Shown one piece after another: positions 1-64,000 of a DNA stretch of 64,000 nt (positions within the stretch are counted from its first letter, which is position 1; the number at the start of each line of letters is the position of its first letter). Source of the stretch: Terrabacter tumescens (GTDB lineage: Bacteria > Actinomycetota > Actinomycetes > Actinomycetales > Dermatophilaceae). The notes beneath the pieces are model-generated. The model was not told the origin of the DNA and made no database searches. It worked only from the letters and a program-made list of their open reading frames with translations. Position numbers and translations under genes: made by a program. The stretch is taken from the NCBI RefSeq assembly GCF_014646815.1, contig NZ_BMNZ01000006.1, positions 358,989 through 422,988 on the forward strand, read 5' to 3'.

Positions 1-770
1 GCGCCGAGGCCGGCCGGCAGGACGATCGTGAGCATGCCGAGCGAGACCGACAGGGCGTAGCCCGTCATCGCCGCGGTGGTGAGGTCGGGGTGCGGGGCGC
101 CCGTGCCGGCGACCGCGCGCGCCAGCAGCAGCGTGTGGATGCCGAACGAGATCCACACGAGGACGAAGGTCGCGACGGCCCGAAGCACGGCACCGGCGGA
201 CAGGCCGTGCTCGAGCGGCTCGCGCTTCAGCGTGCGCAGCATCCGGTCGATGATCGCGTTGAGCAGCCGCGGGACGCACAGCACCACGAGGATCGGGATG
301 CCCAGCAGCAGCCACCAGTCGAAGCCCGAGGACCCACGGGTGACGAGGAAGGACGCCGCCGGCAGGCCGACGAGCAGCCCGGTCAGCAGGGACAGCCCGA
401 GCGCGAGCAGCCCCGTGACCGCCGTCCGCCGGCGCGGCACCTTGAGGTGGCTCGCGATGTCGGCCTGGACGAGCACCGACCACAGCGAGCCCGGGAGGTA
501 CTTGCCGAGCTGGCCGACGAAGTAGACGCCGGAGGCCGGGGCGAGGTGCAGGTCGGAGCCGAGGTCGCGCAGCAACGTCTTCCAGCCGATCATCGTCAGC
601 CAGGTGCCGACTGCGGCAGCGAGCGTGGACCAGAGGAACGTCGACCACGAGATCTCGTCGAGGTGCACCGAGACGTCGGCCCAGTTGCGCGCGACGGCGT
701 AGACGACGGCAGCGAGGGTGACGAGCGCGATGGCCACGCGGAGGACGGTGAGGATCTTCTTGCGGGTCAT
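1..770 (-). CDS. Flippase-like polytopic membrane protein (lysylphosphatidylglycerol synthase TM-domain / TIGR00374 type), 3' end cut by window
   Basis: The frame opens with ATG at 770-768 (MTRKKILTVLRVA) and stays open to the window edge, giving about 256 residues without a stop. It has a basic N-terminus and several hydrophobic segments. The LGKYLPGSLWSVLVQAD stretch after the second or third segment is typical of the UPF0104/lysylphosphatidylglycerol synthase transmembrane family, which includes flippase-like proteins. It starts 33 nt after the stop of the upstream glycosyltransferase on the same strand, so the two are probably co-transcribed and it may move the lipid-linked product of that enzyme. 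The substrate is not deducible. The C-terminus lies outside the window. Confidence 0.75.
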   Translation of the reverse strand, partial: MTRKKILTVLRVAIALVTLAAVVYAVARNWADVSVHLDEISWSTFLWSTLAAAVGTWLTMIGWKTLLRDLGSDLHLAPASGVYFVGQLGKYLPGSLWSVLVQADIASHLKVPRRRTAVTGLLALGLSLLTGLLVGLPAASFLVTRGSSGFDWWLLLGIPILVVLCVPRLLNAIIDRMLRTLKREPLEHGLSAGAVLRAVATFVLVWISFGIHTLLLARAVAGTGAPHPDLTTAAMTGYALSVSLGMLTIVLPAGLG

Positions 771-803
771 GTCCGCCCCATCATCGCAGCCCCACGGGGG
801 TGC

Positions 804-2909
804 TCAGCGCCGTCTCAGGCTGAGACGCACGAGGCCGTATGCCGCGTCGTCGGCGCGCGCCCGTGACGCCGCCTCCCGCATCCGTGCGTTGACGTCGCCG
901 TCGAGGTCGCCGATGAGCACGAAGCCGAGGTCGTGGGCACGGGCGAGGATGCCGCGCACGTCGGCCGGGCCGACCGCGCCCTCGGCCGCACGCGGGCCGA
1001 TCGGGATCGTCAGGACGAGCAGCCCGCCCGAGCGCAGCGCCCACGACGCCTGCTCGAGGACGTGGTCGACGTCGTCGGCATCGCAGCCGCTGGGGTGGAT
1101 GCGCACGATGACGTCGAGCGAGCCGGTGTCGACGTCGAGCGCCGCCACGCTCGGGTGCGACCCGGTGAAGTCGATCTCGACCGGCGCGAAGCCGACGGCC
1201 CGGGCCCACCGGGACAGCAGGGACCGCGTCCCGCCCTCGTCGACGATGACGGCGCTGCGCCGGCCGTCGTCGCGGACCCGCAGGATCGCCGCCAGCGCCC
1301 CGAGCGCCGCCCACGCCGAGACGCTGTCGAGCGAGCGCGGCAGCCCGAGGATGCGCGAGAGCCGGCGGGCGTCGTCCGCCTCGTCGGGCTCGCCGAGCAC
1401 GTCGGTGGCGAGCACCCAGTCGGGCAGGTCGTCCGGGCGCAGGGTCACGAGGGGGCGCCGTGAGGCGACGGCCCGGGTCACGCTGCGCCGCACCCGTCCG
1501 GCCGCGTGCCGTGCCGCGCCCGCGACGACCCGCGCCTGTCGGGACACCGGGCCTCGGACGGGGTCGTCACCGTCGCCGTCATCAGGATCGTCGTCGTCCA
1601 AGCCGTCCTCGGGACCGTCACCGGAGTGCGGGTCGGGCGTGACGGCATACGAACCCGTGTCACCGAGCAGCACGGTCTCGTCGACGGAGAGCGCCTCGAG
1701 GGTGCCCAGGTAGTGAGCCCACGGGCCGGAGAGGTCGGGCGTCTGCACGCCCTCGGCGAGGCGCCGGCGCACGTCCGGGTCGCCCAAGCGGCGCAACGCG
1801 CCCGCCAGCGCACGCTCGTCCTCGGGCGGCACGAGGAGGCCGTTGACGCCGTCGACGACCTGCTGGGAGAAGGGGGCGATGTCCGAGGCGAGCACCGGCA
1901 GTCCGTGCGCGTGGCCGAGGATGACGTTCTGCGACGCAGTGGCGGAGCGGTACGGCAGGGCGAGCACGTCGTGGTCGGCGAGGAGCGCGGCGAGGGCATC
2001 GGCGGGCACGTAGCCGTCGCGGATCTCGACGCGGCCCGCGAGCGCCGGGTCGGACGCGAGCCGGCTGATGACGCCGCGGTTGGCCCCCCAGATCTCGCCT
2101 GCGATGGTCAGCGTCACCTCGGGCACCGAGCGCATGGCCCGCAGCAGGACGTCGATGCCCTTGTACTCACGGATCAGCCCCAGGGCGAGCAGCCTCGTGG
2201 GACCCGGCCGAGGACCCCTGGCGATGGGGTCTCCCCCGGGCAGGTGCGGCGGCAGGTCGGCGACGGACACCCGGCGCGCCCCGAGGTCGTGCGCGACCCT
2301 CGCCTGATCGGTGCTGTGCACGAGGACCGAGTCGACCCGGGCGAAGAGCGCGGCCATGAGGCGGGAGTCGCCGACGTGCGGCTCGTGCGGGAGGACGTTG
2401 TGGCACACGACGACCGACTGCGGCCGCGGGCCGGCCAGACCCGGCACGGCCCCCGCTGCACGAAGCAGCGCGAGGTGGGCCGGCACGACCGCGGGCATGA
2501 CGTGGACCACGAGGATCGCGTCGACGTCGCGCAGGCGGCGCCCGGCGCGCAACCACGTGTCGGGGCGGGCCCAGCTGAGGGCACGGATCGTGCGTGGGAA
2601 CGGCGGGACCTCAGGGAGCCCGTCGGGCACCGACGCGTCCGCGTGGTGCAGCTTCGAGGGGTAGAGGTGGGCCCACGACACGAGCGTGACGTCGTGACCG
2701 GCGTCCGCCAGGTGGTGGGCGAGCATCGTCGTGTGCGCGGCGACCCCGCCCTTGTGCGGGTGGGTCGGGCCGACGATCGCGATGCGGAGCGCGGCGGAGG
2801 CCGTGGAGTCGTCGGCCTCGGGCACGGACTCGAGGTGGGATGCGGCTCCGGGAGCCCCGGAGGACTGGTGGCCCCGCAACAGGGAGCCCTGTGACAACGC
2901 GTCCGTCAT
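804..2909 (-). CDS. Two-domain protein: GT4 glycosyltransferase fused to a SAM-methyltransferase-like domain
   Basis: 701 residues. Residues about 40-410 form a GT-B glycosyltransferase of family GT4: the N-terminal IVGPTHPHKGGVAAHT glycine loop, then LLALGLIREYKGIDVLLRAM and a donor-site region with LPVLASDIAPF. A very acidic linker (about 418-445, Asp/Glu/Gly runs) joins it to a C-terminal domain (about 480-700) that reads like a class I methyltransferase: SAVIVDEGG, then VIVRIHPSG, then a WALRSGGLLVLTIPIGPR strand typical of motif IV/post-motif. The canonical glycine-rich SAM loop is weak, so this half may be degenerate. A TAGAGT -10 box (2924-2919) and a GGAG just before the ATG support the start. 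It probably modifies a lipid-linked surface glycan; acceptor unknown. Confidence 0.8.
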   Translation of the reverse strand: MTDALSQGSLLRGHQSSGAPGAASHLESVPEADDSTASAALRIAIVGPTHPHKGGVAAHTTMLAHHLADAGHDVTLVSWAHLYPSKLHHADASVPDGLPEVPPFPRTIRALSWARPDTWLRAGRRLRDVDAILVVHVMPAVVPAHLALLRAAGAVPGLAGPRPQSVVVCHNVLPHEPHVGDSRLMAALFARVDSVLVHSTDQARVAHDLGARRVSVADLPPHLPGGDPIARGPRPGPTRLLALGLIREYKGIDVLLRAMRSVPEVTLTIAGEIWGANRGVISRLASDPALAGRVEIRDGYVPADALAALLADHDVLALPYRSATASQNVILGHAHGLPVLASDIAPFSQQVVDGVNGLLVPPEDERALAGALRRLGDPDVRRRLAEGVQTPDLSGPWAHYLGTLEALSVDETVLLGDTGSYAVTPDPHSGDGPEDGLDDDDPDDGDGDDPVRGPVSRQARVVAGAARHAAGRVRRSVTRAVASRRPLVTLRPDDLPDWVLATDVLGEPDEADDARRLSRILGLPRSLDSVSAWAALGALAAILRVRDDGRRSAVIVDEGGTRSLLSRWARAVGFAPVEIDFTGSHPSVAALDVDTGSLDVIVRIHPSGCDADDVDHVLEQASWALRSGGLLVLTIPIGPRAAEGAVGPADVRGILARAHDLGFVLIGDLDGDVNARMREAASRARADDAAYGLVRLSLRRR

Positions 2910-2918
2910 GGTGCTCCG

Positions 2919-3001
2919 ACTCTAGTTGCCGGCGTCCGCCGTGGCGTGTGCTGCCGTGCGGGCCTCGCGTGTCGGGACCGGGGCGCCGACGCCTCTACGC
3001 T
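2919..3001. promoter_or_regulatory. Divergent promoter pair
   Basis: On the minus strand TAGAGT (2924-2919) lies 9 nt before ATG 2909. On the plus strand TACGCT (2996-3001) lies 7 nt before ATG 3009, the spacing expected of a leaderless transcript. No convincing -35 box is visible on either side. Confidence 0.5.
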
Positions 3002-3008
3002 GGGGGCC

Positions 3009-3695
3009 ATGCAGAACGAGGACGTGTGGCTGGTCGTGCCGCTGTACAACGAGGCCGCAGTCATCGCCGACGTCGTCCGCGAGGCACGCACGGTCTTCCC
3101 CAACGTCGTGTGCATCGACGACGGCTCGCGCGACGCCTCGGCCGACCTCGCCGAGCAGGCCGGGGCGGCCGTGGTGCGCCACCCGGTGAACCTCGGCCAG
3201 GGCGCTGCGCTGCAGACCGGCTTCGAGTACGCCCTCGGTGACCCGGCCATGCGCTACGTCGTGACCTACGACGCCGACGGCCAGCACCAGATCCGCGACG
3301 TCGAGGTCATGCTCGAGCGCATCCGGCAGGGCGACGTGCGGGTCGTCTTCGGCTCCCGCTTCCTCGACGAGCGCACCGAGGCCTCGCTCGGCAAGCGACT
3401 CGTCCTGCGTGCGGCCGTGACCTACACCAACGCCACGACCGGCACCCGACTGACGGACGCCCACAACGGCCTGCGCGTGCTGCACCGGGACGTCGTCGAG
3501 AAGCTCGACATCACCCAGAACCGGATGGCCCACGCCTCCGAGATCGTCGCCCAGATCGGCTCGATGCGCTTCGACGGCGCGAAGGTCGCCTACGCGGAGG
3601 AACCCGTGCACATCCTCTACACCGACTACAGCAGGGCCAAGGGCCAGTCGCTGTGGAACGCCATCAACATCCTGGCGGAGCTGATCTGGCGATGA
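3009..3695 (+). CDS. Family 2 glycosyltransferase (polyprenyl-phosphate sugar transferase type)
   Basis: 228 residues, GT-A fold. It opens with VPLYNEAAVIADVV, followed by CIDDGSRDAS (nucleotide-binding Asp) and VVTYDADGQHQ (metal-binding DxD-like), then GSRFLDERTE. The length and lack of membrane helices suit the GT2 enzymes that charge polyprenyl phosphate or act as the cytosolic partner of a membrane protein. The next gene, a DUF2304 membrane protein, overlaps the stop (ATGA), a pairing common in actinobacteria. I chose ATG 3009 because the preceding 63 nt are poorly conserved-looking and a -10 box (TACGCT) ends 7 nt before it, which suggests leaderless expression. The sugar is unknown. 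Confidence 0.88.
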   Translation: MQNEDVWLVVPLYNEAAVIADVVREARTVFPNVVCIDDGSRDASADLAEQAGAAVVRHPVNLGQGAALQTGFEYALGDPAMRYVVTYDADGQHQIRDVEVMLERIRQGDVRVVFGSRFLDERTEASLGKRLVLRAAVTYTNATTGTRLTDAHNGLRVLHRDVVEKLDITQNRMAHASEIVAQIGSMRFDGAKVAYAEEPVHILYTDYSRAKGQSLWNAINILAELIWR

Positions 3696-4120
3696 GCCGA
3701 CAGAGTGTCATCCAGATCCTGCTCATCCTCGCGACCGTCGTCATCGCGTGGCGGCTGCTCGCCGGCAGCGGTCAGCGCACGCAGGCGGTGCGCCGTCTCG
3801 GGCTGCTGCTGCTGCTCGCGCTCGTCGTCTACTCGATCATCGACCCGAGCAAGACGTGGACCAACCTCGCCAAGACGCTCGGCGTCGGCCGCGGCGCCGA
3901 CCTCATCCTCTACGGGCTCGCAGTCGCCTTCCTCGGCTTCGTCGTGACGACGTACAAGCGCTTCCGCGCCATGGAGACGCGCTACACCCGCCTCGCCCGG
4001 CGGATCGCCCTCGACGAAGTGCCACCGGCGTCCGAGCACGTGAAGTCGACAGGTTCGGCTGCCACACTGTCCGGCGAAGTTCCTCCGTCCCCGAGCGTGA
4101 AGGCAGCCGATGCCGACTGA
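3692..4120 (+). CDS. DUF2304 small membrane protein
   Basis: 142 residues. A hydrophobic segment starts right after MSRQS (QILLILATVVIAWRLLAG), a second follows at LGLLLLLALVVYSII, and a third at LILYGLAVAFLGFVVTT. A cytosolic charged helix (YKRFRAMETRYTRLARRIAL) and a low-complexity tail complete it. This layout matches DUF2304 proteins, which sit next to GT2 glycosyltransferases and are presumed membrane partners of them. The start ATG overlaps the stop of the GT2 gene by 4 nt and its own end overlaps the LCP gene by 11 nt, so the three genes are one translationally coupled unit. The molecular function of the family is not established. Confidence 0.8.
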   Translation: MSRQSVIQILLILATVVIAWRLLAGSGQRTQAVRRLGLLLLLALVVYSIIDPSKTWTNLAKTLGVGRGADLILYGLAVAFLGFVVTTYKRFRAMETRYTRLARRIALDEVPPASEHVKSTGSAATLSGEVPPSPSVKAADAD

Positions 4121-5276
4121 TCCGAGCACTCCTCGCCCCGGCCGCGACGACGCGTACGTCGTCGACACTCGGCGCCGCCCGAAGCGCGCCGGTGCCGGCA
4201 GCGACGTCGACGTCGTCGACACCCGCGAGGGTGGGGGCAGGCGTGGTGGTCCCGGCGACATCCCCGAGCGCGAGCCGCGCCACCGCCGGCGCAAGGGACG
4301 CATGGTGCTCATCGCGCTGCTCGTGCTGCTCCTCGCCTGGATCGGCTTCATGGTCTGGGTGCCCATGCAGGCCTGGGGCTCGGTCAACAAGGTCGACAAC
4401 ATCCCCGACGGCGAGCGACCCACCGACACCTCGGGCTACAACTACCTGCTCGTCGGCTCCGACAGCCGTGAAGGCCTGACCAAGGAGCAGCGCAAGAAGT
4501 ACGCCACGGGCAACGCGGCCGGCAACCGGACCGACACGATCATGCTCGTGCACGTGTCCGAGAGCGGCGGCAAGCCGGTCATGGTCTCGCTGCCGCGCGA
4601 CTCCTACGTGCCGATCCCCGGCCACGGCTCCAACAAGATCAACGCCGCCTACTCCATCGGCGGGCCCAAGCTGCTCACGAACACCGTCGAGCAGGTCACC
4701 GGCATCCACGTCGACGGCTACGTCGAGATCGGCCTGGGCGGCTTCGCCGCCGTCGTCGACAGCGTCGGCGGCGTCGACCTCTGCGTCGCGCGCGACATGA
4801 AGGACAAGCTGGCCGGGATCGACCTCAAGAAGGGCTGCCAGACGCTCGACGGCGGCAACGCCCTCGGCTACGTCCGCTCCCGCCACGAGGACCCGCTGGG
4901 CGACATCGGCCGCGCCGCACGCCAGCGCCAGTTCCTCGGCGCGCTCATGAAGAAGGCCGCGACGCCGTCGACCGTGCTCATCCCGTGGCGCTACAAGAGC
5001 TTCGCCGACGCCTCGGCGGCCGGCCTCGCCGTCGGCACGCAGACCGGGATCATGGATGCCGTCCGGGTGCTCCAGGCGATGCGCTCGGTGAGCAACGACG
5101 AGGGCCTCTCGCTCTCGGTGCCGACGTCGAACCTCGCCTACCGCACGAGCGGAGGAGCCCTGGCGGTCAAGTGGGACACCGAGCGCGCCAAGGCGCTCTT
5201 CACCGCCCTGAAGAACGACGAGCCGCTGACCGAGCCGCCTCCCGGCACGACGGTCGAAGGAGCGAAGAACAGCTGA
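4110..5276 (+). CDS. LytR-CpsA-Psr (LCP) family cell-wall polymer ligase
   Basis: 388 residues: a 65-residue Arg/Asp-rich cytosolic tail, one membrane segment (MVLIALLVLLLAWIGFMVWV), then an extracellular LCP domain. Diagnostic blocks are NYLLVGSDSRE, NRTDTIMLVHV, VSLPRDSYVPIPG with SNKINAAYSIGG, GFAAVVDSVGGVDLCV and LGYVRSRHEDPLGDIGRAARQRQF. The conserved Asp/Arg residues that bind the pyrophosphate of polyprenyl-linked substrates are present. LCP enzymes transfer teichoic acids, arabinogalactan or capsule from a polyprenyl carrier to peptidoglycan. That function fits the teichoic-like and nonulosonate loci in this window, although this gene is not inside either. ATG follows an AAGG at a good distance and overlaps the DUF2304 gene. 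Confidence 0.92.
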   Translation: MPTDPSTPRPGRDDAYVVDTRRRPKRAGAGSDVDVVDTREGGGRRGGPGDIPEREPRHRRRKGRMVLIALLVLLLAWIGFMVWVPMQAWGSVNKVDNIPDGERPTDTSGYNYLLVGSDSREGLTKEQRKKYATGNAAGNRTDTIMLVHVSESGGKPVMVSLPRDSYVPIPGHGSNKINAAYSIGGPKLLTNTVEQVTGIHVDGYVEIGLGGFAAVVDSVGGVDLCVARDMKDKLAGIDLKKGCQTLDGGNALGYVRSRHEDPLGDIGRAARQRQFLGALMKKAATPSTVLIPWRYKSFADASAAGLAVGTQTGIMDAVRVLQAMRSVSNDEGLSLSVPTSNLAYRTSGGALAVKWDTERAKALFTALKNDEPLTEPPPGTTVEGAKNS

Positions 5277-5304
5277 TGCTGCGCGTGCCGACAGGCGGGC
5301 TCCG

Positions 5305-6084
5305 ATGAGCGCGCCGCTGACCCTGCCCTCCGGCGTCCTGGCCCGGATGGTCGCCTCCGACCCCGGGCGGCCCCGTCTCACGTGGTACGACGACGGTCCG
5401 GGACCGACCGCAGGCGAGCGCATCGAGCTGAGCGCCCGCGTCCTCGCCAACTGGGTGTCCAAGGCGGCGAACCTGCTCCAGGACGACGCCGCCGCGGGAC
5501 CCGGCACGACGGTCGGGCTCGACCTGCCGGCGCACTGGCGATCCCTCTACTGGGCGCTCGCGACGTGGTCGGTCGGCGCGACGGTCGTGGTCTCCTCCGT
5601 CGGGGACGGATCCGACGGGGACGGATCCGACGGGGACGGGTCCGAGGTGCTCGGGGCCGACGTGCTCGTCACCGACTCTCCCGCAGCCGCTGCGGGGCAC
5701 GGCGGGGACGCGGTGCTCGTCTCGCTCCCGGCCCTGGCCCGCAGCCACCCGGAGGCCGGCGAGGCACCCGGCGCCGTCGACGAGGCCCGTGAGCTCGCCA
5801 CCCACGGCGACCTCTTCTCCCCCATGTCGGACCCCGAGCCCGGCGACGTCGCCCTGGTCGCGGGAGGCGTCGACACGGCATACGGCTCGGTCGTCGTACC
5901 CGAAGACGGGTGGGGGCCCTCGCCCCGCGTCGCCCTCGCGGGCGGGCTCGAGCGCGTCCTGCGCGCCGCCCTGGCCGCCTGGTCGGCCGACGGGTCGATC
6001 GTGCTCGTGCGCGGTGACCGCACCGACCTCGCCGACCGCTTCGCGTCCGAGGGTGTCAGCGTCGACGCACGCGAGAACGCCTGA
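5305..6084 (+). CDS. TIGR03089 family protein (truncated AMP-binding-like)
   Basis: 259 residues. The N-terminus (LTWYDDGPGPTAGERIELSARVLANWVSKAANLL) and LDLPAHWRSLYWALATWSVGA resemble the first part of acyl-AMP ligases, but the adenylation signature and the C-terminal lid are absent. This is how the uncharacterised actinobacterial TIGR03089 family looks. Members commonly sit beside LCP genes, as here (29 nt downstream). A variable Gly-Asp-Ser stretch near residue 100 is encoded by three 15-bp tandem units. The gene converges on the peptidoglycan-binding gene with an 11-nt gap. The function of the family is unknown and no catalytic activity can be assigned. Confidence 0.8.
   Translation: MSAPLTLPSGVLARMVASDPGRPRLTWYDDGPGPTAGERIELSARVLANWVSKAANLLQDDAAAGPGTTVGLDLPAHWRSLYWALATWSVGATVVVSSVGDGSDGDGSDGDGSEVLGADVLVTDSPAAAAGHGGDAVLVSLPALARSHPEAGEAPGAVDEARELATHGDLFSPMSDPEPGDVALVAGGVDTAYGSVVVPEDGWGPSPRVALAGGLERVLRAALAAWSADGSIVLVRGDRTDLADRFASEGVSVDARENA
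5602..5646. repeat. In-frame 15-bp tandem repeat x3
   Basis: Unit GGGGACGGATCCGAC at 5602-5616, again at 5617-5631, and a third copy with two changes at 5632-5646. It encodes GDGSD repeated inside the TIGR03089 gene. Confidence 0.95.
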
Positions 6085-6095
6085 GCCTCAAGGGA

Positions 6096-8006
6096 TCACG
6101 CGGACAGCCGGTCGAAGAGCGACCACGTCCGCGAGGCCACGACGCCGGTGCTCGCCAGCCCGGCACGCGCCTGCGCCGCCTTGACGGCCTCACGCGTCGC
6201 GAGGTCGAAGACACCCGTCTGGCGCACGCCGAGGAGCCGCTGCACGGCCACCACCTGCGGTCCCGTGTCGCCGGCGCGCAGCACCGTGGACCGGTCGGCC
6301 ACGAAGGGGAAGTCACGCGCCTCGAGCACGTCCCAGAGCTCGGGCGTCACGACCCCCGTCTGCGGCACGGCCAGCGACCGCTGGAGCGAGACGACCTTGT
6401 CGCGCGTCACCGTCCCGAAGACGCCGTCGACCGCGAGCCCGCCCAGGGCCCGCTGCAGCACGCGCACCGCGGCACCGCGTGAGCCGGGCGCCAGCATCAG
6501 GCTCTTGTATGCCGTGTAGGTCGTGCCGACGTCGACGCTCGCGACCCCGGGGCTCGTGCGTGACGGCGTGCTGGCGTAGGCGGTCATGGCGGGGACCCTT
6601 CCGGTCGTGCTGGTGGTGCTGACGGCGCTCACGGTGCTGACCGCGCCCGCGGGGGACGCCGAGGGCGGGCTCACGAGCACGACCGCCCTGGCCGTGCCGG
6701 TCCATCCCCGCAGGAAGAGCGTCTGCTGAGTCCTCGCGTCCGCGACGCCGGTCTGCGGCAGGCCGACGTACCGCTGGTAGGCCTTGACGCGGGCCTCCGT
6801 CAGGCTGCCGTAGTAGCCCGTCGTCGGCAGCGCGCCGAGCTTCGACTGGAGCGTCTTGACGGCAGCCGAGGTCATGCCGACGCGCAGGGTCGGGTAGGTG
6901 GGGGCCGGAGCGGGCGCTGCCGCGGTGCCGGTCCAGCCACGCACCCAGAGCCGGGCCTGCGTCACCGGGTCGGCGATGCCGGTCTGCGGGAGGCCGACGA
7001 ACTTCTGGTAGGCCGTGACCCGGGCCTGGGTCAGGCTGCCGTAGTAGCCTGTCGTCGGCAGCGCGCCGAGCTTCGACTGGAGGGTCTTGACCGCGGCGGA
7101 CGTCGTGCCGGGCCTCAGCGTCGGGTAGGCGTCGGTGACGCTCTTCCAGCCGCGAGCCGCGAGGATCTCCTGGGTGCGCAGGTCCGCGATGCCCGTGCGG
7201 GGCAGGCCGACGAACGCCTGGTAGGCAGTGACCCGCGCCTTGGTCTGGTCACCGTAGTAGCCCGTGGTGGGCAGGTTGCCGAGCCGGACCTGCAGCTGGC
7301 GCACCGCCTCGGACCGCATGCCCGGCGACAGCACGACGGGCGTCGTCGGGACGGGCGTCGTCGGCGTGGTCGGCGTCGAGGGCGGCGTCGTCGGGAGCGT
7401 CGACCCGGCGCGCGGGAGCGACGTGAGGTAGCTCGTGGTCGGGACACCGGTCCACCACGAGGTACGCCCCGCGGCGCCGTCGTAGTTGAAGCTGAAGTGG
7501 ATGTGGTCGGTGTGGGGAGAGCTGCCGTAGTAGGGCGCCCAGCCGCGCTCGGTCGCGTACGCCCGCCACATCTTGCGGTCGTGGATGATGTACATGATCC
7601 CGAACCGGCGCGCCATGGCGCCCTTGACGCCGTTCTTGTCCGGCCCGGTGAGCCAGGCGAGGACCGACTGCGCCACCGCCTCCTGCGAGGGGTTGTTCAC
7701 GTTGAGCATCCAGTCCCAGGCGCGCCCGTCGTAGTGCTCCGAGGGGCCGCTGCCGCAGGTGCGGCCGATGAGGCCCGTCGAGCCCATGCCGTAGTGCGCG
7801 GTCATGAGCCGGGCGAAGGCGAGCACCCCCGGCCGGGCGACCGGGTCGCAGATCGTCTGGCCCTGGTAGGGCACATAGACGTCGAGGCCGCTGGGCAGGG
7901 TGCGCGTCGGAGGGGCCTGGACCGCTGCCGCCGGCTGCGCCGCCACCGGCACCGTCAGCGCGGGAAGGGCGAGGACGAGGCCCAGCGGGCGTCGGCGCAG
8001 GGCCAT
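6096..8006 (-). CDS. Secreted peptidoglycan-binding protein with M15-like catalytic-type domain
   Basis: 636 residues. A signal peptide (MALRRRPLGLVLALPALTVP...) ends near residue 30. Residues about 35-185 form a domain with SEHYDGRAWDW and DHIHFSFNYDG; the His/Asp and His-x-His pattern recalls zinc ligands of M15-type (VanY-like) peptidases, and the region resembles the ARB_07466-like domain. A Thr/Pro linker follows. After it come five PG_binding_1 repeats of about 60 residues each, spaced by about 15-40 residues; the last two are the most divergent. It probably binds and trims peptidoglycan outside the cell. ATG 8006 is preceded by AGAGG at 6 nt and followed at once by the signal peptide, so longer upstream frames are rejected. 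Confidence 0.87.
   Translation of the reverse strand: MALRRRPLGLVLALPALTVPVAAQPAAAVQAPPTRTLPSGLDVYVPYQGQTICDPVARPGVLAFARLMTAHYGMGSTGLIGRTCGSGPSEHYDGRAWDWMLNVNNPSQEAVAQSVLAWLTGPDKNGVKGAMARRFGIMYIIHDRKMWRAYATERGWAPYYGSSPHTDHIHFSFNYDGAAGRTSWWTGVPTTSYLTSLPRAGSTLPTTPPSTPTTPTTPVPTTPVVLSPGMRSEAVRQLQVRLGNLPTTGYYGDQTKARVTAYQAFVGLPRTGIADLRTQEILAARGWKSVTDAYPTLRPGTTSAAVKTLQSKLGALPTTGYYGSLTQARVTAYQKFVGLPQTGIADPVTQARLWVRGWTGTAAAPAPAPTYPTLRVGMTSAAVKTLQSKLGALPTTGYYGSLTEARVKAYQRYVGLPQTGVADARTQQTLFLRGWTGTARAVVLVSPPSASPAGAVSTVSAVSTTSTTGRVPAMTAYASTPSRTSPGVASVDVGTTYTAYKSLMLAPGSRGAAVRVLQRALGGLAVDGVFGTVTRDKVVSLQRSLAVPQTGVVTPELWDVLEARDFPFVADRSTVLRAGDTGPQVVAVQRLLGVRQTGVFDLATREAVKAAQARAGLASTGVVASRTWSLFDRLSA
6780..7090. 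repeat. Near-identical internal DNA repeats encoding two peptidoglycan-binding modules
   Basis: The stretch reading gtcaggctgccgtagtagcc and the following 40 bases occurs near 6799 and again near 7031 with only a few changes. The second and third peptidoglycan-binding modules are therefore a recent duplication or are kept alike by gene conversion. Confidence 0.85.
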
Positions 8007-8310
8007 GGTGAACCTCTTCGACAGACGGGAAACGAGTGGTGATCCGGGTTTACTCCCGCACCATTTATGCACTCCAGTCACAGGGACCACAAGGCGGTCC
8101 GGTGAATTACAGAGGTGTTCTTCTGGCGCCCGTCGAATGACACGGCTGTCATTCACCGAGGCCTCCGGAGCGGCCTCCCACCGGGGCACGGACGTCGCCT
8201 CGGTCGCGTGGGCGGCCCCACGGCATACGTGCTCGGCGACCACAGGTCGGGCCGATCGTGTGGGTCGACCCCACGGCACCACGGCCCCGCCGCGCGGATA
8301 GAGTCCGGCC
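8007..8310. other. Divergent intergenic region, 304 bp
   Basis: This region is visibly richer in A+T than its surroundings around 8041-8160. Read on the minus strand it forms the leader of the peptidoglycan-binding gene, with two small stem-loops possible: GGACC with GGTCC (near 8084-8100) and CGGG with CCCG (near 8045-8060). The right side holds one GTATGCCG-type octamer (8221-8228) and the CoA-transferase promoter. I see no open frame or known riboswitch. Confidence 0.5.
8299..8304 (+). promoter_or_regulatory. -10 box, leaderless promoter of CoA-transferase operon
   Basis: TAGAGT followed by exactly 6 nt and then ATG 8311. No ribosome-binding site is present, so transcription probably starts at the A of the start codon. 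Confidence 0.55.
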
Positions 8311-9111
8311 ATGGACAAAGTCGTCTCCACCCCACAGGAGGCCATCGCCGGGATCAGCGACGGAATGTCGCTCTCGGTCGGCGGTTTCGGCCTCTGCGGC
8401 ATCCCTTCCGTGCTCATCGCAGCGATCCACGACGCTGGGCTCACCGACCTCGAGGCCGTCTCGAACAACTGCGGCGTCGACGATTGGGGTCTCGGGATCC
8501 TGTTGCGCGACAAGCGGATCCGCAGGATGGTCAGCTCGTACGTCGGTGAGAACAAGGAGTTCGAGCGGCAGTACCTCTCGGGCGAGCTCGAGGTCGAGCT
8601 GACGCCGCAGGGCACGCTCGCCGAGCGGCTGCGGGCCGGTGGGTCGGGCATCGGCGCCTTCTTCACGATGACCGGTGTCGGCACGCAGATCGCCGAGGGC
8701 GGACTCCCCTGGCGCTACGACGACGCCGGCAACATCGCCGTCGCCTCGCCGCCCAAGCAGACCCAGGACTTCGAGTGGATGGGCGAGACCAGGACCTTCG
8801 TCCTCGAGCAGGCCATCACGACCGACTTCGGCCTCGTCCGCGCGGCGAAGGGTGACCGCCACGGCAACCTCGTCTTCAACCAGTCCGCCCGCAACTTCAA
8901 CCCGCTCTGCGCCATGGCCGGCCGCATCACGGTCGCCGAGGTCGAGGAGCTCGTCGAGCCCGGGCAGCTCGACCCCGACGAGATCCACCTGCCCGGCATC
9001 TTCGTGCAGCGCGTGCTCCCGCTGACGGCCGAGCAGGCCGCCGACAAGCGCATCGAGCGCCGCACGGTCCGCCCGCGCACCGCCTCCACCACGACCGAGC
9101 AGGAGTCCTGA
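8311..9111 (+). CDS. scoA: 3-oxoacid CoA-transferase, subunit A
   Basis: 266 residues. The N-terminal [20 protein letters not shown] loop is the CoA-binding signature of family I CoA-transferase alpha subunits, followed by [16 protein letters not shown] and the substrate-side [25 protein letters not shown]. Together with the next gene it moves CoA from succinyl-CoA to acetoacetate or 3-oxoadipate. Without pathway genes nearby (no pca or ketone-body genes), the substrate cannot be fixed. The start is supported by a leaderless -10 box. The stop is followed after one nucleotide by the subunit B ATG, so the two are co-translated. Confidence 0.88.
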
Positions 9112-9112
9112 C

Positions 9113-9748
9113 ATGGCACTGACCCGCGAGCAGATGGCCGCGCGTGCCGCCGCCGAGCTCTCCGACGGCGCCTACGTCAACCTCGGCATCGGTCTGCCCA
9201 CCCTCGTGCCGAACTACGTGCCCGACGACGTCGAGATCGTGCTCCAGTCCGAGAACGGCATCCTCGGCGTCGGCGCCTATCCGCTCGACGGCGACGAGGA
9301 CCCCGACCTCATCAACGCCGGCAAGGAGACCGTGACCCTGCGCAAGGGCGCGGCGTTCTTCGACTCGGCCACGAGCTTCGGGATGATCCGCGGCGGCAAG
9401 GTCGACGCCGCCATCCTCGGGGCCATGCAGGTCAGCGAGGGCGGCGACATCGCCAACTGGATGATCCCCGGCAAGATGGTCAAGGGCATGGGCGGCGCGA
9501 TGGACCTCGTCCACGGCGCCAAGAAGGTCATCGTCCTCATGGAGCACAACGCTCGGGACGGCTCCTACAAGATCGTCAAGGAGTGCTCGCTGCCCTACAC
9601 CGGCCGCGGTGTCGTCCAGCGCATCATCACCGACCTGTGCGTCCTCGACGTCACTCCCGAGGGCCTCGTGCTGCGCGAGCTCGCGCCGGGCGTGACCGAG
9701 GCCGAGGTGCGCGAGCGGACCGAGCCCGAGCTCATCAGCGGCCTCTAG
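9113..9748 (+). CDS. scoB: 3-oxoacid CoA-transferase, subunit B
   Basis: 211 residues. The nucleophilic glutamate that forms the glutamyl-CoA thioester lies in LQSENGILG (Glu47), preceded by [12 protein letters not shown]. The rest follows the family: [28 protein letters not shown] and [17 protein letters not shown]. It pairs with the alpha subunit one nucleotide upstream to make the heteromeric enzyme. It could be called scoB, atoA or pcaJ depending on substrate, which the context does not reveal. The gene is followed by a 234-bp non-coding stretch containing hairpins and converges on the cytidylyltransferase gene. Confidence 0.88.
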
Positions 9749-9912
9749 CCGGGGACGAGCCGACGGCTGACCCCGCGCGGCGCGGACCGGCCTCAGGCGG
9801 TCGTCGCTCGTCGAGCCCGCCGGTCAGACCGGACCGGGACCTCACGGGTGCGAGCCAGATCAGGTGAGGTCCTGGTTCGACTGCAGGCTGACGGTGACCG
9901 GGAACCGCTCGT

Positions 9913-9938
9913 GGCACGGCCGCCGGACCGGCAGTGCC
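9913..9938. terminator. Candidate bidirectional terminator hairpin
   Basis: Between convergent genes: outer stem GGCAC (9913-9917) with GTGCC (9934-9938), inner stem GCCGG (9922-9926) with CCGGC (9928-9932). No U-tract follows. A separate 14-bp perfect palindrome, GACCTCGCGAGGTC, lies at 9948-9961. Confidence 0.45.
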
Positions 9939-9982
9939 GCACTGCCCGACCTCGCGAGGTCCCGAGGTGTCCATGAGGCTCG

Positions 9983-10384
9983 TCAGGCAAGACCCGCGAT
10001 GTGCTCGATCAGTCCTGTCGTCGAGACGGACGGGGTCCGGGGCAGGTAGATGACCTCGCAGACGTCGCTCACCCAGTCGAACTTCCCGGCCCAGTCATCG
10101 CCCATGACCAGCACGTCGGCGCCCCGCTCGAGGATGTAGTCCCGCTTGAGCTCCAGGGACTCCTCCAGGAAGACCTCGTCCACGACCTTGAGCGCAGAGA
10201 TGATCTCGAGCCGTTCAGCCTCGTTGAAGATCGGGGCGCGCCCCTTTTTGGCGACGTTGAGCGCGTCGGCGGACACTCCGACGACAAGCCGATCACCCAG
10301 CTCTGCCGCCCGCTGGAGCACTCTGACGTGCCCGACGTGAAAGACGTCGAAGGTTCCGAACGTGATGACGGTTCGATTGCTCAC
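9983..10384 (-). CDS. TagD-like glycerol-3-phosphate cytidylyltransferase family protein
   Basis: 133 residues, the usual length of bacterial TagD. It carries the nucleotidyltransferase loop GTFDVFHVGHVRVL (HxGH motif) and the C-terminal YLPRTPSVSTTGLI block (RTxGVSTT-like). Such enzymes activate glycerol-3-phosphate, ribitol- or other alcohol phosphates with CTP. It is the last member of the teichoic-like minus-strand cluster that also has two CDP-alcohol phosphotransferases, and the TagF-like fusions nearby would need CDP-glycerol, so glycerol-3-phosphate is the best guess. It starts with GTG behind GAGGAG and may have its own promoter (TACCCT, 10442-10437). Confidence 0.85.
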   Translation of the reverse strand: MSNRTVITFGTFDVFHVGHVRVLQRAAELGDRLVVGVSADALNVAKKGRAPIFNEAERLEIISALKVVDEVFLEESLELKRDYILERGADVLVMGDDWAGKFDWVSDVCEVIYLPRTPSVSTTGLIEHIAGLA

Positions 10385-10456
10385 TCTTCTCCTCAGCCGA
10401 TGCGAACTCGTCTGGTGAGAACGCGCGTCGACTGCGAGGGTACCCGCGCCGGGAGA

Positions 10457-11470
10457 TCAGGGACGACCCAGACGACGTGGGCGTACGTCTACCTCGACGG
10501 CGCGGACAGCATCTGCCAGAGACGTCGTTGCCAGACCATGGCCATCGCTCACGGGCCCTCCCTCCGTGACGGCCACGGCCAGCGCACCGGCCTCGAGAGG
10601 GGCCAGCACGACGCCCGCGGGACGCGGCGCGGCGTCACTGGCCACGACCGTGGCGCCCGAAGCCTGCGCCTCGCGCACGATGACCGAGTCACCGTCCCAG
10701 CTCGTCGGGCGCAGGAAGGTTCCGGTTCGGGCGAGCACTGCCGAGACCTCGTCCGGTGGCGCGTCGAAGGCCACGCTGAGCCACGGCTCCACCTCTGCCG
10801 TGCGTCGAAGTCGCTCGACCTCAGGCGTGTCGTTGCCGTAGGCGAGGATGGTGAGGGTCGCGTCCGGCCAGCGCTCGCGAACGAGGCGGACCGTCTCGAT
10901 GCCGAGCTCGGCGTTGTAGTGGGCGAGCCCTCCGTTGGTGGCCAGCGCCAACGAGTGCGGCTCTCGCGGGACGTCGGTCTGGACCGGAGCGGCCGAGGAG
11001 TCGAACGGTGTCACCACCGTGATGCGCGAGCGAAGTGCGTCAGGAAGGTTCGCCCCGATGTCGTCGTTGACGGCCCAGATCTCGTCGTAGGCGTGAAGCG
11101 CCAGCACCAGGGTCCTCAGCCGCAGGGCCCCCATTCGCGCGACCTGGTCCGCCGTCGACCCCGAGTGGAGCACGAGAACGGTACGGCCCCGTAGCAACCC
11201 GAAGACGGGCGCGAGCAGCACGGCCCGCCACAGGCGGGTGAGGTGCAGGAGATGGAGCGAGCGACGCTGCACGAGGGCAGGCAGCATCGACAGCGCCCGC
11301 CGGGCCGAGCCGGTGTCGACGTAGTCGACCGGGATGGCTTCTGCACGAAGGGCGGACGTCAGCTGTGCGTGACTCGTACGCACGCCGCCGACCTCACCGT
11401 GCTCCTGGGCCCACTGCAGCACCGGGAGCGGGGAACCGGACTCGCCGCCAGCAGGCCGCTTCCCCCTCAC
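10457..11470 (-). CDS. GT4-like glycosyltransferase
   Basis: 337 residues. It is a GT-B type protein: an N-terminal LPVLQWAQEHGEVGGVRTS substrate loop, a Rossmann half containing VLVLHSGSTADQ and YDEIWAVNDDIG, and a C-terminal half with ATLTILAYGNDTPEVERL and IVREAQASGATVVASDAAP, which holds the E-x7-E-like donor site with the first Glu in REAQ. The family fit is looser than for other GT4 members here. GTG 11470 overlaps the upstream CDP-alcohol phosphotransferase stop (GTGA), so translation is coupled. It probably adds a sugar during assembly of the teichoic-like polymer. Confidence 0.72.
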   Translation of the reverse strand: MRGKRPAGGESGSPLPVLQWAQEHGEVGGVRTSHAQLTSALRAEAIPVDYVDTGSARRALSMLPALVQRRSLHLLHLTRLWRAVLLAPVFGLLRGRTVLVLHSGSTADQVARMGALRLRTLVLALHAYDEIWAVNDDIGANLPDALRSRITVVTPFDSSAAPVQTDVPREPHSLALATNGGLAHYNAELGIETVRLVRERWPDATLTILAYGNDTPEVERLRRTAEVEPWLSVAFDAPPDEVSAVLARTGTFLRPTSWDGDSVIVREAQASGATVVASDAAPRPAGVVLAPLEAGALAVAVTEGGPVSDGHGLATTSLADAVRAVEVDVRPRRLGRP

Positions 11471-12273
11471 TCCAGCCTCCGGCTGGACAGCACACCGAGC
11501 AGGTGTCCCCCAGCAGTGACGACGATGAGTGGCACCATCGCCACCACGAGCACCTGCGTGCCGAGGAGGTCACCGCCAACGGTGTCGACCACCGCCGCGA
11601 CGAGAGCGAGGAGGGAGGCCTCGACAGCGACGAACGCACGGAAGATCGGCAGGTAGTCGAAGGCGCGACGCAGGCGTGCCATGCCGGACGCCTTGGGCCG
11701 CGCAGAGCTCACCACGTCCTCGAGCGGAGGACGTCCCGTCTTCGCGCGGGCCACGTGCACCAGGTCGGTGAACGCCTTGTTGAGCAGGACTCCGACGGCC
11801 ACCAGCATGCCCAGGACGGTCAGACCGCCTACATCGGCGGGTGAGTCGAGGCTCCACCCGTCGGCACGCAGGCCGAGCGCCATGGGTATCGATGCCTCGG
11901 TGAGGTAGTGACCGATGCGGTCGAGGTAGATGCCGGCTGGTGAGAAACGCTGGCGCCAGCGGGCCAGCTCGCCGTCGGAGCAGTCGAGAAGGATCTGGAC
12001 CTGCATGGCCAGCACCGCCACCACCGGACCCCAGAGGCCGAGGAAGGGGATCATCCACGCCCCGCACACGCCGACCACGATCATGAGCCAGGTGACACCG
12101 TTGGGCGTGATCCTCGTGGGCAGCAGCACGCGCGTCGCGTGGATCGAGAGGTGTCGGAGGTAGAGGGCACCAGCCCAGTGCTCGGCGTTGTACCGGGCTA
12201 TGTGCTCAGGTGGTTGCGCGACGGCCTTCAGCTCGGCAATGGTCGGGTGGTCGTCCGTCGGGTCGTGGTTCAC
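11467..12273 (-). CDS. CDP-alcohol phosphotransferase family membrane protein with altered motif (D4 to H)
   Basis: 268 residues with about six hydrophobic segments. The family motif D-x2-DG-x2-AR-x8-G-x3-D-x3-D is present as DCSDGELAR ... GIYLDRIGH, so the fourth, normally catalytic, Asp is replaced by His (DNA read directly at 11881-11940). These enzymes displace CMP from a CDP-alcohol with a hydroxyl acceptor inside the membrane. Position in the cluster suggests linkage-unit or polymer primer synthesis rather than phospholipid synthesis. GTG 12273 overlaps the upstream gene (GTGA). Activity cannot be taken for granted because of the substitution, although His could act as base. Confidence 0.8.
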   Translation of the reverse strand: MNHDPTDDHPTIAELKAVAQPPEHIARYNAEHWAGALYLRHLSIHATRVLLPTRITPNGVTWLMIVVGVCGAWMIPFLGLWGPVVAVLAMQVQILLDCSDGELARWRQRFSPAGIYLDRIGHYLTEASIPMALGLRADGWSLDSPADVGGLTVLGMLVAVGVLLNKAFTDLVHVARAKTGRPPLEDVVSSARPKASGMARLRRAFDYLPIFRAFVAVEASLLALVAAVVDTVGGDLLGTQVLVVAMVPLIVVTAGGHLLGVLSSRRLE

Positions 12274-14189
12274 GGGGAGCCATCCTCTCGGCCGTCGGAC
12301 CGGGCCCCGGCACCGGGGCCGGCCTGCGTCTGGTCGACGGCGCTCCCTCCGCGCCAGGCGCGAAGGGAGTCGGTCGCATGAACGGCGAGCACCAGGACGG
12401 CACCCACGAGGAGCGGGAGGGCGGGGGCATCGCTGAAACCGCCGACCAGGGCCAGGACGACGATGCGCCCCTCGACGCCCAGCGTCGCCCGGACCACCGG
12501 CCTCGGTGTGCCGTGTCCGGTCTCACGCAGACGGTAGACGTTGTCGTAGACGTGCCAGCAGACAGCGGCCAGCCACGCATAGGCAGCAGCGCCAGCAGCG
12601 GGATCGCTCCCGGCGGCGAGCAGCAGGGATGCCGCCTCGAGCCCGATGAGGATCCCGGGGACCTGCCAGCTGAGACGACGGCGGCCGGACGGTCGGGGCA
12701 GGACACTGAGGTCGACAAGATGCTCGAGCGTCGCATCCGGCCGCCCGGCGTGGAAGCCGTCCCTGCCTGACAGCGCTCTGGCCAGTCGACCCGCCTGGGT
12801 CCAGGCCAGGGCGAGCGCCGAGGCGAGGGCCAGAGCCCAGAGGAGCAGCTCGGGGCTGAAGGCGACCAGGGCGAGCGACATGACGAGGTACCGCTCCGCG
12901 ATCGGGAAGTGCAGAACCTGCTTGACGTCGCGGACGAGCCGGGTGCGCCGGGAGGACGGCCCGGGCACCACGGTGCTCGCCGCCGGCGGACCGCCGTCCA
13001 GGGGCTCGTCGAGTGGCACCTGCCGGGGCGCATCCATGGCCGAGGCTCGCCGCCGGGTCGTGTAGGCGAAGTCCTCGGCATGACGGATCGCGAGCAGTGC
13101 GAGCACGATGATCGCGAGCCACCAGACGTCGTTGCCCCGCCGCAGCGAGACCCACGCGACGGCAGCGAGCATGGTGAACTCCTTGACGCGGTCACTCACG
13201 GCGTCGAGCCATCCGCCCACCGCGCTCTTGCGTCGGGTGAAGCGGGCGATCTCGCCGTCGACGCAGTCGACGACGAGAGACATCTGGAGCACCAGGGCGG
13301 CGGCCACCCAGGTCCAGCGAGTGTCCACGGTGACCAGTGCGCACGCCGCCAGCCCGAGGAGCAGGCTGACGCCCGTCACGACGTTGGGGCTCCAGCCATG
13401 CATGAGGCCGTATGCCGTGAGGCGCCGGGAGAGCGGGCGTATCGCGTGCGTGGAGAAGACCCCGTCATTTCCGCGGGAGGCAGCCCGAAGTCGTTGCTGC
13501 CACGCTGAACCCGGCGCTCCAGGACGCTGGGCGGTCCCCCGCGCGACGGTGAGGTGGGTCAGCGGGACGGCGACCACCGGGACGACGGCGTCGCGGACCA
13601 CGGCAAGGAGCGCGAGGTCGATCGTCTGCATGCCCGACAGGCGTGCGGACTCGCTGGCCGCGGCCGCCCGAAGAGCCCGTGCCACCCGTGGACGGTCGGC
13701 CGCAGCAACGCGAAGCAGCCCGGCCGCATACGTGGTCGGTCCGCTCACCACGTGGTGCGCGGAGCCGGTCGACACCAGCCGGCGAGACATGTCGTCGACC
13801 CGCACGGGCGTGAAGCCGCCGGCCGGCCCCGAAGACGTGGCATGCCGAGCTCGGCTGAAGGGACCGTCGACGACGGCCGCCGACGTGGCGTCGTGCGGCG
13901 AGTCGAGGATGTCGAGGAGTCCGACGGGACTGATCCGCAGGTCGTGGCTGACCAGCACCAGAGGGCGGTCCGTCGACCCCGCTGCCACGTCGGCGGCCGC
14001 GACCAGCTGCGCCGACACGGTCGCCTGCGACGGCGCGCCATGCACCACCACCAGCGCGAACGGTTCGAGCGACTCGAGAAGGTCCTTCCCGGCGACGCCG
14101 CCCAACACGACCACGTCACCGCCCGATGACCACCCCTGCACGGCCCGAGCACTGGAGTCACCGACGAGCGGGCGCTCGTCCAGCCTCAC
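12270..14189 (-). CDS. Three-part protein: degenerate nucleotidyltransferase-like domain, CDP-alcohol phosphotransferase, extra membrane domain
   Basis: 639 residues. Residues 1 to about 240 look like a worn nucleotidyltransferase fold (RPLVLVSHDLRISPVGLLDIL is reminiscent of the strand carrying the metal Asp), but the GGxGxR nucleotide loop is missing. Residues about 255-470 are a CDP-alcohol phosphotransferase with an intact motif, DCVDGEIAR ... GGWLDAVSD. Residues about 490-610 form another polytopic domain (WHVYDNVYRLRETGHG), probably DUF5941-like. The order resembles archaeal/bacterial IPCT-DIPPS, in which a cytidylyltransferase is fused to its phosphotransferase. It sits in the teichoic-like chain with GTGA overlaps on both sides. 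The CDP-alcohol substrate is unknown. Confidence 0.75.
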   Translation of the reverse strand: MRLDERPLVGDSSARAVQGWSSGGDVVVLGGVAGKDLLESLEPFALVVVHGAPSQATVSAQLVAAADVAAGSTDRPLVLVSHDLRISPVGLLDILDSPHDATSAAVVDGPFSRARHATSSGPAGGFTPVRVDDMSRRLVSTGSAHHVVSGPTTYAAGLLRVAAADRPRVARALRAAAASESARLSGMQTIDLALLAVVRDAVVPVVAVPLTHLTVARGTAQRPGAPGSAWQQRLRAASRGNDGVFSTHAIRPLSRRLTAYGLMHGWSPNVVTGVSLLLGLAACALVTVDTRWTWVAAALVLQMSLVVDCVDGEIARFTRRKSAVGGWLDAVSDRVKEFTMLAAVAWVSLRRGNDVWWLAIIVLALLAIRHAEDFAYTTRRRASAMDAPRQVPLDEPLDGGPPAASTVVPGPSSRRTRLVRDVKQVLHFPIAERYLVMSLALVAFSPELLLWALALASALALAWTQAGRLARALSGRDGFHAGRPDATLEHLVDLSVLPRPSGRRRLSWQVPGILIGLEAASLLLAAGSDPAAGAAAYAWLAAVCWHVYDNVYRLRETGHGTPRPVVRATLGVEGRIVVLALVGGFSDAPALPLLVGAVLVLAVHATDSLRAWRGGSAVDQTQAGPGAGARSDGREDGSP

Positions 14190-14932
14190 GAAGCCGCGTC
14201 CGCGTCGGCGTTGTACTGACTGATCACCTCGTCGATGGGGCCGTCCGCGATCAGGCTTCCCGAGCTCAGGTAGAGACCACGTTCGGCGAACCGCCTCAGG
14301 TCACCCTCGCTGTGCGAGACGAGGAACAGGGTCCGACCGCCCGACAGCATGTTCTCCATCCGCACGTAGCACCGCTCTCGGAAAGCGCGGTCACCGACGG
14401 CCAACACCTCGTCGACGAGGACGATGGGCTCATCGAGCGTCGTGATGAGCGCGAAGGCCAGCCGGACCTGCATCCCCGAGGAGAAGTGACGGAAAGGCAT
14501 GTCCATCGCTGCAGCGACCTGGGGCCCGGCGAAGTCGACGATCTCGTCGTAGCGTTCGTCGATGTCCCGCTTGCGCAGCCCGTGCAGTCCAGCGGCGAGA
14601 TAGACGTTGTCACGGGCAGTCAGCTCGCCGAGGAACCCGCCGGTGAGCTCGATCAGGGGTGCGACGCCTCCCCGCACGGTCACGCGACCCTCGTCCGGGA
14701 TGAGCACGCCGGCGATCATCTTGAGCAGCGTGCTCTTGCCACCGCCGTTGGCTCCGACGATGCCGACGGCCTCGCCGGGCCGCACGTCGAACGAGACGTC
14801 CTTGAGCGCCCAGAACGTGTCGATCGGCGCTCCCGTGTGGCCCTTGAACACCATCTCGCGGAGCGACCGCTTGCGCCGACGGCTGCGATAGAACTCGACT
14901 CCGAGCCCTCGGGCCTCGATCACGGGCTTCAT
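14186..14932 (-). CDS. Polysaccharide/teichoic-acid ABC exporter, ATP-binding subunit (TagH/Wzt-like)
   Basis: 248 residues. Walker A is GIVGANGGGKSTLLK, the signature is RHFSSGMQVRLAFAL, Walker B is EPIVLVDEVLAVGD, and the H-loop is LFLVSHSEGD. The N-terminal FYRSRRRKRSLREM and the VAPLIELTGGFLGELTARDNV segment are typical of exporters of lipid-linked polysaccharide or teichoic acid. There is no C-terminal carbohydrate-binding extension, so it is a short TagH type. ATG 14932 overlaps the permease stop by one nucleotide (TGATG). It powers movement of the polymer made by the surrounding genes across the membrane. Confidence 0.93.
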   Translation of the reverse strand: MKPVIEARGLGVEFYRSRRRKRSLREMVFKGHTGAPIDTFWALKDVSFDVRPGEAVGIVGANGGGKSTLLKMIAGVLIPDEGRVTVRGGVAPLIELTGGFLGELTARDNVYLAAGLHGLRKRDIDERYDEIVDFAGPQVAAAMDMPFRHFSSGMQVRLAFALITTLDEPIVLVDEVLAVGDRAFRERCYVRMENMLSGGRTLFLVSHSEGDLRRFAERGLYLSSGSLIADGPIDEVISQYNADADAAS

Positions 14933-15738
14933 CAGATCTCCTTGAGAACTGCAGGCTCGAGGCGCGAGAAGACGTAGGAGCCGACGAGCAGCAGGACGCC
15001 GGACACGATCGCCGACAGGACGATGGCCCGATGGTTCAGCTCGGCGGGGAAGAAGCCGGCGCGGTAGGCCTCCAGCACGCCGCTCATCGGGTTGAAGGCG
15101 AGGATCGTCCGCAGGCTCTCGGGCGCAGCGTGGACGCCGTAGATGATGGGCGTCGCGTAGAACCCCATCCGCAGCGCGATGCGCACGATGCGCGACGTGT
15201 CCGTAAAAAGCACGGTGATCGGCGCAAGAAGCAGTCCCAGCCCGACCTGCAGGAGGAACTGCAGGACGAGCCCTACCGGGAACCAGACGAGCTTCGAGTT
15301 GACGTGCCCTTGCCCGACAGCCACGAAGTAGATGGCAAAACCGGCAAGCACCGGGAGAGAGAGGACGAACTCGATCCCCTTGGCGAGGACGACCCGCACC
15401 ACCCACAGCTCCCGGGGCATGTTGGTCGAGCGGACCAGCCGGGCCTCGGCGATCAAGGCCCTGGCCGTCTCGGTCACACTCAGCTGGAACCACTGCCAGG
15501 CGAGGACCCCGATGACGATGAAGAGCACGTAAGGCTGGTAGCCCACACTTCGAGCTTTGAAGATGACCGTGAACACGACGAAGTAGATGGCCGCCATCGC
15601 CAAGGGGTCGATGATCGTCCAGAGGTATCCGATGGGGCTGCTCGCGTAGCGCACATGCAGGTCCCGACGAACGAGGGTCCACAGCAGCTGCCGCCGGCGG
15701 TAGAGCCCGCGCGTCTGCCGGGCAATGTTGACTGTCAC
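14932..15738 (-). CDS. Polysaccharide/teichoic-acid ABC exporter, permease (ABC-2, TagG/Wzm-like)
   Basis: 268 residues from GTG 15738. The N-terminus (LLWTLVRRDLHVRYASSPIGYLW) is the classic cytoplasmic start of Wzm/TagG permeases, followed by six hydrophobic segments and a final SYVFSRLEPAVLKEI tail. I prefer GTG 15738 (VTVNIARQTRGLYRRR, with AGGCAGG upstream) over a Met 26 codons earlier because the extension is proline-rich, unlike the family, and would enter the divergent promoter region. It heads the minus-strand operon and forms the exporter with the following ATPase gene. Confidence 0.88.
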   Translation of the reverse strand: MTVNIARQTRGLYRRRQLLWTLVRRDLHVRYASSPIGYLWTIIDPLAMAAIYFVVFTVIFKARSVGYQPYVLFIVIGVLAWQWFQLSVTETARALIAEARLVRSTNMPRELWVVRVVLAKGIEFVLSLPVLAGFAIYFVAVGQGHVNSKLVWFPVGLVLQFLLQVGLGLLLAPITVLFTDTSRIVRIALRMGFYATPIIYGVHAAPESLRTILAFNPMSGVLEAYRAGFFPAELNHRAIVLSAIVSGVLLLVGSYVFSRLEPAVLKEI

Positions 15739-15867
15739 GTGCCTGCCTGACTCATCGTGTGCCGGGTGTCCGGACGGTGGAACGGGATGGAGCGAGGCCC
15801 ACGGTATCGTGACCAACCGGCAGGTCCGGAACTCGTCACCACAACTACCCCAGGGGACCCCTCCAGC

Positions 15868-18672
15868 ATGAGCAGCGTGTCACCGCAACCACTCGTCAGC
15901 GTCGTGGTCATCGTCTACAACGACGCAAGACGCCTGCCGACCGCGGTCCGCTCTGTGCTTCGGCAGTCGCTCCGTCGGCTCGAGGTGATCATCGCCGACG
16001 ACTGCTCGACAGACGACACGCCTGCAGTAGCCCAGTCACTGGTCGACTCCGACCCGAGGGTGCGTTACGTGCGGCTGCCGCACAACTCGGGCGGCTGCGG
16101 CGCACCGCGAAACGCGGGCATCGAGATGGCCACCGCGGACCGGGTGATGTTCCTCGACAGCGACGACCGCTTGGAACGCCACGCGTGCAAGAACCTCCTC
16201 GAGGCTCTCGAGGACGCCGATGCGGACTTCTCGATGGGGCTCGTCCGGCGCGAGTACATGGACACCAAGCGCCAGACACTCTGGTACCCCGCCTTCTTTC
16301 GGGAGCGCAAGGTGATCGAGTCCATCGACGAGATGCCGGAGCTCATCGAGGAGGCCCTGTCGGTCAACAAGCTCTATCGCCGTGAGTTCCTCGACAGTCA
16401 CCGGATCCGCTTCCCCGAGGACATCCATTACGAGGACCAAGTCTTCACCATTCAGGCCTACACCATGGCACGGCGCATTGCGATCATCCCCGAGAACGTC
16501 TACCTCTGGCGTATCTTCCCGACAGCTGCCACCAAGTCCATCTCGAACCAGCGGCACCGTTTGGACAACTTCCGCTCACGGCTGGAAGCCCACCGTCGAA
16601 TCGACGCCTACCTTGACGCCATTGGACTCGCCCACGTCCAGAGGACCAAGGACCGCAAGTTCCTCTCGCACGACATGCGCCTGTATCTCGCCGACGTCGT
16701 GGCCGGCGATCCAGCAACGACCCGGGAGGTGCTCGCTCTCGCCGAGCCATATCTCGGCGGGCTCGCCCGCGAAAGGTTCCTCGAGCTGCCCAAGGCCCTC
16801 GGCGCCGCGTACGGCATGGCTTTGCGAGGGGACCTCGCGGGGCTCCGCCAGACCATGTTGTTCGACCGCTTCAACATCATGGCTTTCACACTCGCGGAGG
16901 AGAACGGCCGGGTGAGCATCGAGGGTGACCGGGCATCGGCTGAGGCCGCTCCTGGCCGGGACTTCTCTGACGAGCTGGCTGAAGAGCTGTGCGATGTCAC
17001 CACGGCCGACTGGCTACGAGCCCCGTTCGGCACGTACCACCACCACCATGAGGTGACGAGCTACTCGGTGCGCCGCAGGGACATCGTGCTGCGCGGTTTC
17101 ACGCACGACACCCTGGGCAAGTTCGCAGCACACAACGACTGGTCGATGCGGCTCGTCGCACGTCGGGTCGGGCACGCGCAGGCAGTCACGGTCCCGATCG
17201 AGATCGAGCACCATGACAGCAACCGCCTCGAATGGCGTGCGCGCATCGCTTCCGACTCCGGACTCTTCAAGTTCGTCATGCCGGTGGAGTGGAGCCTCCG
17301 CATGGAGGTGACACTCGGCCGGCACAAGGTACAGACGCACCTGCTGTGGCCGAACAGTCTCGCGGCAGCCACGCTCCCCATCCACCTCGTCTCCCGACTC
17401 GTACACGGTCGTCCAGCGGAGCTGGGCCCGGATGTCGAGGGCAGGGCCCGCCTGTCCGCTGCCGCGCAGGGCGAGACCCGGCGCAGGGCGCTGCGCGCCC
17501 TGGACCGTCGGGTGCTGGCGCGCATCGACGACCGGCGCCGGGACAAGCGTCCGTCCGACCAGCTCGACCACTCCACCTTCTTCGAGAACCTCCAGCACCT
17601 GCCCCTCGACCCCTCGCTCGTTCTCTTCGAGGCCAACATGGGCACCATCTACGGGGACAGCCCCAAGTACGTCTATGAGCGGATGCGACAGCTGAGACCG
17701 GACCTCAAGAGCGTCTGGGTACTCCCCAAAGACACACCGCCGCCGCACCCGGACACGCGCACTGTCGTGCGCGGCTCGCGCCAGTACCTCCTCGCCCTGG
17801 CACAGGCCTCCTACTGGGTCGACAACCAGACCCTTCCGGCCTACGTCCGCAAGCGCCCCGGCCAGCGATATCTCCAGACCTGGCACGGGATCCCGCTCAA
17901 GCGAATGGGCAAGGACGTCCTGGGCTGGGACCTGCCGGAGCGACTCCCCGACCGTGGCATCGGCGCATGGGACCACCTCGTGGTGCCGAACCCCTACTTT
18001 GCGGAGACCTTCGTCCCAGCCTTCGCCTACGAAGGCAAACAGGTCCGCTGGGGCACTCCACGCAACGACGTCCTCGTCAACGGCACGCTGACCCGCGAGG
18101 AGGCCCGACGGCTGCTCGACCTGCCGGATGACGCCAAGATCGTGCTCTATGCGCCGACCTTCCGCGAGTCGCTGCGGGACAAGCGCTCGAAAGTCACCCT
18201 GCCCTTCGACGTGGACGGCCTGCTCGAAGCCCTGGGCCCGGAGTACTTCCTGCTGCTCCGCCCGCACTACCTCAACAAGATCCATGTCCCCGGCACCGCG
18301 CGCTACCGGGCCATCGACGCCTCCACGGTCCAGGACGTCAACCTGCTGTACATCGCGGCAGACGTCCTCGTGACGGACTACTCCTCCGTGATGTTCGACT
18401 TCGCCCTGCTGGGCAAGCCGATGATCTTCCACACCTTCGACTACGACGAGTACCTCATGACCCGCGGCACGTATTTCGACCTGCGCGCAGAGGCGCCCGG
18501 CCCCTTCACGACGACGACCGATGAGTTGGTCGCCGCCCTGAGATCCGCGGAGTCGGGCACGACCGAGCACGCTGCGGCCTACGACCGCTTCCTGGAAAGG
18601 TTCTGTGGCATGGAGGACGGACACGCGTCCGAACGCGCTGTTCTGGCGCTGCTCGAGGAGATGGACGCGTGA
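15868..18672 (+). CDS. Bifunctional GT2 glycosyltransferase - CDP-glycerol glycerophosphotransferase (TagF-like) fusion
   Basis: 934 residues. Residues about 10-230 are a GT2 domain: VSVVVIVYNDARRLPTAV, IIADDCSTDDTP and MFLDSDDRLERH. A middle stretch (to about 580) is not recognised and includes a beta-rich part with SVRRRDIVLRGFTHD. Residues about 590-930 are a CDP-glycerol:poly(glycerophosphate) transferase: NQTLPAYVRKR, YLQTWHGIPLKRMG (about 660), GTPRNDVLV, IVLYAPTFRES, LLLRPHYLNK and VTDYSSVMFDFALLGKP (about 834). It would add a sugar and an alcohol phosphate to a growing teichoic-like chain. ATG 15868 was chosen by frame start and the GT2 N-terminus. The downstream GT4 gene overlaps (GTGA). 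Confidence 0.9.
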   Translation: MSSVSPQPLVSVVVIVYNDARRLPTAVRSVLRQSLRRLEVIIADDCSTDDTPAVAQSLVDSDPRVRYVRLPHNSGGCGAPRNAGIEMATADRVMFLDSDDRLERHACKNLLEALEDADADFSMGLVRREYMDTKRQTLWYPAFFRERKVIESIDEMPELIEEALSVNKLYRREFLDSHRIRFPEDIHYEDQVFTIQAYTMARRIAIIPENVYLWRIFPTAATKSISNQRHRLDNFRSRLEAHRRIDAYLDAIGLAHVQRTKDRKFLSHDMRLYLADVVAGDPATTREVLALAEPYLGGLARERFLELPKALGAAYGMALRGDLAGLRQTMLFDRFNIMAFTLAEENGRVSIEGDRASAEAAPGRDFSDELAEELCDVTTADWLRAPFGTYHHHHEVTSYSVRRRDIVLRGFTHDTLGKFAAHNDWSMRLVARRVGHAQAVTVPIEIEHHDSNRLEWRARIASDSGLFKFVMPVEWSLRMEVTLGRHKVQTHLLWPNSLAAATLPIHLVSRLVHGRPAELGPDVEGRARLSAAAQGETRRRALRALDRRVLARIDDRRRDKRPSDQLDHSTFFENLQHLPLDPSLVLFEANMGTIYGDSPKYVYERMRQLRPDLKSVWVLPKDTPPPHPDTRTVVRGSRQYLLALAQASYWVDNQTLPAYVRKRPGQRYLQTWHGIPLKRMGKDVLGWDLPERLPDRGIGAWDHLVVPNPYFAETFVPAFAYEGKQVRWGTPRNDVLVNGTLTREEARRLLDLPDDAKIVLYAPTFRESLRDKRSKVTLPFDVDGLLEALGPEYFLLLRPHYLNKIHVPGTARYRAIDASTVQDVNLLYIAADVLVTDYSSVMFDFALLGKPMIFHTFDYDEYLMTRGTYFDLRAEAPGPFTTTTDELVAALRSAESGTTEHAAAYDRFLERFCGMEDGHASERAVLALLEEMDA

Positions 18673-19820
18673 CCTCGTTCCGCTCGCTCGGCGGCACGCG
18701 GCCACCGATCCTCGTCATGTCCAACCACATCGACGGACTCGGCGGCGCCGAGCGGGTGTCCCACCTCATCGCCGCGGGACTCACCTCGCGTGGCTACGAC
18801 GTCGCCCTGCGCGGCATACGTCCAGCGGCCGACGAGCGACTCACGCTCGGCAGCCTGCCGTACTCCACGGGCTTCCTGTCATCGAGGCCCGAACGTCCCC
18901 GTAGCGAAGAGCCCTGGCCGGACGACGTGCGCGCGTCGATGCGTGCCGAGGCGGTCAAGGGGCTGGACCGCCTCCTCGAGGGATACCGCGAGGGTCTCTT
19001 CATCTGCACGCAGGTCTTCGTGGCCGAGCACCTCGCCGAGCTCGGCATCGAGCGCTGTCTCAATGCCGGGACCCGCGTCATAGGCCAGTACCACTCGTCG
19101 TTCGATGCGGCGCAGCTCACCGGCGACTTCGGCCGGATATCGAAGGTCTACCGCCAGATCGACCGCTTCCTGCTCCTGACCGAGGAGGACGCGACGGCGT
19201 TCCGCGAGAAGAACTTCAACAACACCGGGCACATGCCCAACCCGCTGCCCTTCTATCCGGACGAGGCGCCGACGACCGGGCGGGACAAGCTCGTTGTCCT
19301 CATCGCGCGGCACGATGAGAACAAGCAGGTGGACCACGCGCTTCGCGCTTGGTCACTCGTCAGCTCGCAGCACCCGGAGTGGCGACTCGAGCTGTACGGT
19401 GACGGGCCCGAGCACGAGGCGCTCGTTGCTCTCGCAGCCGAGCTCGGGATCGCGTCATCCGTGCGGTTCATGGGCGTTGTCGACAACGTGGAGGCTGTGC
19501 TGTTGCGCTCCAGCATCGCCCTGCTCTGCTCCCACTACGAGGGACTGCCGATGGTCCTTGCAGAGGCGATCGCGTGCGCTGTCCCTGTCGTCACGTACAA
19601 CGCCTCGGCGGGCATCCGCGAGATCGTCCGCGACGGTGAGAACGGCATCGTCGTCTCCCCGTCGCACATCGAGGGTCTGGCCGCAGGCATGCGGCGCCTG
19701 ATGTCCGACGAGCCCCTCCGACAGACCTATGCCGACCAGGCTCGAGCCCACGCGCTCGCCTTCTCGGCGGAGTCCGTCCTCGACCGCTGGGAAGAGCTCA
19801 TCGCCCGCACCATGCTGTGA
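18669..19820 (+). CDS. GT4 glycosyltransferase
   Basis: 383 residues, GT-B fold. The acceptor half has PILVMSNHIDGLGGAERVSHLI, the common GGAER loop. The donor half has KLVVLIARHDENKQVDHALRAW, LELYGDGPEHEAL and the signature LPMVLAEAIACAVPVVTYN. GTG 18669 overlaps the stop of the GT2-TagF fusion (GTGA), so they are translated together, probably acting on the same polymer. It lacks membrane segments and would act at the inner face of the membrane. Donor sugar unknown. One GTATGCCG-type octamer lies in its 5' part (18812-18819), read here as G-I with the rare codon ATA. Confidence 0.9.
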   Translation: MTSFRSLGGTRPPILVMSNHIDGLGGAERVSHLIAAGLTSRGYDVALRGIRPAADERLTLGSLPYSTGFLSSRPERPRSEEPWPDDVRASMRAEAVKGLDRLLEGYREGLFICTQVFVAEHLAELGIERCLNAGTRVIGQYHSSFDAAQLTGDFGRISKVYRQIDRFLLLTEEDATAFREKNFNNTGHMPNPLPFYPDEAPTTGRDKLVVLIARHDENKQVDHALRAWSLVSSQHPEWRLELYGDGPEHEALVALAAELGIASSVRFMGVVDNVEAVLLRSSIALLCSHYEGLPMVLAEAIACAVPVVTYNASAGIREIVRDGENGIVVSPSHIEGLAAGMRRLMSDEPLRQTYADQARAHALAFSAESVLDRWEELIARTML

Positions 19821-19833
19821 GCGCGGACAGGCG

Positions 19834-19877
19834 GACGGCCCCGGCCCGAGGCCAGACCGGCCGGGCCCGGAGCCGTC
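19834..19877. terminator. Bidirectional terminator hairpin
   Basis: Between convergent genes: GACGGCCCCGGCCCG (from 19834) pairs with CGGGCCCGGAGCCGTC (ending 19877) with a bulge and one mismatch. Very stable, with no U-tract. Confidence 0.55.
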
Positions 19878-19905
19878 CCCGTATCGCGCTCACCGGGGGC
19901 GTCCT

Positions 19906-22386
19906 TCAGGGGGCACCGACGGCTTTCTCGAACTCGCTGACGACGACCTCGTTGTAGGCGTACGGGTCGAAGGCAGAGGGGACGGCCTCACCGTCGACCG
20001 CCTTCAGCATGCCATCCGCCAGGGCCTCCACCGTGCGTTCGACGACGATGCCGGCGCCCGGTTCGAGAGCAGAGCCGACGGAGTCGAAGGCCGTGGAGAC
20101 GACGGGCAGACCGATCGCGCGGGCCTCGAGGATCACCATGGGCTGGCCCTCGTAGTCGCTGGAGAGCACGAAGCAGCTGGAGGCCGCCATGATCGACCAG
20201 GGGTTGCGCTGCAGACCGACGAGCTGGACGGCATCACCCAGGCCAAGGGCCTCCACCATGTCCTGCAGCCGCGCTCGCAGGGGGCCGTCGCCGATCACGA
20301 CCAGTCGCGCTTGCGGTCGCTTGGCGTGCACCGCGGCGAAGGCCTGGATCAGGCGCGCCTGGTTCTTCTCCGGGGAGAGGCGCCCCACCGTCACGAAGAG
20401 GTAGGGATCACAGCCGGGGTCGGCGGGTGACAGGCAGTCGATCGTCCCAGCCGGGGGCCTCTCCGCGGCGCCCGACAGCACTCGCTGCACGTCCAGGGTG
20501 TTGCGCGCAGCGACGAACTTCTCAGCGGCAGCGTACTGCCCGAGATTCGCCGCGTTGATGTCGCGCAGCGCCTCCGAGACCGACACCAATCGGTCGTACA
20601 GGTGATAGCTGGAGAACACACCGGCGAGGTTGCGCTCGTGCGGACGTCTGCCGTGCACCTGGCGCATCTGGTCGGCCAGTAGATCGTTGTGCTGCCACAC
20701 CGCCCGTCGACCGGGCGCCTGACCCAGGAGGAACGTCCATGCGGGCGAGTAGCCGCTGAAGTCGACCACATGGTCGAAGACTGCGTCTCCGACGGTTCGA
20801 CGCAGCTCCTGGGCGAGGTGCTCGTCCAGCTTCGACTGCACGGGCGCGCTGAGAGAGTCCCGCCGCCCCCGCATGAGCTTCCGACGGGCCGACCGCAGGC
20901 GCTTGCTCATGACCATGCTGCCCTTGCGGTGGAGCTGACGGGCCCGCGGGTCGATCATCTCGATGTTGACGACCCGATCGGCGTTGTCGCTCTCCTGAAC
21001 CAGCGCCGTGACGTCCCACCGCTCGTGGTCGATGGAGCGAAGCAGGTTGAGGCCTGCGCTGGTGATGCCGTTGGACATCATGCCGCCCAGGTAGATCAAG
21101 AGAGTGGGGCGACCGTCCCTGGCCAGCGGTCGCGTCCCCTCGGTCGTCTCGCCACGCACGACGACGTCCAGGACGCGCTGGGTTGCTCCGCCGTCATCTC
21201 GCGGGGCGTACGTCCGGCGCGCCGCGTCCCGTAGCTCGCGATGCGTGCGCACCGGGTCCATGTCGCCACCGGTGCCGACGGCCGCAGCCAGCTCAGCCAG
21301 CTGGCTGACGGTCGTCGCCTGCGGTCCGGGGAGGTCGCAGGCGTCGAGGTAGGCACCTCGCTGGTCGTCGTAGTCCTCCCTGTCAGGAGTGAAGAAGATG
21401 ATCGGCCGCCCCGTGGTGAGGAAGTCGAAGAAGATGCTCGAGTAGTCGGTCACCAGGACGTCCGTCGCTGCCAGGACGGTGTTGGTCGGTATGTGGTTCG
21501 GCACGAGCCGGCCCTCCAGGCGCGGCTCCCGGACGGCGTACGAGTAGACCTGTTGGTGGACCTTGAGCAGGACGCGATGACCAGGCGGCAGCTGGGACTG
21601 GAGCTCGTGGACCTGGTCGGCAAGCGAGGCGGCATCGTCGACCGGGGCGTGGAACGATGCTCCCTTCCACGTGGGAGCCAGCAGCACCAAGGTCTCCTGC
21701 GGTGAGACGCGGGCTCCGTGCTCGTCGAGACACGCGCGCGCGGCCGCCGCTCCCTGCGCTCCGGTGAACTGCGCGTCGGTCCTGGGCTGGCCGAGCTCGA
21801 GCAGTCGTGCTCGTCCCACGTTCGTGAGTCGGTACGCGCGCTCGAACATCTGCTCGCTCATGAAGGGACTGCTCGACAACAGGAAGTCCGCCATCAGGAA
21901 GTTGCGCAGGACGTTGCGTGCGGTGAATGCCCCCCGCGCTTCGTCGTAGCCCATCTTCTTCAAGGGAGTGCCGTGCCAGGTGTTGAGGTAGACCTGCTGG
22001 GGTCGCTTGCCCCAGTGCGGGGGGAACGTCGCATTGTTGATGAGCAGGCCGGCCGTGGCCAGCGCCTGGTGATAGGCCGTCGAACCCCGCTTCACGAAAC
22101 GCACCCGGGGATGCCCCTTCAGCTGCTCGACGGCCGGATCGGCTGCGTCGAGGTCCTTCAGCACCCACACGTGCCGGAGGTGTTGCTGGGCCATGTCGTC
22201 CAGAAGAGCCCGGAAGATGGCTTCGGGGTTGCACAGCATGCCGTTGCCGCCGAAGGACTCGTAGAGCACCAGACCAGGGTCGACGGGGAGCTCCTGCGCG
22301 GCAGCCCTGAGCTCATGGGGCCCGGCTGCGGCAACCTGGCGGACGACTCGCTTGACCTTCGCGGCAAGCCGCGCGGCTGATGACAT
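19906..22386 (-). CDS. Bifunctional CDP-glycerol glycerophosphotransferase (TagF-like) - GT4 glycosyltransferase fusion
   Basis: 826 residues. Residues about 30-400 are a TagF/TagB-type transferase: LINNATFPPHWGKRP, NTWHGTPLKKMGYD (about 133), LVLLAPTWKGASF and VTDYSSIFFDFLTTGRP (about 310). Residues about 420-820 are a GT4 domain: TLLIYLGGMMSNGITSAGLN, YLFVTVGRLSPEKNQARLI, LVVIGDGPLRARLQDM and EGQPMVILEARAIGLPVVS. The domain order is the reverse of the 934-residue fusion in the same locus. Together they suggest a polymer of alternating sugar and alcohol-phosphate units. ATG 22386 follows AAGGAG; a TACGAT box (22449-22444) lies about 60 nt upstream. Confidence 0.9.
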   Translation of the reverse strand: MSSAARLAAKVKRVVRQVAAAGPHELRAAAQELPVDPGLVLYESFGGNGMLCNPEAIFRALLDDMAQQHLRHVWVLKDLDAADPAVEQLKGHPRVRFVKRGSTAYHQALATAGLLINNATFPPHWGKRPQQVYLNTWHGTPLKKMGYDEARGAFTARNVLRNFLMADFLLSSSPFMSEQMFERAYRLTNVGRARLLELGQPRTDAQFTGAQGAAAARACLDEHGARVSPQETLVLLAPTWKGASFHAPVDDAASLADQVHELQSQLPPGHRVLLKVHQQVYSYAVREPRLEGRLVPNHIPTNTVLAATDVLVTDYSSIFFDFLTTGRPIIFFTPDREDYDDQRGAYLDACDLPGPQATTVSQLAELAAAVGTGGDMDPVRTHRELRDAARRTYAPRDDGGATQRVLDVVVRGETTEGTRPLARDGRPTLLIYLGGMMSNGITSAGLNLLRSIDHERWDVTALVQESDNADRVVNIEMIDPRARQLHRKGSMVMSKRLRSARRKLMRGRRDSLSAPVQSKLDEHLAQELRRTVGDAVFDHVVDFSGYSPAWTFLLGQAPGRRAVWQHNDLLADQMRQVHGRRPHERNLAGVFSSYHLYDRLVSVSEALRDINAANLGQYAAAEKFVAARNTLDVQRVLSGAAERPPAGTIDCLSPADPGCDPYLFVTVGRLSPEKNQARLIQAFAAVHAKRPQARLVVIGDGPLRARLQDMVEALGLGDAVQLVGLQRNPWSIMAASSCFVLSSDYEGQPMVILEARAIGLPVVSTAFDSVGSALEPGAGIVVERTVEALADGMLKAVDGEAVPSAFDPYAYNEVVVSEFEKAVGAP

Positions 22387-22534
22387 CGGGTCCGGACTCC
22401 TTCATCGTCTCGCTCGAGGTCCGGCGGACCCGAGACGCCCGCCATCGTACTGACCACGCCCCGGCCCCTCGACCTCGGTGCACGACACCCGAGGGCCCGG
22501 CGGGACACCGCAGCAAGCGTGTCGCGGGCGTCTG

Positions 22535-22540
22535 TAGAGT
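22535..22540 (+). promoter_or_regulatory. -10 box upstream of the DUF6541-like gene
   Basis: TAGAGT about 45 nt before GTG 22586. The leader ends with GGAGAG, a normal ribosome-binding site, so this gene is not leaderless. Confidence 0.45.
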
Positions 22541-22585
22541 CTCTGGGGCGCAGACCACGACAAGACCATCGGAGAGTGTGAAGCG

Positions 22586-24607
22586 GTGCTAGTCCCCGGT
22601 TCGACATCGTGGAGCGGCACCTTCGTCGTCTTCCTCGCCACCACGGCCCTCGTCCTGCTGCCCGGCCTCGCTGCGGGCCTGCTGCTCCGACTGCGCCCCC
22701 TCGCGGCGCTCGGGCTGGCGCCGCTGCTGTCCACCACCTGCCTGTCGGTCTCCGCCGTCTTCGCGTCGGCGCTGGGTGTCCGGTGGGGCCTGGCCCCGCT
22801 CCTCGCCGGGGCCGTCGCCCTGGCTGCCGCGTGCGCCGGGCTCGGCGCGCTCGCCTCCCGCGCCAACGGGGCCCTCTCGGCGCGCGGCCGGTGGCGCGAC
22901 CTCCCGCCCGCGCCCCGCTTCGACGCCGTGTGGTGGGCTGCGCTCGTGGGCGTGGCGCTCGTGTTCGTCCTCGTGCTCGTCACCATCTCGACCGAGCTGC
23001 GCTCGCCCGAGGCGCTGCCGCAGGGGCCGGACACGATCTTCCACGTCGCTGCGCCGCAGTGGGGCCTCGAGAACGGCACGCTGTCGTCCTTCGAGATCGG
23101 GCGGTTCAACTTCCCCACGTGGTCCGGCTTCTACCCGTCGGCGTTCTACGCGTTCACGGCGACCATCTCGCTCCTCACCGGCGCCTCGGTCGTCGTCTCG
23201 TCCTCGGTCTTCGTCCTCGTGCTCGTCGGGCTGGCGTGGCCCATCGGCTGCGTCGTGCTCGCGCTCGCGCTGTTCGGGCGCCGCGTCGTCGTGGCGCTGT
23301 CCGCCGCCCTGCTGAGCGTGGCGTTCACGACCTTCCCCTACCTGCTCATGGGCTTCGGGGTCCTGTGGCCCAACCTGCTGGGTCAGGCGATCCTGCCCGC
23401 CGCGGTCGCCGCCGTGGCCGGGATCTTCCGCCCTGCGGGACGACCTGCGTATGCCGTGGGCGACCGTCTGCGCTCCGCGGTCGTCCTCGTCGTCGCCGTC
23501 CCCGGGCTCGTGATGGCCCACCCCAACGCCTTCGTCACGCTGTGCGTGCTCGCAGGCCTGCTCGTGCTCGGCCGGGTCCTCGGCTACGCCTTCCGGCAGG
23601 CGTCCTGGCGGCGACGGCTGGCGGTGCTGGCTGGGGTGGTCGCGACCCTCGCGGCAGCTGCGGCCGCCTCCGTGGTGCTCCGCTCGGCCTCGATGTTCGG
23701 CACCGGTGCCGCCGGCCCCGAGCGGACGCCGTCCGAGGCGTGGCAGGACCTCGTCAACTTCGCCCCGCGCCACACGAGGCCGCTGCCGGTGCTTGCCGCG
23801 GTGGTCGCGATCGGGATCGTGGCCGTGCTGCTGCGCCACCGCGGGGTGCGGTGGCTCATCCCCGCGCTCGTGGGGACGCTGGCGCTCTACTGGCTGAACA
23901 TCGCCGTCGACACCGACACAGTCCGGTGGTTGACGTGGCCCTGGTACAACAACGCGGTCCGGCTGCACACCGCCGCCATCCTGCCCGCCGTCCTCGTGGG
24001 GACCGCCGGCCTGGTGGCCCTCGTCGACCTGGGAGCGCGGCTCGTGCCACCGGCGCTGGCACGCCGGCAGGTGCTCGGGCTCCGGCTCGGCACCGCCGTC
24101 GCGACAGTCGTCGTGCTCGGCGCCCTCTGCCTCAACGCGGGCACGCAGGCCGACGCGCACCGGCACATCCTGCACCGCTACTTCCACCCGAAGCCGGCGG
24201 ACTCGTGGGCGTCGGGCCCGGAGCTGCGAGCACTGCGCGAGCTGTCCGCGAAGGTGCCCGAGGACGCCGTCGTGGCCGCCAACCCGTGGAACGGCGAAAC
24301 CTACCTCTACGTCGTCAGCGGGCGCACCCTGCTCATCCCGACGGAGAAGACGAACACGCCCGGTGACCGGCAGCTGCTCGCGAGCTCTCTCGACCGGGTC
24401 GGCACCGACCCCGACGTGTGCGCCGCTGCGGAGCGTCAGCGGGTGACCTACGCGATCACCGGCGGCCAGCCGTTCTCGTGGGCGGGCGACCGGGTCCGGG
24501 AGTACGTCGGCATCGACCAGGTGGGCAGCTCCCCGGCGTGGCGCCGGGTCGCGGCCGCGGGCCCGTTCACGCTCTACGAGCGGGTCGCCTGCGCCCAATC
24601 CGGATGA
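22586..24607 (+). CDS. Large polytopic membrane protein, DUF6541-like
   Basis: 673 residues with roughly 12 or more hydrophobic segments and a soluble C-terminal domain of about 130 residues (from AHRHILHRYFHPK to the end). The extracytoplasmic loop with LPQGPDTIFHVAAPQWGLENG and FPTWSGFYPSAFYAF, plus YNNAVRLHTAAILPAV later on, matches the actinobacterial DUF6541 family, whose topology recalls GT-C glycosyltransferases. GTG 22586 follows GGAGAG at 9 nt. Neighbouring glycosyltransferases make a surface-glycan role likely, but no catalytic residue can be named. The gene converges on a GT2 gene across a hairpin. Confidence 0.75.
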   Translation: MLVPGSTSWSGTFVVFLATTALVLLPGLAAGLLLRLRPLAALGLAPLLSTTCLSVSAVFASALGVRWGLAPLLAGAVALAAACAGLGALASRANGALSARGRWRDLPPAPRFDAVWWAALVGVALVFVLVLVTISTELRSPEALPQGPDTIFHVAAPQWGLENGTLSSFEIGRFNFPTWSGFYPSAFYAFTATISLLTGASVVVSSSVFVLVLVGLAWPIGCVVLALALFGRRVVVALSAALLSVAFTTFPYLLMGFGVLWPNLLGQAILPAAVAAVAGIFRPAGRPAYAVGDRLRSAVVLVVAVPGLVMAHPNAFVTLCVLAGLLVLGRVLGYAFRQASWRRRLAVLAGVVATLAAAAAASVVLRSASMFGTGAAGPERTPSEAWQDLVNFAPRHTRPLPVLAAVVAIGIVAVLLRHRGVRWLIPALVGTLALYWLNIAVDTDTVRWLTWPWYNNAVRLHTAAILPAVLVGTAGLVALVDLGARLVPPALARRQVLGLRLGTAVATVVVLGALCLNAGTQADAHRHILHRYFHPKPADSWASGPELRALRELSAKVPEDAVVAANPWNGETYLYVVSGRTLLIPTEKTNTPGDRQLLASSLDRVGTDPDVCAAAERQRVTYAITGGQPFSWAGDRVREYVGIDQVGSSPAWRRVAAAGPFTLYERVACAQSG

Positions 24608-24651
24608 GACCTGATGAGACCGCGGGACCGGCTGAGACGCCGGCCTCGACG

Positions 24652-24671
24652 CCGACGGAGACTCCGGTCGG
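24652..24671. terminator. Bidirectional terminator hairpin between convergent genes
   Basis: CCGACGGAG (24652-24660), one-base loop A, then CTCCG and TCGG (24662-24671): inner stem CGGAG/CTCCG and outer stem CCGA/TCGG. Confidence 0.5.
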
Positions 24672-24672
24672 A

Positions 24673-25692
24673 TCAGTCGGTGGCGGAGGCCTGCACGGCG
24701 AGGGCTTCGCTGGGCCGGGTCAGCCGGCGCGGGCTGGAGAGGAAGCCGATCCCCCACGCCCAGTGCATCGTCGCGAGGACGACGGGCGTGACCGCACGGG
24801 AGCGGGCGGACTCGCCACGCGAGATGGCGGCGCCCCCGGCGACGACGCCCGCGGCATACCCCGCCGGCACGACCCACGCGGGCGCCCAGAAGAAGCCGGC
24901 GACGGTGGCGGCCGTCGTGACGACGACCATCGTCGGCGGTGCGAGGTAGCGCGGGTTGATGGTGCCCTCGTGGTGGCGCGCGACGACGCGGCGCCAGCGG
25001 CCGTAGTGGAAGTACTGCTTGGCGAGAGCCTTGACCGACGCGCGAGGACGGTAGGTCACCTTGAGGTCGGGGGTGAACCACACGGTGCCACCGGTCTCGC
25101 GGATGCGGTGGTTCATCTCCCAGTCCTGCGCCCGCGCGAAGTGCGCGTCGTAGCCGCCGACTCGTTCGAGGGCGGAGCGACGGAACACCCCGAGGTAGAC
25201 GGTGTCCGCCTCCCCCGCCTGCCCGCCGGTGTGGAAGCGGGAGCTGCCGACGCCCAGAGGGCTGCGCATCGCCGCAGCCACGGCTCGCTCGAAGTCCGTC
25301 GTGCCCTGGGCGTCCATGATCCCGCCGACGTTGTCGGCACCCACCCGCTCCAGCTCCCGGACGGCGACGCTGATGTAGTCGTCGGGGATCTCGGCGTGGC
25401 CGTCGACCCGAACGATGACCTCGCCGGTGCTCGCGCCGATCGCGGCGTTGAGCCCGTCCGGGGTGCGGCCGGTCGGGTTGCGCACGACACGCACACGCGA
25501 GTCACCAACCGCGAGGGCGGCGGCAACCTCGTCGGTGCGGTCGGTCGAGGGTCCGAGCGCGAGGACGACCTCGAGGGGACCGGCGTAGTCCTGCGCGAGG
25601 ATCATCGCCACCGCATCACGAAGGTGCCTCTCCTCGTTGAGGATCGGCATGATGACGCTGACCGCCGGCTGGAGGTCGGGAGTCAGGTCCAC
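24673..25692 (-). CDS. Family 2 glycosyltransferase with C-terminal membrane segments (ExoA-like)
   Basis: 339 residues. The GT-A domain shows VSVIMPILNEERHLRDAV, VVLALGPSTDRT, VIVRVDGHAEIPDDYI (DxD-like), and a QDWEMNHRIRETGG motif near the expected ED and QxxRW positions. C-terminal hydrophobic segments (TMVVVTTAATVAGFFWAPAW) anchor it. This arrangement matches ExoA-like membrane glycosyltransferases that extend polysaccharide on a lipid carrier. GTG 25692 is preceded by AAGGA at 7 nt. It is 74 nt downstream of the acyl-CoA dehydrogenase gene on the same strand, but the functions appear unrelated. Confidence 0.85.
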   Translation of the reverse strand: MDLTPDLQPAVSVIMPILNEERHLRDAVAMILAQDYAGPLEVVLALGPSTDRTDEVAAALAVGDSRVRVVRNPTGRTPDGLNAAIGASTGEVIVRVDGHAEIPDDYISVAVRELERVGADNVGGIMDAQGTTDFERAVAAAMRSPLGVGSSRFHTGGQAGEADTVYLGVFRRSALERVGGYDAHFARAQDWEMNHRIRETGGTVWFTPDLKVTYRPRASVKALAKQYFHYGRWRRVVARHHEGTINPRYLAPPTMVVVTTAATVAGFFWAPAWVVPAGYAAGVVAGGAAISRGESARSRAVTPVVLATMHWAWGIGFLSSPRRLTRPSEALAVQASATD

Positions 25693-25766
25693 GGTGGTGT
25701 CCTTGTCGTCGTCGTTCGTCGGTGAGGCTCGGTGGCCCGAGCCTCACCGCGCGAGCGGCGACCAGC

Positions 25767-26930
25767 CTACTTGAGGAGCTGGCGGGCCATGACCAGGCGC
25801 TGGACCTGGTTGGTGCCCTCGTAGATCTGGGTGATCTTGGCGTCACGCATCATCCGCTCGAGCGGGAAGTCGCTCGTGTAGCCGGCACCACCGAGCAGCT
25901 GGACGGCGTCGGTGGTGACCTTCATGGCGACGTCCGAGGCGTAGCACTTGGCCGCGGCCCCGAAGAAGGTGAGGTCCTTGTCGCCGCGCTCGGACTTCGC
26001 GGCCGCGACGTAGACCATCTGGCGCGCGGCCTCGAGCTCCATCGCCATGTCGGCGAGCATGAACTGGATGCCCTGGAAGTCGGCGATGCGCTTGCCGAAC
26101 TGCTTGCGCTCCTTGACGTAGGCGAGGGCCTGGTCGAGGGCGCCCTGCGCGATGCCGACGGCCTGGGCACCGATGGTGACGCGGGTGTGGTCGAGCGTGC
26201 GCAGCGCGATCTTGAGGCCGTCGCCGACCTGGCCGACGATGCGGTCGCCCGGGAGGCGCACGTTGTCGAAGTGCAGCTCGCGCGTCGGGCTGCCCTTGAT
26301 GCCGAGCTTGCGCTCCTTCTCACCGAAGGTGAAGCCCTCGTCGGACTTCTCGACGACGAAGGCCGTGACGTTGCCGCCGCGAGGACCGTCGGGGTCGGTG
26401 ACCGCCAGCACGGTGTAGTACTCCGAGACGCCGGCGTTGGTGATCCACGACTTCTGTCCGGAGAGGACCCAGCCGTCGCCGTCCTGGCGGGCGCGGCAGC
26501 GCATCGACGCGGTGTCCGAGCCGGCCTCGCGCTCGGACAGGCCGTAGGAGAAGGTCGTCTCGCCCTTCGCGAGCGGCGGGAGGTAGCGGGCCTTGACCTC
26601 GTCGCTGCCGTCGAGGATCACGGGCAGCGAGCCGAGCTTGTTGACGGCCGGGATGAGCGAGGCCGAGGCGTCGACCCGGGCGACCTCCTCGATGACGATG
26701 CACGTCGCGAGGGCGTCGGCTCCGACGCCGTCGTACTCCTCCGGCACGTGGGGCGCGAAGAAGTCGGAGGCGACGAGGGCGTCGTGGGCCTCCTGCGGGT
26801 AGCGGGCCTCCGCGTCGACGGCCGCGGCGTACGGGGCGATCTTGTCCTCGGCGACCGCGCGGACGGCCTCCCTGAGGGCCTCGTGGTCCTCGCTGGTCCG
26901 GAACAGGTCGAAGTCGGCATTCGTGCTCAC
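25767..26930 (-). CDS. Acyl-CoA dehydrogenase
   Basis: 387 residues, the usual length. FAD and substrate motifs are clear: YGLSEREAGSDTASM, KSWITNAGVSEYYTVL, FGKRIADFQGIQFMLADM, and the terminal QIYEGTNQVQRLVMARQLL, which contains the catalytic base Glu371. The position of the Glu fits the short/medium-chain and butyryl-CoA dehydrogenase group. It oxidises acyl-CoA to enoyl-CoA and passes electrons to ETF. GTG 26930 lies 6 nt after a TAGGAT -10 box, so the mRNA is probably leaderless. A 12-bp palindrome occupies the -35 region and may be an operator. Confidence 0.92.
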   Translation of the reverse strand: MSTNADFDLFRTSEDHEALREAVRAVAEDKIAPYAAAVDAEARYPQEAHDALVASDFFAPHVPEEYDGVGADALATCIVIEEVARVDASASLIPAVNKLGSLPVILDGSDEVKARYLPPLAKGETTFSYGLSEREAGSDTASMRCRARQDGDGWVLSGQKSWITNAGVSEYYTVLAVTDPDGPRGGNVTAFVVEKSDEGFTFGEKERKLGIKGSPTRELHFDNVRLPGDRIVGQVGDGLKIALRTLDHTRVTIGAQAVGIAQGALDQALAYVKERKQFGKRIADFQGIQFMLADMAMELEAARQMVYVAAAKSERGDKDLTFFGAAAKCYASDVAMKVTTDAVQLLGGAGYTSDFPLERMMRDAKITQIYEGTNQVQRLVMARQLLK

Positions 26931-26936
26931 GGCGCG

Positions 26937-26972
26937 ATCCTACTCACGAGTTCGGATTAGTAGGACGTCCTA
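26937..26972 (-). promoter_or_regulatory. Promoter of acyl-CoA dehydrogenase with palindromic operator candidate
   Basis: -10 box TAGGAT at 26942-26937, 6 nt from GTG 26930. The perfect palindrome TAGGACGTCCTA (26961-26972) overlaps where the -35 element should be, so a bound dimer would block RNA polymerase. Confidence 0.5.
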
Positions 26973-27091
26973 GTGATCGACGCCACGGCGAGCAGATCCC
27001 TGTGCCTGCCACCCCGCTCACCGCGCCCTGTCGGGTGAGACGCGGCGTCCACGATGAGGACAGCCGCTCCCGGAGGACGGACACGCATACG

Positions 27092-27097
27092 TACACT
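27092..27097 (+). promoter_or_regulatory. -10 box of metY riboswitch transcript
   Basis: TACACT, 8-12 nt before the first riboswitch helix. A GCATAC-containing heptamer (27084-27090) lies just upstream. Confidence 0.4.
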
Positions 27098-27103
27098 CGC
27101 AGG

Positions 27104-27225
27104 TAGGTCATGAGCGCCAGCGACAAGCCCCGGCTCGCTGGCCGGCAACCCTCCAACCGCGGTGGGGTGCCCCGGGTGAGGACCTGGCCCGTCGACGCCA
27201 CCCGGCGCTCGGGCAAGCGCGGAGA
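27104..27225 (+). promoter_or_regulatory. SAM-IV riboswitch
   Basis: The core reads GGTCATGAGCGCCAGCG, AAGCCCCGGCTCGCTGG, CCGGCAACCCTCCAACCGC and GGTGGGGTGCCCCGGGTGA, which is the conserved actinobacterial SAM-IV aptamer. P1 is formed by GGTC (27106-27109) and GACC (27181-27184). It binds S-adenosylmethionine and turns down the downstream metY gene. The 3' boundary, including the downstream pseudoknot helix, is approximate. Confidence 0.9.
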
Positions 27226-27236
27226 GCCTCTCTCCC

Positions 27237-27278
27237 GCACCGACCCGTCGGTGCACCAGGTCCGCCCAGCGGGGACCT
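27237..27278 (+). terminator. Hairpins of the riboswitch expression platform
   Basis: A perfect 8-bp stem GCACCGAC (27237-27244)/GTCGGTGC (27247-27254) with a 2-nt loop, followed by AGGTCC (27258-27263)/GGACCT (27273-27278). The first may be an intrinsic terminator; there is no U-tract, so control of translation is also possible. Confidence 0.45.
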
Positions 27279-27312
27279 CTGGTCATCGACACGACCCAGG
27301 AGGAGCACGACG

Positions 27313-28629
27313 ATGACCGAGCCCAGCTGGTCCTTCGAGACCAAGCAGATCCACGCCGGACAGAGCGCCGACAGCGCGACGGGATCACGCGCGCTGCCGA
27401 TCTACCAGACGACGAGCTACGTGTTCGACGACACCGACCACGCGGCAAACCTGTTCGGGCTCAAGGAGTTCGGCAACATCTACACCCGCCTGATGAACCC
27501 GACGACCGACGTCGTCGAGCAGCGCATCGCCGCCCTCGAGGGCGGCGTCGGGGCGCTCCTCGTCGCCTCGGGACAGTCGGCGACGACGCTGGCCCTGCTC
27601 AACATCGCCGAGGCCGGCGACCACATCGTGGCCTCCCCCAGCCTCTACGGCGGCACCGTCAACCTGCTGAAGTTCACCTTCCCGAAGCTCGGCATCGAGG
27701 TCAGCTTCGTCGAGGACCCGACGTCGATCGAGTCGTGGCGGGCCGCCGTGCGCCGGAACACCAAGGCGTTCTTCGGCGAGACCATCGCCAACCCCAAGGC
27801 CGAGGTCCTCGACATCCAGGCCGTCGCCGCCCTCGCCCACGAGCACGGCGTCCCGCTCGTCGTCGACAACACCATCGCCACGCCCTACGTCATCCGCCCC
27901 ATCGAGTGGGGCGCCGACGTCGTCGTGCACTCGGCGACGAAGTACCTCGGCGGCCACGGCACCTCGATCGCGGGTGTCATCGTCGACTCGGGCAACTTCG
28001 ACTATGCCAAGGACCCCGAGAAGTTCCCCAACTACAACACCCCCGAGGAGAGCTACCACGGCCTCGTCTTCGCGCGGGACCTCGGCGTCGGCAGCCCGCT
28101 CGGGGCGAACCTCGCCTACATCCTCAAGGCCCGCGTCCAGCTGCTGCGCGATCTCGGGCCGTCGGCCTCGCCGTTCAACGCCTTCCTCATCGCCCAGGGT
28201 CTCGAGACGCTGTCGCTGCGCATCGAGCGACACCTCGACAACGCCGCGAAGGTCGCCGCCTTCCTCGCGGACCACGCCCAGGTCGAGCGGGTCGTGTGGG
28301 CCTCGTTGCCCGAGAGCTCGTCGCACGCGCTCGCCCAGAAGTACGCGCCGCGTGGCGCCGGCGCCGTGCTCTCCTTCGAGATCGCGGGCGGCCTCGCGGC
28401 GGGCAAGAAGTTCGTCGAGGCGCTGACGCTGCACAGCCACGTGGCCAACATCGGCGACGTGCGCTCCCTCGTCATCCACCCGGCCTCGACGACGCACTCC
28501 CAGGGACCCGAGGAGGACCGCCTGGCAGCCGGTGTCACGCCCGGCCTCGTGCGGCTCTCGGTCGGCATCGAGCACATCGACGACATCCTCGCCGACCTCG
28601 AGCAGGGCTTCACCGCAGCTGACGGATGA
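27313..28629 (+). CDS. metY: O-acetylhomoserine aminocarboxypropyltransferase (O-acetylhomoserine sulfhydrylase)
   Basis: 438 residues, typical for MetY. The PLP lysine is Lys210 in VVHSATKYLGGHGTSIAG. Other Cys/Met-metabolism family blocks are GALLVASGQSATTLALLNI, GETIANPKAEVLDI and VVDNTIATPYVIRPIEWGAD, and the end contains HPASTTHSQ with the substrate-binding context of the family. It joins O-acetylhomoserine with sulfide to give homocysteine for methionine synthesis. ATG follows GGAGGAG at 6 nt. The SAM-IV riboswitch upstream fits this role. Its last 20 nt overlap the 3' end of the convergent glycosyltransferase gene. Confidence 0.95.
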   Translation: MTEPSWSFETKQIHAGQSADSATGSRALPIYQTTSYVFDDTDHAANLFGLKEFGNIYTRLMNPTTDVVEQRIAALEGGVGALLVASGQSATTLALLNIAEAGDHIVASPSLYGGTVNLLKFTFPKLGIEVSFVEDPTSIESWRAAVRRNTKAFFGETIANPKAEVLDIQAVAALAHEHGVPLVVDNTIATPYVIRPIEWGADVVVHSATKYLGGHGTSIAGVIVDSGNFDYAKDPEKFPNYNTPEESYHGLVFARDLGVGSPLGANLAYILKARVQLLRDLGPSASPFNAFLIAQGLETLSLRIERHLDNAAKVAAFLADHAQVERVVWASLPESSSHALAQKYAPRGAGAVLSFEIAGGLAAGKKFVEALTLHSHVANIGDVRSLVIHPASTTHSQGPEEDRLAAGVTPGLVRLSVGIEHIDDILADLEQGFTAADG

Positions 28630-29632
28630 CGTCCGGATTGCCGTCCGAAGGGTTGCCGGCAGCGTGGCCGGTCGGCCTCTCACCGCCGGGCGTGATCGCC
28701 GGCGTTTCGCCCCGAGATGGGGCGGCGTAGCGGAGGTAGGCAAGCCTGGACTGCTCTTGGCGCATGTGCATCACCGACTCGAGAACGTAGCCGACCAGCG
28801 CGACGATGGCCGCGATGGTCATAACTGCGGCAGCCAGGATGGCGGTGGGAAAACGGGGCACCGTCCCTGTCCTGATGTAGTCACCCACGACGGGCACGGC
28901 GAGCACCACGGAGGCGATCGCGAGCAGCCCAGCCACCAGGTTGTGCACCAGAGCAGGACGCTCTCGGCGAGCCAGGTTGAGGATCACACGCAGAATGCGC
29001 CAGCCGTCGCGGTACGTGCGCAGCTTGCTCTCGCTTCCCGGTGCCCGATCCTTGAAGTCGATCGGGATCTCGAGAGTCGGCAGCCGTAGGTTGAGGGCAT
29101 GAACCGTCATCTCCGTCTCGGTCTCGAACTCCCGAGACAAGGCGGGGAATGACTTGACGAATCGGCGGGAGAAGACGCGGTAACCGCTCAACATGTCACT
29201 GATGTCGTCACCGAAGAGGTGCTGGACTGCCCCCGTCAGGAGGCGATTGCCGGCCGCGTGGCCGGGCCGGTATGCGGAGGCGGACGTCTCTCTCCGCGCG
29301 CCGACCACCTGGTCGAACGGACCGTCGAGAAGCGCATCAACGAGCTCGCGCGCCCGCGTCGCGTCATACGTGTCGTCACCGTCGATGATGAGCAGCGCGT
29401 CGGCGTCAACGTCAGCGAAGGCACGACGGATCACGTTGCCTTTGCCCTTGTTGCGTTCCGCCCGAACGATCGCTCCGGCCTCACGGGCCACCTCGGCCGT
29501 CCGGTCCGTGGAGTTGTTGTCGTAGACGTAGATCACGGCTTCCGGGAGGCTGGCCCGCAGATCGGCCACGACCTTGCCTACGGCCACCTCCTCGTTGTGG
29601 CACGGCACGACGCATGCGATGCTCGGCTGCAT
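28610..29632 (-). CDS. Family 2 glycosyltransferase, GtrB/DPM1-like, with C-terminal membrane anchor
   Basis: 340 residues. The GT-A domain has IACVVPCHNEEVAVGKVV, YVYDNNSTDRTAEVA, LLIIDGDDTYDATRA (DxD) and MLSGYRVFSRRFVKSFP, the latter typical of polyprenyl-phosphate sugar synthases. Two hydrophobic segments (LVHNLVAGLLAIASVVLAVP and AILAAAVMTIAAIVALVGYV) anchor the C-terminus. It probably makes a polyprenyl-phosphate sugar. It diverges from a GtrA flippase and a GT-C-like protein, giving a Gtr-type three-component set. ATG 29632 follows AGGAGGAG; a TATAGT -10 box (29663-29658) lies about 25 nt upstream. Confidence 0.9.
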   Translation of the reverse strand: MQPSIACVVPCHNEEVAVGKVVADLRASLPEAVIYVYDNNSTDRTAEVAREAGAIVRAERNKGKGNVIRRAFADVDADALLIIDGDDTYDATRARELVDALLDGPFDQVVGARRETSASAYRPGHAAGNRLLTGAVQHLFGDDISDMLSGYRVFSRRFVKSFPALSREFETETEMTVHALNLRLPTLEIPIDFKDRAPGSESKLRTYRDGWRILRVILNLARRERPALVHNLVAGLLAIASVVLAVPVVGDYIRTGTVPRFPTAILAAAVMTIAAIVALVGYVLESVMHMRQEQSRLAYLRYAAPSRGETPAITPGGERPTGHAAGNPSDGNPDVIRQLR

Positions 29633-29657
29633 TTCTCCTCCTAGAATGTCGTCGCGA

Positions 29658-29708
29658 ACTATAGGGCTCCGAGCGCATGCGGGGAAAACGGCGCCCGGCC
29701 GCTACGAT
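29658..29708. promoter_or_regulatory. Divergent promoters of the Gtr-like set
   Basis: Minus strand: TATAGT at 29663-29658, with a short leader and AGGAGGAG before ATG 29632. Plus strand: TACGAT at 29703-29708 followed by 6 nt and GTG 29715, a leaderless arrangement. Confidence 0.55.
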
Positions 29709-29714
29709 TCGCGG

Positions 29715-30182
29715 GTGCCGGAACAAGACATCCGCCACCGCCCAGGCGTGTCCTCGACCGCCGCACGGCTGCGCCTCGAGATCACCGCTTTCGGCGCGGT
29801 CGGGGCGTTGGCCTTTCTGATCGACAATGGTGGCTACAACCTGCTGGTGTTCGGGGTCCCCGGGCACAGCCCCGGACCGATGGCAGGCGCCCCGGTCGCT
29901 GCCTCCGTCGTCGCGACGGGCGTGGCGACGGTGTTCTCGTGGGCAGGGAACCGGTGGTGGACCTACCGACACCAGCGTCGGGCCCGCGCCTCGCACGAGT
30001 TTCTCTTGTTCGTGGTGGTCAACATCATCGGCATGGGGATCACGGCGGCGGCTGTCTTCGTGGCTCGGTGGGCGGGGTTCGACTCCCTTCTCAGCGACAA
30101 CATCGCGCGCCTGGTGGGCTGGACGCTGGCCACGGTCTTCCGTTTCTTCACCTATCGGTCGGTGGTGTTCGTCTCCTCATGA
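29715..30182 (+). CDS. GtrA family membrane protein (lipid-linked sugar flippase type)
   Basis: 155 residues with four hydrophobic segments: FGAVGALAFLIDNGGYNLL, ASVVATGVATVFSWAGNRWW, LLFVVVNIIGMGITAAAVF and ARLVGWTLATVFRFFTYRSV. The N-R-x-W-T-Y and F-x-x-Y-R-x-V-F ends of helices two and four are GtrA family marks. GtrA proteins are thought to flip polyprenyl-phosphate sugars. The GTG start is supported by the -10 box 6 nt upstream. The ATG of the next gene overlaps the stop (ATGA). Confidence 0.88.
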   Translation: MPEQDIRHRPGVSSTAARLRLEITAFGAVGALAFLIDNGGYNLLVFGVPGHSPGPMAGAPVAASVVATGVATVFSWAGNRWWTYRHQRRARASHEFLLFVVVNIIGMGITAAAVFVARWAGFDSLLSDNIARLVGWTLATVFRFFTYRSVVFVSS

Positions 30183-31663
30183 TCACCAGGCCACACAGCA
30201 GGGTCGGGCACGGACCGACGCGTGGACGGGACTCCCTCGTCGTCGCTGCAGGCGCAGTCGTGGGCTGCGCCGTGACGGCGTTCGTCTTCTGGCCCGGCTA
30301 CCTCAGCTATGACTCCCTTTGGCAGCTGCAGCAGGCCCGCGGCGACGTGGCCCTCAGCGACTGGCACCCACCGGCGATGAGCCTGCTCTGGCGTGCTCTC
30401 ACCACCGTCACGGGGAGCGAGGCTTCGCTGGCCCTGGGCCAGTCCGTCGCCCTCTGGTCGGCACTTGGCCTGATTGCCTTCGTCGTGTCGCGGGCGACCT
30501 CCAGGCTATGGACGGGTCTGGCCGTTCTTGCCATCGGCCTGTTCCCCCCGGTCCTCACCATCACCGGGGTGGTCTGGAAGGACGTGCAGATGGCTCTGGC
30601 CCTTCTGCTGGCGATTGCCCTCACTGCGGTCGTGGTCTACCGACGGCCCTCATCCACACCCGTGCGGCTGGTGATCTTCGCGGCTGCAATCATCCTGCTG
30701 GCCTACGCAACCATCGTCCGCAAGAACGCCGTGTTCGCCATCATTCCGCTCCTGGTCCTGGTGACTGTGGTGTTCTGGCCGGCCCGTGGCTGGAAGCGAT
30801 GGGTTGTCACGGTGGTCTCGTTCGCTCTGGCGGTGGCCGTACCGACGGCGCTCATCGAGTTCGTCGCGAAGCCGACGAAGACGAGCCAGGTCACCCAGAT
30901 CTTCATCGACGACATCATCAACGTCGTGCCGTCCAAAGAGCTTGCAGCAGCGGATGTGCGCTCGGATGTACGGAGCAAGCTCGTGCGCGCCCAAGAGGTC
31001 TGCCGCGCAAAGGACTCTGTGGTCAACTCCTACTGGACGTGCTACGGGCAAGGGGCTGACGGTCCCTTCACCGCCGTGGCCAACCCAGGCGAGATCCAGC
31101 GGCTGTGGATGGCCGAGATGCCTAGCCACCTCCCCGGCTACGTCCAGTACCGCGCACGCCTCTTTGTCGACCTGCTCTTCGCCACTCGCCAGCCCTACCA
31201 GGAAGGTGTGCTGAGCAACGACCTCGGCATCAACGTGGCGCATCCACAAGCCGAACGAGCCCTCGCGTCATACGTCACCGGCATGCGACGCGACGTGCCC
31301 GTCCTCTTCTCAGGTTGGTTCTGGCTGTTGGTGTGCCTCGGGATCGCCCTGGTCCCCGGCCGTCATCGTTGGACGTGGGTCGTACGGGCGTGTGGTTGGT
31401 CGGGTGCCCTGTACATCCTTGGTTACGCGCCTGTGGTCCCCGCGACAGACTTCCGGTACGTGTACTGGTCTGTCGTCGCGGGAACGCTCGGGCTCACCTT
31501 GGCTCTGGTTGCGCGGCGGACGGACCCGGCCAGCGCGACACCGCCTGAGCGTGGTGAGGGAAGGCAGGTGGATCCCACTCGAGGTGCGGACGAGGACGAC
31601 CGAAACGGATGGCACGATGGCCGCCATGCCGATCCGCTACCCCGCCCCGCTGCGCCCCGGTGA
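30179..31663 (+). CDS. Polytopic membrane protein, GT-C-like (DUF6020-like)
   Basis: 494 residues with about ten hydrophobic segments. The first extracytoplasmic loop has FWPGYLSYDSLWQLQQARG followed by LSDWHPPAMSLLWRALT, a pattern shared with GT-C glycosyltransferases and DUF6020 proteins, in which an Asp in this loop is essential. A large loop (residues about 235-390) contains paired Cys residues and SNDLGIN. It starts inside the GtrA stop (ATGA) and would be the transferase that uses the flipped polyprenyl-phosphate sugar outside the membrane. The hydrophilic C-terminal tail overlaps the next gene by 47 nt. Acceptor unknown. Confidence 0.75.
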   Translation: MITRPHSRVGHGPTRGRDSLVVAAGAVVGCAVTAFVFWPGYLSYDSLWQLQQARGDVALSDWHPPAMSLLWRALTTVTGSEASLALGQSVALWSALGLIAFVVSRATSRLWTGLAVLAIGLFPPVLTITGVVWKDVQMALALLLAIALTAVVVYRRPSSTPVRLVIFAAAIILLAYATIVRKNAVFAIIPLLVLVTVVFWPARGWKRWVVTVVSFALAVAVPTALIEFVAKPTKTSQVTQIFIDDIINVVPSKELAAADVRSDVRSKLVRAQEVCRAKDSVVNSYWTCYGQGADGPFTAVANPGEIQRLWMAEMPSHLPGYVQYRARLFVDLLFATRQPYQEGVLSNDLGINVAHPQAERALASYVTGMRRDVPVLFSGWFWLLVCLGIALVPGRHRWTWVVRACGWSGALYILGYAPVVPATDFRYVYWSVVAGTLGLTLALVARRTDPASATPPERGEGRQVDPTRGADEDDRNGWHDGRHADPLPRPAAPR

Positions 31664-32669
31664 CCACATCGGCGTGACGTCCCCGAGCTCGGGAGTGGGC
31701 GACGCCCTGTGGGGGCGGTTCACGTATGCCGTCCAGTGCCTCCGCGACCGTGGCTTCGAGGTCGTCGTGGGCGAGCTCAACCACGCGCCAAGCCACGTGA
31801 GCGGGACGCGTGAGGCGCGTGCCGCCGAGCTCATGGCGATGCTCCTCGACCCGTCGATCCGGGCCGTCGTGCCACCGTGGGGCGGGGAGACCGGCATCGA
31901 CCTGCTCGACCTGCTGGACCTCGACGCCGTTGCCGGTGCCGAGCCGACGTGGTGCGTCGGCTTCTCCGACACCTCCACGTGGCTGACTCCGCTCACCCTG
32001 ACGACCGGCATCGCGACGATCCACGGACAGAACCTCATGGACACCCCGTACGCCGTGCCGGACGGCATCCTCCACTGGGTCGACGTCGCCTCGACCCCGG
32101 TGGGGGGCGAGCTGGTCCAGCACTCCCCCGGCCGCTTCCGCTCGGGCGGGTGGGACGACTACGCCGGCAACCCGACGATCTCCCGGATGACCCTCGACGG
32201 GCGCGGCACGTGGACCCGGATCGACCCGGGCCACGAGGGTGAGCCGGTGACGCTGACGGGGCGCGTCGTCGGTGGCTGCGTCGAGACGGTCGGCTTCCTC
32301 GCAGGCGGACGCTTCGGTGACACGAATGCCTTTGCGGCACAGCATGCCCCGGAGGGCCTCCTCGTCGTGCTCGACATCTGCGAGTGGGCGTCGTACGACA
32401 TCTGCCGGACGCTGCACGCGATGCGCCTGCACCGCTTCTTCGACGCGGCGACGGGCGTGCTCGTCTCCCGGACGAACGCGCCCGGGCGCGACGGCTTCAC
32501 GCAGCACGACGCGGTGCGCGACGCGCTCGGGATGCTCGGCGTGCCGATCCTCGCGGACGTCGAGTGCGGGCACGTCGCGCCGTACCTCGCGCTCGTGCAG
32601 GGCGCGTCGACGACTGTCGTGCACGACCCGGAGGCCGGCACGTACACGGTGACGCAGCGTCTGGCCTGA
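31617..32669 (+). CDS. S66 family peptidase (LD-carboxypeptidase / MccF-like)
   Basis: 350 residues from ATG 31617 (ATG 31626 is an alternative). The order of motifs follows S66: RPGDHIGVTSPSSGVGD, an AVVPPWGGETGIDLLDLLD glycine pair, then the nucleophile elbow CVGFSDTSTW (catalytic Ser), GRVVGGCVETVGFLAGG with the general Glu, and a late VECGHVAPYLAL carrying the His. LdcA members trim L,D-bonds in murein tetrapeptides; MccF members cleave nucleotide-peptide antibiotics. The PPWGGE form is closer to MccF-like proteins, so either cytosolic murein recycling or detoxification is possible. The start overlaps the upstream membrane protein gene and has a poor ribosome-binding site. Confidence 0.82.
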   Translation: MAAMPIRYPAPLRPGDHIGVTSPSSGVGDALWGRFTYAVQCLRDRGFEVVVGELNHAPSHVSGTREARAAELMAMLLDPSIRAVVPPWGGETGIDLLDLLDLDAVAGAEPTWCVGFSDTSTWLTPLTLTTGIATIHGQNLMDTPYAVPDGILHWVDVASTPVGGELVQHSPGRFRSGGWDDYAGNPTISRMTLDGRGTWTRIDPGHEGEPVTLTGRVVGGCVETVGFLAGGRFGDTNAFAAQHAPEGLLVVLDICEWASYDICRTLHAMRLHRFFDAATGVLVSRTNAPGRDGFTQHDAVRDALGMLGVPILADVECGHVAPYLALVQGASTTVVHDPEAGTYTVTQRLA

Positions 32670-32704
32670 GGCGGGTCGGCGGCGACGGGTACGCTCGCCG
32701 GGTC

Positions 32705-34645
<1,941 letters not shown>

Positions 34646-34663
34646 CGGCAGGGGGCGTCGCCC

Positions 34664-36550
34664 TCAGCCGACGACCTCGTCGACGAAGCACCAGCGCCAT
34701 GCCTCGCCCGGCTCGATCGAGCGCATCACGGGGTGCTGCGTCTCGTGGAAGTGGGCGGTGGCGTGCTTCATCTCCGAGGAGTCGCAGCAGCCGACGTGGC
34801 CGCACTGGAGGCACAGGCGCAGGTGCACCCACGTCGTGCCGTCGCGCAGGCACTCCTCGCAGCCCTCGGGCGTGCGTGGCTCGACGCACGAGTCGGTGAT
34901 CTGGAGGTGCTCGCACGGAGCCTCGATCGTGTCCACGGGCAACATCTCACTCTCTGCCAGACGGCTCTCCTGGTCGTCGATGCGGTCGAGCATCGTCTCC
35001 TCGAGGTCGAGGGATCCCAGCACGGTGCGGAGCACGACGTGGTCCGCCCGGCCCTCGTCGCGCAGCCGCAGCACCTCGTCGCGCTCGGCCTGCAGCATCT
35101 GCATGCGGGCACGGCGGTAGCGCGCGCTCGGCGTCTCGTCGGCGTCGCCGCTGCGCGGGCCGAGCCGCTCCCACATCTGGTTGAGGCGGTCCTCGGAGCG
35201 CGACCGCAGGATCTCGCGGGTCGCCTCGTCGACGTCGTCCAGGCGGTTTAGCACGTCGAGTCCCGAGCGGGTCGCGGCCTGCAGGACCGTGGCGGCCTGG
35301 AGGGCGTCCTCGCGTGGGTCGGGCCCGCGGACGTCGAGGCGCCGGGCGAGCGTCGGCAGGGTCGTGCCCTGGATGAGCAGCGTGCCGATGGTGACGACGA
35401 CGGCGATGAGGACGAGCACGTCGCGGTGCGGCGTGTTCCCGGGGAGCAGCAGGGCGGCCGCGAGCGTCACGACGCCGCGCATGCCGGCCCACGAGAGCAC
35501 GACGGTGTGGGTCCACGGCGCCTGGGCCTCGTTGCGCAGCACACTGGTGCTGAGGAAGCGGAACGGCACGACCCAGAGGGGCCGCAGCACGAGGACGGCG
35601 ACCAACGTGCCGACTGCGGCGAGGGTGATCCGACCGGCCGGCAGCGACGAGCTGCGGACCTCCGCGAGGACGTAGAAGACCTGCAGGCCGATGAGGAGGA
35701 AGACGGCGTTCTCGAGGAGGAACTGGATCGAGGTCCAGTTGATCCGCTCGCTGAGGCGGGAGGCGCCGGTCTGGGTGCGCGGCGACTTGTGCCCGAGGAC
35801 GAGACCGGCGGTGACGACGGCGATGACGCCCGAGGCGTGCAGCTCCTCGGCGGGCACGTAGGCGGCGAAGGGCACCATGAACGACAGCACGGTGTCGAAG
35901 GCCGGCTCCGTGGAGAAGTGTCGGCGCAGGACCGACACGATGAGCGCGACGACGAAGCCGATCGCAGCTCCGCCGACCGAGGCCCACGCGAAGTCGAGCA
36001 CGACCCCGCCGAAGGTCACGCCGCTCGAGGCGACGCCGGAGGCGAGACCGGCCGCGGCGAGGGCCGTGCGCAGGGAGACGAGGGCGGTCGCGTCGTTGAC
36101 GAGCGACTCCCCCTCGAGGATCGAGACCAGCCGGCGGGGCAACCCGATCCGCCGGCCGACAGCCGTGGCGGCGACCGCGTCCGGCGGCGCGACGACCGCT
36201 CCGATGGCGAAGGCCACCCCGAAGTCCAGGCCGAGCACCCACCGGAGGAAGAGCGCGACGCCGAGGGCGGTGAAGAGCACGAGGCCCACGGACAGACTGA
36301 GGATGACCCCGCGGTTGTTGCGGAAGTCGACGAGCGAGGTCTGGATGGCCGCGGCATACAGCAGCGGCGGCAGGATACCGAGCAGCACGACGTCGGGGCT
36401 CAGGGCCACCTCGGGGACGAACGGCAGGTAGGACCCGAGGATGCCGACGACGATGAGCACGAGGGGGGCCGGCAGGTCGAACCGGTCGGCGAGCCACGAC
36501 CCGCCGAGCACGGTGGCCGCGATCGCGAGCAGCCCGATGGCGATCTCCAC
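34664..36550 (-). CDS. CPA1-type Na+/H+ antiporter with C-terminal UBP-type zinc finger
   Basis: 628 residues from GTG 36550 (ATG 36568 possible). The first 400 residues hold about 12 membrane segments of NhaP/CPA1 type: PPLLYAAAIQTSLVDFRNNR, FAIGAVVAPPDAVAATAVG (ion-binding Asp in the discontinuous helix) and SILEGESLVNDATALVSLRT. A charged cytosolic helical region follows. The last 85 residues carry a ZnF-UBP fold: CEH, then CEEC, LRLCLQCGHVGCCDSSEMKHA and HFHETQHPVM, with all expected Cys and His ligands. Such fingers bind ubiquitin tails in eukaryotes; actinobacteria lack ubiquitin. The antiporter probably handles Na+ and pH stress. Confidence 0.9.
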   Translation of the reverse strand: MEIAIGLLAIAATVLGGSWLADRFDLPAPLVLIVVGILGSYLPFVPEVALSPDVVLLGILPPLLYAAAIQTSLVDFRNNRGVILSLSVGLVLFTALGVALFLRWVLGLDFGVAFAIGAVVAPPDAVAATAVGRRIGLPRRLVSILEGESLVNDATALVSLRTALAAAGLASGVASSGVTFGGVVLDFAWASVGGAAIGFVVALIVSVLRRHFSTEPAFDTVLSFMVPFAAYVPAEELHASGVIAVVTAGLVLGHKSPRTQTGASRLSERINWTSIQFLLENAVFLLIGLQVFYVLAEVRSSSLPAGRITLAAVGTLVAVLVLRPLWVVPFRFLSTSVLRNEAQAPWTHTVVLSWAGMRGVVTLAAALLLPGNTPHRDVLVLIAVVVTIGTLLIQGTTLPTLARRLDVRGPDPREDALQAATVLQAATRSGLDVLNRLDDVDEATREILRSRSEDRLNQMWERLGPRSGDADETPSARYRRARMQMLQAERDEVLRLRDEGRADHVVLRTVLGSLDLEETMLDRIDDQESRLAESEMLPVDTIEAPCEHLQITDSCVEPRTPEGCEECLRDGTTWVHLRLCLQCGHVGCCDSSEMKHATAHFHETQHPVMRSIEPGEAWRWCFVDEVVG

Positions 36551-36576
36551 GCCGCCATCCTGCCCCATCGCCCGCC

Positions 36577-36607
36577 CGGGCGCGTCGGCCGTCCGCCGAC
36601 GCGCCCG
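36577..36607 (-). terminator. Terminator of the nonulosonate operon
   Basis: A perfect 13-bp stem, CGGGCGCGTCGGC (36577-36589) with GCCGACGCGCCCG (36595-36607), loop CGTCC. It starts 10 nt past the legC stop. There is no U-tract, as is common in high-GC actinobacteria. Confidence 0.7.
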
Positions 36608-36616
36608 TGCGGGTCG

Positions 36617-37801
36617 TCAGGCGGTGAAGAAGGAGCGCACCGCGGCGATGACGCGGTCCTGGTCGGCGTCGGTGAGCTCGGTCGCGCAGGGCAGCGAGAG
36701 GCCGCGGGCGAAGAGCCCGTCGCCGACGGCGCCGCCGATGACCGGCGCGGTGAGGAACGGCGGCTGGGCGTGCAGGGGGCGCCACAGCGCGCGGGCACCG
36801 ACCCCGAGACCGTTGAGGTGCTCGAGGAACTCGTCGCGGCCGCGGCCGTCCTCCTCGGGGACGAGGACCGAGTAGAGCCAGTACGTCGCGTCGAGGCCGG
36901 GCACGCGCGGCGGCAGCACGAGCGGCAGGTCGGCGAAGTCGTCGTCGTAGCGGGCCGCGATCCGGTGCTTGGCGGCGACGAAGTCCGCCAGCCGCTCGAG
37001 CTGGGCCAGGCCGAGGCCGGCGGCGATGTTGGTGAGGCGGTAGTTGTAGCCGACCTCGTCGTGGAGGTAGCCGACGTCGGGCACCTTGGCCTGCGTCGTC
37101 AGGTGACGGGCGCGGGCGGCGAGGTCGTCGTCGTCGGTGACGATCATGCCGCCACCGCCCGTCGTGGCGATCTTGTTGCCGTTGAAGGAGAAGCAGCCGA
37201 TGCGCCCGACGGTGCCGGTGTGCCTGCCGGCGTATCGCCCGGTCGACCACGAGGCCCCGAGGGACTCCGCGGCGTCCTCGAGCACGGGTATGCCGTGTCG
37301 GTCGCAGGCGTCCATGAGCGGTTCCATGTCGGCGGGCTGCCCGAGCACGTGGACGATCTCGACGGCCTTGGGCTGGACCTCGCCGGCGGCGGCGCGGCGG
37401 TCGAGCTCGGCCGCGAGCAGGGCGGGGTCGATGTTCCACGTCGTCGTCTCGGCGTCGACGAGCACGGGCCGGGCGCCGCAGTAGGCGATCGGGTTGACCG
37501 AGCCGACGAAGGTGAAGTCCGAGCAGACGACGTCGTCGTCACGGCCCACGCCGAGCAGCAGCAGCCCGATGTGGATCGCCGCGGTGCCGGTGGCGCACGC
37601 GATGGCGTGCTTCGAGCCGACCCGCTCGGCGAAGCGCTGCTCGAACTCCGAGACGAACGGCCCGACCGACGAGACGAACCCCGACTCGACGGCCTCGAGG
37701 ACGTAGCGCCGCTCGAGGTCACCGATGTTGGGCACCGCGAGCGGGATCGTGCCCTCCGCCCCGCGGGCGCCCGGCGCGTGCGCCTCCCCCGTCGTCGTCA
37801 C
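36617..37801 (-). CDS. legC: DegT/DnrJ/EryC1 aminotransferase, LegC-like
   Basis: 394 residues. PLP enzyme of the sugar aminotransferase family: AIACATGTAAIHIGLLLLG near the N-terminus, VLEDAAESLGASW (PLP-binding Asp) and the Schiff-base lysine (about 210) in FSFNGNKIATTGGGGMI, followed by LHDEVGYNYRLTNIAAGLG. It would aminate the 4-keto sugar nucleotide made by LegB, giving a 4-amino-4,6-dideoxy sugar. GTG 37801 overlaps the legB stop (GTGA), which also fixes the start. The assignment to LegC rather than PseC rests on the neighbouring legB, legG and legI genes. It is the last gene before the hairpin. Confidence 0.88.
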   Translation of the reverse strand: MTTTGEAHAPGARGAEGTIPLAVPNIGDLERRYVLEAVESGFVSSVGPFVSEFEQRFAERVGSKHAIACATGTAAIHIGLLLLGVGRDDDVVCSDFTFVGSVNPIAYCGARPVLVDAETTTWNIDPALLAAELDRRAAAGEVQPKAVEIVHVLGQPADMEPLMDACDRHGIPVLEDAAESLGASWSTGRYAGRHTGTVGRIGCFSFNGNKIATTGGGGMIVTDDDDLAARARHLTTQAKVPDVGYLHDEVGYNYRLTNIAAGLGLAQLERLADFVAAKHRIAARYDDDFADLPLVLPPRVPGLDATYWLYSVLVPEEDGRGRDEFLEHLNGLGVGARALWRPLHAQPPFLTAPVIGGAVGDGLFARGLSLPCATELTDADQDRVIAAVRSFFTA

Positions 37802-38859
37802 CGGTGGTACCGCCCTGCGGTCTCGGGGTCGACGCGCGGCCGCAGCCACTCGGCGGTGGCCGCGAGGCCGTCCTCGAGCGACACGGTCGGCGCCCAGCCG
37901 AGGACCTCGTTGGCGCGTGAGGGGTCCGAGAGCAGGATCTGCACCTCGGAGCCCTCGGGGCGGATGCGGTCGCTCTCGGTGACGATCTCGGCGTCGCTGC
38001 CGGTGACCTTGCGGCAGAGCTGCACGACGTCGCCGACCGAGACGGTGCGGCCCGTGCCGAGCTGGATCGTGGCGCCGGGCTCGACGTCGGCCAGGGCGGC
38101 CCGGACGAACCCGTCGGCCGTGTCGGTGACGAACGTGAAGTCACGCTTCGGCGACAGGTCACCCAGGCGCAGCTCGGAGGCGCCGGCGAGCAGCTGGGAG
38201 AGCACCGTCGGGATGACCGCGCGCGTCGACTGGCGCGGCCCGAAGGTGTTGAACGGGCGAAGGGTCGTCACCGGCGTCTCGAAGGACAACGCATACGACT
38301 CGCACATCTTGTCGGCCGAGATCTTCGTCGCGGAGTACGGCGACTGCCCGCGGAGCGGGTGCGCCTCGGTGATCGGCACCTCCTCCGGCGTGCCGTAGAC
38401 CTCCGACGTGGAGGTGTTGACCATCCGCGGCGTCCCGTGGCGCCGGACCGCCTCGAGGACGTTGAGCGTGCCGATGACGTTGGTCTCGACGTAGGAGCGG
38501 GGAGCCACGTAGGAGAACGGGATCGCGATGAGCGCCGCGAGGTGGAGCACGACGTCGACACCCTCGGTCGAGGCCATCACGTGCTCCGGGTCGCGGATGT
38601 CGCCGAGGACGACCTCGGCCTGCCCCTCGCGCACCGCGGCCTTGAAGGCGTCGGACTCGTCGAGCCACCCGGTGGAGCCGTTGGAGTTGTAGAGGCAGAA
38701 GGCGCGCACGTGGGCTCCGTCGGCGAGCAGCCGCTCGACGACGTGCGAGCCGATGAACCCGTCCGAACCCGTCACGAGGACCGTCTTGCCGGCGATGGAC
38801 CCGGCCATCGGCCGCGGCGTGAGTTCGGGCGTGAGTGCTGGCGTGAGTTCTGTTGTCAC
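37798..38859 (-). CDS. legB: NAD-dependent 4,6-dehydratase, LegB-like (extended SDR)
   Basis: 353 residues from GTG 38859. The NAD loop is VLVTGSDGFIGSHVVERLL; the SDR active site is NTSTSEVYGTPEEVP (Thr, Asp/Glu) with YSATKISADK (YxxxK). LRPFNTFGPRQSTRAVIPT is the substrate-binding segment typical of sugar-nucleotide 4,6-dehydratases acting on NDP-GlcNAc. It makes the 4-keto-6-deoxy intermediate of legionaminate-type sugars. The start is uncertain: GTG 38859 has AAAAGG before it, ATG 38886 lies further out and ATG 38808 further in. The first 18 residues are encoded by a 12-bp tandem repeat. Its stop overlaps legC. Confidence 0.88.
   Translation of the reverse strand: MTTELTPALTPELTPRPMAGSIAGKTVLVTGSDGFIGSHVVERLLADGAHVRAFCLYNSNGSTGWLDESDAFKAAVREGQAEVVLGDIRDPEHVMASTEGVDVVLHLAALIAIPFSYVAPRSYVETNVIGTLNVLEAVRRHGTPRMVNTSTSEVYGTPEEVPITEAHPLRGQSPYSATKISADKMCESYALSFETPVTTLRPFNTFGPRQSTRAVIPTVLSQLLAGASELRLGDLSPKRDFTFVTDTADGFVRAALADVEPGATIQLGTGRTVSVGDVVQLCRKVTGSDAEIVTESDRIRPEGSEVQILLSDPSRANEVLGWAPTVSLEDGLAATAEWLRPRVDPETAGRYHR
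38817..38852. repeat. In-frame 12-bp tandem repeat x3 at the 5' end of legB
   Basis: Units GCGTGAGTTCGG (38817-38828), GCGTGAGTGCTG (38829-38840) and GCGTGAGTTCTG (38841-38852), encoding an ELTP/ALTP repeat on the minus strand. Confidence 0.92.
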
Positions 38860-38912
38860 ATCTGCCTTTTCGTCGTGGTTCGTCATTCTTCGTGAAGCTG
38901 CGTTCGTGTGGG

Positions 38913-39968
38913 TCAGGCCTCGCCCTTGGCCCGGGCGAGGTCCTTCGGGGTGCCGACGTCGATCCACTCGCTCTGGATCGGCCACGCCGTCACCGGCTCG
39001 TCGCGCTCGAGGCAGGTCTCGACGAGACCCGGCATCGTGCTCGCCCGACCCGGCGGGAGCCACGCGAGCGCGCGCGGCTCGACGGCATACACGGCCGCGT
39101 TGATGTCGAAGCTCAGCGTCGGCTTCTCCGACACGCCGGTGACGCGGCCGTCGGTGCTCTCGACGACCCCGAAGGGCACCTCGTGCTGGTAGGTGCGCGT
39201 CGCGACCGTCACGGCCGCGCCCGTGCGGCGGTGGGCCTCGAGCAGGTCGCTCGCGTCGAACTCGACCATGAGGTCGCCGTTCATGACGAGGACCGGGTGC
39301 TGCAGGTCCGGACGCTGCTCGCGCAGCAGGGTCAGCGACCCAGCCGTGCCGAGCGGCCGCTCGGGGTCCTCGCGCAGGTAGCGCACCCGGCACCCGAGGC
39401 GCGAGCCGTCACCGAGGTGCTCCTCGATCTGCTCCGCGAGGTAGTTGACGCTGACGTAGATCTCACGGATGCCGTCACCGACGAGGCCGAGCACGATCCA
39501 CTCGAGGATCGAGCGCCCCGCCACCGTCATGAGCGGCTTCGGGGTGTCCTTCGTCAGCTCGCCGAGGCGGGTGCCGCGACCGCCGGCCATGACGACCGCG
39601 ACGTTGGGCAGCGGCGCGGAGCCGATGACGTCCGAGAGCGTGTGCAGCCCGACGAGGGTGCCGTCCTCCTCGACCTCGGGCACCGCGGAGATCCGCAACG
39701 CCTGCATGAGGTCGAGCACGAGCGCCCGCGGTGAGCCGGCGGCCACGGAGTGCGGGCTGCGGGTCGCGTGCTCCAGCGCCAGGTCGTCGAGGCTCGTGCC
39801 CTTGAGGAAGGCCCGGCGCAGGTCACCGTCGGTGAGCAGGCCGGCCAACTGGTTGTCGCCGTCGACGAGCAGGCACACGAGGTTGCCGCTGCGGTCGACG
39901 ACCTCGAGGGCGTCACGGATCGTCGCCGTCGTCGGCGCGCAGGCCGCGCGCAGGTCCCGAGCCGTCAC
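38913..39968 (-). CDS. CBS-domain sugar-phosphate nucleotidyltransferase, PtmE-like
   Basis: 351 residues. The N-terminal 115 residues are a CBS pair (CLLVDGDNQLAGLLTDGDLRRAFLKG and ISAVPEVEEDGTLVGLHTLSDV). The C-terminal domain is a nucleotidyltransferase: VAVVMAGGRGTRLGELTKDTPKPLM, VLVMNGDLMVEFD (metal Asp) and FDINAAVYAVEPRALAWL. The same CBS plus transferase layout is found in PtmE/Cj1329, which makes GDP-glucosamine for legionaminate in Campylobacter. That would mean the pathway here runs on GDP-linked sugars, but the nucleotide is not visible in the sequence. GTG 39968 overlaps the legG stop. Confidence 0.85.
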   Translation of the reverse strand: MTARDLRAACAPTTATIRDALEVVDRSGNLVCLLVDGDNQLAGLLTDGDLRRAFLKGTSLDDLALEHATRSPHSVAAGSPRALVLDLMQALRISAVPEVEEDGTLVGLHTLSDVIGSAPLPNVAVVMAGGRGTRLGELTKDTPKPLMTVAGRSILEWIVLGLVGDGIREIYVSVNYLAEQIEEHLGDGSRLGCRVRYLREDPERPLGTAGSLTLLREQRPDLQHPVLVMNGDLMVEFDASDLLEAHRRTGAAVTVATRTYQHEVPFGVVESTDGRVTGVSEKPTLSFDINAAVYAVEPRALAWLPPGRASTMPGLVETCLERDEPVTAWPIQSEWIDVGTPKDLARAKGEA

Positions 39969-41215
39969 TCCTCTTCCTCCTCGTTCGTGGTCCGGCGCCG
40001 GTGGGGCACCGCGGGCGCCGACTCCGCCGACACCATGTCGACGAAGTGCTTGGCCCGCGGGCCGAGCGCCGCTGTGCGAACGATAGCGAGGATGCGGGCG
40101 CTGGCCGTACCCGTGCCGTAGGGGTTGGTGACGTGGGCGGAGTGCTCGCGCCAGCGCTCACCCAGCGCCGTGCGGAGCGCGGCCTCGACGGCGACCCGAC
40201 CCTCCGCTGCGTGCACGACGTTGTCGCCGCGAAGCCGGCCGCGCTGGCGCTCGCCGATGTCGACGGCCGGCACGTGCACCGTGGCGGCCTCGATGACCCC
40301 CGAGCTCGAGTTGCCGACGACGACGTCGGCCGCGGCGAGCACACGGGGGTAGTCGCGCCCGAGGGCGGCCACGAGCCGCAGTCGGGGCTCTCTCGCGGCA
40401 AGCCCGGTGAGCGCGTCGAGGATCTCGTCACGTCCCTCGTCCATGCCCGGGTGGGTGGCCACGACGGTGCCGCACGTGGCGAGGGCGGCCTCGGCCGCCT
40501 CGCGCGCCCACTCACCCACGGGAGCCCCGCTCTGGGCGGTCGGCGGGTGGTAGGTGAACAGGGCCAGCGGTCGCTCGACCGTGGAGCCGAGCAGGTTGCC
40601 CAGCTCGGCATCGGAGATCGGTGCCACGCCGGCGAGCCGGTCGAGCCCCGGAGCGCCGGTCACGTGCACGCGGTCCGCGGGCTCGCCGAGCTGGCGCACC
40701 CGGGCCGCGGCGTCCTCGGACGCGACGCAGTGCTGGTCGCCGAGCTTCGTCACGGCGTGGCGCACCCGCTCGTCGAGGGCACCCTCGGTCACCTCTCCCC
40801 CGTGCAGGTGCACGACGGGCACACCGAGCAGCACGGCGGGCGGCACGACGTAGAGCAGCTCCCAGCGGTCGCCGAGCACGACGAGCACGTCCACCTCGTG
40901 CCGGCGGAGGGCCTGCCCGGCGGCACGTGCGAGCACGGCGCCCTGCTCGAGCTGCGCCTCGACCGTGACCTCGGACATCGGGTCGGCGAGGGGCACGACG
41001 GCCGTGCGCCAGTCGTCCTCGGAGGCGCTCGTGGGCAGGGCCGCGACGAGGTCGCCGGCGGCATACATGACCCCGGTCAGCACGCGGAGGGTCACGTCGT
41101 CGGCGGCCTGCAGCTGCTCCAGGACCGGTGAGAGCGGACCGAGGTCGGCACGCGTGCCGACGAAGACGGCGACCGTGAGGGGCCCGGTGGAGGGTGTGGC
41201 GAGGGGTTCGTTCAT
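39965..41215 (-). CDS. legG: NDP-sugar 2-epimerase, hydrolysing (NeuC/LegG)
   Basis: 416 residues. The WecB/NeuC fold is visible in VAVFVGTRADLGPLSPVLEQL, VLVVLGDRWELLYVVPPAVL, VVHLHGGEVTEGALDERVRHAVTKL and VVGNSSSGVIEAATVHVPAVDIG. Hydrolysing members release the nucleotide while inverting C2, giving a free 2,4-diamino-trideoxy-mannose or ManNAc for condensation by the next enzyme. The GNSSSG loop and HGGE match NeuC/LegG rather than the non-hydrolysing WecB. ATG 41215 sits 8 nt after the legI stop. An acidic poly-Glu tail ends the protein. Confidence 0.9.
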   Translation of the reverse strand: MNEPLATPSTGPLTVAVFVGTRADLGPLSPVLEQLQAADDVTLRVLTGVMYAAGDLVAALPTSASEDDWRTAVVPLADPMSEVTVEAQLEQGAVLARAAGQALRRHEVDVLVVLGDRWELLYVVPPAVLLGVPVVHLHGGEVTEGALDERVRHAVTKLGDQHCVASEDAAARVRQLGEPADRVHVTGAPGLDRLAGVAPISDAELGNLLGSTVERPLALFTYHPPTAQSGAPVGEWAREAAEAALATCGTVVATHPGMDEGRDEILDALTGLAAREPRLRLVAALGRDYPRVLAAADVVVGNSSSGVIEAATVHVPAVDIGERQRGRLRGDNVVHAAEGRVAVEAALRTALGERWREHSAHVTNPYGTGTASARILAIVRTAALGPRAKHFVDMVSAESAPAVPHRRRTTNEEEEE

Positions 41216-41223
41216 CGGGCGGC

Positions 41224-42282
41224 TCAGGGCGCGAGGTCCGCGTCGGTCACGGGCGCGCCCGCCTCGACGGCACGGGCGAGGACGCGTCCGCGGATGTCGA
41301 CGGCCGGGCTGATGCCGCCCTCGGGCCGCAGCAGCTGAAGGTCGGCGCCGGTGAGCTCGGTCCCGGCCGTCATGGCGTGCGCGGCGTGCCACGACCGTCG
41401 CACGAGCACGGCGTTCTCCTCCTCCGACGGCATGCGCACCTTGATGCCGTCGCCGAGCGCCACGGCGAGCTGCTTCGTCGCCGCGACGTACTCGGTGAGC
41501 GCGTCGGGCTCGAGGCTCGCCAGGTGGTCGGGCCCGGGCAGGGTGCGGTCGCTCGTGAAGTGCTTCTCGAGGATGGGTGCGCCGAGCGCGACCGCGCCGA
41601 GCGCCGTCGTGAGGCCCGGCGTGTGGTCCGACCAGCCGACGGGGATGCCGTGCAGCTCGGTCAGTCGCGGGATGACCCGAAGGTTGCACTCCTCCACGGG
41701 CGCCGGGTAGGCCGAGACGCAGTGGAAGAGCACGAGCCCCGGGGCGTCGGCGCACGCCTCGACGGCCGCCTCGACCTCGTGCTCGGTGCCCATGCCGGTG
41801 GAGACGAGCAGCACGACGCCGAGCTGCGACATCTCCCGCAGGTAGGGCAGGTTGGTCAGCTCGCCGGAGCTCACCTTGAGCGCCGGCAGGCCGAGGTCGA
41901 CGAGCATCTCGGCGCTGTCGAGGTCGAAGGGCGTCGACAGGAAGGTCGTGCCGGCCTCGGTGGCGTGGTCGCGCAGCTCGACCCAGGCCTCCTTGGGCAG
42001 GGTCAGCGCCTCGAGGAGGCTGCGCTGGTCCGAGCTGCCCCCGCGGTCGCGCTGGTAGGGCGTCGTGGCGGCGGCCGACGACACGAGCTTCTCGGGCGAG
42101 AAGGTCTGGAACTTCACGGCGTCGGCGCCGGACGCGGCCGCGATGTCGACGAGCCGGTGGGCCAGCTCGATGTCGCCGTTGTGGTTCACGCCCGCCTCGG
42201 CGATGACGTAGACGTCACCGGGGGTGGGCACCTCGCGGGCGCCGATGGCGACGGGGGTGACGGCGTTCAGGTGGTCGCTCAT
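41224..42282 (-). CDS. legI: Nonulosonate synthase (NeuB/LegI)
   Basis: 352 residues. The TIM-barrel part begins VYVIAEAGVNHNGDIELAHRLVD and continues with DAVKFQTFSPEKLVSSAA, STPFDLDSAEMLVDLG, LKVSSGELTNLPYL, LFHCVSAYPAP and GWSDHTPGLTTALGAVALGAPILEKHFT. A C-terminal SAF (antifreeze-like) domain (about 285-352, including RRSWHAAHAMTAGTEL) binds the sugar. It condenses a six-carbon N-acyl sugar with phosphoenolpyruvate to form a nine-carbon sialic-acid-type sugar. Legionaminate is inferred from legB and legC; sialate or pseudaminate synthases look similar. ATG 42282 overlaps the neuD stop (ATGA). Confidence 0.93.
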   Translation of the reverse strand: MSDHLNAVTPVAIGAREVPTPGDVYVIAEAGVNHNGDIELAHRLVDIAAASGADAVKFQTFSPEKLVSSAAATTPYQRDRGGSSDQRSLLEALTLPKEAWVELRDHATEAGTTFLSTPFDLDSAEMLVDLGLPALKVSSGELTNLPYLREMSQLGVVLLVSTGMGTEHEVEAAVEACADAPGLVLFHCVSAYPAPVEECNLRVIPRLTELHGIPVGWSDHTPGLTTALGAVALGAPILEKHFTSDRTLPGPDHLASLEPDALTEYVAATKQLAVALGDGIKVRMPSEEENAVLVRRSWHAAHAMTAGTELTGADLQLLRPEGGISPAVDIRGRVLARAVEAGAPVTDADLAP

Positions 42283-42917
42283 GCGGGTCCTCCAAGGGGT
42301 GCTGCAGGGGCGCCGACGACGGTCTCGCCGTCGGCGACGTGGCGGGTCACGACGGCGCCGGCGCCGACGGTGACCCCGGCGCCCACGCTGACGCGGGGCA
42401 GGACTCGGGCTCCGCTGCCGACGAGAGCACCGTCCCCGACGGATGCGCCGCCGAGGAGAACGGCCCCGGGGGCGACGTGGACTCCGACGCCGACGCGACA
42501 GTCGTGCTCGACGACGGCGGCGGTGTTGACGACGACCGCGTCGCCGAGCCGGCTCGCGGGCCCGACGTGGGCGTGCTCGAGCACGACGGACCCGGACCCG
42601 ACGATGCTGTGCGGTGAGACGGTCGCGGTCGCGGCGACGACCGGCGGGACGGAGGCGCCTCGGGCCACGAGCTCGCGGACGAGGCGGGTGCGGGCCGGGT
42701 TCGAGCCGATGGCGACGACGGCGTGCAGGCCCTGCGCGGCGATCATCTCGAACGCCGCCCGGTCGTCGCGGACGACGTCGACGTGCCACGCCTCGCCCTC
42801 GGGGACCTCACCCGCGACGGCGACGACGCGGTGTCCGGCGCGCTCGAGCACGTCGACGACCGAGCGTGCGTGGCCGCCCGCTCCGAGGACGACCCAGCCG
42901 GGCTCGCTGCCCGTCAC
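42279..42917 (-). CDS. NeuD-type sugar O/N-acyltransferase (left-handed beta helix)
   Basis: 212 residues. The N-terminal VVLGAGGHARSVVDVLE Rossmann-like subdomain is followed by hexapeptide repeats (VVLEHAHVGPASRLGDAVVVN and VHVAPGAVLLGGASVGDGAL) with the catalytic-type His in NTAAVVEHDC. It belongs to the NeuD/PglD group, which acetylates either the 4-amino group of the precursor (LegH/PglD role) or hydroxyls of the final sugar. No other acetyltransferase is seen in the locus, so the N-acetylation step is the likelier job. GTG 42917 follows directly on the stop of the upstream gene (TGAGTG). Confidence 0.88.
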   Translation of the reverse strand: MTGSEPGWVVLGAGGHARSVVDVLERAGHRVVAVAGEVPEGEAWHVDVVRDDRAAFEMIAAQGLHAVVAIGSNPARTRLVRELVARGASVPPVVAATATVSPHSIVGSGSVVLEHAHVGPASRLGDAVVVNTAAVVEHDCRVGVGVHVAPGAVLLGGASVGDGALVGSGARVLPRVSVGAGVTVGAGAVVTRHVADGETVVGAPAAPLGGPA

Positions 42918-44396
42918 TCAGACCGTCCCGAGGGGCGCGGCCGTGGCGGCTGCCGCACCAGCCGCAGCGCCTGCTGCGCTCGCGGCGGGTCCGTGGCCGA
43001 GCGACACGGCCGCCTCGGCGAGGGCGCCGCCCACCTTGCGGATGTTGTCGGGCTCGAGCACGGCCGGCACGCGCGGCGGGTCGAGCACGAGGCCCTCCCA
43101 CGAGTTGCGCACGTAGTCGTGGACGAACCACTCGTCGATGGAGGCCTGGTCGGCGCGCAGCGACTCCCAGCCGCGGTCGCCGACGAACTGCGTCAGGTCG
43201 TCGGGCGAGTCGAGCTTCCTGACGTTGCCGAGCCCGCTCCACGGCATCTCGGCGCCGGTGACGACGGGCAGGCCGAGCAGGCCCGCCTCGAGGCCGACCG
43301 TGCCGGTCGCGGTGACGGTGAAGACGGCCTGCTTCATCAGCTCGCGCGAGTCGGCGAAGGGGTCGATGGTTGCGATGTTGGGGTGGGCGTCGAACTGCGG
43401 CCAGTAGTCGGGGTCGCGGCGCCACATGAAGTGCGCGTGCTCCTTGACGGCGACGCCGATGCCGAGCGGCGCCAGCGCCTCGGCCAGCACGCGGGCCGTG
43501 TAGGCCTGGTCGCGCCACTCCTGGCCCATGACGTCGGCGCTCGACTCGGGCTGGACCTGCAGCGGCAGGAAGACGAACTTCTCGGGCACCGGGTCCCAGC
43601 GGCGGCCGCTGTACTCGCGCAGGTTGAGGCGTGCCTTGACGGGGTTGAGCCACGGCAGCCGGGCGTAGTCCGAGGGCCTCGGCAGCTGCAGGTTGGCGCC
43701 GCGGTCGACGGCGAACTCCTTGATGCGGTCGCTCGCGAGGCGCCAGATCTCCTGACCCGTCTCGACCTTGAGGTTGCGCGCGAAGCCCATCGGCCGGCCG
43801 TGCTCGGCGCGCCAGGTGTCGATGAACGCCTGACCCGCCGCCTCGGCGGACGGGTCCTCGACCTGCCGCTCCCAGAGGGTGATGCCCTTGGGTGCGCCGA
43901 TGAGGCCGAAGCGGTCGGACGGGAGGCGTATGCCGCGTGGCCAGGTCGCGAGGCCGCCGTGCTGGGTGACGAGGCCGGCCGTGAGCAGCTCGGACGTGAC
44001 CGTGAACTCGACGAGGGCGAGCACGGGTCCGCGCCCCTCGATGGCTGCCTCGAGCTCCTCGGCGGCGAGGTTGAGGAAGTTCATCGCGGTGTCGACGCGG
44101 TTGCGGCGCAGCGCGCGCTCGGACACGAGCAGGTCGAGCGGGTCGAGACCGACGCCCGCGCACGCCCGCTTGAGAGCCGCGTGCGGCGCGAGGCCGCTGA
44201 CGACGTTGGCCTTACGCGCTGCGGCATACGGCAGCCGGACGGTCGTGGCCCGCGGCGCGTGCTTGCGCACCCACGCGAGGTTGGCGTCGGTCCGCACGAC
44301 GAGCACGAGGTCCTTGGTCTCGAAGCCGGCGTGCACGAGGGCGGGGACGAGGAGGTCGTCGTAGCCCAGTCCCATGTGGACGAGCGGTGTCACCAC
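42918..44396 (-). CDS. Capsule-synthesis-type glycosyltransferase (KpsC/KpsS-like), candidate CMP-nonulosonate transferase
   Basis: 492 residues. No membrane segments. The C-terminal half follows the capsule polysaccharide synthesis family (PF05159): FVFLPLQVQPESSADVMG, then GIGVAVKEHAHFMWRRDP, then ITATGTVGLEA-like FTVTATGTVGLEAGLLGLPV. Known members KpsC and KpsS transfer Kdo from CMP-Kdo. This is the only glycosyltransferase in a locus that makes a CMP-activated keto sugar, so use of CMP-nonulosonate as donor is a reasonable inference. GTG 44396 lies 10 nt after AGGAG; the ATG between them opens only a 4-codon frame. The C-terminus ends in an alanine-rich tail. Other capsule roles remain possible. 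Confidence 0.72.
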   Translation of the reverse strand: MVTPLVHMGLGYDDLLVPALVHAGFETKDLVLVVRTDANLAWVRKHAPRATTVRLPYAAARKANVVSGLAPHAALKRACAGVGLDPLDLLVSERALRRNRVDTAMNFLNLAAEELEAAIEGRGPVLALVEFTVTSELLTAGLVTQHGGLATWPRGIRLPSDRFGLIGAPKGITLWERQVEDPSAEAAGQAFIDTWRAEHGRPMGFARNLKVETGQEIWRLASDRIKEFAVDRGANLQLPRPSDYARLPWLNPVKARLNLREYSGRRWDPVPEKFVFLPLQVQPESSADVMGQEWRDQAYTARVLAEALAPLGIGVAVKEHAHFMWRRDPDYWPQFDAHPNIATIDPFADSRELMKQAVFTVTATGTVGLEAGLLGLPVVTGAEMPWSGLGNVRKLDSPDDLTQFVGDRGWESLRADQASIDEWFVHDYVRNSWEGLVLDPPRVPAVLEPDNIRKVGGALAEAAVSLGHGPAASAAGAAAGAAAATAAPLGTV

Positions 44397-44461
44397 GAAA
44401 GCATGTCTCCTGCGTGTCGGTGCGTGCCGGATCGGGAGGCGAGCCGGGCGAGCGCCCCATC

Positions 44462-45898
44462 CTAGCCGCGGAGCGTGCGCACGATCCGCGGCGCGAGCGC
44501 CGCCGCGGCGACGGCGACGAGGAGGGCGAGGGCGATCCGCGCCCAGACCGCCGGCCCGTCGAGCGGCAGCACCGCGCCGACGAGCGCGAGCGCGACACCG
44601 CCCACGGCCACGGCAGCGGCGCGCGGGGGCCAGCGCAGCGGCGAGTGGGTGCGGGCGAACCACGTGGTCAGCGCCATGAGCACGACGTAGCCGACGGCCT
44701 TGGCGATCGCGACCCCGACGACCCCGCCGGTGGCACCGGCGCCCGGTGCGAGCCACAGCGCGACGAGGACGACGACGACGAGCGCGGCAAGAGCCGCCCA
44801 GGCCAGCCGGCCGGTGCGCTCCGCGTCGAGCACGGCGAGCGAGGAGCCCTGGTAGAGCATGTACGACACCGACACCGTGCAGATGACCCCGAGCGCGGCG
44901 ACCATCGAGACGTGGTCGAAGCCCGGGTCGGCCATGACGGCGACGAGCCACGGCCCGAGCAGCGCCACGCCCGCGGCGCCGGCCGCGACGACCGTCGTCA
45001 GGGCGGTCCCGGTGCGGGCCGTCCACGCCCAGCGGCTCCCGATGGGGTGGGACAGCACGAGCGGGCCCCACGCGTTGAAGAGCGCGACGGACAGGACGAA
45101 CGGCATGTTCCCCAGCTGGAGCGCCACCTGGTACCGACCGGCGCCGGACTCGCCGACGAGGAGACGCGCGAGCAGCACGTCCCCGGAGAGCAGCCCGAGC
45201 ATCGCGGCCGCCTGGGGCAGCAGCGGGGCGGCGAGGCGGATGCCCGCGCGCACGCGCTCGCGCTCGACGGTCGGTGGCAGCGGACGGCCGAGCACCAGCG
45301 CGACGACCGCTGCGAGCACGACGACGACGGCGTATGCCGTGAGGTACCTCCCCGACGTCGGCTCGCCCCGCGCCGCGAGCAGTCCCGCGAGCTGGGCGCC
45401 GACCGTCGCGAGGACGGCGAGGGCGAGGAAGCCCCACGGCTGCAGGCGGGCCCGCATCAGCGTCTGCCCGGCGACGACCGTCGTCAGCGCCACGGCCGCG
45501 ACGACGAGCGGCACCCACTGCCCGAGGTCGGCATGGCCGGCTGCGGACAGCGCGAGCGCCAGGGCCAGCCCGGCGATGCCGAGGCCGGCGGCGAGGAGCA
45601 CCATCGTCCCGGCGAGGGCGCGCGCGACGCGCGGGCCGTCCTCGCCGCGGTGGTGCTCGCGGAGCACGACCTGCGGCAGACCGGCCGCCGCGATGGTGCC
45701 GACCATCTGCACGATCACGAGACCCGTTGCCACGCGGCCGAACTCGATCTCGCCGAGCACGCGGGTGGCGAAGGGCAGCACGAGCAGGACGCCGAGGCCC
45801 TGTAGGGCGGTGCCGACGAGGTAGACGACGGAGTGCGCTCCGAGCGAGGCGCCGGAACGGTCTGCGGTCGGCTCGGTGCCTTCGGGCGCGCTCGTCAC
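44462..45898 (-). CDS. Oligosaccharide flippase (Wzx/MATE-like polysaccharide biosynthesis protein)
   Basis: 478 residues with 12-14 hydrophobic segments. The start SVVYLVGTALQGLGVLLVLPFATRVLG and EFGRVATGLVIVQMVGTIAAAGLPQVVLREH are typical of polysaccharide biosynthesis flippases of the MOP superfamily. It would flip the lipid-linked nonulosonate-containing unit across the membrane. GTG 45898 is 7 nt after a TACCTT -10 box, so I choose it over a more distant Met at 45976, which would also run into the divergent gene. It heads the eight-gene minus-strand operon. A 65-nt gap separates it from the transferase gene. Confidence 0.88.
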   Translation of the reverse strand: MTSAPEGTEPTADRSGASLGAHSVVYLVGTALQGLGVLLVLPFATRVLGEIEFGRVATGLVIVQMVGTIAAAGLPQVVLREHHRGEDGPRVARALAGTMVLLAAGLGIAGLALALALSAAGHADLGQWVPLVVAAVALTTVVAGQTLMRARLQPWGFLALAVLATVGAQLAGLLAARGEPTSGRYLTAYAVVVVLAAVVALVLGRPLPPTVERERVRAGIRLAAPLLPQAAAMLGLLSGDVLLARLLVGESGAGRYQVALQLGNMPFVLSVALFNAWGPLVLSHPIGSRWAWTARTGTALTTVVAAGAAGVALLGPWLVAVMADPGFDHVSMVAALGVICTVSVSYMLYQGSSLAVLDAERTGRLAWAALAALVVVVLVALWLAPGAGATGGVVGVAIAKAVGYVVLMALTTWFARTHSPLRWPPRAAAVAVGGVALALVGAVLPLDGPAVWARIALALLVAVAAAALAPRIVRTLRG

Positions 45899-45905
45899 AG
45901 ACCCG

Positions 45906-45945
45906 AAGGTACCGGTGCGCGGGCCACCCCCTCGTCCTCTAGCCT
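45906..45945. promoter_or_regulatory. Divergent leaderless promoters of the nonulosonate locus
   Basis: Minus strand: TACCTT (45911-45906), 7 nt, GTG 45898. Plus strand: TAGCCT (45940-45945), 6 nt, GTG 45952. Only 53 bp separate the two start codons, so one regulator here could control both arms. Confidence 0.6.
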
Positions 45946-45951
45946 GCAGGG

Positions 45952-46995
45952 GTGTCCAGCCTGCCGACCTCTGCACCCCGCGTCGTCGTGCGCGGCTCCG
46001 GCTCGATCGGGCAGCGGCACGCGCGCGTCTTCCGCCAGGAGGGCGCGGACGTCTCCCTGTGGCCCGTGCGCGACCGGCACCTCGCGCCCGACGCCGTGGA
46101 CGAGGCGACCGGCGCGCACCTGCTCGGCGACGCAGCAGGCCCCGAGTCCCTGCGTGACTCCTTCGTCGTCGTCGCCACCGACACGGCCCGGCACGTGGCC
46201 GACGCGATCGAGGCGCTCGACGCCGGCGCCGAGAAGGTGCTCGTCGAGAAGCCCGTGGCTCCGACCGCCGAGGACGCCCGCGCGCTGCTCGAGCACCCGC
46301 GGCACACTGCGGTGTGGGTCGCGGCGCCCCTGCGCGCCCACGAGGCCTTCCGGCACCTGCGCCGTCTCGTCGGCCGCCTCGAGCGCGGCGGCTCGGCCCA
46401 CGTCTGGTCGCAGTCGTGGCTGCCCGACTGGCGGCCCGACCGCGACTACCGCGAGTCCTACTCGGCCCGGGCCGACGAGGGCGGGGTGCTTCGCGACCTC
46501 GTCCACGAGATCGACTACGCCACGGTGCTGTTCGGCGAGCCGGCGCTCCTTGGCGCCGGCGTGGCGACGGGCGGGCCTCTCGACATCGCGGCCGAGCAGG
46601 CCGCCACCCTGCTGTGGACCGCCGGCTCGTTCGCCGTGACGACCCGCCTCGACTACATCACCCGCCCCGCGACCCGAGGCGTCGTCGTCCACTCCCCCGA
46701 CGGCATCCTCGAGTGGGACGTCGCCCGCGCCACCGTGCGCCACACCACGCCCGACGGTGACGTGACCGAGCAGGTCTTCGAGCACGACCTCGACCGCGAC
46801 ATCGTCATGGGCACCCAGGCGCGCGCCGCGATGACGCTGCGCCCGACGGACCCGGCGGACGAGCGCGTCGCCCGCGGCGCGCCGGCCACGCTCGCCGAGG
46901 GCATCGCCGCCGTGCGGCTCTGCGACGAGGCCCGCGTCTCGGCCGACGCACGGAGCAGCACCACCAACCGCACCGACACCGAGGACGGCACGTGA
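45952..46995 (+). CDS. Gfo/Idh/MocA family oxidoreductase
   Basis: 347 residues. The NAD(P)-binding loop VVVRGSGSIGQRHARVFRQEG lies at the N-terminus, and the conserved EKPVAPTAEDA follows at about 100. The middle domain holds ADEGGVLRDLVHEIDYATVLFG, where a Lys/His pair normally acts in catalysis. It is the first gene of the plus-strand arm and overlaps the cytidylyltransferase (GTGA). Gfo/Idh oxidoreductases together with an SDR and a CBS-nucleotidyltransferase recur in bacterial legionaminate (Ptm-type) loci, where they help make the amino-sugar precursor. The exact reaction here is not deducible. Confidence 0.85.
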   Translation: MSSLPTSAPRVVVRGSGSIGQRHARVFRQEGADVSLWPVRDRHLAPDAVDEATGAHLLGDAAGPESLRDSFVVVATDTARHVADAIEALDAGAEKVLVEKPVAPTAEDARALLEHPRHTAVWVAAPLRAHEAFRHLRRLVGRLERGGSAHVWSQSWLPDWRPDRDYRESYSARADEGGVLRDLVHEIDYATVLFGEPALLGAGVATGGPLDIAAEQAATLLWTAGSFAVTTRLDYITRPATRGVVVHSPDGILEWDVARATVRHTTPDGDVTEQVFEHDLDRDIVMGTQARAAMTLRPTDPADERVARGAPATLAEGIAAVRLCDEARVSADARSSTTNRTDTEDGT

Positions 46996-47777
46996 CCGAC
47001 CAGCACCCACCCCGCGTCCTCGCGGTCATCCCCGCACGCGGCGGCTCGAAAGGCCTGCCGGGCAAGAACATCCGGCCGATGTGGGGTCTCCCGCTCATCG
47101 CCCACAGCGTGCGCGCCGCGGCGCTGACGCCCGAGGTGACCCGCTGCGTCGTCACGACCGACTCGGCCGAGATCGCGGACGTCGTGCGCACGCACGGCGG
47201 CGAGGCTCCCTTCCTTCGCCCGGCCGAGCTCGCCGCCGACGACACCCCGATGGCGCCCGTCGTGCGTCACGCCCTCGAGTGGGTCGAGCGCGAGGAGGGC
47301 GTGGCCTACGACGCCGTGCTGCTCCTCGACCCGACGAGCCCCGCGCGGGTGCCGTCGCAGCTCGCCCGGGCCGTGCGCCGCCTCACGACGAACCCGGACC
47401 TCGACGGCGTCATCAGCGTCAGCGAGCCGACCTTCAACCCGGTCTGGGTCGGGGTGCGACCCGACGCGGGCCGGGGCGGCGCGCTCTCCCGCTTCTTCGA
47501 CTCCGGCACCGGCGTGACCCGGCGCCAGGACGTCGACCGCTTCCTGCGGATCAACGGCAACTTCTACCTGTGGCGCTCCGACTTCGTGCGGCGCCTGCAG
47601 GCCTCGTGGTTCGACGAGGGCACCCACGAGGGCCTCGAGATCCCGGAGGCCCAGGCCTTCTCCATCGACGACGAGTACGAGTTCCGGCTCATCGAGGCGC
47701 TCATCGGCGCGGGACTCATCACCCTGCCGTGGCTCGACGTCCCCGACACCGCCACCGCGACGGAGGACCGACGATGA
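46992..47777 (+). CDS. legF: Acylneuraminate cytidylyltransferase (CMP-nonulosonate synthetase, LegF/NeuA)
   Basis: 261 residues. The P-loop-like AVIPARGGSKGLPGKNIRPMWG is the hallmark of CMP-sialate and CMP-Kdo type synthetases, followed by CVVTTDSAEIADVVR, VLLLDPTSPARVPSQLA and the acceptor-site region INGNFYLWRSDFVRR. It activates the nine-carbon sugar with CTP to give the CMP donor. Whether it prefers legionaminate or neuraminate cannot be read from sequence alone. GTG overlaps the oxidoreductase stop; its own stop overlaps the SDR ATG (ATGA), so the three genes are translationally coupled. Confidence 0.92.
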   Translation: MTDQHPPRVLAVIPARGGSKGLPGKNIRPMWGLPLIAHSVRAAALTPEVTRCVVTTDSAEIADVVRTHGGEAPFLRPAELAADDTPMAPVVRHALEWVEREEGVAYDAVLLLDPTSPARVPSQLARAVRRLTTNPDLDGVISVSEPTFNPVWVGVRPDAGRGGALSRFFDSGTGVTRRQDVDRFLRINGNFYLWRSDFVRRLQASWFDEGTHEGLEIPEAQAFSIDDEYEFRLIEALIGAGLITLPWLDVPDTATATEDRR

Positions 47778-48562
47778 CGACCGCCCCCACCACCTCGCTC
47801 AGCGGGCGCACCGCCGTCGTGACCGGAGGCGCCGGCCCCCTCGGCCGCGTGCTCGCCGACGCGCTGGCGACAGCGGGCGCGCGGGTCGTCGTCGTCGACC
47901 TGGACGACGCCGCCTGCGCCGACGCCGCGGACTCGCTCACCGGGTCCGGGCACGTCCCGGTCGGCGCGAACCTCCTTGAGCCCGAAGGACTCTCACGGGT
48001 GGTCGACGCCGTCCACGACCTCGGCGCCTGCGACGTCCTCGTCAACAACGCGGCCTTCACCGGCACGTCCGGCGTGCCCGGGTACGCCGTGCCGTTCGAC
48101 GAGCAGACCGACGACGCCTTCGCGATGGCGCTGGCCCTCAACCTCACGGCGCCCTTCTCGCTGACGCGCCGGCTCGCGCCGCTCCTGCGCGCGTCGGGCC
48201 ACGGCAGCGTCGTCAACGTGTCGAGCATCTACGGTCTCGTGGGCCCCAACATGGGCCTCTACGAGGGCACCCGGATGGGCAACCCCGCGGCCTACGCGGC
48301 GAGCAAGGGCGGCATCGCCCAGCTGACCCGCTACCTCTCGACCGTGCTGGCGCCCGAGGTCCGGGTCAACGCGTTCGCCCCCGGCGGCATCGCCCGTGGC
48401 CAGGACGACGCGTTCGTCGAGCGCTACGAGCGGCTGACGCCTCTGGGTCGGATGGGCACCGAGGACGACTTCCGCGGCGTCGTCACGTGGCTCGCCTCGG
48501 ACGCGTCGGCCTACGTCACCGGCCAGGTCGTCGCCGTCGACGGCGGCTGGACCGCCTGGTAG
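47774..48562 (+). CDS. Short-chain dehydrogenase/reductase, PtmA-like
   Basis: 262 residues. Classical SDR: VVTGGAGPLGRVLADALA (cofactor loop), VDLDDAACADAA (acidic residue after beta-2, NAD preference), VLVNNAAFTG, VNVSSIYGLVGP (catalytic Ser) and YAASKGG (YxxxK), then VNAFAPGGIA. The three-gene arm it closes (Gfo/Idh, CMP-synthetase, SDR) is like PtmF/B/A neighbourhoods in legionaminate-making bacteria, suggesting a role in precursor amino-sugar formation. ATG 47774 follows GGAGGACCGACG, a good ribosome-binding site, and overlaps legF. A strong hairpin follows the stop. Confidence 0.88.
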   Translation: MTTAPTTSLSGRTAVVTGGAGPLGRVLADALATAGARVVVVDLDDAACADAADSLTGSGHVPVGANLLEPEGLSRVVDAVHDLGACDVLVNNAAFTGTSGVPGYAVPFDEQTDDAFAMALALNLTAPFSLTRRLAPLLRASGHGSVVNVSSIYGLVGPNMGLYEGTRMGNPAAYAASKGGIAQLTRYLSTVLAPEVRVNAFAPGGIARGQDDAFVERYERLTPLGRMGTEDDFRGVVTWLASDASAYVTGQVVAVDGGWTAW

Positions 48563-48564
48563 AC

Positions 48565-48618
48565 GACCCGCGGGTCGAGGTGATGCCGGCCCCCGGGTGG
48601 GTACCGGCATCACCTCGA
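48565..48618. terminator. Strong bidirectional terminator
   Basis: A perfect 15-bp inverted repeat: TCGAGGTGATGCCGG (48575-48589) with CCGGCATCACCTCGA (48604-48618), 14-nt loop. It overlaps a 12-bp palindrome, GACCCGCGGGTC (48565-48576). It lies between the convergent SDR and LLM genes. A 10-bp direct repeat GGACTCGGCT x2 follows at 48627-48646. Confidence 0.75.
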
Positions 48619-48649
48619 ACGCGCGTGGACTCGGCTGGACTCGGCTGAG

Positions 48650-49669
48650 TCAGCCCTTGAGCTCGGGTGCGACCGTCTGCTCGAAGAGCTCGATGCCCGA
48701 GCGGTCGTAGGCGGCCTCGGCGAAGTACGTGATGGCATACGTCATCCCGCGCGCCTGCATGTCCGTGAACATCGAGACGATCTTGTCGGGCGTGCCGACC
48801 GCGGGCTGCTTGCGCAGGTCCTCGACGGAGGCGGCGGCCTTGTCGTCGGCGACGCCGCCCTTGCGCAGCAGCTCCCCGTAGAACTGGAGGCGGTCCTCGA
48901 CGTCGGCGTCGGTCTCGCCGATGACGACGTTGTAGTTGGCCGACCGGACGATCTCGCCGAAGTCGCGGCCGCGGTCGTCGCAGTGGCCCTTGAGGATCTC
49001 GCTCTTGTGGTCGAAGCCCTCGGGGCTGCCGTCGAAGTTCGTGTAGTCGGCGTACTCCGCCGCGATCTTCAGCGTCACCTTCTCGCCGCCACCGGCGATC
49101 CACATCGGGATGCCGTTGAGGGCGCTGCCCGGGTGGCTCGTGCCCTGGAGCGGCCGGGGCGCGCAGAGGGCGCCGTCGACCTGGTAGTACTTCCCGTCCA
49201 GCGTCGCCTCGCCCGTGGTCCACATGTCGCGGAAGACCTGGACACCCTCGCGGAGCGCGCCGAGGCGGTCGCCGGCCTTGGGGAAGCCGTAGCCGTAGGC
49301 GCGCCACTCGTGCTCGTACCAGCCGGCGCCGATGCCCATCTCGGTGCGGCCACCGGAGATGACGTCGACGGTCGCGGCGACCTTCGCGAGGTAGGCGGGG
49401 TTGCGGTAGGCCATGCACGTGCACATCTGGCCGAGACGCACCCGGCTCGTGGCGGCGCCGAAGCCGGCCATGAGCGACCACGCCTCGTGCGTCGCCTCGC
49501 CCGAGGGCTGCGGCACCGTGTGGAAGTGGTCGTAGACCCAGATGGACTCGAAGACGTCTCCGTCGTCCGCGTGCTTGGCGAGGTTGACCATGACTTCCCA
49601 CTGGCGGGCAGGCTCGATGCCGACGAGATCCATCCGCCAGCCCTGGGGAACGAACATTCCGAATCGCAT
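48650..49669 (-). CDS. LLM class flavin/F420-dependent oxidoreductase
   Basis: 339 residues from ATG 49669 (MRFGMFVPQGWRMDL). Bacterial luciferase-like TIM barrel: FESIWVYDHFHTVPQPSG, VRLGQMCTCMAYRNPAYLAK, MGIGAGWYEHEWRAYGYGFP and IPMWIAGGGEKVTLKIAAEYADY. These blocks match actinobacterial F420-dependent LLM enzymes; F420 itself is not proven. The substrate is unknown. An ATG four codons earlier exists, but family members begin at MRFG. It stands alone between a strong terminator and the divergent CoA-binding protein gene. Confidence 0.88.
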   Translation of the reverse strand: MRFGMFVPQGWRMDLVGIEPARQWEVMVNLAKHADDGDVFESIWVYDHFHTVPQPSGEATHEAWSLMAGFGAATSRVRLGQMCTCMAYRNPAYLAKVAATVDVISGGRTEMGIGAGWYEHEWRAYGYGFPKAGDRLGALREGVQVFRDMWTTGEATLDGKYYQVDGALCAPRPLQGTSHPGSALNGIPMWIAGGGEKVTLKIAAEYADYTNFDGSPEGFDHKSEILKGHCDDRGRDFGEIVRSANYNVVIGETDADVEDRLQFYGELLRKGGVADDKAAASVEDLRKQPAVGTPDKIVSMFTDMQARGMTYAITYFAEAAYDRSGIELFEQTVAPELKG

Positions 49670-49761
49670 CCAGCCATCCAACCACGCTCGCCCGAGGGTG
49701 ACCCCGGGCCGATCCGGCGCCGCGGGCGACGATGCGGCAGGCCCCGTGTGAGGATGGCGGC

Positions 49762-50226
49762 ATGAGTGCGCACCACAACGACCCGAACGTCATCCGGGAC
49801 CTGCTGCACACCCCGGCCACGTGGGCCGTCGTCGGGCTCGGCGACAACCCCGACCGCACGGCGTACCGCGTCTCCCTGTGGCTCCAGCGCGAGCTCGGCA
49901 TCCGGCTCGTGCCCGTGCACCCGAGCGCGGCGAAGGTCCACGGCGCCACGGGCTACAAGACGCTGACCGACATCCCCGACGGCACCGTCGTCAAGGTCGT
50001 CGACTGCTTCGTCAACAGCGAGCGGGTCGGCGCGGTCGTCGACGAGGCGATCGCCGAGCGCGAGCGGCTCGGCATCGAGGCCCTGTGGCTCCAGCTCGGC
50101 GTCATCGACGAGGAGGCCGCGGCCCGCGCCGAGGGCGCCGGGCTCGCGGTCGTCATGGACACGTGCCCCAAGATCGAGTACCCCCGGATCCAGCCCGGCG
50201 ACGGCTCGTCCGCCGTCACCGACTGA
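49762..50226 (+). CDS. CoA-binding domain protein (YccU-like)
   Basis: 154 residues, a single Rossmann-type CoA-binding domain: TWAVVGLGDNPDRTAYRVSLWL (glycine loop), LVPVHPSAAKVHGATGYKTL, VVDCFVNSERVGAVVDEAI and ALWLQLGVIDEEAAARAEGAGL, ending VVMDTCPKIEYPRI. This is the small stand-alone form related to the CoA-ligase domain of succinyl-CoA synthetases, with no known catalytic role. ATG 49762 is chosen because AGGA precedes it and the homologous region begins soon after. The next gene follows after 10 nt. Confidence 0.88.
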   Translation: MSAHHNDPNVIRDLLHTPATWAVVGLGDNPDRTAYRVSLWLQRELGIRLVPVHPSAAKVHGATGYKTLTDIPDGTVVKVVDCFVNSERVGAVVDEAIAERERLGIEALWLQLGVIDEEAAARAEGAGLAVVMDTCPKIEYPRIQPGDGSSAVTD

Positions 50227-50236
50227 CGTCCACCCG

Positions 50237-50911
50237 GTGGCGGTCCGGCTCTTCATGCGGCGCTGGGGCGAGCCCGGCGCGCTCCCGCCCGTCCTCCTCG
50301 TCCACGCGACGGGCGAGACGTCGGCTGACTGGGCGCAGGTGGTCTCCGGCCTGGCACGCGACCGGCTCGTCGTCGCCGTCGACCTGCGCGGCCACGGCGC
50401 GAGTCCCCGGCCCGGCAGCTACGCCCTGTCGGAGCTGGCGGACGACGTCCTTCCCGTCGCCGCGAGCCTTGCGACCGAGCACGGGAGGCCGGCCGACGTC
50501 GTCGCCCACTCCCTCGGTGGTCTCGTGGCGTGCCTGCTCGCGAGCCGCCGGCCCGACCTCGTGCGCCGGCTCGTGCTCGAGGACGTGCCCGTGCCGCACC
50601 CTCGGGAGCCTCGGCCACCGACGCGACCGGACGGCGAGCTCGCCTACGACTGGGACGCCGTGCTGCAGGTGCGGGCGCAGATCGACGACCCCGACCCCCG
50701 CTGGCCCAGCATCGTCGCCGCCGTCACCGCTCCCACGCTCGTGGTGTGGGGTGGCCCGAGCAGCCCGATGCCGGCCGAGCACGTCAGGCAGATGGCCGAG
50801 ACCGTGGCCGACGGTCGCCTGCTGCGCATCGACGCGGGCCACCTGGTCCACGCCGCCCAGCCCGGCGTGTTCACGGCCGCCGTGCGCGGCTTCCTCGCCG
50901 AGCCCGACTGA
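50237..50911 (+). CDS. Alpha/beta hydrolase
   Basis: 224 residues. VLLVHATGETSADW gives the oxyanion region, VVAVDLRGHGASPRPG the next strand, and VVAHSLGGLVACLLA the nucleophile elbow with catalytic Ser. The late IDAGHLVHAAQPGVF carries the catalytic His, and an Asp is expected near TLVVWGGPSSPMPAEH, where the usual Asp is not obvious. The substrate is unknown. GTG 50237 lies 10 nt after the CoA-binding protein stop, implying co-transcription. The gene converges on purE across a hairpin. Confidence 0.85.
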   Translation: MAVRLFMRRWGEPGALPPVLLVHATGETSADWAQVVSGLARDRLVVAVDLRGHGASPRPGSYALSELADDVLPVAASLATEHGRPADVVAHSLGGLVACLLASRRPDLVRRLVLEDVPVPHPREPRPPTRPDGELAYDWDAVLQVRAQIDDPDPRWPSIVAAVTAPTLVVWGGPSSPMPAEHVRQMAETVADGRLLRIDAGHLVHAAQPGVFTAAVRGFLAEPD

Positions 50912-50920
50912 CCAGAGGGC

Positions 50921-50949
50921 GACCGACCCGAGGGCGTATGCCGTCGGTC
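50921..50949. terminator. Hairpin between convergent genes, with a GTATGCCG octamer in the loop
   Basis: Stem GACCGAC (50921-50927) with GTCGGTC (50943-50949). The loop contains GTATGCC (50936-50942), and the octamer's last G is the first stem base. Confidence 0.5.
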
Positions 50950-50981
50950 CCGTCCACACTCCCCTGCGGCGGGGCGGTGGC

Positions 50982-51527
50982 TCAGTCGGACAGACCGCGG
51001 GCGACCTGCTCGCGCAGGGCCGCTCCCTTGGCGTGCGCCTGGTCGCGCAGGTCGGCCTGGAAGGTGACCATCTGCTCGCGGACGTCGGCCGCCAGCTCGT
51101 CGCCGCCGGTGCCGACGATGCGGGCGGCCAGCAGACCGGCGTTGCGGGCGCCGCCGATCGACACCGTCGCGACGGGCACCCCGGCGGGCATCTGGACGAT
51201 GGAGAGCAGCGAGTCCATGCCGTCGAGGTACTTCAGCGGCACGGGCACGCCGACGACGGGCAGCGGCGTCACCGAGGCGAGCATGCCGGGCAGGTGCGCG
51301 GCCCCGCCGGCGCCGGCGATGACGACCCGCAGGCCACGGGCGGCGGCGCCCTGGCCGTAGGCGATCATCTCGTCGGGCATCCGGTGCGCCGAGACGACGT
51401 CGGCCTCGTAGGGGATGCCGAACTCCTCGAGCGCCCGGGCGGCCTCGCGCATGACGGGCCAGTCGCTGTCGCTGCCCATGACGATGCCGACGACGGGCGA
51501 GGTGGGGCTGGTGGCGCTCTCGGTCAT
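50982..51527 (-). CDS. purE: 5-(carboxyamino)imidazole ribonucleotide mutase
   Basis: 181 residues, class I Pur[18 protein letters not shown] is the substrate loop, [15 protein letters not shown] contains the catalytic His (SAHR), and [27 protein letters not shown] completes the active site; [26 protein letters not shown] is also highly conserved. It rearranges N5-CAIR to CAIR in purine synthesis. ATG 51527 overlaps the purK stop (ATGA), the usual purK-purE arrangement. The 16-residue C-terminal extension is variable in the family. Confidence 0.96.
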
Positions 51528-52720
51528 TCGGTGATCACTCCTCGGAGGTAGTCGGCGGCGTGGCCCGCCCGCTCGCGCGCGTCGTCGAGGTCGGTCCCGC
51601 TGACGTTGACGTGGCCGATCTTGCGGCCGGGGCGCACGCCCTTGCCATAGACGTGGACCTTGGCGCCGGGGTCGCGCGCCATGATGTGCCGGTAGGCCGG
51701 GTAGAGGTGCTCGTAGTCGCCGCCGAGGACGTTGGCCATGACGGTCCACGGGGCGCGGGGCCGGGGGTCGCCGAGAGGGAGGTCGAGGACGGCGCGCAGG
51801 TGCTGCTCGAACTGGCCGGTGACGGCGCCGTCCATCGACCAGTGGCCGCTGTTGTGCGGGCGCATCGCGAGCTCGTTGACCACGTAGGACGAGGCGTCAC
51901 CCGTCGCGCCGCGCACCTCGAACATCTCGACGGCGAGCACGCCGGTCACGCCGAGCTCGCCGGCGATCCGGAGGGCGGCCTCCGTGGCGACCGAGGCGAG
52001 GTCCGCGTCGAGGGCCGGAGCGGGCGCGAGCACCTCGGTGCAGATGCCGTCGGTCTGGACCGTCTCGACGACGGGCCACGCCGCGGCCTGGCCGGACGGG
52101 CTGCGGGCGATGAGGACCGCGAGCTCGCGGACGAAGTCGACCTTCTCCTCGAGGAGCAGGCCGTGCTCGAGCGGGCCGGGCTCACCGATGCGCGAGATCC
52201 ACTCGGTGAGGTCGTCGGCGCTCGACGCGACGGAGACGCCCTTGCCGTCGTAGCCGCCCCGGGGGGTCTTGGCGATGATCGGCCAGCCGACCTCGTCGCC
52301 GAAGGCCGTGACCTCCGCCGCGGTCGTGGCGCGCGACCAGCGCGGGCAGGCGATGCCGAGGCCCGAGAGCCGCTCGCGCATCGCGAGCTTGTCCTGGGCG
52401 AAGTGCAGCGCGGCCCGCGTCGGGTGCAGGGCCACGCCGTCGGCCTCGAGCGCCTCGAGCAGGTGCGGAGGCACGTGCTCGTGGTCGAAGGTCACGACGT
52501 CGCAGTGCGCGGCGAAGGCCCGCAGGGCCTCGAGGTCGGTGTGCTCCCCCACCGGGGAGCTCGGCACGACGAGCGCCGCTGCTGCGGTGTCGCTCTCGGC
52601 GAGGACCGACAGCTGGACGCCCAGCTCGACGGCCGGGCCCTGCATCATGCGGGCGAGCTGACCGCCGCCCACGACACCGACGACGGGAAATCCTCCGGGG
52701 GCGCGCTTCGGCTGGCTCAC
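51524..52720 (-). CDS. purK: 5-(carboxyamino)imidazole ribonucleotide synthase
   Basis: 398 residues from GTG 52720. ATP-grasp fold: [40 protein letters not shown] (FD/EHV motif), [16 protein letters not shown] (ATP-binding Lys and glycine loop) and [31 protein letters not shown] (metal-binding Glu/Asn). It carboxylates AIR with bicarbonate and ATP; PurE, translated in overlap, uses the product. A TTG three codons earlier is an alternative start. A GtrA gene precedes on the same strand... its stop lies 22 nt downstream of the GTG-side gap, so purK may be expressed from read-through of that gene. Confidence 0.95.
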
Positions 52721-52741
52721 GCCGCCCAAGCGTAGTCGGCG

Positions 52742-53404
52742 TCAGGCGTGGGGGTCGTGGCGGCCCGGGACGGCGCCTCCGCTGCTGCCTGCTCCGGCCG
52801 CCGCGGCCGTCGCGGCGGCCTGCTCGGCCTCGTCGGTGAGGACGGCCTCGACGTGGCTGGGATCGGCGAGGTCGGGGTGGTGGGTGCGCACGGCCGCGAA
52901 CGTCCACAGCTTGTTGAGCACGAACGACACCGGGGTCACGACGGCGATGACGATGAGCTGCGCCCAGTAGAGCCGGGTCCGGAAGCCGGTGGAGTCGTCG
53001 AGGAGCGTCGGCGAGAGGTGGATCGGCGAGTCGAGGTGCATGAGCAGGGTCAGCAGCACGAGGCCGACGACCTGGCCGAGCAGGCCGACGGCGAGGAACG
53101 GCCAGTACTCGTGCCACCACCGGGCGTGCTTGCTCGTGCGGAAGGTCCACGTGCGGTTGAGCTGGAAGTTCCAGAGGTTGGCCACGAGGAAGGCGATCGT
53201 CGAGTAGACGTGGTACCAGCGGACGTTGAAGTCGGTGCCCGGCACCGGGAGGATGGCCTGGTTGAATCCAGGGCCGAGCTTCTTGACGACGACGAGGGTC
53301 AGCAGGTTGACGAGCACGCCCGAGGCGCCCACCACCGCGAACCGGAGCAGCAGCAGCCAGTTGTGCCGGTGGCGCACGAACAGGAACTCATGCAGGCGCC
53401 TCAC
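52742..53404 (-). CDS. GtrA family membrane protein
   Basis: 220 residues with four hydrophobic segments: LRFAVVGASGVLVNLLTLVV, HVYSTIAFLVANLWNFQLNRTW, WPFLAVGLLGQVVGLVLLTLL and AQLIVIAVVTPVSFVLNKLW. The NRTWTF and NKLWTF ends of helices two and four are GtrA marks. Loops are longer than in classical GtrA, and the C-terminal 45 residues are Ala-rich and hydrophilic. The family is associated with flipping polyprenyl-phosphate sugars. No GT2 partner is adjacent; it lies between the histidine kinase gene and purK on one strand. GTG 53404 is the likely start. Confidence 0.85.
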   Translation of the reverse strand: MRRLHEFLFVRHRHNWLLLLRFAVVGASGVLVNLLTLVVVKKLGPGFNQAILPVPGTDFNVRWYHVYSTIAFLVANLWNFQLNRTWTFRTSKHARWWHEYWPFLAVGLLGQVVGLVLLTLLMHLDSPIHLSPTLLDDSTGFRTRLYWAQLIVIAVVTPVSFVLNKLWTFAAVRTHHPDLADPSHVEAVLTDEAEQAAATAAAAGAGSSGGAVPGRHDPHA

Positions 53405-53440
53405 GCGCGAACCCTACCCCGCCTCGCCGTGCCTTTCCGG

Positions 53441-54469
53441 TCAGTCGGTCTCGGCCTCGGAGAGGAACAGCGCGAAGCGGGCGGGCTGGGCCTGGACGAG
53501 GTCGAGGCGGCCGCCGTTGGACTCGGCGAGGTCACGCGCGAGGGCCAGCCCGAGGCCGGTGCTGCCACCGGCGCCGCTGCTCACCGAGCGCTCGAAGATG
53601 TGCGGCGCCATGGCGGCCGGCACGCCGTCGCCCTGGTCGCTGACCTCGACAATGACCGACGGCCCCGACCGGCGGGCGTGGACGTCGACGGTCCCCCGCC
53701 CGTGCACGAGGGAGTTCTCGAGCAGGGTCGAGAGCACCTGCGAGAGGGCGACCGGCGTCGACCGGACGAAGAGGCCGCGCTCGCCGCGCACCCGCACCGA
53801 GCGGCGGGCCTGCTCGAAGGCTGGCTGCCACTCGCGCTGGAGGGCCGCGATGACCGAGTCGAGCGACACCGCGGGCGAGGGTCCGCCGGAGCCCCGGGTG
53901 CGACCGAGCAGGTCGTCGACGACCCGGGTCAGCCGCTCGACCTGGGCGATCGCGATGGTCGCCTCCTCCTTGACCACCTCGGCGTCGTCGGTCTCCGAGA
54001 TCTCCTCGAGGCGCATGAGCAGGGCGGTCAGCGGCGTGCGCAGCTGGTGCGAGGCGTCGGCGGCGAAGTCGCGCTCGGCGGCCAGCGACTTCGTCATGTC
54101 GTGGGCCCGGCGGTTCATCACCCCCGACACGTGGTCGATCTCGTCGATGTCCGAGTGCACCGGCGTCAGGCGCGCCTCGCCCGCGGCGAAGCGGTCGGCG
54201 AGCTGCACGAGCTCCTGCGACGACCGCTCGACGTGGGTGCGCGTCCCCAGTGTGACGAGGTAGGCGGCGGCGCCGCTGATCGCGCCGATGGCGAGCATGA
54301 CGGCACCGAAGCGGCCGATGCCGACGGAGGGGTCCGACGCGATCCAGGTCCTGACGGAGTCCGGCCGCTGCGTCACGGCGAAGCCGACGACGACGGTCGA
54401 GAGCAGGACGAACAACCCGGCGCAGACGACTGCGGCGACGAGGGCCATCCGGTCGAGCACCCGGCGCAC
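53441..54469 (-). CDS. Sensor histidine kinase
   Basis: 342 residues from GTG 54469. Two membrane segments (LVAAVVCAGLFVLLSTVVVG and FGAVMLAIGAISGAAAYLVT) bracket a very short extracytoplasmic loop of about 25 residues. A HAMP-like linker follows, then the H-box FAADASHQLRTPLTALLMRL (phospho-His about 141), the N-box LSTLLENSLVHG, and G-boxes VSDQGDGVPAAM and GGSTGLGLALARDL. The short sensor loop suggests sensing within or at the membrane, e.g. of cell-envelope stress. Its GTG lies just after the response regulator stop, so the pair is one operon. Confidence 0.92.
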   Translation of the reverse strand: MRRVLDRMALVAAVVCAGLFVLLSTVVVGFAVTQRPDSVRTWIASDPSVGIGRFGAVMLAIGAISGAAAYLVTLGTRTHVERSSQELVQLADRFAAGEARLTPVHSDIDEIDHVSGVMNRRAHDMTKSLAAERDFAADASHQLRTPLTALLMRLEEISETDDAEVVKEEATIAIAQVERLTRVVDDLLGRTRGSGGPSPAVSLDSVIAALQREWQPAFEQARRSVRVRGERGLFVRSTPVALSQVLSTLLENSLVHGRGTVDVHARRSGPSVIVEVSDQGDGVPAAMAPHIFERSVSSGAGGSTGLGLALARDLAESNGGRLDLVQAQPARFALFLSEAETD

Positions 54470-54471
54470 GG

Positions 54472-55149
54472 TCAGTCGGCCTGAGGTCGCTCGAAGCGGA
54501 AGCCGACACCACGGACGGTGGCGATGTACTGCGGTGAGGTCGCGTCGTCCCCGAGCTTCCGGCGCAGCACCGAGATGTGCATGTCGAGGGTCTTGGTCGA
54601 CCCGAACCACGCGGTGTCCCAGATCTCGCGCATCAGCTGCTCACGAGAGACGACCTTGCCCTGCTCGCGCACGAGGACGCGCAGCAGGTCGAACTCCTTG
54701 GCGGTCAGCTGCAGCTCCTCGCCCTTGAACCAGGCACGCCGTCCGTCGGAGTCGATGCGGACGAGCTCGCCGGACGCGACCACCTCGGTGGGGGTGCGGC
54801 GCAGCAGGGCCCGGACGCGGGCGAGCAGCTCGGCGAGACGAAACGGCTTGGTGACGTAGTCGTCGGCGCCGGCGTCGAGCCCCACGACGGTGTCGACCTC
54901 GTCGGCGCGGGCCGTGAGGATGAGCACCGGGATGGCGCGGCCCTCGGCGCGGATGCGGCGGCACACCTCGAGCCCGTCGATCTTCGGCAGCCCCAGGTCG
55001 AGGAGCACGAGGTCGGGATTCTCCTTGGCACCGTCGAGGGCGGCCAGGCCGTCCTCACGCACGTCGACGTCGTAGCCCTCCCGCCGCAGCGCACGGGCCA
55101 GCGGTTCGGAGATGGCTGGGTCGTCCTCCGCCAGGAGCACTCGGGTCAT
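54472..55149 (-). CDS. OmpR-family response regulator
   Basis: 225 residues. Receiver domain with acidic pair in LLAEDDPAI, phosphoacceptor Asp51 in VLLDLGLP, Thr in LILTAR and Lys in YVTKPF. The C-terminal winged helix (about 130-222) contains ELQLTAKEFDLLRVLVREQG, VVSREQLMREIW and STKTLDMHISVLRRKLGDD. It pairs with the histidine kinase gene directly downstream. The ATG follows GAGGA, and TAGGCT (55203-55198) could be the -10 box. Targets are unknown; adjacency to envelope genes is suggestive only. Confidence 0.94.
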   Translation of the reverse strand: MTRVLLAEDDPAISEPLARALRREGYDVDVREDGLAALDGAKENPDLVLLDLGLPKIDGLEVCRRIRAEGRAIPVLILTARADEVDTVVGLDAGADDYVTKPFRLAELLARVRALLRRTPTEVVASGELVRIDSDGRRAWFKGEELQLTAKEFDLLRVLVREQGKVVSREQLMREIWDTAWFGSTKTLDMHISVLRRKLGDDATSPQYIATVRGVGFRFERPQAD

Positions 55150-55257
55150 GTCACCGTCCTCAAGATCTGCCGGTCCGGGGGCGCACCGACCGTGGTGAGC
55201 CTATCGACATCGGCCCGAATTGCACCCTGACGCCCCGACGGTCCGGGATGCCGTTCC

Positions 55258-56106
55258 TCAGCGACCGGGCCAGACGGGCCGACGCTTCTCGGCGAAGGCG
55301 GCGACGCCCTCGCGCCGGTCGCCGGAGAAGGCCGTGGCGCGCCAGCAGCCGTCCTCGATCTCGAGGCCCGCGTCGAGGCCGACGTCGGCGCCCAGACGCA
55401 TCGCGCGCTTGGCGTTGCGCAGCCCAACGGGCGAGTTGGCCGCGATGGTCCGGGCCAGCTCCAGGGCCGCGTCACGGGCCGAGCCGGCGGGCACCACCTC
55501 GTCGACGGCTCCGAGCTCGAGGGCCTCCGCGGCCGAGAGACGCGCGGCGCTGAAGATCGCGCGGGCCGCGCGTGACCAGCCGACCCGGCGCACGAGCAGC
55601 TGCGTCCCACCGCCGCCCGGGATGACGCCGACGCTCACCTCGGGCAGCCCGACCACCGCGCCCTCCCCCGCGACGACGACGTCGCACGACAGGGCCAGCT
55701 CGAAGCCGCCCCCGAGGGCGAAGCCGTCGACCGCCGCGATGGCCGGCACGGGCAGGTCGAGCACGCCGCCGTAGGCCGCCCGCGCGACGGGACGCTGCGC
55801 CATGAGGTCGGCGTCGGAGAAGGCGTTGCGCTCCTTGAGGTCGGCACCGACGCAGAAGGCCTTGGCGTGGCTCGACGTCAGCACGACGCAGCGCACGGTC
55901 TCGTCGGCGGCCACCTGCGCCGTCGCCGCGGCGATGGCGCGCGCCATCTCCGTCGACACGGCGTTCATGGCCTGCGGGCGGTCGAGGACGATCTCGGCCA
56001 CGTGCGCGAGGCCCGGGTCCTCGAAGCGCTCGACGCGGACGAGGGGGGCGAGGCCGGTGGCGTCGGCCCCGGTGGGCGCAGTGGGCGCAGTCGGCGTTGA
56101 CGGCAT
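55258..56106 (-). CDS. Enoyl-CoA hydratase/isomerase
   Basis: 282 residues. Crotonase fold: HVAEIVLDRPQAMNAVSTEM, the CoA/oxyanion segment AFCVGADLKERNAF, VDGFALGGGFELALSCD (first catalytic Glu position and oxyanion glycine) and GLPEVSVGVIPGGGGTQLL (second catalytic Glu). Both Glu residues used for hydration are present, so hydratase activity is likely. The first 25 residues form a Pro/Thr/Ala-rich tail. ATG 56106 follows AGGAG at 8 nt. It lies 20 nt after the cyclase gene on the same strand. The start codon is embedded in a GTATGCCG octamer. Confidence 0.92.
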   Translation of the reverse strand: MPSTPTAPTAPTGADATGLAPLVRVERFEDPGLAHVAEIVLDRPQAMNAVSTEMARAIAAATAQVAADETVRCVVLTSSHAKAFCVGADLKERNAFSDADLMAQRPVARAAYGGVLDLPVPAIAAVDGFALGGGFELALSCDVVVAGEGAVVGLPEVSVGVIPGGGGTQLLVRRVGWSRAARAIFSAARLSAAEALELGAVDEVVPAGSARDAALELARTIAANSPVGLRNAKRAMRLGADVGLDAGLEIEDGCWRATAFSGDRREGVAAFAEKRRPVWPGR

Positions 56107-56126
56107 ACGTCGGTCTCCTTCGGGGC

Positions 56127-57368
56127 TCACGCGTCGGTGCGTGGGCCGGTTCGGTCGGGGGGTTCGATACGTGCGGCGGGCTCGGCGCCGGCCGGGGTGG
56201 GCGCCCCCGAGACGGAGCGGCGGCCGGCCGACGTGGCGCGGCGCAGCAGCGAGGGCGTGACGGGTCCGACGCCGCGCAGGATGCGGCGGCGCTGTCCCGT
56301 CAGCTCGAAGCCGGAGAGGCTGGCCAGCTCGCGTGCCATCGTCGCGTCGACGAGCACGCTGCCGGCCTGGGCGACCGCGGTCAGCCGAGAGGCCCGGTTG
56401 ACGGTCGTGCCGAAGACGTCGCCGAGCCGGGAGATGATCGGGCCGCGGGCCATGCCGCACCGGACGTCGGGCAGCACGTCGTCGTTCGTCATCGTCTCGA
56501 CGAGGTCGAGCGCGATGGCCGCGGCCGGGGCGGCGCCCATCGTCGTGAAGAGCACCTCGTCGCCGACGGTCTTGATGAGGCGGCCGCCGTGCGCGGTGAT
56601 GACGTCGGCCGAGAGCGCCTCGAACCGGGAGACGAGCCGCGCGAGGTCGCGCTCGGACATCCGGCGCACGAGCGCCGTGAAGTTGACGAGGTCCGCGAAG
56701 CCGACCGACCGCATCTTCGTCATGCCGTACGCCTCGGGGTCGGCGTCGGCGAGCATGCGGGCCACCGTGGCCGACAGGTGCCGGCGCCACGCGTAGACGA
56801 GGAGCGGCTCGAGGCGGTCGGTGAGGACCGCGAGCCGCTTGGCCGTCTCGGTGGCCGTCTCGAGGCTCGGCACCGAGCGCGACTCGTGCTCGTCGTCGCC
56901 CTCCTCGGCCAGCGCCGCCGTCATGTGGGTCTCGACGGCCTCGGCGATGAGCTGCGACTGCCAGCCCGCCAGGCGGTCGGCGGAGCGAGCGAAGGCGCGC
57001 GTCATGGCGAGCGCCGTCGACTCGTCGAGCAGCCCGTCCCGCACGATGCCCGCGACCGAGGCGAGCGCCTTCTGGTCGGCCTCGGTGAACAGCTCGTCGT
57101 CGGTGTCGACCACCGGGAAGCCCAGCGCGTGCCAGAACTTGCGCGCCGACAGCAGGGACACCTCGGCCCCGCGGCTCACGTCACGGCGGCGCAGGCCGAG
57201 CGGGCGCCCGAGCAGCTGCTCGGTGAAGTCCTCGTTCGGCCGCCCGACCGGCTCGAGCGGCTCGAGCGGCTCGAGCGGCTCCGCACGTTCGGCCGGCTCG
57301 AGCGGCTCGGCCGGCTCGAGCGGCTCGGCCGGCTCGAGCGGGCCGGCGCCCGTCCCCGACTCCGTCAT
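56127..57368 (-). CDS. Class III adenylate/guanylate cyclase with N-terminal regulatory domain
   Basis: 413 residues. Residues 1-40 are a PLEP/PAEP repeat tail. Residues about 45-195 look like the adenylate cyclase regulatory domain of Rv1264 type (LGLRRRDVSRGAEVSLLSARKFW). The catalytic domain (about 225-385) has FADLVNFTALVRRM (first metal Asp), GGRLIKTVGDEVLFTT (second metal Asp and adenine-binding Lys) and DVFGTTVNRASRLTAVA (transition-state Asn/Arg). It should make cAMP; Lys in the IK position favours ATP. An ATG with CATGAT 6 nt upstream could be leaderless. It lies directly after birA. Confidence 0.9.
   Translation of the reverse strand: MTESGTGAGPLEPAEPLEPAEPLEPAERAEPLEPLEPLEPVGRPNEDFTEQLLGRPLGLRRRDVSRGAEVSLLSARKFWHALGFPVVDTDDELFTEADQKALASVAGIVRDGLLDESTALAMTRAFARSADRLAGWQSQLIAEAVETHMTAALAEEGDDEHESRSVPSLETATETAKRLAVLTDRLEPLLVYAWRRHLSATVARMLADADPEAYGMTKMRSVGFADLVNFTALVRRMSERDLARLVSRFEALSADVITAHGGRLIKTVGDEVLFTTMGAAPAAAIALDLVETMTNDDVLPDVRCGMARGPIISRLGDVFGTTVNRASRLTAVAQAGSVLVDATMARELASLSGFELTGQRRRILRGVGPVTPSLLRRATSAGRRSVSGAPTPAGAEPAARIEPPDRTGPRTDA
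57250..57342. repeat. In-frame tandem repeats of 9 and 18 bp at the 5' end of the cyclase gene
   Basis: GGCTCGAGC-type 9-bp units (three in 57250-57278), a short interruption, then GGCCGGCTCGAGCGGCTC-type 18-bp units to about 57342. They encode PLEP and PAEPLE repeats. Confidence 0.9.
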
Positions 57369-57375
57369 GGGGCGA

Positions 57376-58293
57376 TCATGCCAGTCCGCCGGCCGCCGGT
57401 CGGACGTGGACGACGTCGCCGGCAGCGAAGGTCCTCAGGCCATCCGCGGTGCGCACCACGAGCCCCCCGTCGTCGTCGACCGACTCGGCCGTGCCCTCGG
57501 CCGCACCCCCGGCGGGCAGGTGCACACGCACCTGCAGACCGAGGGTGGAGCACGCCTCGCGGTAGGCCGTCCGCGCCGCCTCACGCGCGGCGGTCCCCGA
57601 CCCACGGCCTTCGTGCACGCCTGTACCCGACCGCCCCCCAGCGCCCGCCCCTGCGAGCACGTCCGTCAAGTGGTCGAGGTAGGCGAGCAGCAGGTCCTCG
57701 CGGCGCACCCGACTGCCCGCGAGGGCGAGCGAGGTGGCCGTGTCGACGGGCACCTCGTCCCTGGTCTGGTCGACGTTGACGCCGGTCCCGACGACGACCG
57801 CCTGGCGGCCCCCCGAGGTGACGAGCTCGCAGAGGATGCCGCTCAGCTTGCGGTCGGCGTCGTCGGCGAGCAGCACGTCGTTGGGCCACTTGAGGCGCGC
57901 CGTCAGGGGGTGCCCCGCTGCCCCGGTCACGTCGCGCACGGCACGTGAGAGCGCGAGCCCGGCCAGCAGCGGCATCCAGCCGGCCTGGGCGGCGTCCGCG
58001 ACGGGCACCGCGACGCTGACGGCGAGAGACGCCCGGTCGGGGACGGTCCAGGCGCGTCCCAGCCGCCCGCGCCCGCCGGTCTGGTGGTCGGTGAGGACGA
58101 CCCACCAGAGGCCACGGTCGTCGTCTGCGGGCGACACGGCATACGCCCCGCTCGTCGGGGACGACCCGGTGAGCAGCTCCCGCAGTCGGGTGTTGGTCGA
58201 CCCGAGGGCGGGGTGGAACTCGACCCCGCGCCACGGCCGTCCGGACGTGACCAAGGCCGCACTCACAGTCTCGATGTCGAGCGAATCGCGCAC
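57376..58293 (-). CDS. birA: Biotin-[acetyl-CoA-carboxylase] ligase
   Basis: 305 residues from GTG 58293; GTG 58299 is the alternative. [11 protein letters not shown] binds substrate, [19 protein letters not shown] is the biotinyl-5'-AMP loop, and [28 protein letters not shown] carries the catalytic KWPND Lys; [11 protein letters not shown] follows. There is no N-terminal DNA-binding domain, so it is the monofunctional class I type. It charges the biotin carrier of acyl-CoA carboxylases, whose beta subunit is divergently transcribed from an overlapping promoter. TAGCCT (58306-58301) lies 7 nt before GTG 58293. Confidence 0.93.
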
Positions 58294-58300
58294 GTCCACA

Positions 58301-58310
58301 AGGCTAGAGT
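58301..58310. promoter_or_regulatory. Overlapping divergent -10 boxes of birA and accD
   Basis: The 10-bp AGGCTAGAGT holds TAGAGT on the plus strand (58305-58310, 7 nt before ATG 58318) and TAGCCT on the minus strand (58306-58301, 7 nt before GTG 58293). The two hexamers share T-A at 58305-58306. Confidence 0.65.
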
Positions 58311-58317
58311 GCCGACC

Positions 58318-59978
<1,661 letters not shown>

Positions 59979-59982
<4 letters not shown>

Positions 59983-60212
59983 GCGCCGACACGACCGGGC
60001 CCACCGAAGCGATCGCCACCGCCGCGGCCATCCGGGTGAGCGGCAGCCCCTCTGCCGAGGAGCTCGCCGCGCTGGTCGTCGTGCTCTCCGCGCTCGGCGA
60101 CGGCGGGGCCGCCCCGGAGCCCGCGCGGTCGGCCTGGTCCGATCCCTCCTACCGGCTGGTCGGCCCATCCGCGCGCCATGGCGGCTGGAGGAGCACGGGC
60201 CTGCCGCGCTGA
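59979..60212 (+). CDS. Acyl-CoA carboxylase epsilon subunit
   Basis: 77 residues, GTG start overlapping the accD stop (GTGA). The sequence has the two family marks: [24 protein letters not shown] and, at the end, [13 protein letters not shown] with [10 protein letters not shown]. Epsilon subunits are small actinobacterial proteins that bind and stimulate the beta subunit of acyl-CoA carboxylases. The shortness and coupling to accD make the call firm in spite of low overall conservation. Confidence 0.88.
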
Positions 60213-60283
60213 CCCGCCGGGACCGCGGTCGCGGACCGCTTCGGTTGGCCCGCTGACAGCCGCTTCCCCTAGTCTCGTTGCCC

Positions 60284-62044
60284 ATGTCCGTCGACTCCAC
60301 ACCCACCGTCCGCATCGCGCAGCGCTACTCGCTGGGCGAGCGCATCGCCGTCGGTGGCATGGGTGAGGTCCACCTCGCGACCGACGAGCGGCTCGGCCGA
60401 CAGGTGGCCGTCAAGGTCCTCTCGCCCGCGTTCGCCGAGTCCCCGGACTTCGTCGAGCGGTTCCGTCGCGAGGCCCTGACCGCCGCGCGTCTCTCGCACC
60501 CGAACATCGCTCAGGTCTACGACTACGGCGTCGACGGCGCCTCCCACTTCATCGTCATGGAGTATGCCGAGGGCCAGGACCTCGCCCACGTGATCCGGGA
60601 GCACGGCCGGCTCACCCCCGCCGACGCCGTACGCGTCGCCGAGCAGGTCTGCGCCGCCCTCGCGACCGCGCACCGCGCCGGAGTCGTGCACCGTGACATC
60701 AAGCCCGGCAACGTCATCGTCCGGCCCGACGGCTTCGTCAAGGTCACCGACTTCGGCATCGCCCGCGCCCTCGGGCAGGCGTCGCTCACCGACACCGGCA
60801 CCGTCATGGGGACGGCCGCCTACGTCGCGCCCGAGCAGGCCCGCGGCGAGGCGACGACCCCGTCGTCGGACCTCTTCTCGCTCGGCATCCTGCTCTTCCA
60901 GATGCTGACCGGCGCCGTCCCGTTCGAGGGCGACACCCCTGTCGCGGTCGCGCTCCGGCACCTCGACGAGCCGGTCCCGCTGCCGAGCTCGCGGGTCGCC
61001 GACCTGCCGGCGAACCTCGACGAGGTCGTCGAGCGGGCCACGGCCAAGTCGCCCGCCGACCGCTACCCGGACGCCGACGCGATGGCGGCCGCGCTGCAGG
61101 GTCACGAGGTGTCCGCCGACGCCGCCACCCGGGCCATGCCGCTGGGCGAGGCGACCGCGGTCCTCGGCGCCGGCGCGGCGATGTACGGCGCGGGCACCAC
61201 CGCCGAGGCGGCGACGGCCGTCGGCAAGGACGCCACCCGCGCGTTGCCCAGCCCCGCACCCGACCCGTCCCTCAGCCCGGCCCTCAGCACAGCGAGGATG
61301 CCGGTCGCGCCCTCAGCGTCCGCAGCGCCCTCGAAGCCCTCGAAGCCCTCGGCGCCGTGGCCGGCCGGTGACGCCCCGACCCGCCGCTCGACCCTCGCCG
61401 AGCGGCGCCGGCCCTCCGGACCGGGAGCCGTCGTCTGGGTGCTCGCCGCCGCCGTCGTGGCCCTCGTCGCCGTCCTCGCGTACGTCCTGCTGTCGGGCTC
61501 GGACCCGGCCACCCCGCCCGCCGCCGGGCCCCGTCCCTCCTCGAGCGCCTCGTCGTCGCCTTCGACCCCGCCCACGACCGCTCCGCCCGCGGACGGCAGC
61601 GCCGTCCCCGCGGGCCTCGTCGGCCAGCAGCGCGAGGCCGCGGTCAAGCAGCTCATCGGCCTCGGCGTCAACGTCCGCTGGGTCCTCGTCCGCTCGCAGG
61701 AGCCCGAGGGTGCGGTCATGGGCTCGTTCCCCGCCGAGGGTCAGCCGATGGCCAAGGGGCAGACCGTGGCCCTCGTCGTCAGCCGCGGCCACGCGCCCGA
61801 CAGCGTCAACTCCTCGTTCGTCGTGCCCGACGGCCTCGCCGGCACCGATGCGAAGGACGCGGCCCGGACGCTGACGGGCGAGGACGTCCGGGTCACCCGC
61901 GTCACCATCCCGTCCGACGGCGGCGCGAAGGAGGGCCAGGTGCTGGCCACGTGGCCCGCGACCGGCAGCCGGACGACCGACGGGGTCGTGGTGCTCGTCG
62001 TGGCCGGCGGCGGCAAGGGCGCCTCCTCCGACCAGAGCGACTGA
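60284..62044 (+). CDS. PASTA-domain Ser/Thr protein kinase (PknB/StkP type)
   Basis: 586 residues. Kinase domain about 10-270: glycine loop GERIAVGGMGEVHLA, VAVKVL (ATP Lys), VVHRDIKPGNVIV (catalytic Asp), KVTDFGIARAL (DFG) and MGTAAYVAPEQARG. A Pro/Ala-rich juxtamembrane linker (about 280-380) and one membrane segment (VVWVLAAAVVALVAVLAYVLL, about 383-403) follow. Outside lie two PASTA repeats (about 440-508 and 510-582), which bind muropeptides in homologues. It probably links cell-wall status to growth and division. ATG 60284 lies 8 nt after TAGTCT (60270-60275), suggesting a leaderless start. Confidence 0.93.
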   Translation: MSVDSTPTVRIAQRYSLGERIAVGGMGEVHLATDERLGRQVAVKVLSPAFAESPDFVERFRREALTAARLSHPNIAQVYDYGVDGASHFIVMEYAEGQDLAHVIREHGRLTPADAVRVAEQVCAALATAHRAGVVHRDIKPGNVIVRPDGFVKVTDFGIARALGQASLTDTGTVMGTAAYVAPEQARGEATTPSSDLFSLGILLFQMLTGAVPFEGDTPVAVALRHLDEPVPLPSSRVADLPANLDEVVERATAKSPADRYPDADAMAAALQGHEVSADAATRAMPLGEATAVLGAGAAMYGAGTTAEAATAVGKDATRALPSPAPDPSLSPALSTARMPVAPSASAAPSKPSKPSAPWPAGDAPTRRSTLAERRRPSGPGAVVWVLAAAVVALVAVLAYVLLSGSDPATPPAAGPRPSSSASSSPSTPPTTAPPADGSAVPAGLVGQQREAAVKQLIGLGVNVRWVLVRSQEPEGAVMGSFPAEGQPMAKGQTVALVVSRGHAPDSVNSSFVVPDGLAGTDAKDAARTLTGEDVRVTRVTIPSDGGAKEGQVLATWPATGSRTTDGVVVLVVAGGGKGASSDQSD

Positions 62045-62105
62045 GCGCCGCCGCCGCGGGCCGCACGCGCGCCACAATGCACTGGCACGCATCCCGGGCC
62101 TGGAT

Positions 62106-62111
62106 TACCTT
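62106..62111 (+). promoter_or_regulatory. -10 box, leaderless promoter of the DUF885 gene
   Basis: TACCTT, then 6 nt, then GTG 62118. No ribosome-binding site. Confidence 0.5.
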
Positions 62112-62117
62112 CGCCGG

Positions 62118-63812
62118 GTGACCGACAACACCCAGACCGCGCGACCGCGCACCGATGTCGACCGCATCGCGGAGACCTACTTCGATGCCGCAGTCGCCCT
62201 CAGCCCCATCAACGCGACCTATCTCGGCGTCCCCGGTGGCGAGGAGGACCTCGACGACCTCTCGCCCACCGGCAACGCCGCCGCTTCCGAGCTGCGACGG
62301 GCGACCCTGGCCCGGCTCGGCGCCGCGGCCCTGGCCGACGACGTCGACCGGGTCACCGTCGCCGCCATGACCGAGCGCCTCCAGCTCGCCGTGGACCGGT
62401 ATGCCGCGGGGCTCGACGAGATGTCGCTCAACGTCCTCGCCTCGCCGCTCCAGAGCGTCCGGGACGTCTTCGACCTCATGCCGCAGCACACCGCGGACGA
62501 CTGGCGCGTCTTCGCGACCCGCATGGGCAAGATCCCCGCCGCCCTCGAGGGCTACCAGCAGTCGCTGCTCCTCGCCCGCGAGCGCGGGCAGGTCTCGCCG
62601 CGCCGGCAGGTCGAGGCCTGCGCGGAGCAGTCCCGCGACCTCACCACCGACGACGGCTACTTCGCCAAGCTCGTGGCCGACGCCAGCATCGGCGACGAGC
62701 CGCTCGAGCCCCAGCTGCAGGCAGCGCTCGCCGAGTCCGCGCAGGCCGCCGCCGCGGCATACGGCTCCATGGCGGACTGGCTCGAGCGCGAGCTGCTGCC
62801 GCACGCCCCCGAGGCCGACGCGTGCGGCCGCGAGCGCTACGCCCTCGAGTCGCGCTACTTCCTCGGGGCGACGGTCGACCTCGAGGAGACCTACCGGTGG
62901 GGCCAGCAGGAGGTCGCGAGCCTCCACGCCCAGATGAGCGAGATCGCCGACGGGCTCGAGTCCGGCGCCAGCGTCGAGCGCGGCGTCGAGATCCTCGACG
63001 CAGACGAGAAGTACCAGCTCCACGGCACCGACGCGCTCAAGGCCTGGATGCAGGAGCGCGCCGACGAGGTCATCGCGAACCTCAAGGACGTCCACTTCGA
63101 CATCCCGGGTCCCGTCCAGACCATCGAGTGCATGATCGCGCCGACGCAGACCGGCGGCATCTACTACACCGGGCCGTCCGACGACTTCAGCCGCCCGGGT
63201 CGCATGTGGTGGTCGGTGCCCAAGGGCAACACCGAGTTCCGCACGTGGAACGAGCTGACGACCGTCTACCACGAGGGCGTCCCGGGCCACCACCTCCAGG
63301 TGGCCCAGACGGTCTACCGCTCCGAGCTGCTCAACCGGTGGCGCCGCCTCGAGGCGTGGACCTCCGGCCACGGCGAGGGCTGGGCCCTCTACGCCGAGCG
63401 GCTCATGGCCGAGCTCGGCTACATGGACGACCCGGGCAACCGCATGGGTTGGCTTGCGGGACAGTCACTTCGGGCTGCACGCGTCGTCATCGACATCGGT
63501 GTGCACTGCGGCTTTGACGCGCCCGACGAGGTCGGTGGCGGAGCATGGGACTACGACAAGGCCTGGACCTACCTCACCCGCTACGGCTTCATGGACGAGA
63601 AGATCCTGCGCTTCGAGCTCAACCGCTACCTCGGCTGGCCGGGGCAGGCGCCGAGCTACAAGATCGGCGAGCGCCTGTGGCTGCAGCTGCGCGACGAGGT
63701 CAGGCAGCGCGAGGGTGACGCCTTCGACCTCAAGGCCTTCCACCGCCGCGCCCTCGACATCGGCGGCGTCGGGCTCGACACCCTCCGCGGCGCGGTCCTG
63801 CAGGAGATCTGA
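62118..63812 (+). CDS. DUF885 family protein (predicted metallopeptidase)
   Basis: 564 residues without signal peptide or membrane segment. The key motif YHEGVPGHHLQVAQ resembles the zinc-binding HExxPGHH signature of DUF885, supported by GHGEGWALYAERLMAELGYMDD about 30 residues later, where an acidic residue would complete the site, and by LAGQSLRAARVVIDIGVHC. Family members are predicted peptidases; few have been characterised. It probably acts in the cytosol on short peptides, but that is inference. GTG 62118 is fixed by a -10 box 6 nt upstream. Two GTATGCCG octamers lie inside (62399 and 62755). Confidence 0.88.
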   Translation: MTDNTQTARPRTDVDRIAETYFDAAVALSPINATYLGVPGGEEDLDDLSPTGNAAASELRRATLARLGAAALADDVDRVTVAAMTERLQLAVDRYAAGLDEMSLNVLASPLQSVRDVFDLMPQHTADDWRVFATRMGKIPAALEGYQQSLLLARERGQVSPRRQVEACAEQSRDLTTDDGYFAKLVADASIGDEPLEPQLQAALAESAQAAAAAYGSMADWLERELLPHAPEADACGRERYALESRYFLGATVDLEETYRWGQQEVASLHAQMSEIADGLESGASVERGVEILDADEKYQLHGTDALKAWMQERADEVIANLKDVHFDIPGPVQTIECMIAPTQTGGIYYTGPSDDFSRPGRMWWSVPKGNTEFRTWNELTTVYHEGVPGHHLQVAQTVYRSELLNRWRRLEAWTSGHGEGWALYAERLMAELGYMDDPGNRMGWLAGQSLRAARVVIDIGVHCGFDAPDEVGGGAWDYDKAWTYLTRYGFMDEKILRFELNRYLGWPGQAPSYKIGERLWLQLRDEVRQREGDAFDLKAFHRRALDIGGVGLDTLRGAVLQEI

Positions 63813-63826
63813 GAGCTGCGCACCGG

Positions 63827-63860
63827 CGACGGCGCCGTTCCCCCGGGAGCGGCGCCGTCG
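63827..63860. terminator. Terminator hairpin after the DUF885 gene
   Basis: CGACGGCGCCG (63827-63837) pairs perfectly with CGGCGCCGTCG (63850-63860), loop of 12 nt. It starts 15 nt after the stop. Confidence 0.65.
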
Positions 63861-63884
63861 GCACACCCGGCCGGGGCCGGCGCC

Positions 63885-63890
63885 TACCAT
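63885..63890 (+). promoter_or_regulatory. -10 box, leaderless promoter of maf
   Basis: TACCAT, then 6 nt (gtcgtc), then ATG 63897. Confidence 0.55.
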
Positions 63891-63896
63891 GTCGTC

Positions 63897-64000
63897 ATGC
63901 CGCCGAGTCCCCTCCCCGACGTGCCCGCCGTCCAGATCGTCCTCGCCTCGGCGTCGCCCGCGCGCCGCTCGACCCTGCGCTCGGCGGGCGTCGAGCCGGT
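63897..64000 (+). CDS. maf: Maf family nucleotide pyrophosphatase, 5' end only
   Basis: About 34 residues are visible before the window ends. After an 11-residue variable start, VQIVLASASPARRSTLRSAGVEP matches the N-terminal signature of Maf proteins (house-cleaning nucleoside triphosphate pyrophosphatases acting on modified or m5-UTP/dTTP-type nucleotides), including the Ser-x-Arg-Arg nucleotide-binding segment. ATG 63897 is in the right frame and follows a leaderless -10 box; an ATG at 63889 is in the wrong frame. In actinobacteria maf often lies near acyl-CoA carboxylase genes, as here. Confidence 0.85.
   Translation, partial: MPPSPLPDVPAVQIVLASASPARRSTLRSAGVEP

What the first reader, a model, noticed from the sequence alone, without database searches (positions are those of the whole stretch)
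837..62763. Over-represented octamer GTATGCCG / CGGCATAC on both strands
I found GTATGCCG beginning at 837, 6507, 13410, 23449, 31724, 37288, 43928, 45332, 50936, 60562 and 62399, and CGGCATAC beginning at 1643, 5876, 8221, 18812, 24852, 36352, 39083, 41059, 44222, 56101, 58137 and 62755: at least 23 copies. A simple base-composition estimate (36% each G and C, 14% each A and T) gives about 2 for both strands. Of 24 heptamers GTATGCC, 23 carry the extra G; about 15 also have a C in front (CGTATGCCG). Within genes it is read in three frames: Tyr-Ala (TAT GCC), Ala-Tyr (GCA TAC) and Gly-Ile (GGC ATA, at 18812, 37288 and 43928). TAT, GCA and ATA are all rare codons in this GC-rich context. Two copies are intergenic (8221; 50936, in a terminator loop) and one spans a start codon (56101). 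Selection at DNA level is therefore likely, as for uptake sequences, HIP1-like repeats, a methylation/restriction site or a chromosome-organising site. Density looks lower in the teichoic-like locus (about 10-22 kb).
Basis: partly seen in the sequence, partly recalled or inferred. Interest (0 to 1): 0.78.

Follow-up and report, generated by a model that had tools for sequence, protein, structure and literature searches.

The report
Candidate DNA-uptake tag in soil actinobacteria
An eight-letter DNA word is scattered thousands of times over the genomes of soil bacteria related to Terrabacter, with other spellings in sister genera, and it looks like the self-recognition tag that some other bacteria use when they take up DNA from dead relatives.

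Summary
In detail: 23 copies of GTATGCCG in the window (0.81 expected) and 2358 in the 4.71-Mb genome, against 199 of the reversed word. The host is a Terrabacter-like member of Dermatophilaceae. The word beats a third-order Markov model (224 vs 10.7) and synonymous-codon shuffles in all six frames (149 vs about 12). It shows no consistent strand polarity, has a flanking consensus of about 30 bp, is denser between genes, and its close pairs are inverted (14 of 15). 82 of 149 family genomes are rich in it; by eye none of 290 sampled outside the family is. Some relatives that lack it carry another genome-wide word: GGATGCCG, GTACGCCG, GTACGRCG, GTATGCG or, in Janibacter, CGAAGGGG. This is the anatomy of DNA uptake sequences and their dialects, reported so far for Neisseriaceae and Pasteurellaceae. 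ComEC and Tad-pilus genes are near-universal here, and tadA is split by different serine-recombinase elements in two Terrabacter genomes, probably a third. No receptor was found, motif-poor genomes keep com and tad genes, and no uptake experiment exists. Best reading: an uptake-sequence system of a Gram-positive family, read by a Tad/Flp pilus (0.7).

The parts
837..844 (+). GTATGCCG copy
1643..1650 (-). GTATGCCG copy
5876..5883 (-). GTATGCCG copy
6507..6514 (+). GTATGCCG copy
8221..8228 (-). GTATGCCG copy
13410..13417 (+). GTATGCCG copy
18812..18819 (-). GTATGCCG copy
23449..23456 (+). GTATGCCG copy
24852..24859 (-). GTATGCCG copy
31724..31731 (+). GTATGCCG copy
36352..36359 (-). GTATGCCG copy
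37288..37295 (+). GTATGCCG copy
39083..39090 (-). GTATGCCG copy
41059..41066 (-). GTATGCCG copy
43928..43935 (+). GTATGCCG copy
44222..44229 (-). GTATGCCG copy
45332..45339 (+). GTATGCCG copy
50936..50943 (+). GTATGCCG copy, intergenic in the crude gene calls; it lies between short complementary arms (GACCGAC / GTCGGTC, the second overlapping the last base of the word)
56101..56108 (-).
58137..58144 (-). GTATGCCG copy
60562..60569 (+). GTATGCCG copy
62399..62406 (+). GTATGCCG copy
62755..62762 (-). GTATGCCG copy

Best explanation
GTATGCCG is the core of a DNA uptake sequence of the Terrabacter lineage. SHOWN: a short asymmetric word with a flanking consensus of about 30 bp, thousands of copies, balanced on both strands, enriched in every reading frame and between genes, conserved between two species, seen in one family only, and replaced in some sister lineages by other genome-wide words. 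INFERRED: a surface receptor, most likely a pseudopilin or other part of the Tad/Flp competence pilus, binds the word on free DNA. DNA of close relatives is therefore imported preferentially through ComEA/ComEC and recombined, so copies accumulate and are kept by biased uptake. A change in the receptor's specificity, followed by re-accumulation, produces a new dialect.
For: Counts: 2358 copies vs 199 of the reversed word; 8 of 8 congeners with 1423-2300; 82 of 149 family genomes, this one included, at 140 or more copies/Mb, up to 4724 copies. Strand balance: 0.476-0.531 forward in those 82; between 7:13 and 15:10 in ten bins of up to 50 kb. Codon-independent: 149 vs about 12. Intergenic 0.77/kb vs genic 0.41/kb and a flank consensus. 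Close pairs: 14 inverted, 1 direct in 883 kb of this genome; 24 inverted, 0 direct in 99 relatives' loci, some overlapping or of one species. Conservation: 121 of 154 sites identical in a congener vs 47.6% for 8-mers with three A/T. Dialects genome-wide: GGATGCCG up to 4480 copies, GTACGCCG up to 4185, GTATGCGG up to 1204, CGAAGGGG 1746-3180 in 11 of 149 genomes and under 400 in the other 138; codon shuffles support the words in most of the genomes where run. Genus g45 holds two dialects at once: G052 has 1217 GTATGCCG and 2195 GGATGCCG. Foreign DNA: phage TJE1 of Nostocoides jenkinsii has 2 copies in 49 kb, its host 34 in 40 kb. Machinery: ComEC 145 of 149, T2SSE-type ATPase 148 of 149, TadE 144 of 149. 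Tad genes serve transformation in the actinobacterium Micrococcus luteus (PMC4322843, passages). tadA of the tad-1-like locus is split by serine-recombinase elements in this genome and in G004, at different points, and probably in G007 (6 Terrabacter genomes examined), as mobile elements do with competence genes elsewhere (PMC4774983, passages).
Against: No uptake assay exists and no receptor was identified. Genomes poor in every tested word still have ComEC and TadA-type genes, so gene presence does not predict the motif. No gene near comEC separates rich from poor loci (15 genes, 31 rich and 15 poor loci). A type IV pilin receptor of the Neisseria kind is unlikely: PilM in 5 of 149. Near-matches are only slightly enriched (one mismatch 1.39-fold, two 1.07-fold), sharper than the graded drive described for known uptake sequences (PMC1939737, passages). 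Insertion blocks are only mildly depleted (about 0.39/kb vs 0.48/kb). The phage has a lower GC (57.7%), so its low count is weak evidence. The window's own genome has a broken tadA in one tad locus but keeps its motif.
Confidence: 0.7

Rival explanations
1. Binding site of an intracellular, unpolarised chromosome protein (nucleoid-associated, segregation or repair factor) whose specificity drifts between genera.
For: Fairly even spread (spacing CV 0.83 on one contig), strand balance, conservation in place, and dialect drift would also fit a DNA-binding protein.
Against: Replacing thousands of sites when specificity shifts is hard without a copying bias (inference); inverted close pairs at 14:1 resemble known uptake sequences; 36 of 149 genomes are in none of the lists rich in the five words counted genome-wide.
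Confidence: 0.17
2. Polar recombination or translocase site (Chi-like or KOPS/FRS-like).
For: An enriched octamer of the same length class as Chi (recalled).
Against: No consistent strand polarity in ten bins of up to 50 kb; genome-wide 0.476-0.531 forward in 82 rich genomes, although genome-wide balance alone cannot exclude polarity about an origin. Chi and KOPS are polar (recalled).
Confidence: 0.03
3. HIP1-like or methylation-linked repeat, or a modified self-tag of a defence system.
For: HIP1 is also a genome-wide, clade-restricted octamer of debated function (recalled).
Against: The word is not a palindrome; dialects differ at several positions; recognition sites of restriction systems are usually avoided (recalled). 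No modification data were available.
Confidence: 0.07
4. Mutational bias or codon-context effect, no function.
For: Part of the GTACG-type enrichment in some genomes lies in the Tyr-Ala frames, e.g. G076 GTACGCCG 29 vs 15.1.
Against: All six frames and intergenic DNA are enriched in the window's genome; sister genera carry different words; 427 copies vs 4.0 in a motif-masked Markov model.
Confidence: 0.03

Closest known systems
DNA uptake sequence (DUS) of Neisseriaceae, with dialects (PMC3630211, abstract and passages)
   Same: Thousands of copies, lineage dialects differing by few bases, bases shared by all dialects, one genome holding two dialects, relatives without any.
   Different: Different bacterial phylum and sequence; octamer core rather than a 10-12-mer; type IV pilus marker PilM in only 5 of 149 genomes; no known receptor; uptake not tested. 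The run ATGCCGTC, shared by the commonest Terrabacter form and AT-DUS, is taken as coincidence: the DUS core CTG is not part of it.
Uptake signal sequence (USS) of Pasteurellaceae (PMC5031613 and PMC1939737, passages)
   Same: [quoted passage not shown] about 10% of known uptake sequences are said to occur as inverted repeats, here 28 of 427 copies.
   Different: Sequence unrelated; the A/T flanks of the H. influenzae USS (recalled) are not seen here.
Tad/Flp-pilus transformation of Micrococcus luteus (PMC4322843, passages)
   Same: Likely uptake machine: two tad clusters, one with flp, and comEC are present here.
   Different: The terms 'uptake sequence' and 'sequence specific', as searched, do not occur in that paper's main text.
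HIP1 of cyanobacteria (recalled, not looked up)
   Same: Abundant octamer, clade-restricted.
   Different: Palindromic; here asymmetric with dialects.

Membership tests
DNA uptake sequence (DUS/USS) | Genome-wide over-representation of a short asymmetric word | tested here: met
DNA uptake sequence (DUS/USS) | No orientation bias | tested here: met
   no complete chromosome of this genome (23 contigs)
DNA uptake sequence (DUS/USS) | Flanking consensus beyond the core | tested here: met
   (123 intergenic copies, hairpin copies included)
DNA uptake sequence (DUS/USS) | Some copies in inverted pairs with complementary arms | tested here: met
   14 inverted, 1 direct; for the Janibacter word: 12 inverted, 0 direct; no folding was run
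DNA uptake sequence (DUS/USS) | Lineage dialects | tested here: met
DNA uptake sequence (DUS/USS) | Depletion in foreign DNA | tested here: inconclusive
   phage TJE1 2 in 49 kb; GC<66% windows 3 sites in 15 kb, with the low-GC windows listed all on C12; insertion blocks only mildly low
DNA uptake sequence (DUS/USS) | Graded enrichment of near-matches | tested here: inconclusive
   one mismatch 1.39-fold, two 1.07-fold
DNA uptake sequence (DUS/USS) | Competence machinery in the same genomes | tested here: inconclusive
   ComEC 145 of 149, TadE 144 of 149: present, but also in motif-poor genomes
DNA uptake sequence (DUS/USS) | Word-dependent uptake by living cells | not testable with these tools
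   needs a transformation or uptake assay
DNA uptake sequence (DUS/USS) | Specific receptor (ComP-like) | not tested
   no candidate isolated; the T4P marker PilM is in 5 of 149, so a type IV ComP is unlikely
Chi / KOPS | Polarity with replication direction | tested here: not met
   (bins of up to 50 kb; no ori/ter map)
HIP1 | Palindromic octamer | tested here: not met
   GTATGCCG is not its own reverse complement

The most novel reading that the evidence does not exclude
A third, independently evolved uptake-sequence system and the first in Gram-positive bacteria: family-wide in Dermatophilaceae, read by a Tad/Flp pilus, with at least six dialects. If the Janibacter word is registered by its shared upstream GRC, all of them keep G1, A3 and G5, and most keep G8. 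Dialect switches would act as mating barriers, and mobile elements repeatedly break the competence gene tadA.
Probability: 0.62. Interest if true: 0.93.

Novelty: new variant of a known kind. Interest (0 to 1): 0.86.

Why it matters
The review passages read (PMC5031613) place sequence-specific uptake in two families, Neisseriaceae and Pasteurellaceae. A dialect-rich system in Actinomycetota would show that it evolved again, with another pilus type, and would offer many natural replicates to ask why uptake sequences arise, how a receptor and thousands of sites change together, and whether dialects set species borders. The family includes wastewater polyphosphate-accumulating bacteria known as Tetrasphaera (PMC9123174, start of abstract), where gene flow matters.

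Tried and rejected
Type IV pilus linkage: PilM in 5 of 149, rejected. ComEC, T2SSE-type ATPase and TadE presence as the discriminating trait: near-universal, rejected. Genes beside comEC: no discriminator. The reversed-word control proved weak for GC-rich dialects: Phycicoccus-like g2 genomes such as G009 and G090 show GTACGCCG at 5-6 times the reversed word, but G090 has 4 vs 3.4 by codon shuffle. Codon shuffles were run for G048, G031, G088, G076, G032, G034, G024, G028, G090, G049, Humibacillus L110+L114, MAG L119 and four Janibacter/Marihabitans loci (20-120 kb each). G032 is weak (GTACGCCG 10 vs 4.5). The assignments of G056, G084, G108, G111, G113, G062, G109, G123, G072, G052, G086, G074, G100, G118 and G110 rest on whole-genome counts alone, and so do the Janibacter-like genomes other than G045 and G130 (these two sampled). 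G076 is better described as GTACGRCG than GTACGCCG. The depletion of some one-mismatch words was an artefact of the motif feeding the Markov model; redone with the motif masked. My first statement that G8 is shared by all dialects was wrong: G028 has GTATGCG followed by C or G. The plasmid search reached its 5000-record limit and none of the 40 rows listed was from this family by organism name. A paper search for the octamer letters found 643 papers; the 15 listed looked unrelated by title.

36 of 149 genomes are in none of the rich lists (the lists of other-word genomes were chosen by hand from the tables; two of the 36, G027 and G092, have intermediate GTATGCCG). They were not all checked for further words. 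Of the ten motif-poor genomes sampled at 40 kb, G090, G095, G049 and G022 gave no strong new word and G065 only repeat-like words.
Full report
Observation. Dinucleotide shuffles expect 0.81. In the window GTATGCCG is the most over-represented 8-mer against a third-order Markov model (23 vs 1.21). The window is G000:C6:358989-422988 of a 4,707,860-base genome in 23 contigs, with 1158 forward and 1200 reverse copies; the word read backwards occurs 111 + 88 times. Named relatives found through a ComEC alignment place the genome next to Terrabacter aerolatus (91% identity over the ComEC core).

Not a coding artefact. In 464 kb of this genome (C1:1-400000 plus the window) there are 224 copies vs 10.7 expected. 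Shuffling synonymous codons inside called genes gives about 12 copies where 149 are seen, with excess in each of the six frames: sense 3/0.23, 11/2.17, 79/4.86; antisense 4/0.15, 32/3.16, 20/1.38. With the motif masked out of the model, 427 copies in 883 kb stand against 4.0 expected (9.7 at order 4, 12.9 at order 5), while one-mismatch words reach only 598 vs 431 and two-mismatch words 7871 vs 7370. Gene calls are my own and crude, so coding fractions are approximate.

Anatomy. Forward:reverse counts lie between 7:13 and 15:10 in ten bins of up to 50 kb. Intergenic density is 0.77/kb vs 0.41/kb in genes. With the first core base as 0, the 123 intergenic copies show a consensus from about -11 to +18: C at -1 in 78%, A at -5 in 44%, G at -6 in 64%, T at +8 (directly after the core) in 55%, C or G at +12 in 95%, C or T at +18 in 75% (hairpin copies are included). 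Spacing on C6 is somewhat more even than random (CV 0.83). Within 80 bp, 14 successive pairs are inverted and 1 direct; several have long complementary arms, such as C1:54768, C1:187311 and C6:104401 (no folding was run). In 99 loci of relatives with 741 copies, 24 pairs under 60 bp are inverted and none direct; some of these loci overlap or come from the same species.

Conservation. Against another Terrabacter species (G004:C8; 321,080 bases aligned, mean identity 85.7%), 121 of 154 sites are identical, versus 47.6% of 88,611 8-mers with three A/T; nine of 650 words with 30 or more occurrences rank higher. Of the 33 others, 19 have a single change, and 8 of those read GTACGCCG.

Distribution. 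The 8 congeners carry 1423-2300 copies each. In the family sample, 82 of 149 genomes (30 of 53 genera) have at least 140 copies per Mb, up to 4724 copies in one genome. Among 290 sampled genomes of the class outside the family I saw none above about 55 per Mb, by eye. A ComEC tree of 104 rows has the word both in the deep Flexivirga/Metallococcus branch and in most other branches, with 20 state changes by parsimony, so it is probably ancestral with repeated loss or replacement. That count treats three doubtful rows as a state of their own, many inner forks are unsupported, and states of named loci rest on about 20 kb or less each.

Dialects. Sampling 40 kb from each of ten motif-poor genomes suggested other words in five of them, and whole-genome counts confirmed several. 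GGATGCCG: 1977+1972 in G034 (reversed word 140+149), 3816-4480 in G024, G072 and G109, and 3619 in G123. GTACGCCG: 1942+1961 in G048, 4185 in G108, about 2400-2600 in G056 and G088. Genus g45 is transitional: G052 has 1217 GTATGCCG and 2195 GGATGCCG, whereas G109 has 361 and 4480. In Janibacter-like genera an apparently different word, CGAAGGGG, has 1746-3180 copies in 11 of 149 genomes and under 400 in all others; it too is strand-balanced (59/69 in the sampled loci), and its close pairs are 12 inverted to 0 direct, some counted twice because two of the loci overlap. Codon shuffles support the words: G034 24 vs 3.4, Humibacillus 21 vs 3.5, G048 24 vs 4.4, G028 GTATGCG 29 vs 4.6, Janibacter/Marihabitans 40 vs 6.5, MAG L119 GAATGCCG 7 vs 0.2; weaker for G031 (42 vs 14), G088 (30 vs 10.3, with GTACGGCG and GTACGACG similar), G024 (19 vs 5.3) and G032 (10 vs 4.5). 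G076 prefers GTACGRCG (52 and 47 vs 17.8 each). G090 and G049 show nothing clear. If the Janibacter word is registered by the shared upstream GRC (GRC-GTATGCCG against GRC-GAAGGGGG), G1, A3 and G5 are common to all dialects and G8 to most; this register is my reading, not a test.

Foreign DNA. In the window's genome, 5-kb windows under 66% GC carry 3 copies in 15 kb against 0.52/kb at 71-73% GC; the low-GC windows listed all lie on C12, which also holds tad and glycan genes, so they are not clearly foreign. Blocks over 2.5 kb without an alignment in G004 hold 17 sites in about 44 kb, only mildly low, after leaving out the last 57 kb, which I take to lie beyond the shared contig.

Machinery. 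ComEC is found in 145 of 149 genomes, a T2SSE-type ATPase in 148, TadE in 144, and the type IV pilus marker PilM in 5. The window's genome has an flp/tad locus on C12 (Flp pilin, RcpC, a ParA-like ATPase, a TadA-type ATPase, two T2SSF proteins) and a second, tad-1-like locus on C6, about 17-21 kb before the window. There tadA is split by a 5.5-kb low-GC insert with a large serine recombinase. In G004 tadA is split at another point by an insert of about 10 kb with a recombinase 27% identical to the first. In G007 only the last 163 residues were found in the 12 kb read, beside a recombinase 38% identical, so it looks cut too but the other part was not seen. G001 and G003 have tadA in one piece. 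G005 has a recombinase in the locus but no tadA in the 12 kb read. So of 6 Terrabacter genomes examined, 2 are shown split, 1 probably, 1 unclear, 2 uninterrupted. In M. luteus both tad clusters are needed for transformation (PMC4322843, passages), and mobile elements insert into competence genes in many species (PMC4774983, passages). This is indirect support that tad-1 is a competence locus here.

Interpretation. Most sequence-level properties examined match uptake sequences: dialects and two dialects in one genome are described for Neisseriaceae (PMC3630211, abstract and passages), and the lack of orientation bias for both known families (PMC1939737, passages). That uptake sequences occur in transcription terminators I saw here only as a title in a reference list. 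What is missing is the experiment and the receptor. The strongest points against are that motif-poor genomes keep com and tad genes, that near-matches are barely enriched, and that foreign DNA is not clearly depleted. The main rival is a drifting intracellular DNA-binding protein.

Literature. Searches on 'DNA uptake sequence' with 'Actinobacteria' and 'overrepresented', 'Intrasporangiaceae' with 'natural transformation', and 'Janibacter' with 'uptake sequence' returned no paper. Searches (15 of 20 listed; 15 of 33; 6 of 6; 3 of 3) listed none, by title and abstract start, about uptake sequences in Actinobacteria. The library holds open-licence papers only, so absence in print is not established.

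On re-reading the calls I corrected the shared-base claim (G8 is not in all dialects), the tadA count (2 shown and 1 probable, not 3 shown) and the description of the copy at 56101.

Noticed in passing
G000:C6:342213-347689 (L200:2213-7689), about 11-17 kb before the window: A 5.5-kb low-GC element with a large serine recombinase, an FkbM-type methyltransferase and a STAND NTPase splits tadA of a tad-1-like locus; G004 has a different recombinase element at another point of the same gene, and G007 probably a third.
   Followed up: partly
Janibacter/Marihabitans loci, e.g. L113, L140, L156, L169: A separate genome-wide word, CGAAGGGG with GR before and G after, strand-balanced, in inverted pairs, 1746-3180 copies per genome in 11 family genomes.
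   Followed up: yes
window 27106-27225: SAM-IV riboswitch (Rfam RF00634, 100.9 bits) upstream of an ORF at 27313.
   Followed up: no
L113, L181: Runs of eight or more C/G are strongly over-represented in the Janibacter melonis and Phycicoccus avicenniae loci.
   Followed up: no
own C1 and window, also L070-L073: CGGGGGAG / CTCCCCCG is over-represented in several family members (92 vs 23.3 in 464 kb; also G095 and G090); not examined.
   Followed up: no
L159, L166 (Flexivirga): Besides GTATGCCG (26 vs 2.4), GTATGACG (17 vs 2.0) and GTATGGCG (10 vs 1.9) are raised, so position 6 may be free in this genus (Markov model only).
   Followed up: no
L133 (Pedococcus bigeumensis): ACTGACCC occurs 14 times in 20.8 kb vs 0.6 expected, possibly a local repeat.
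   Followed up: no
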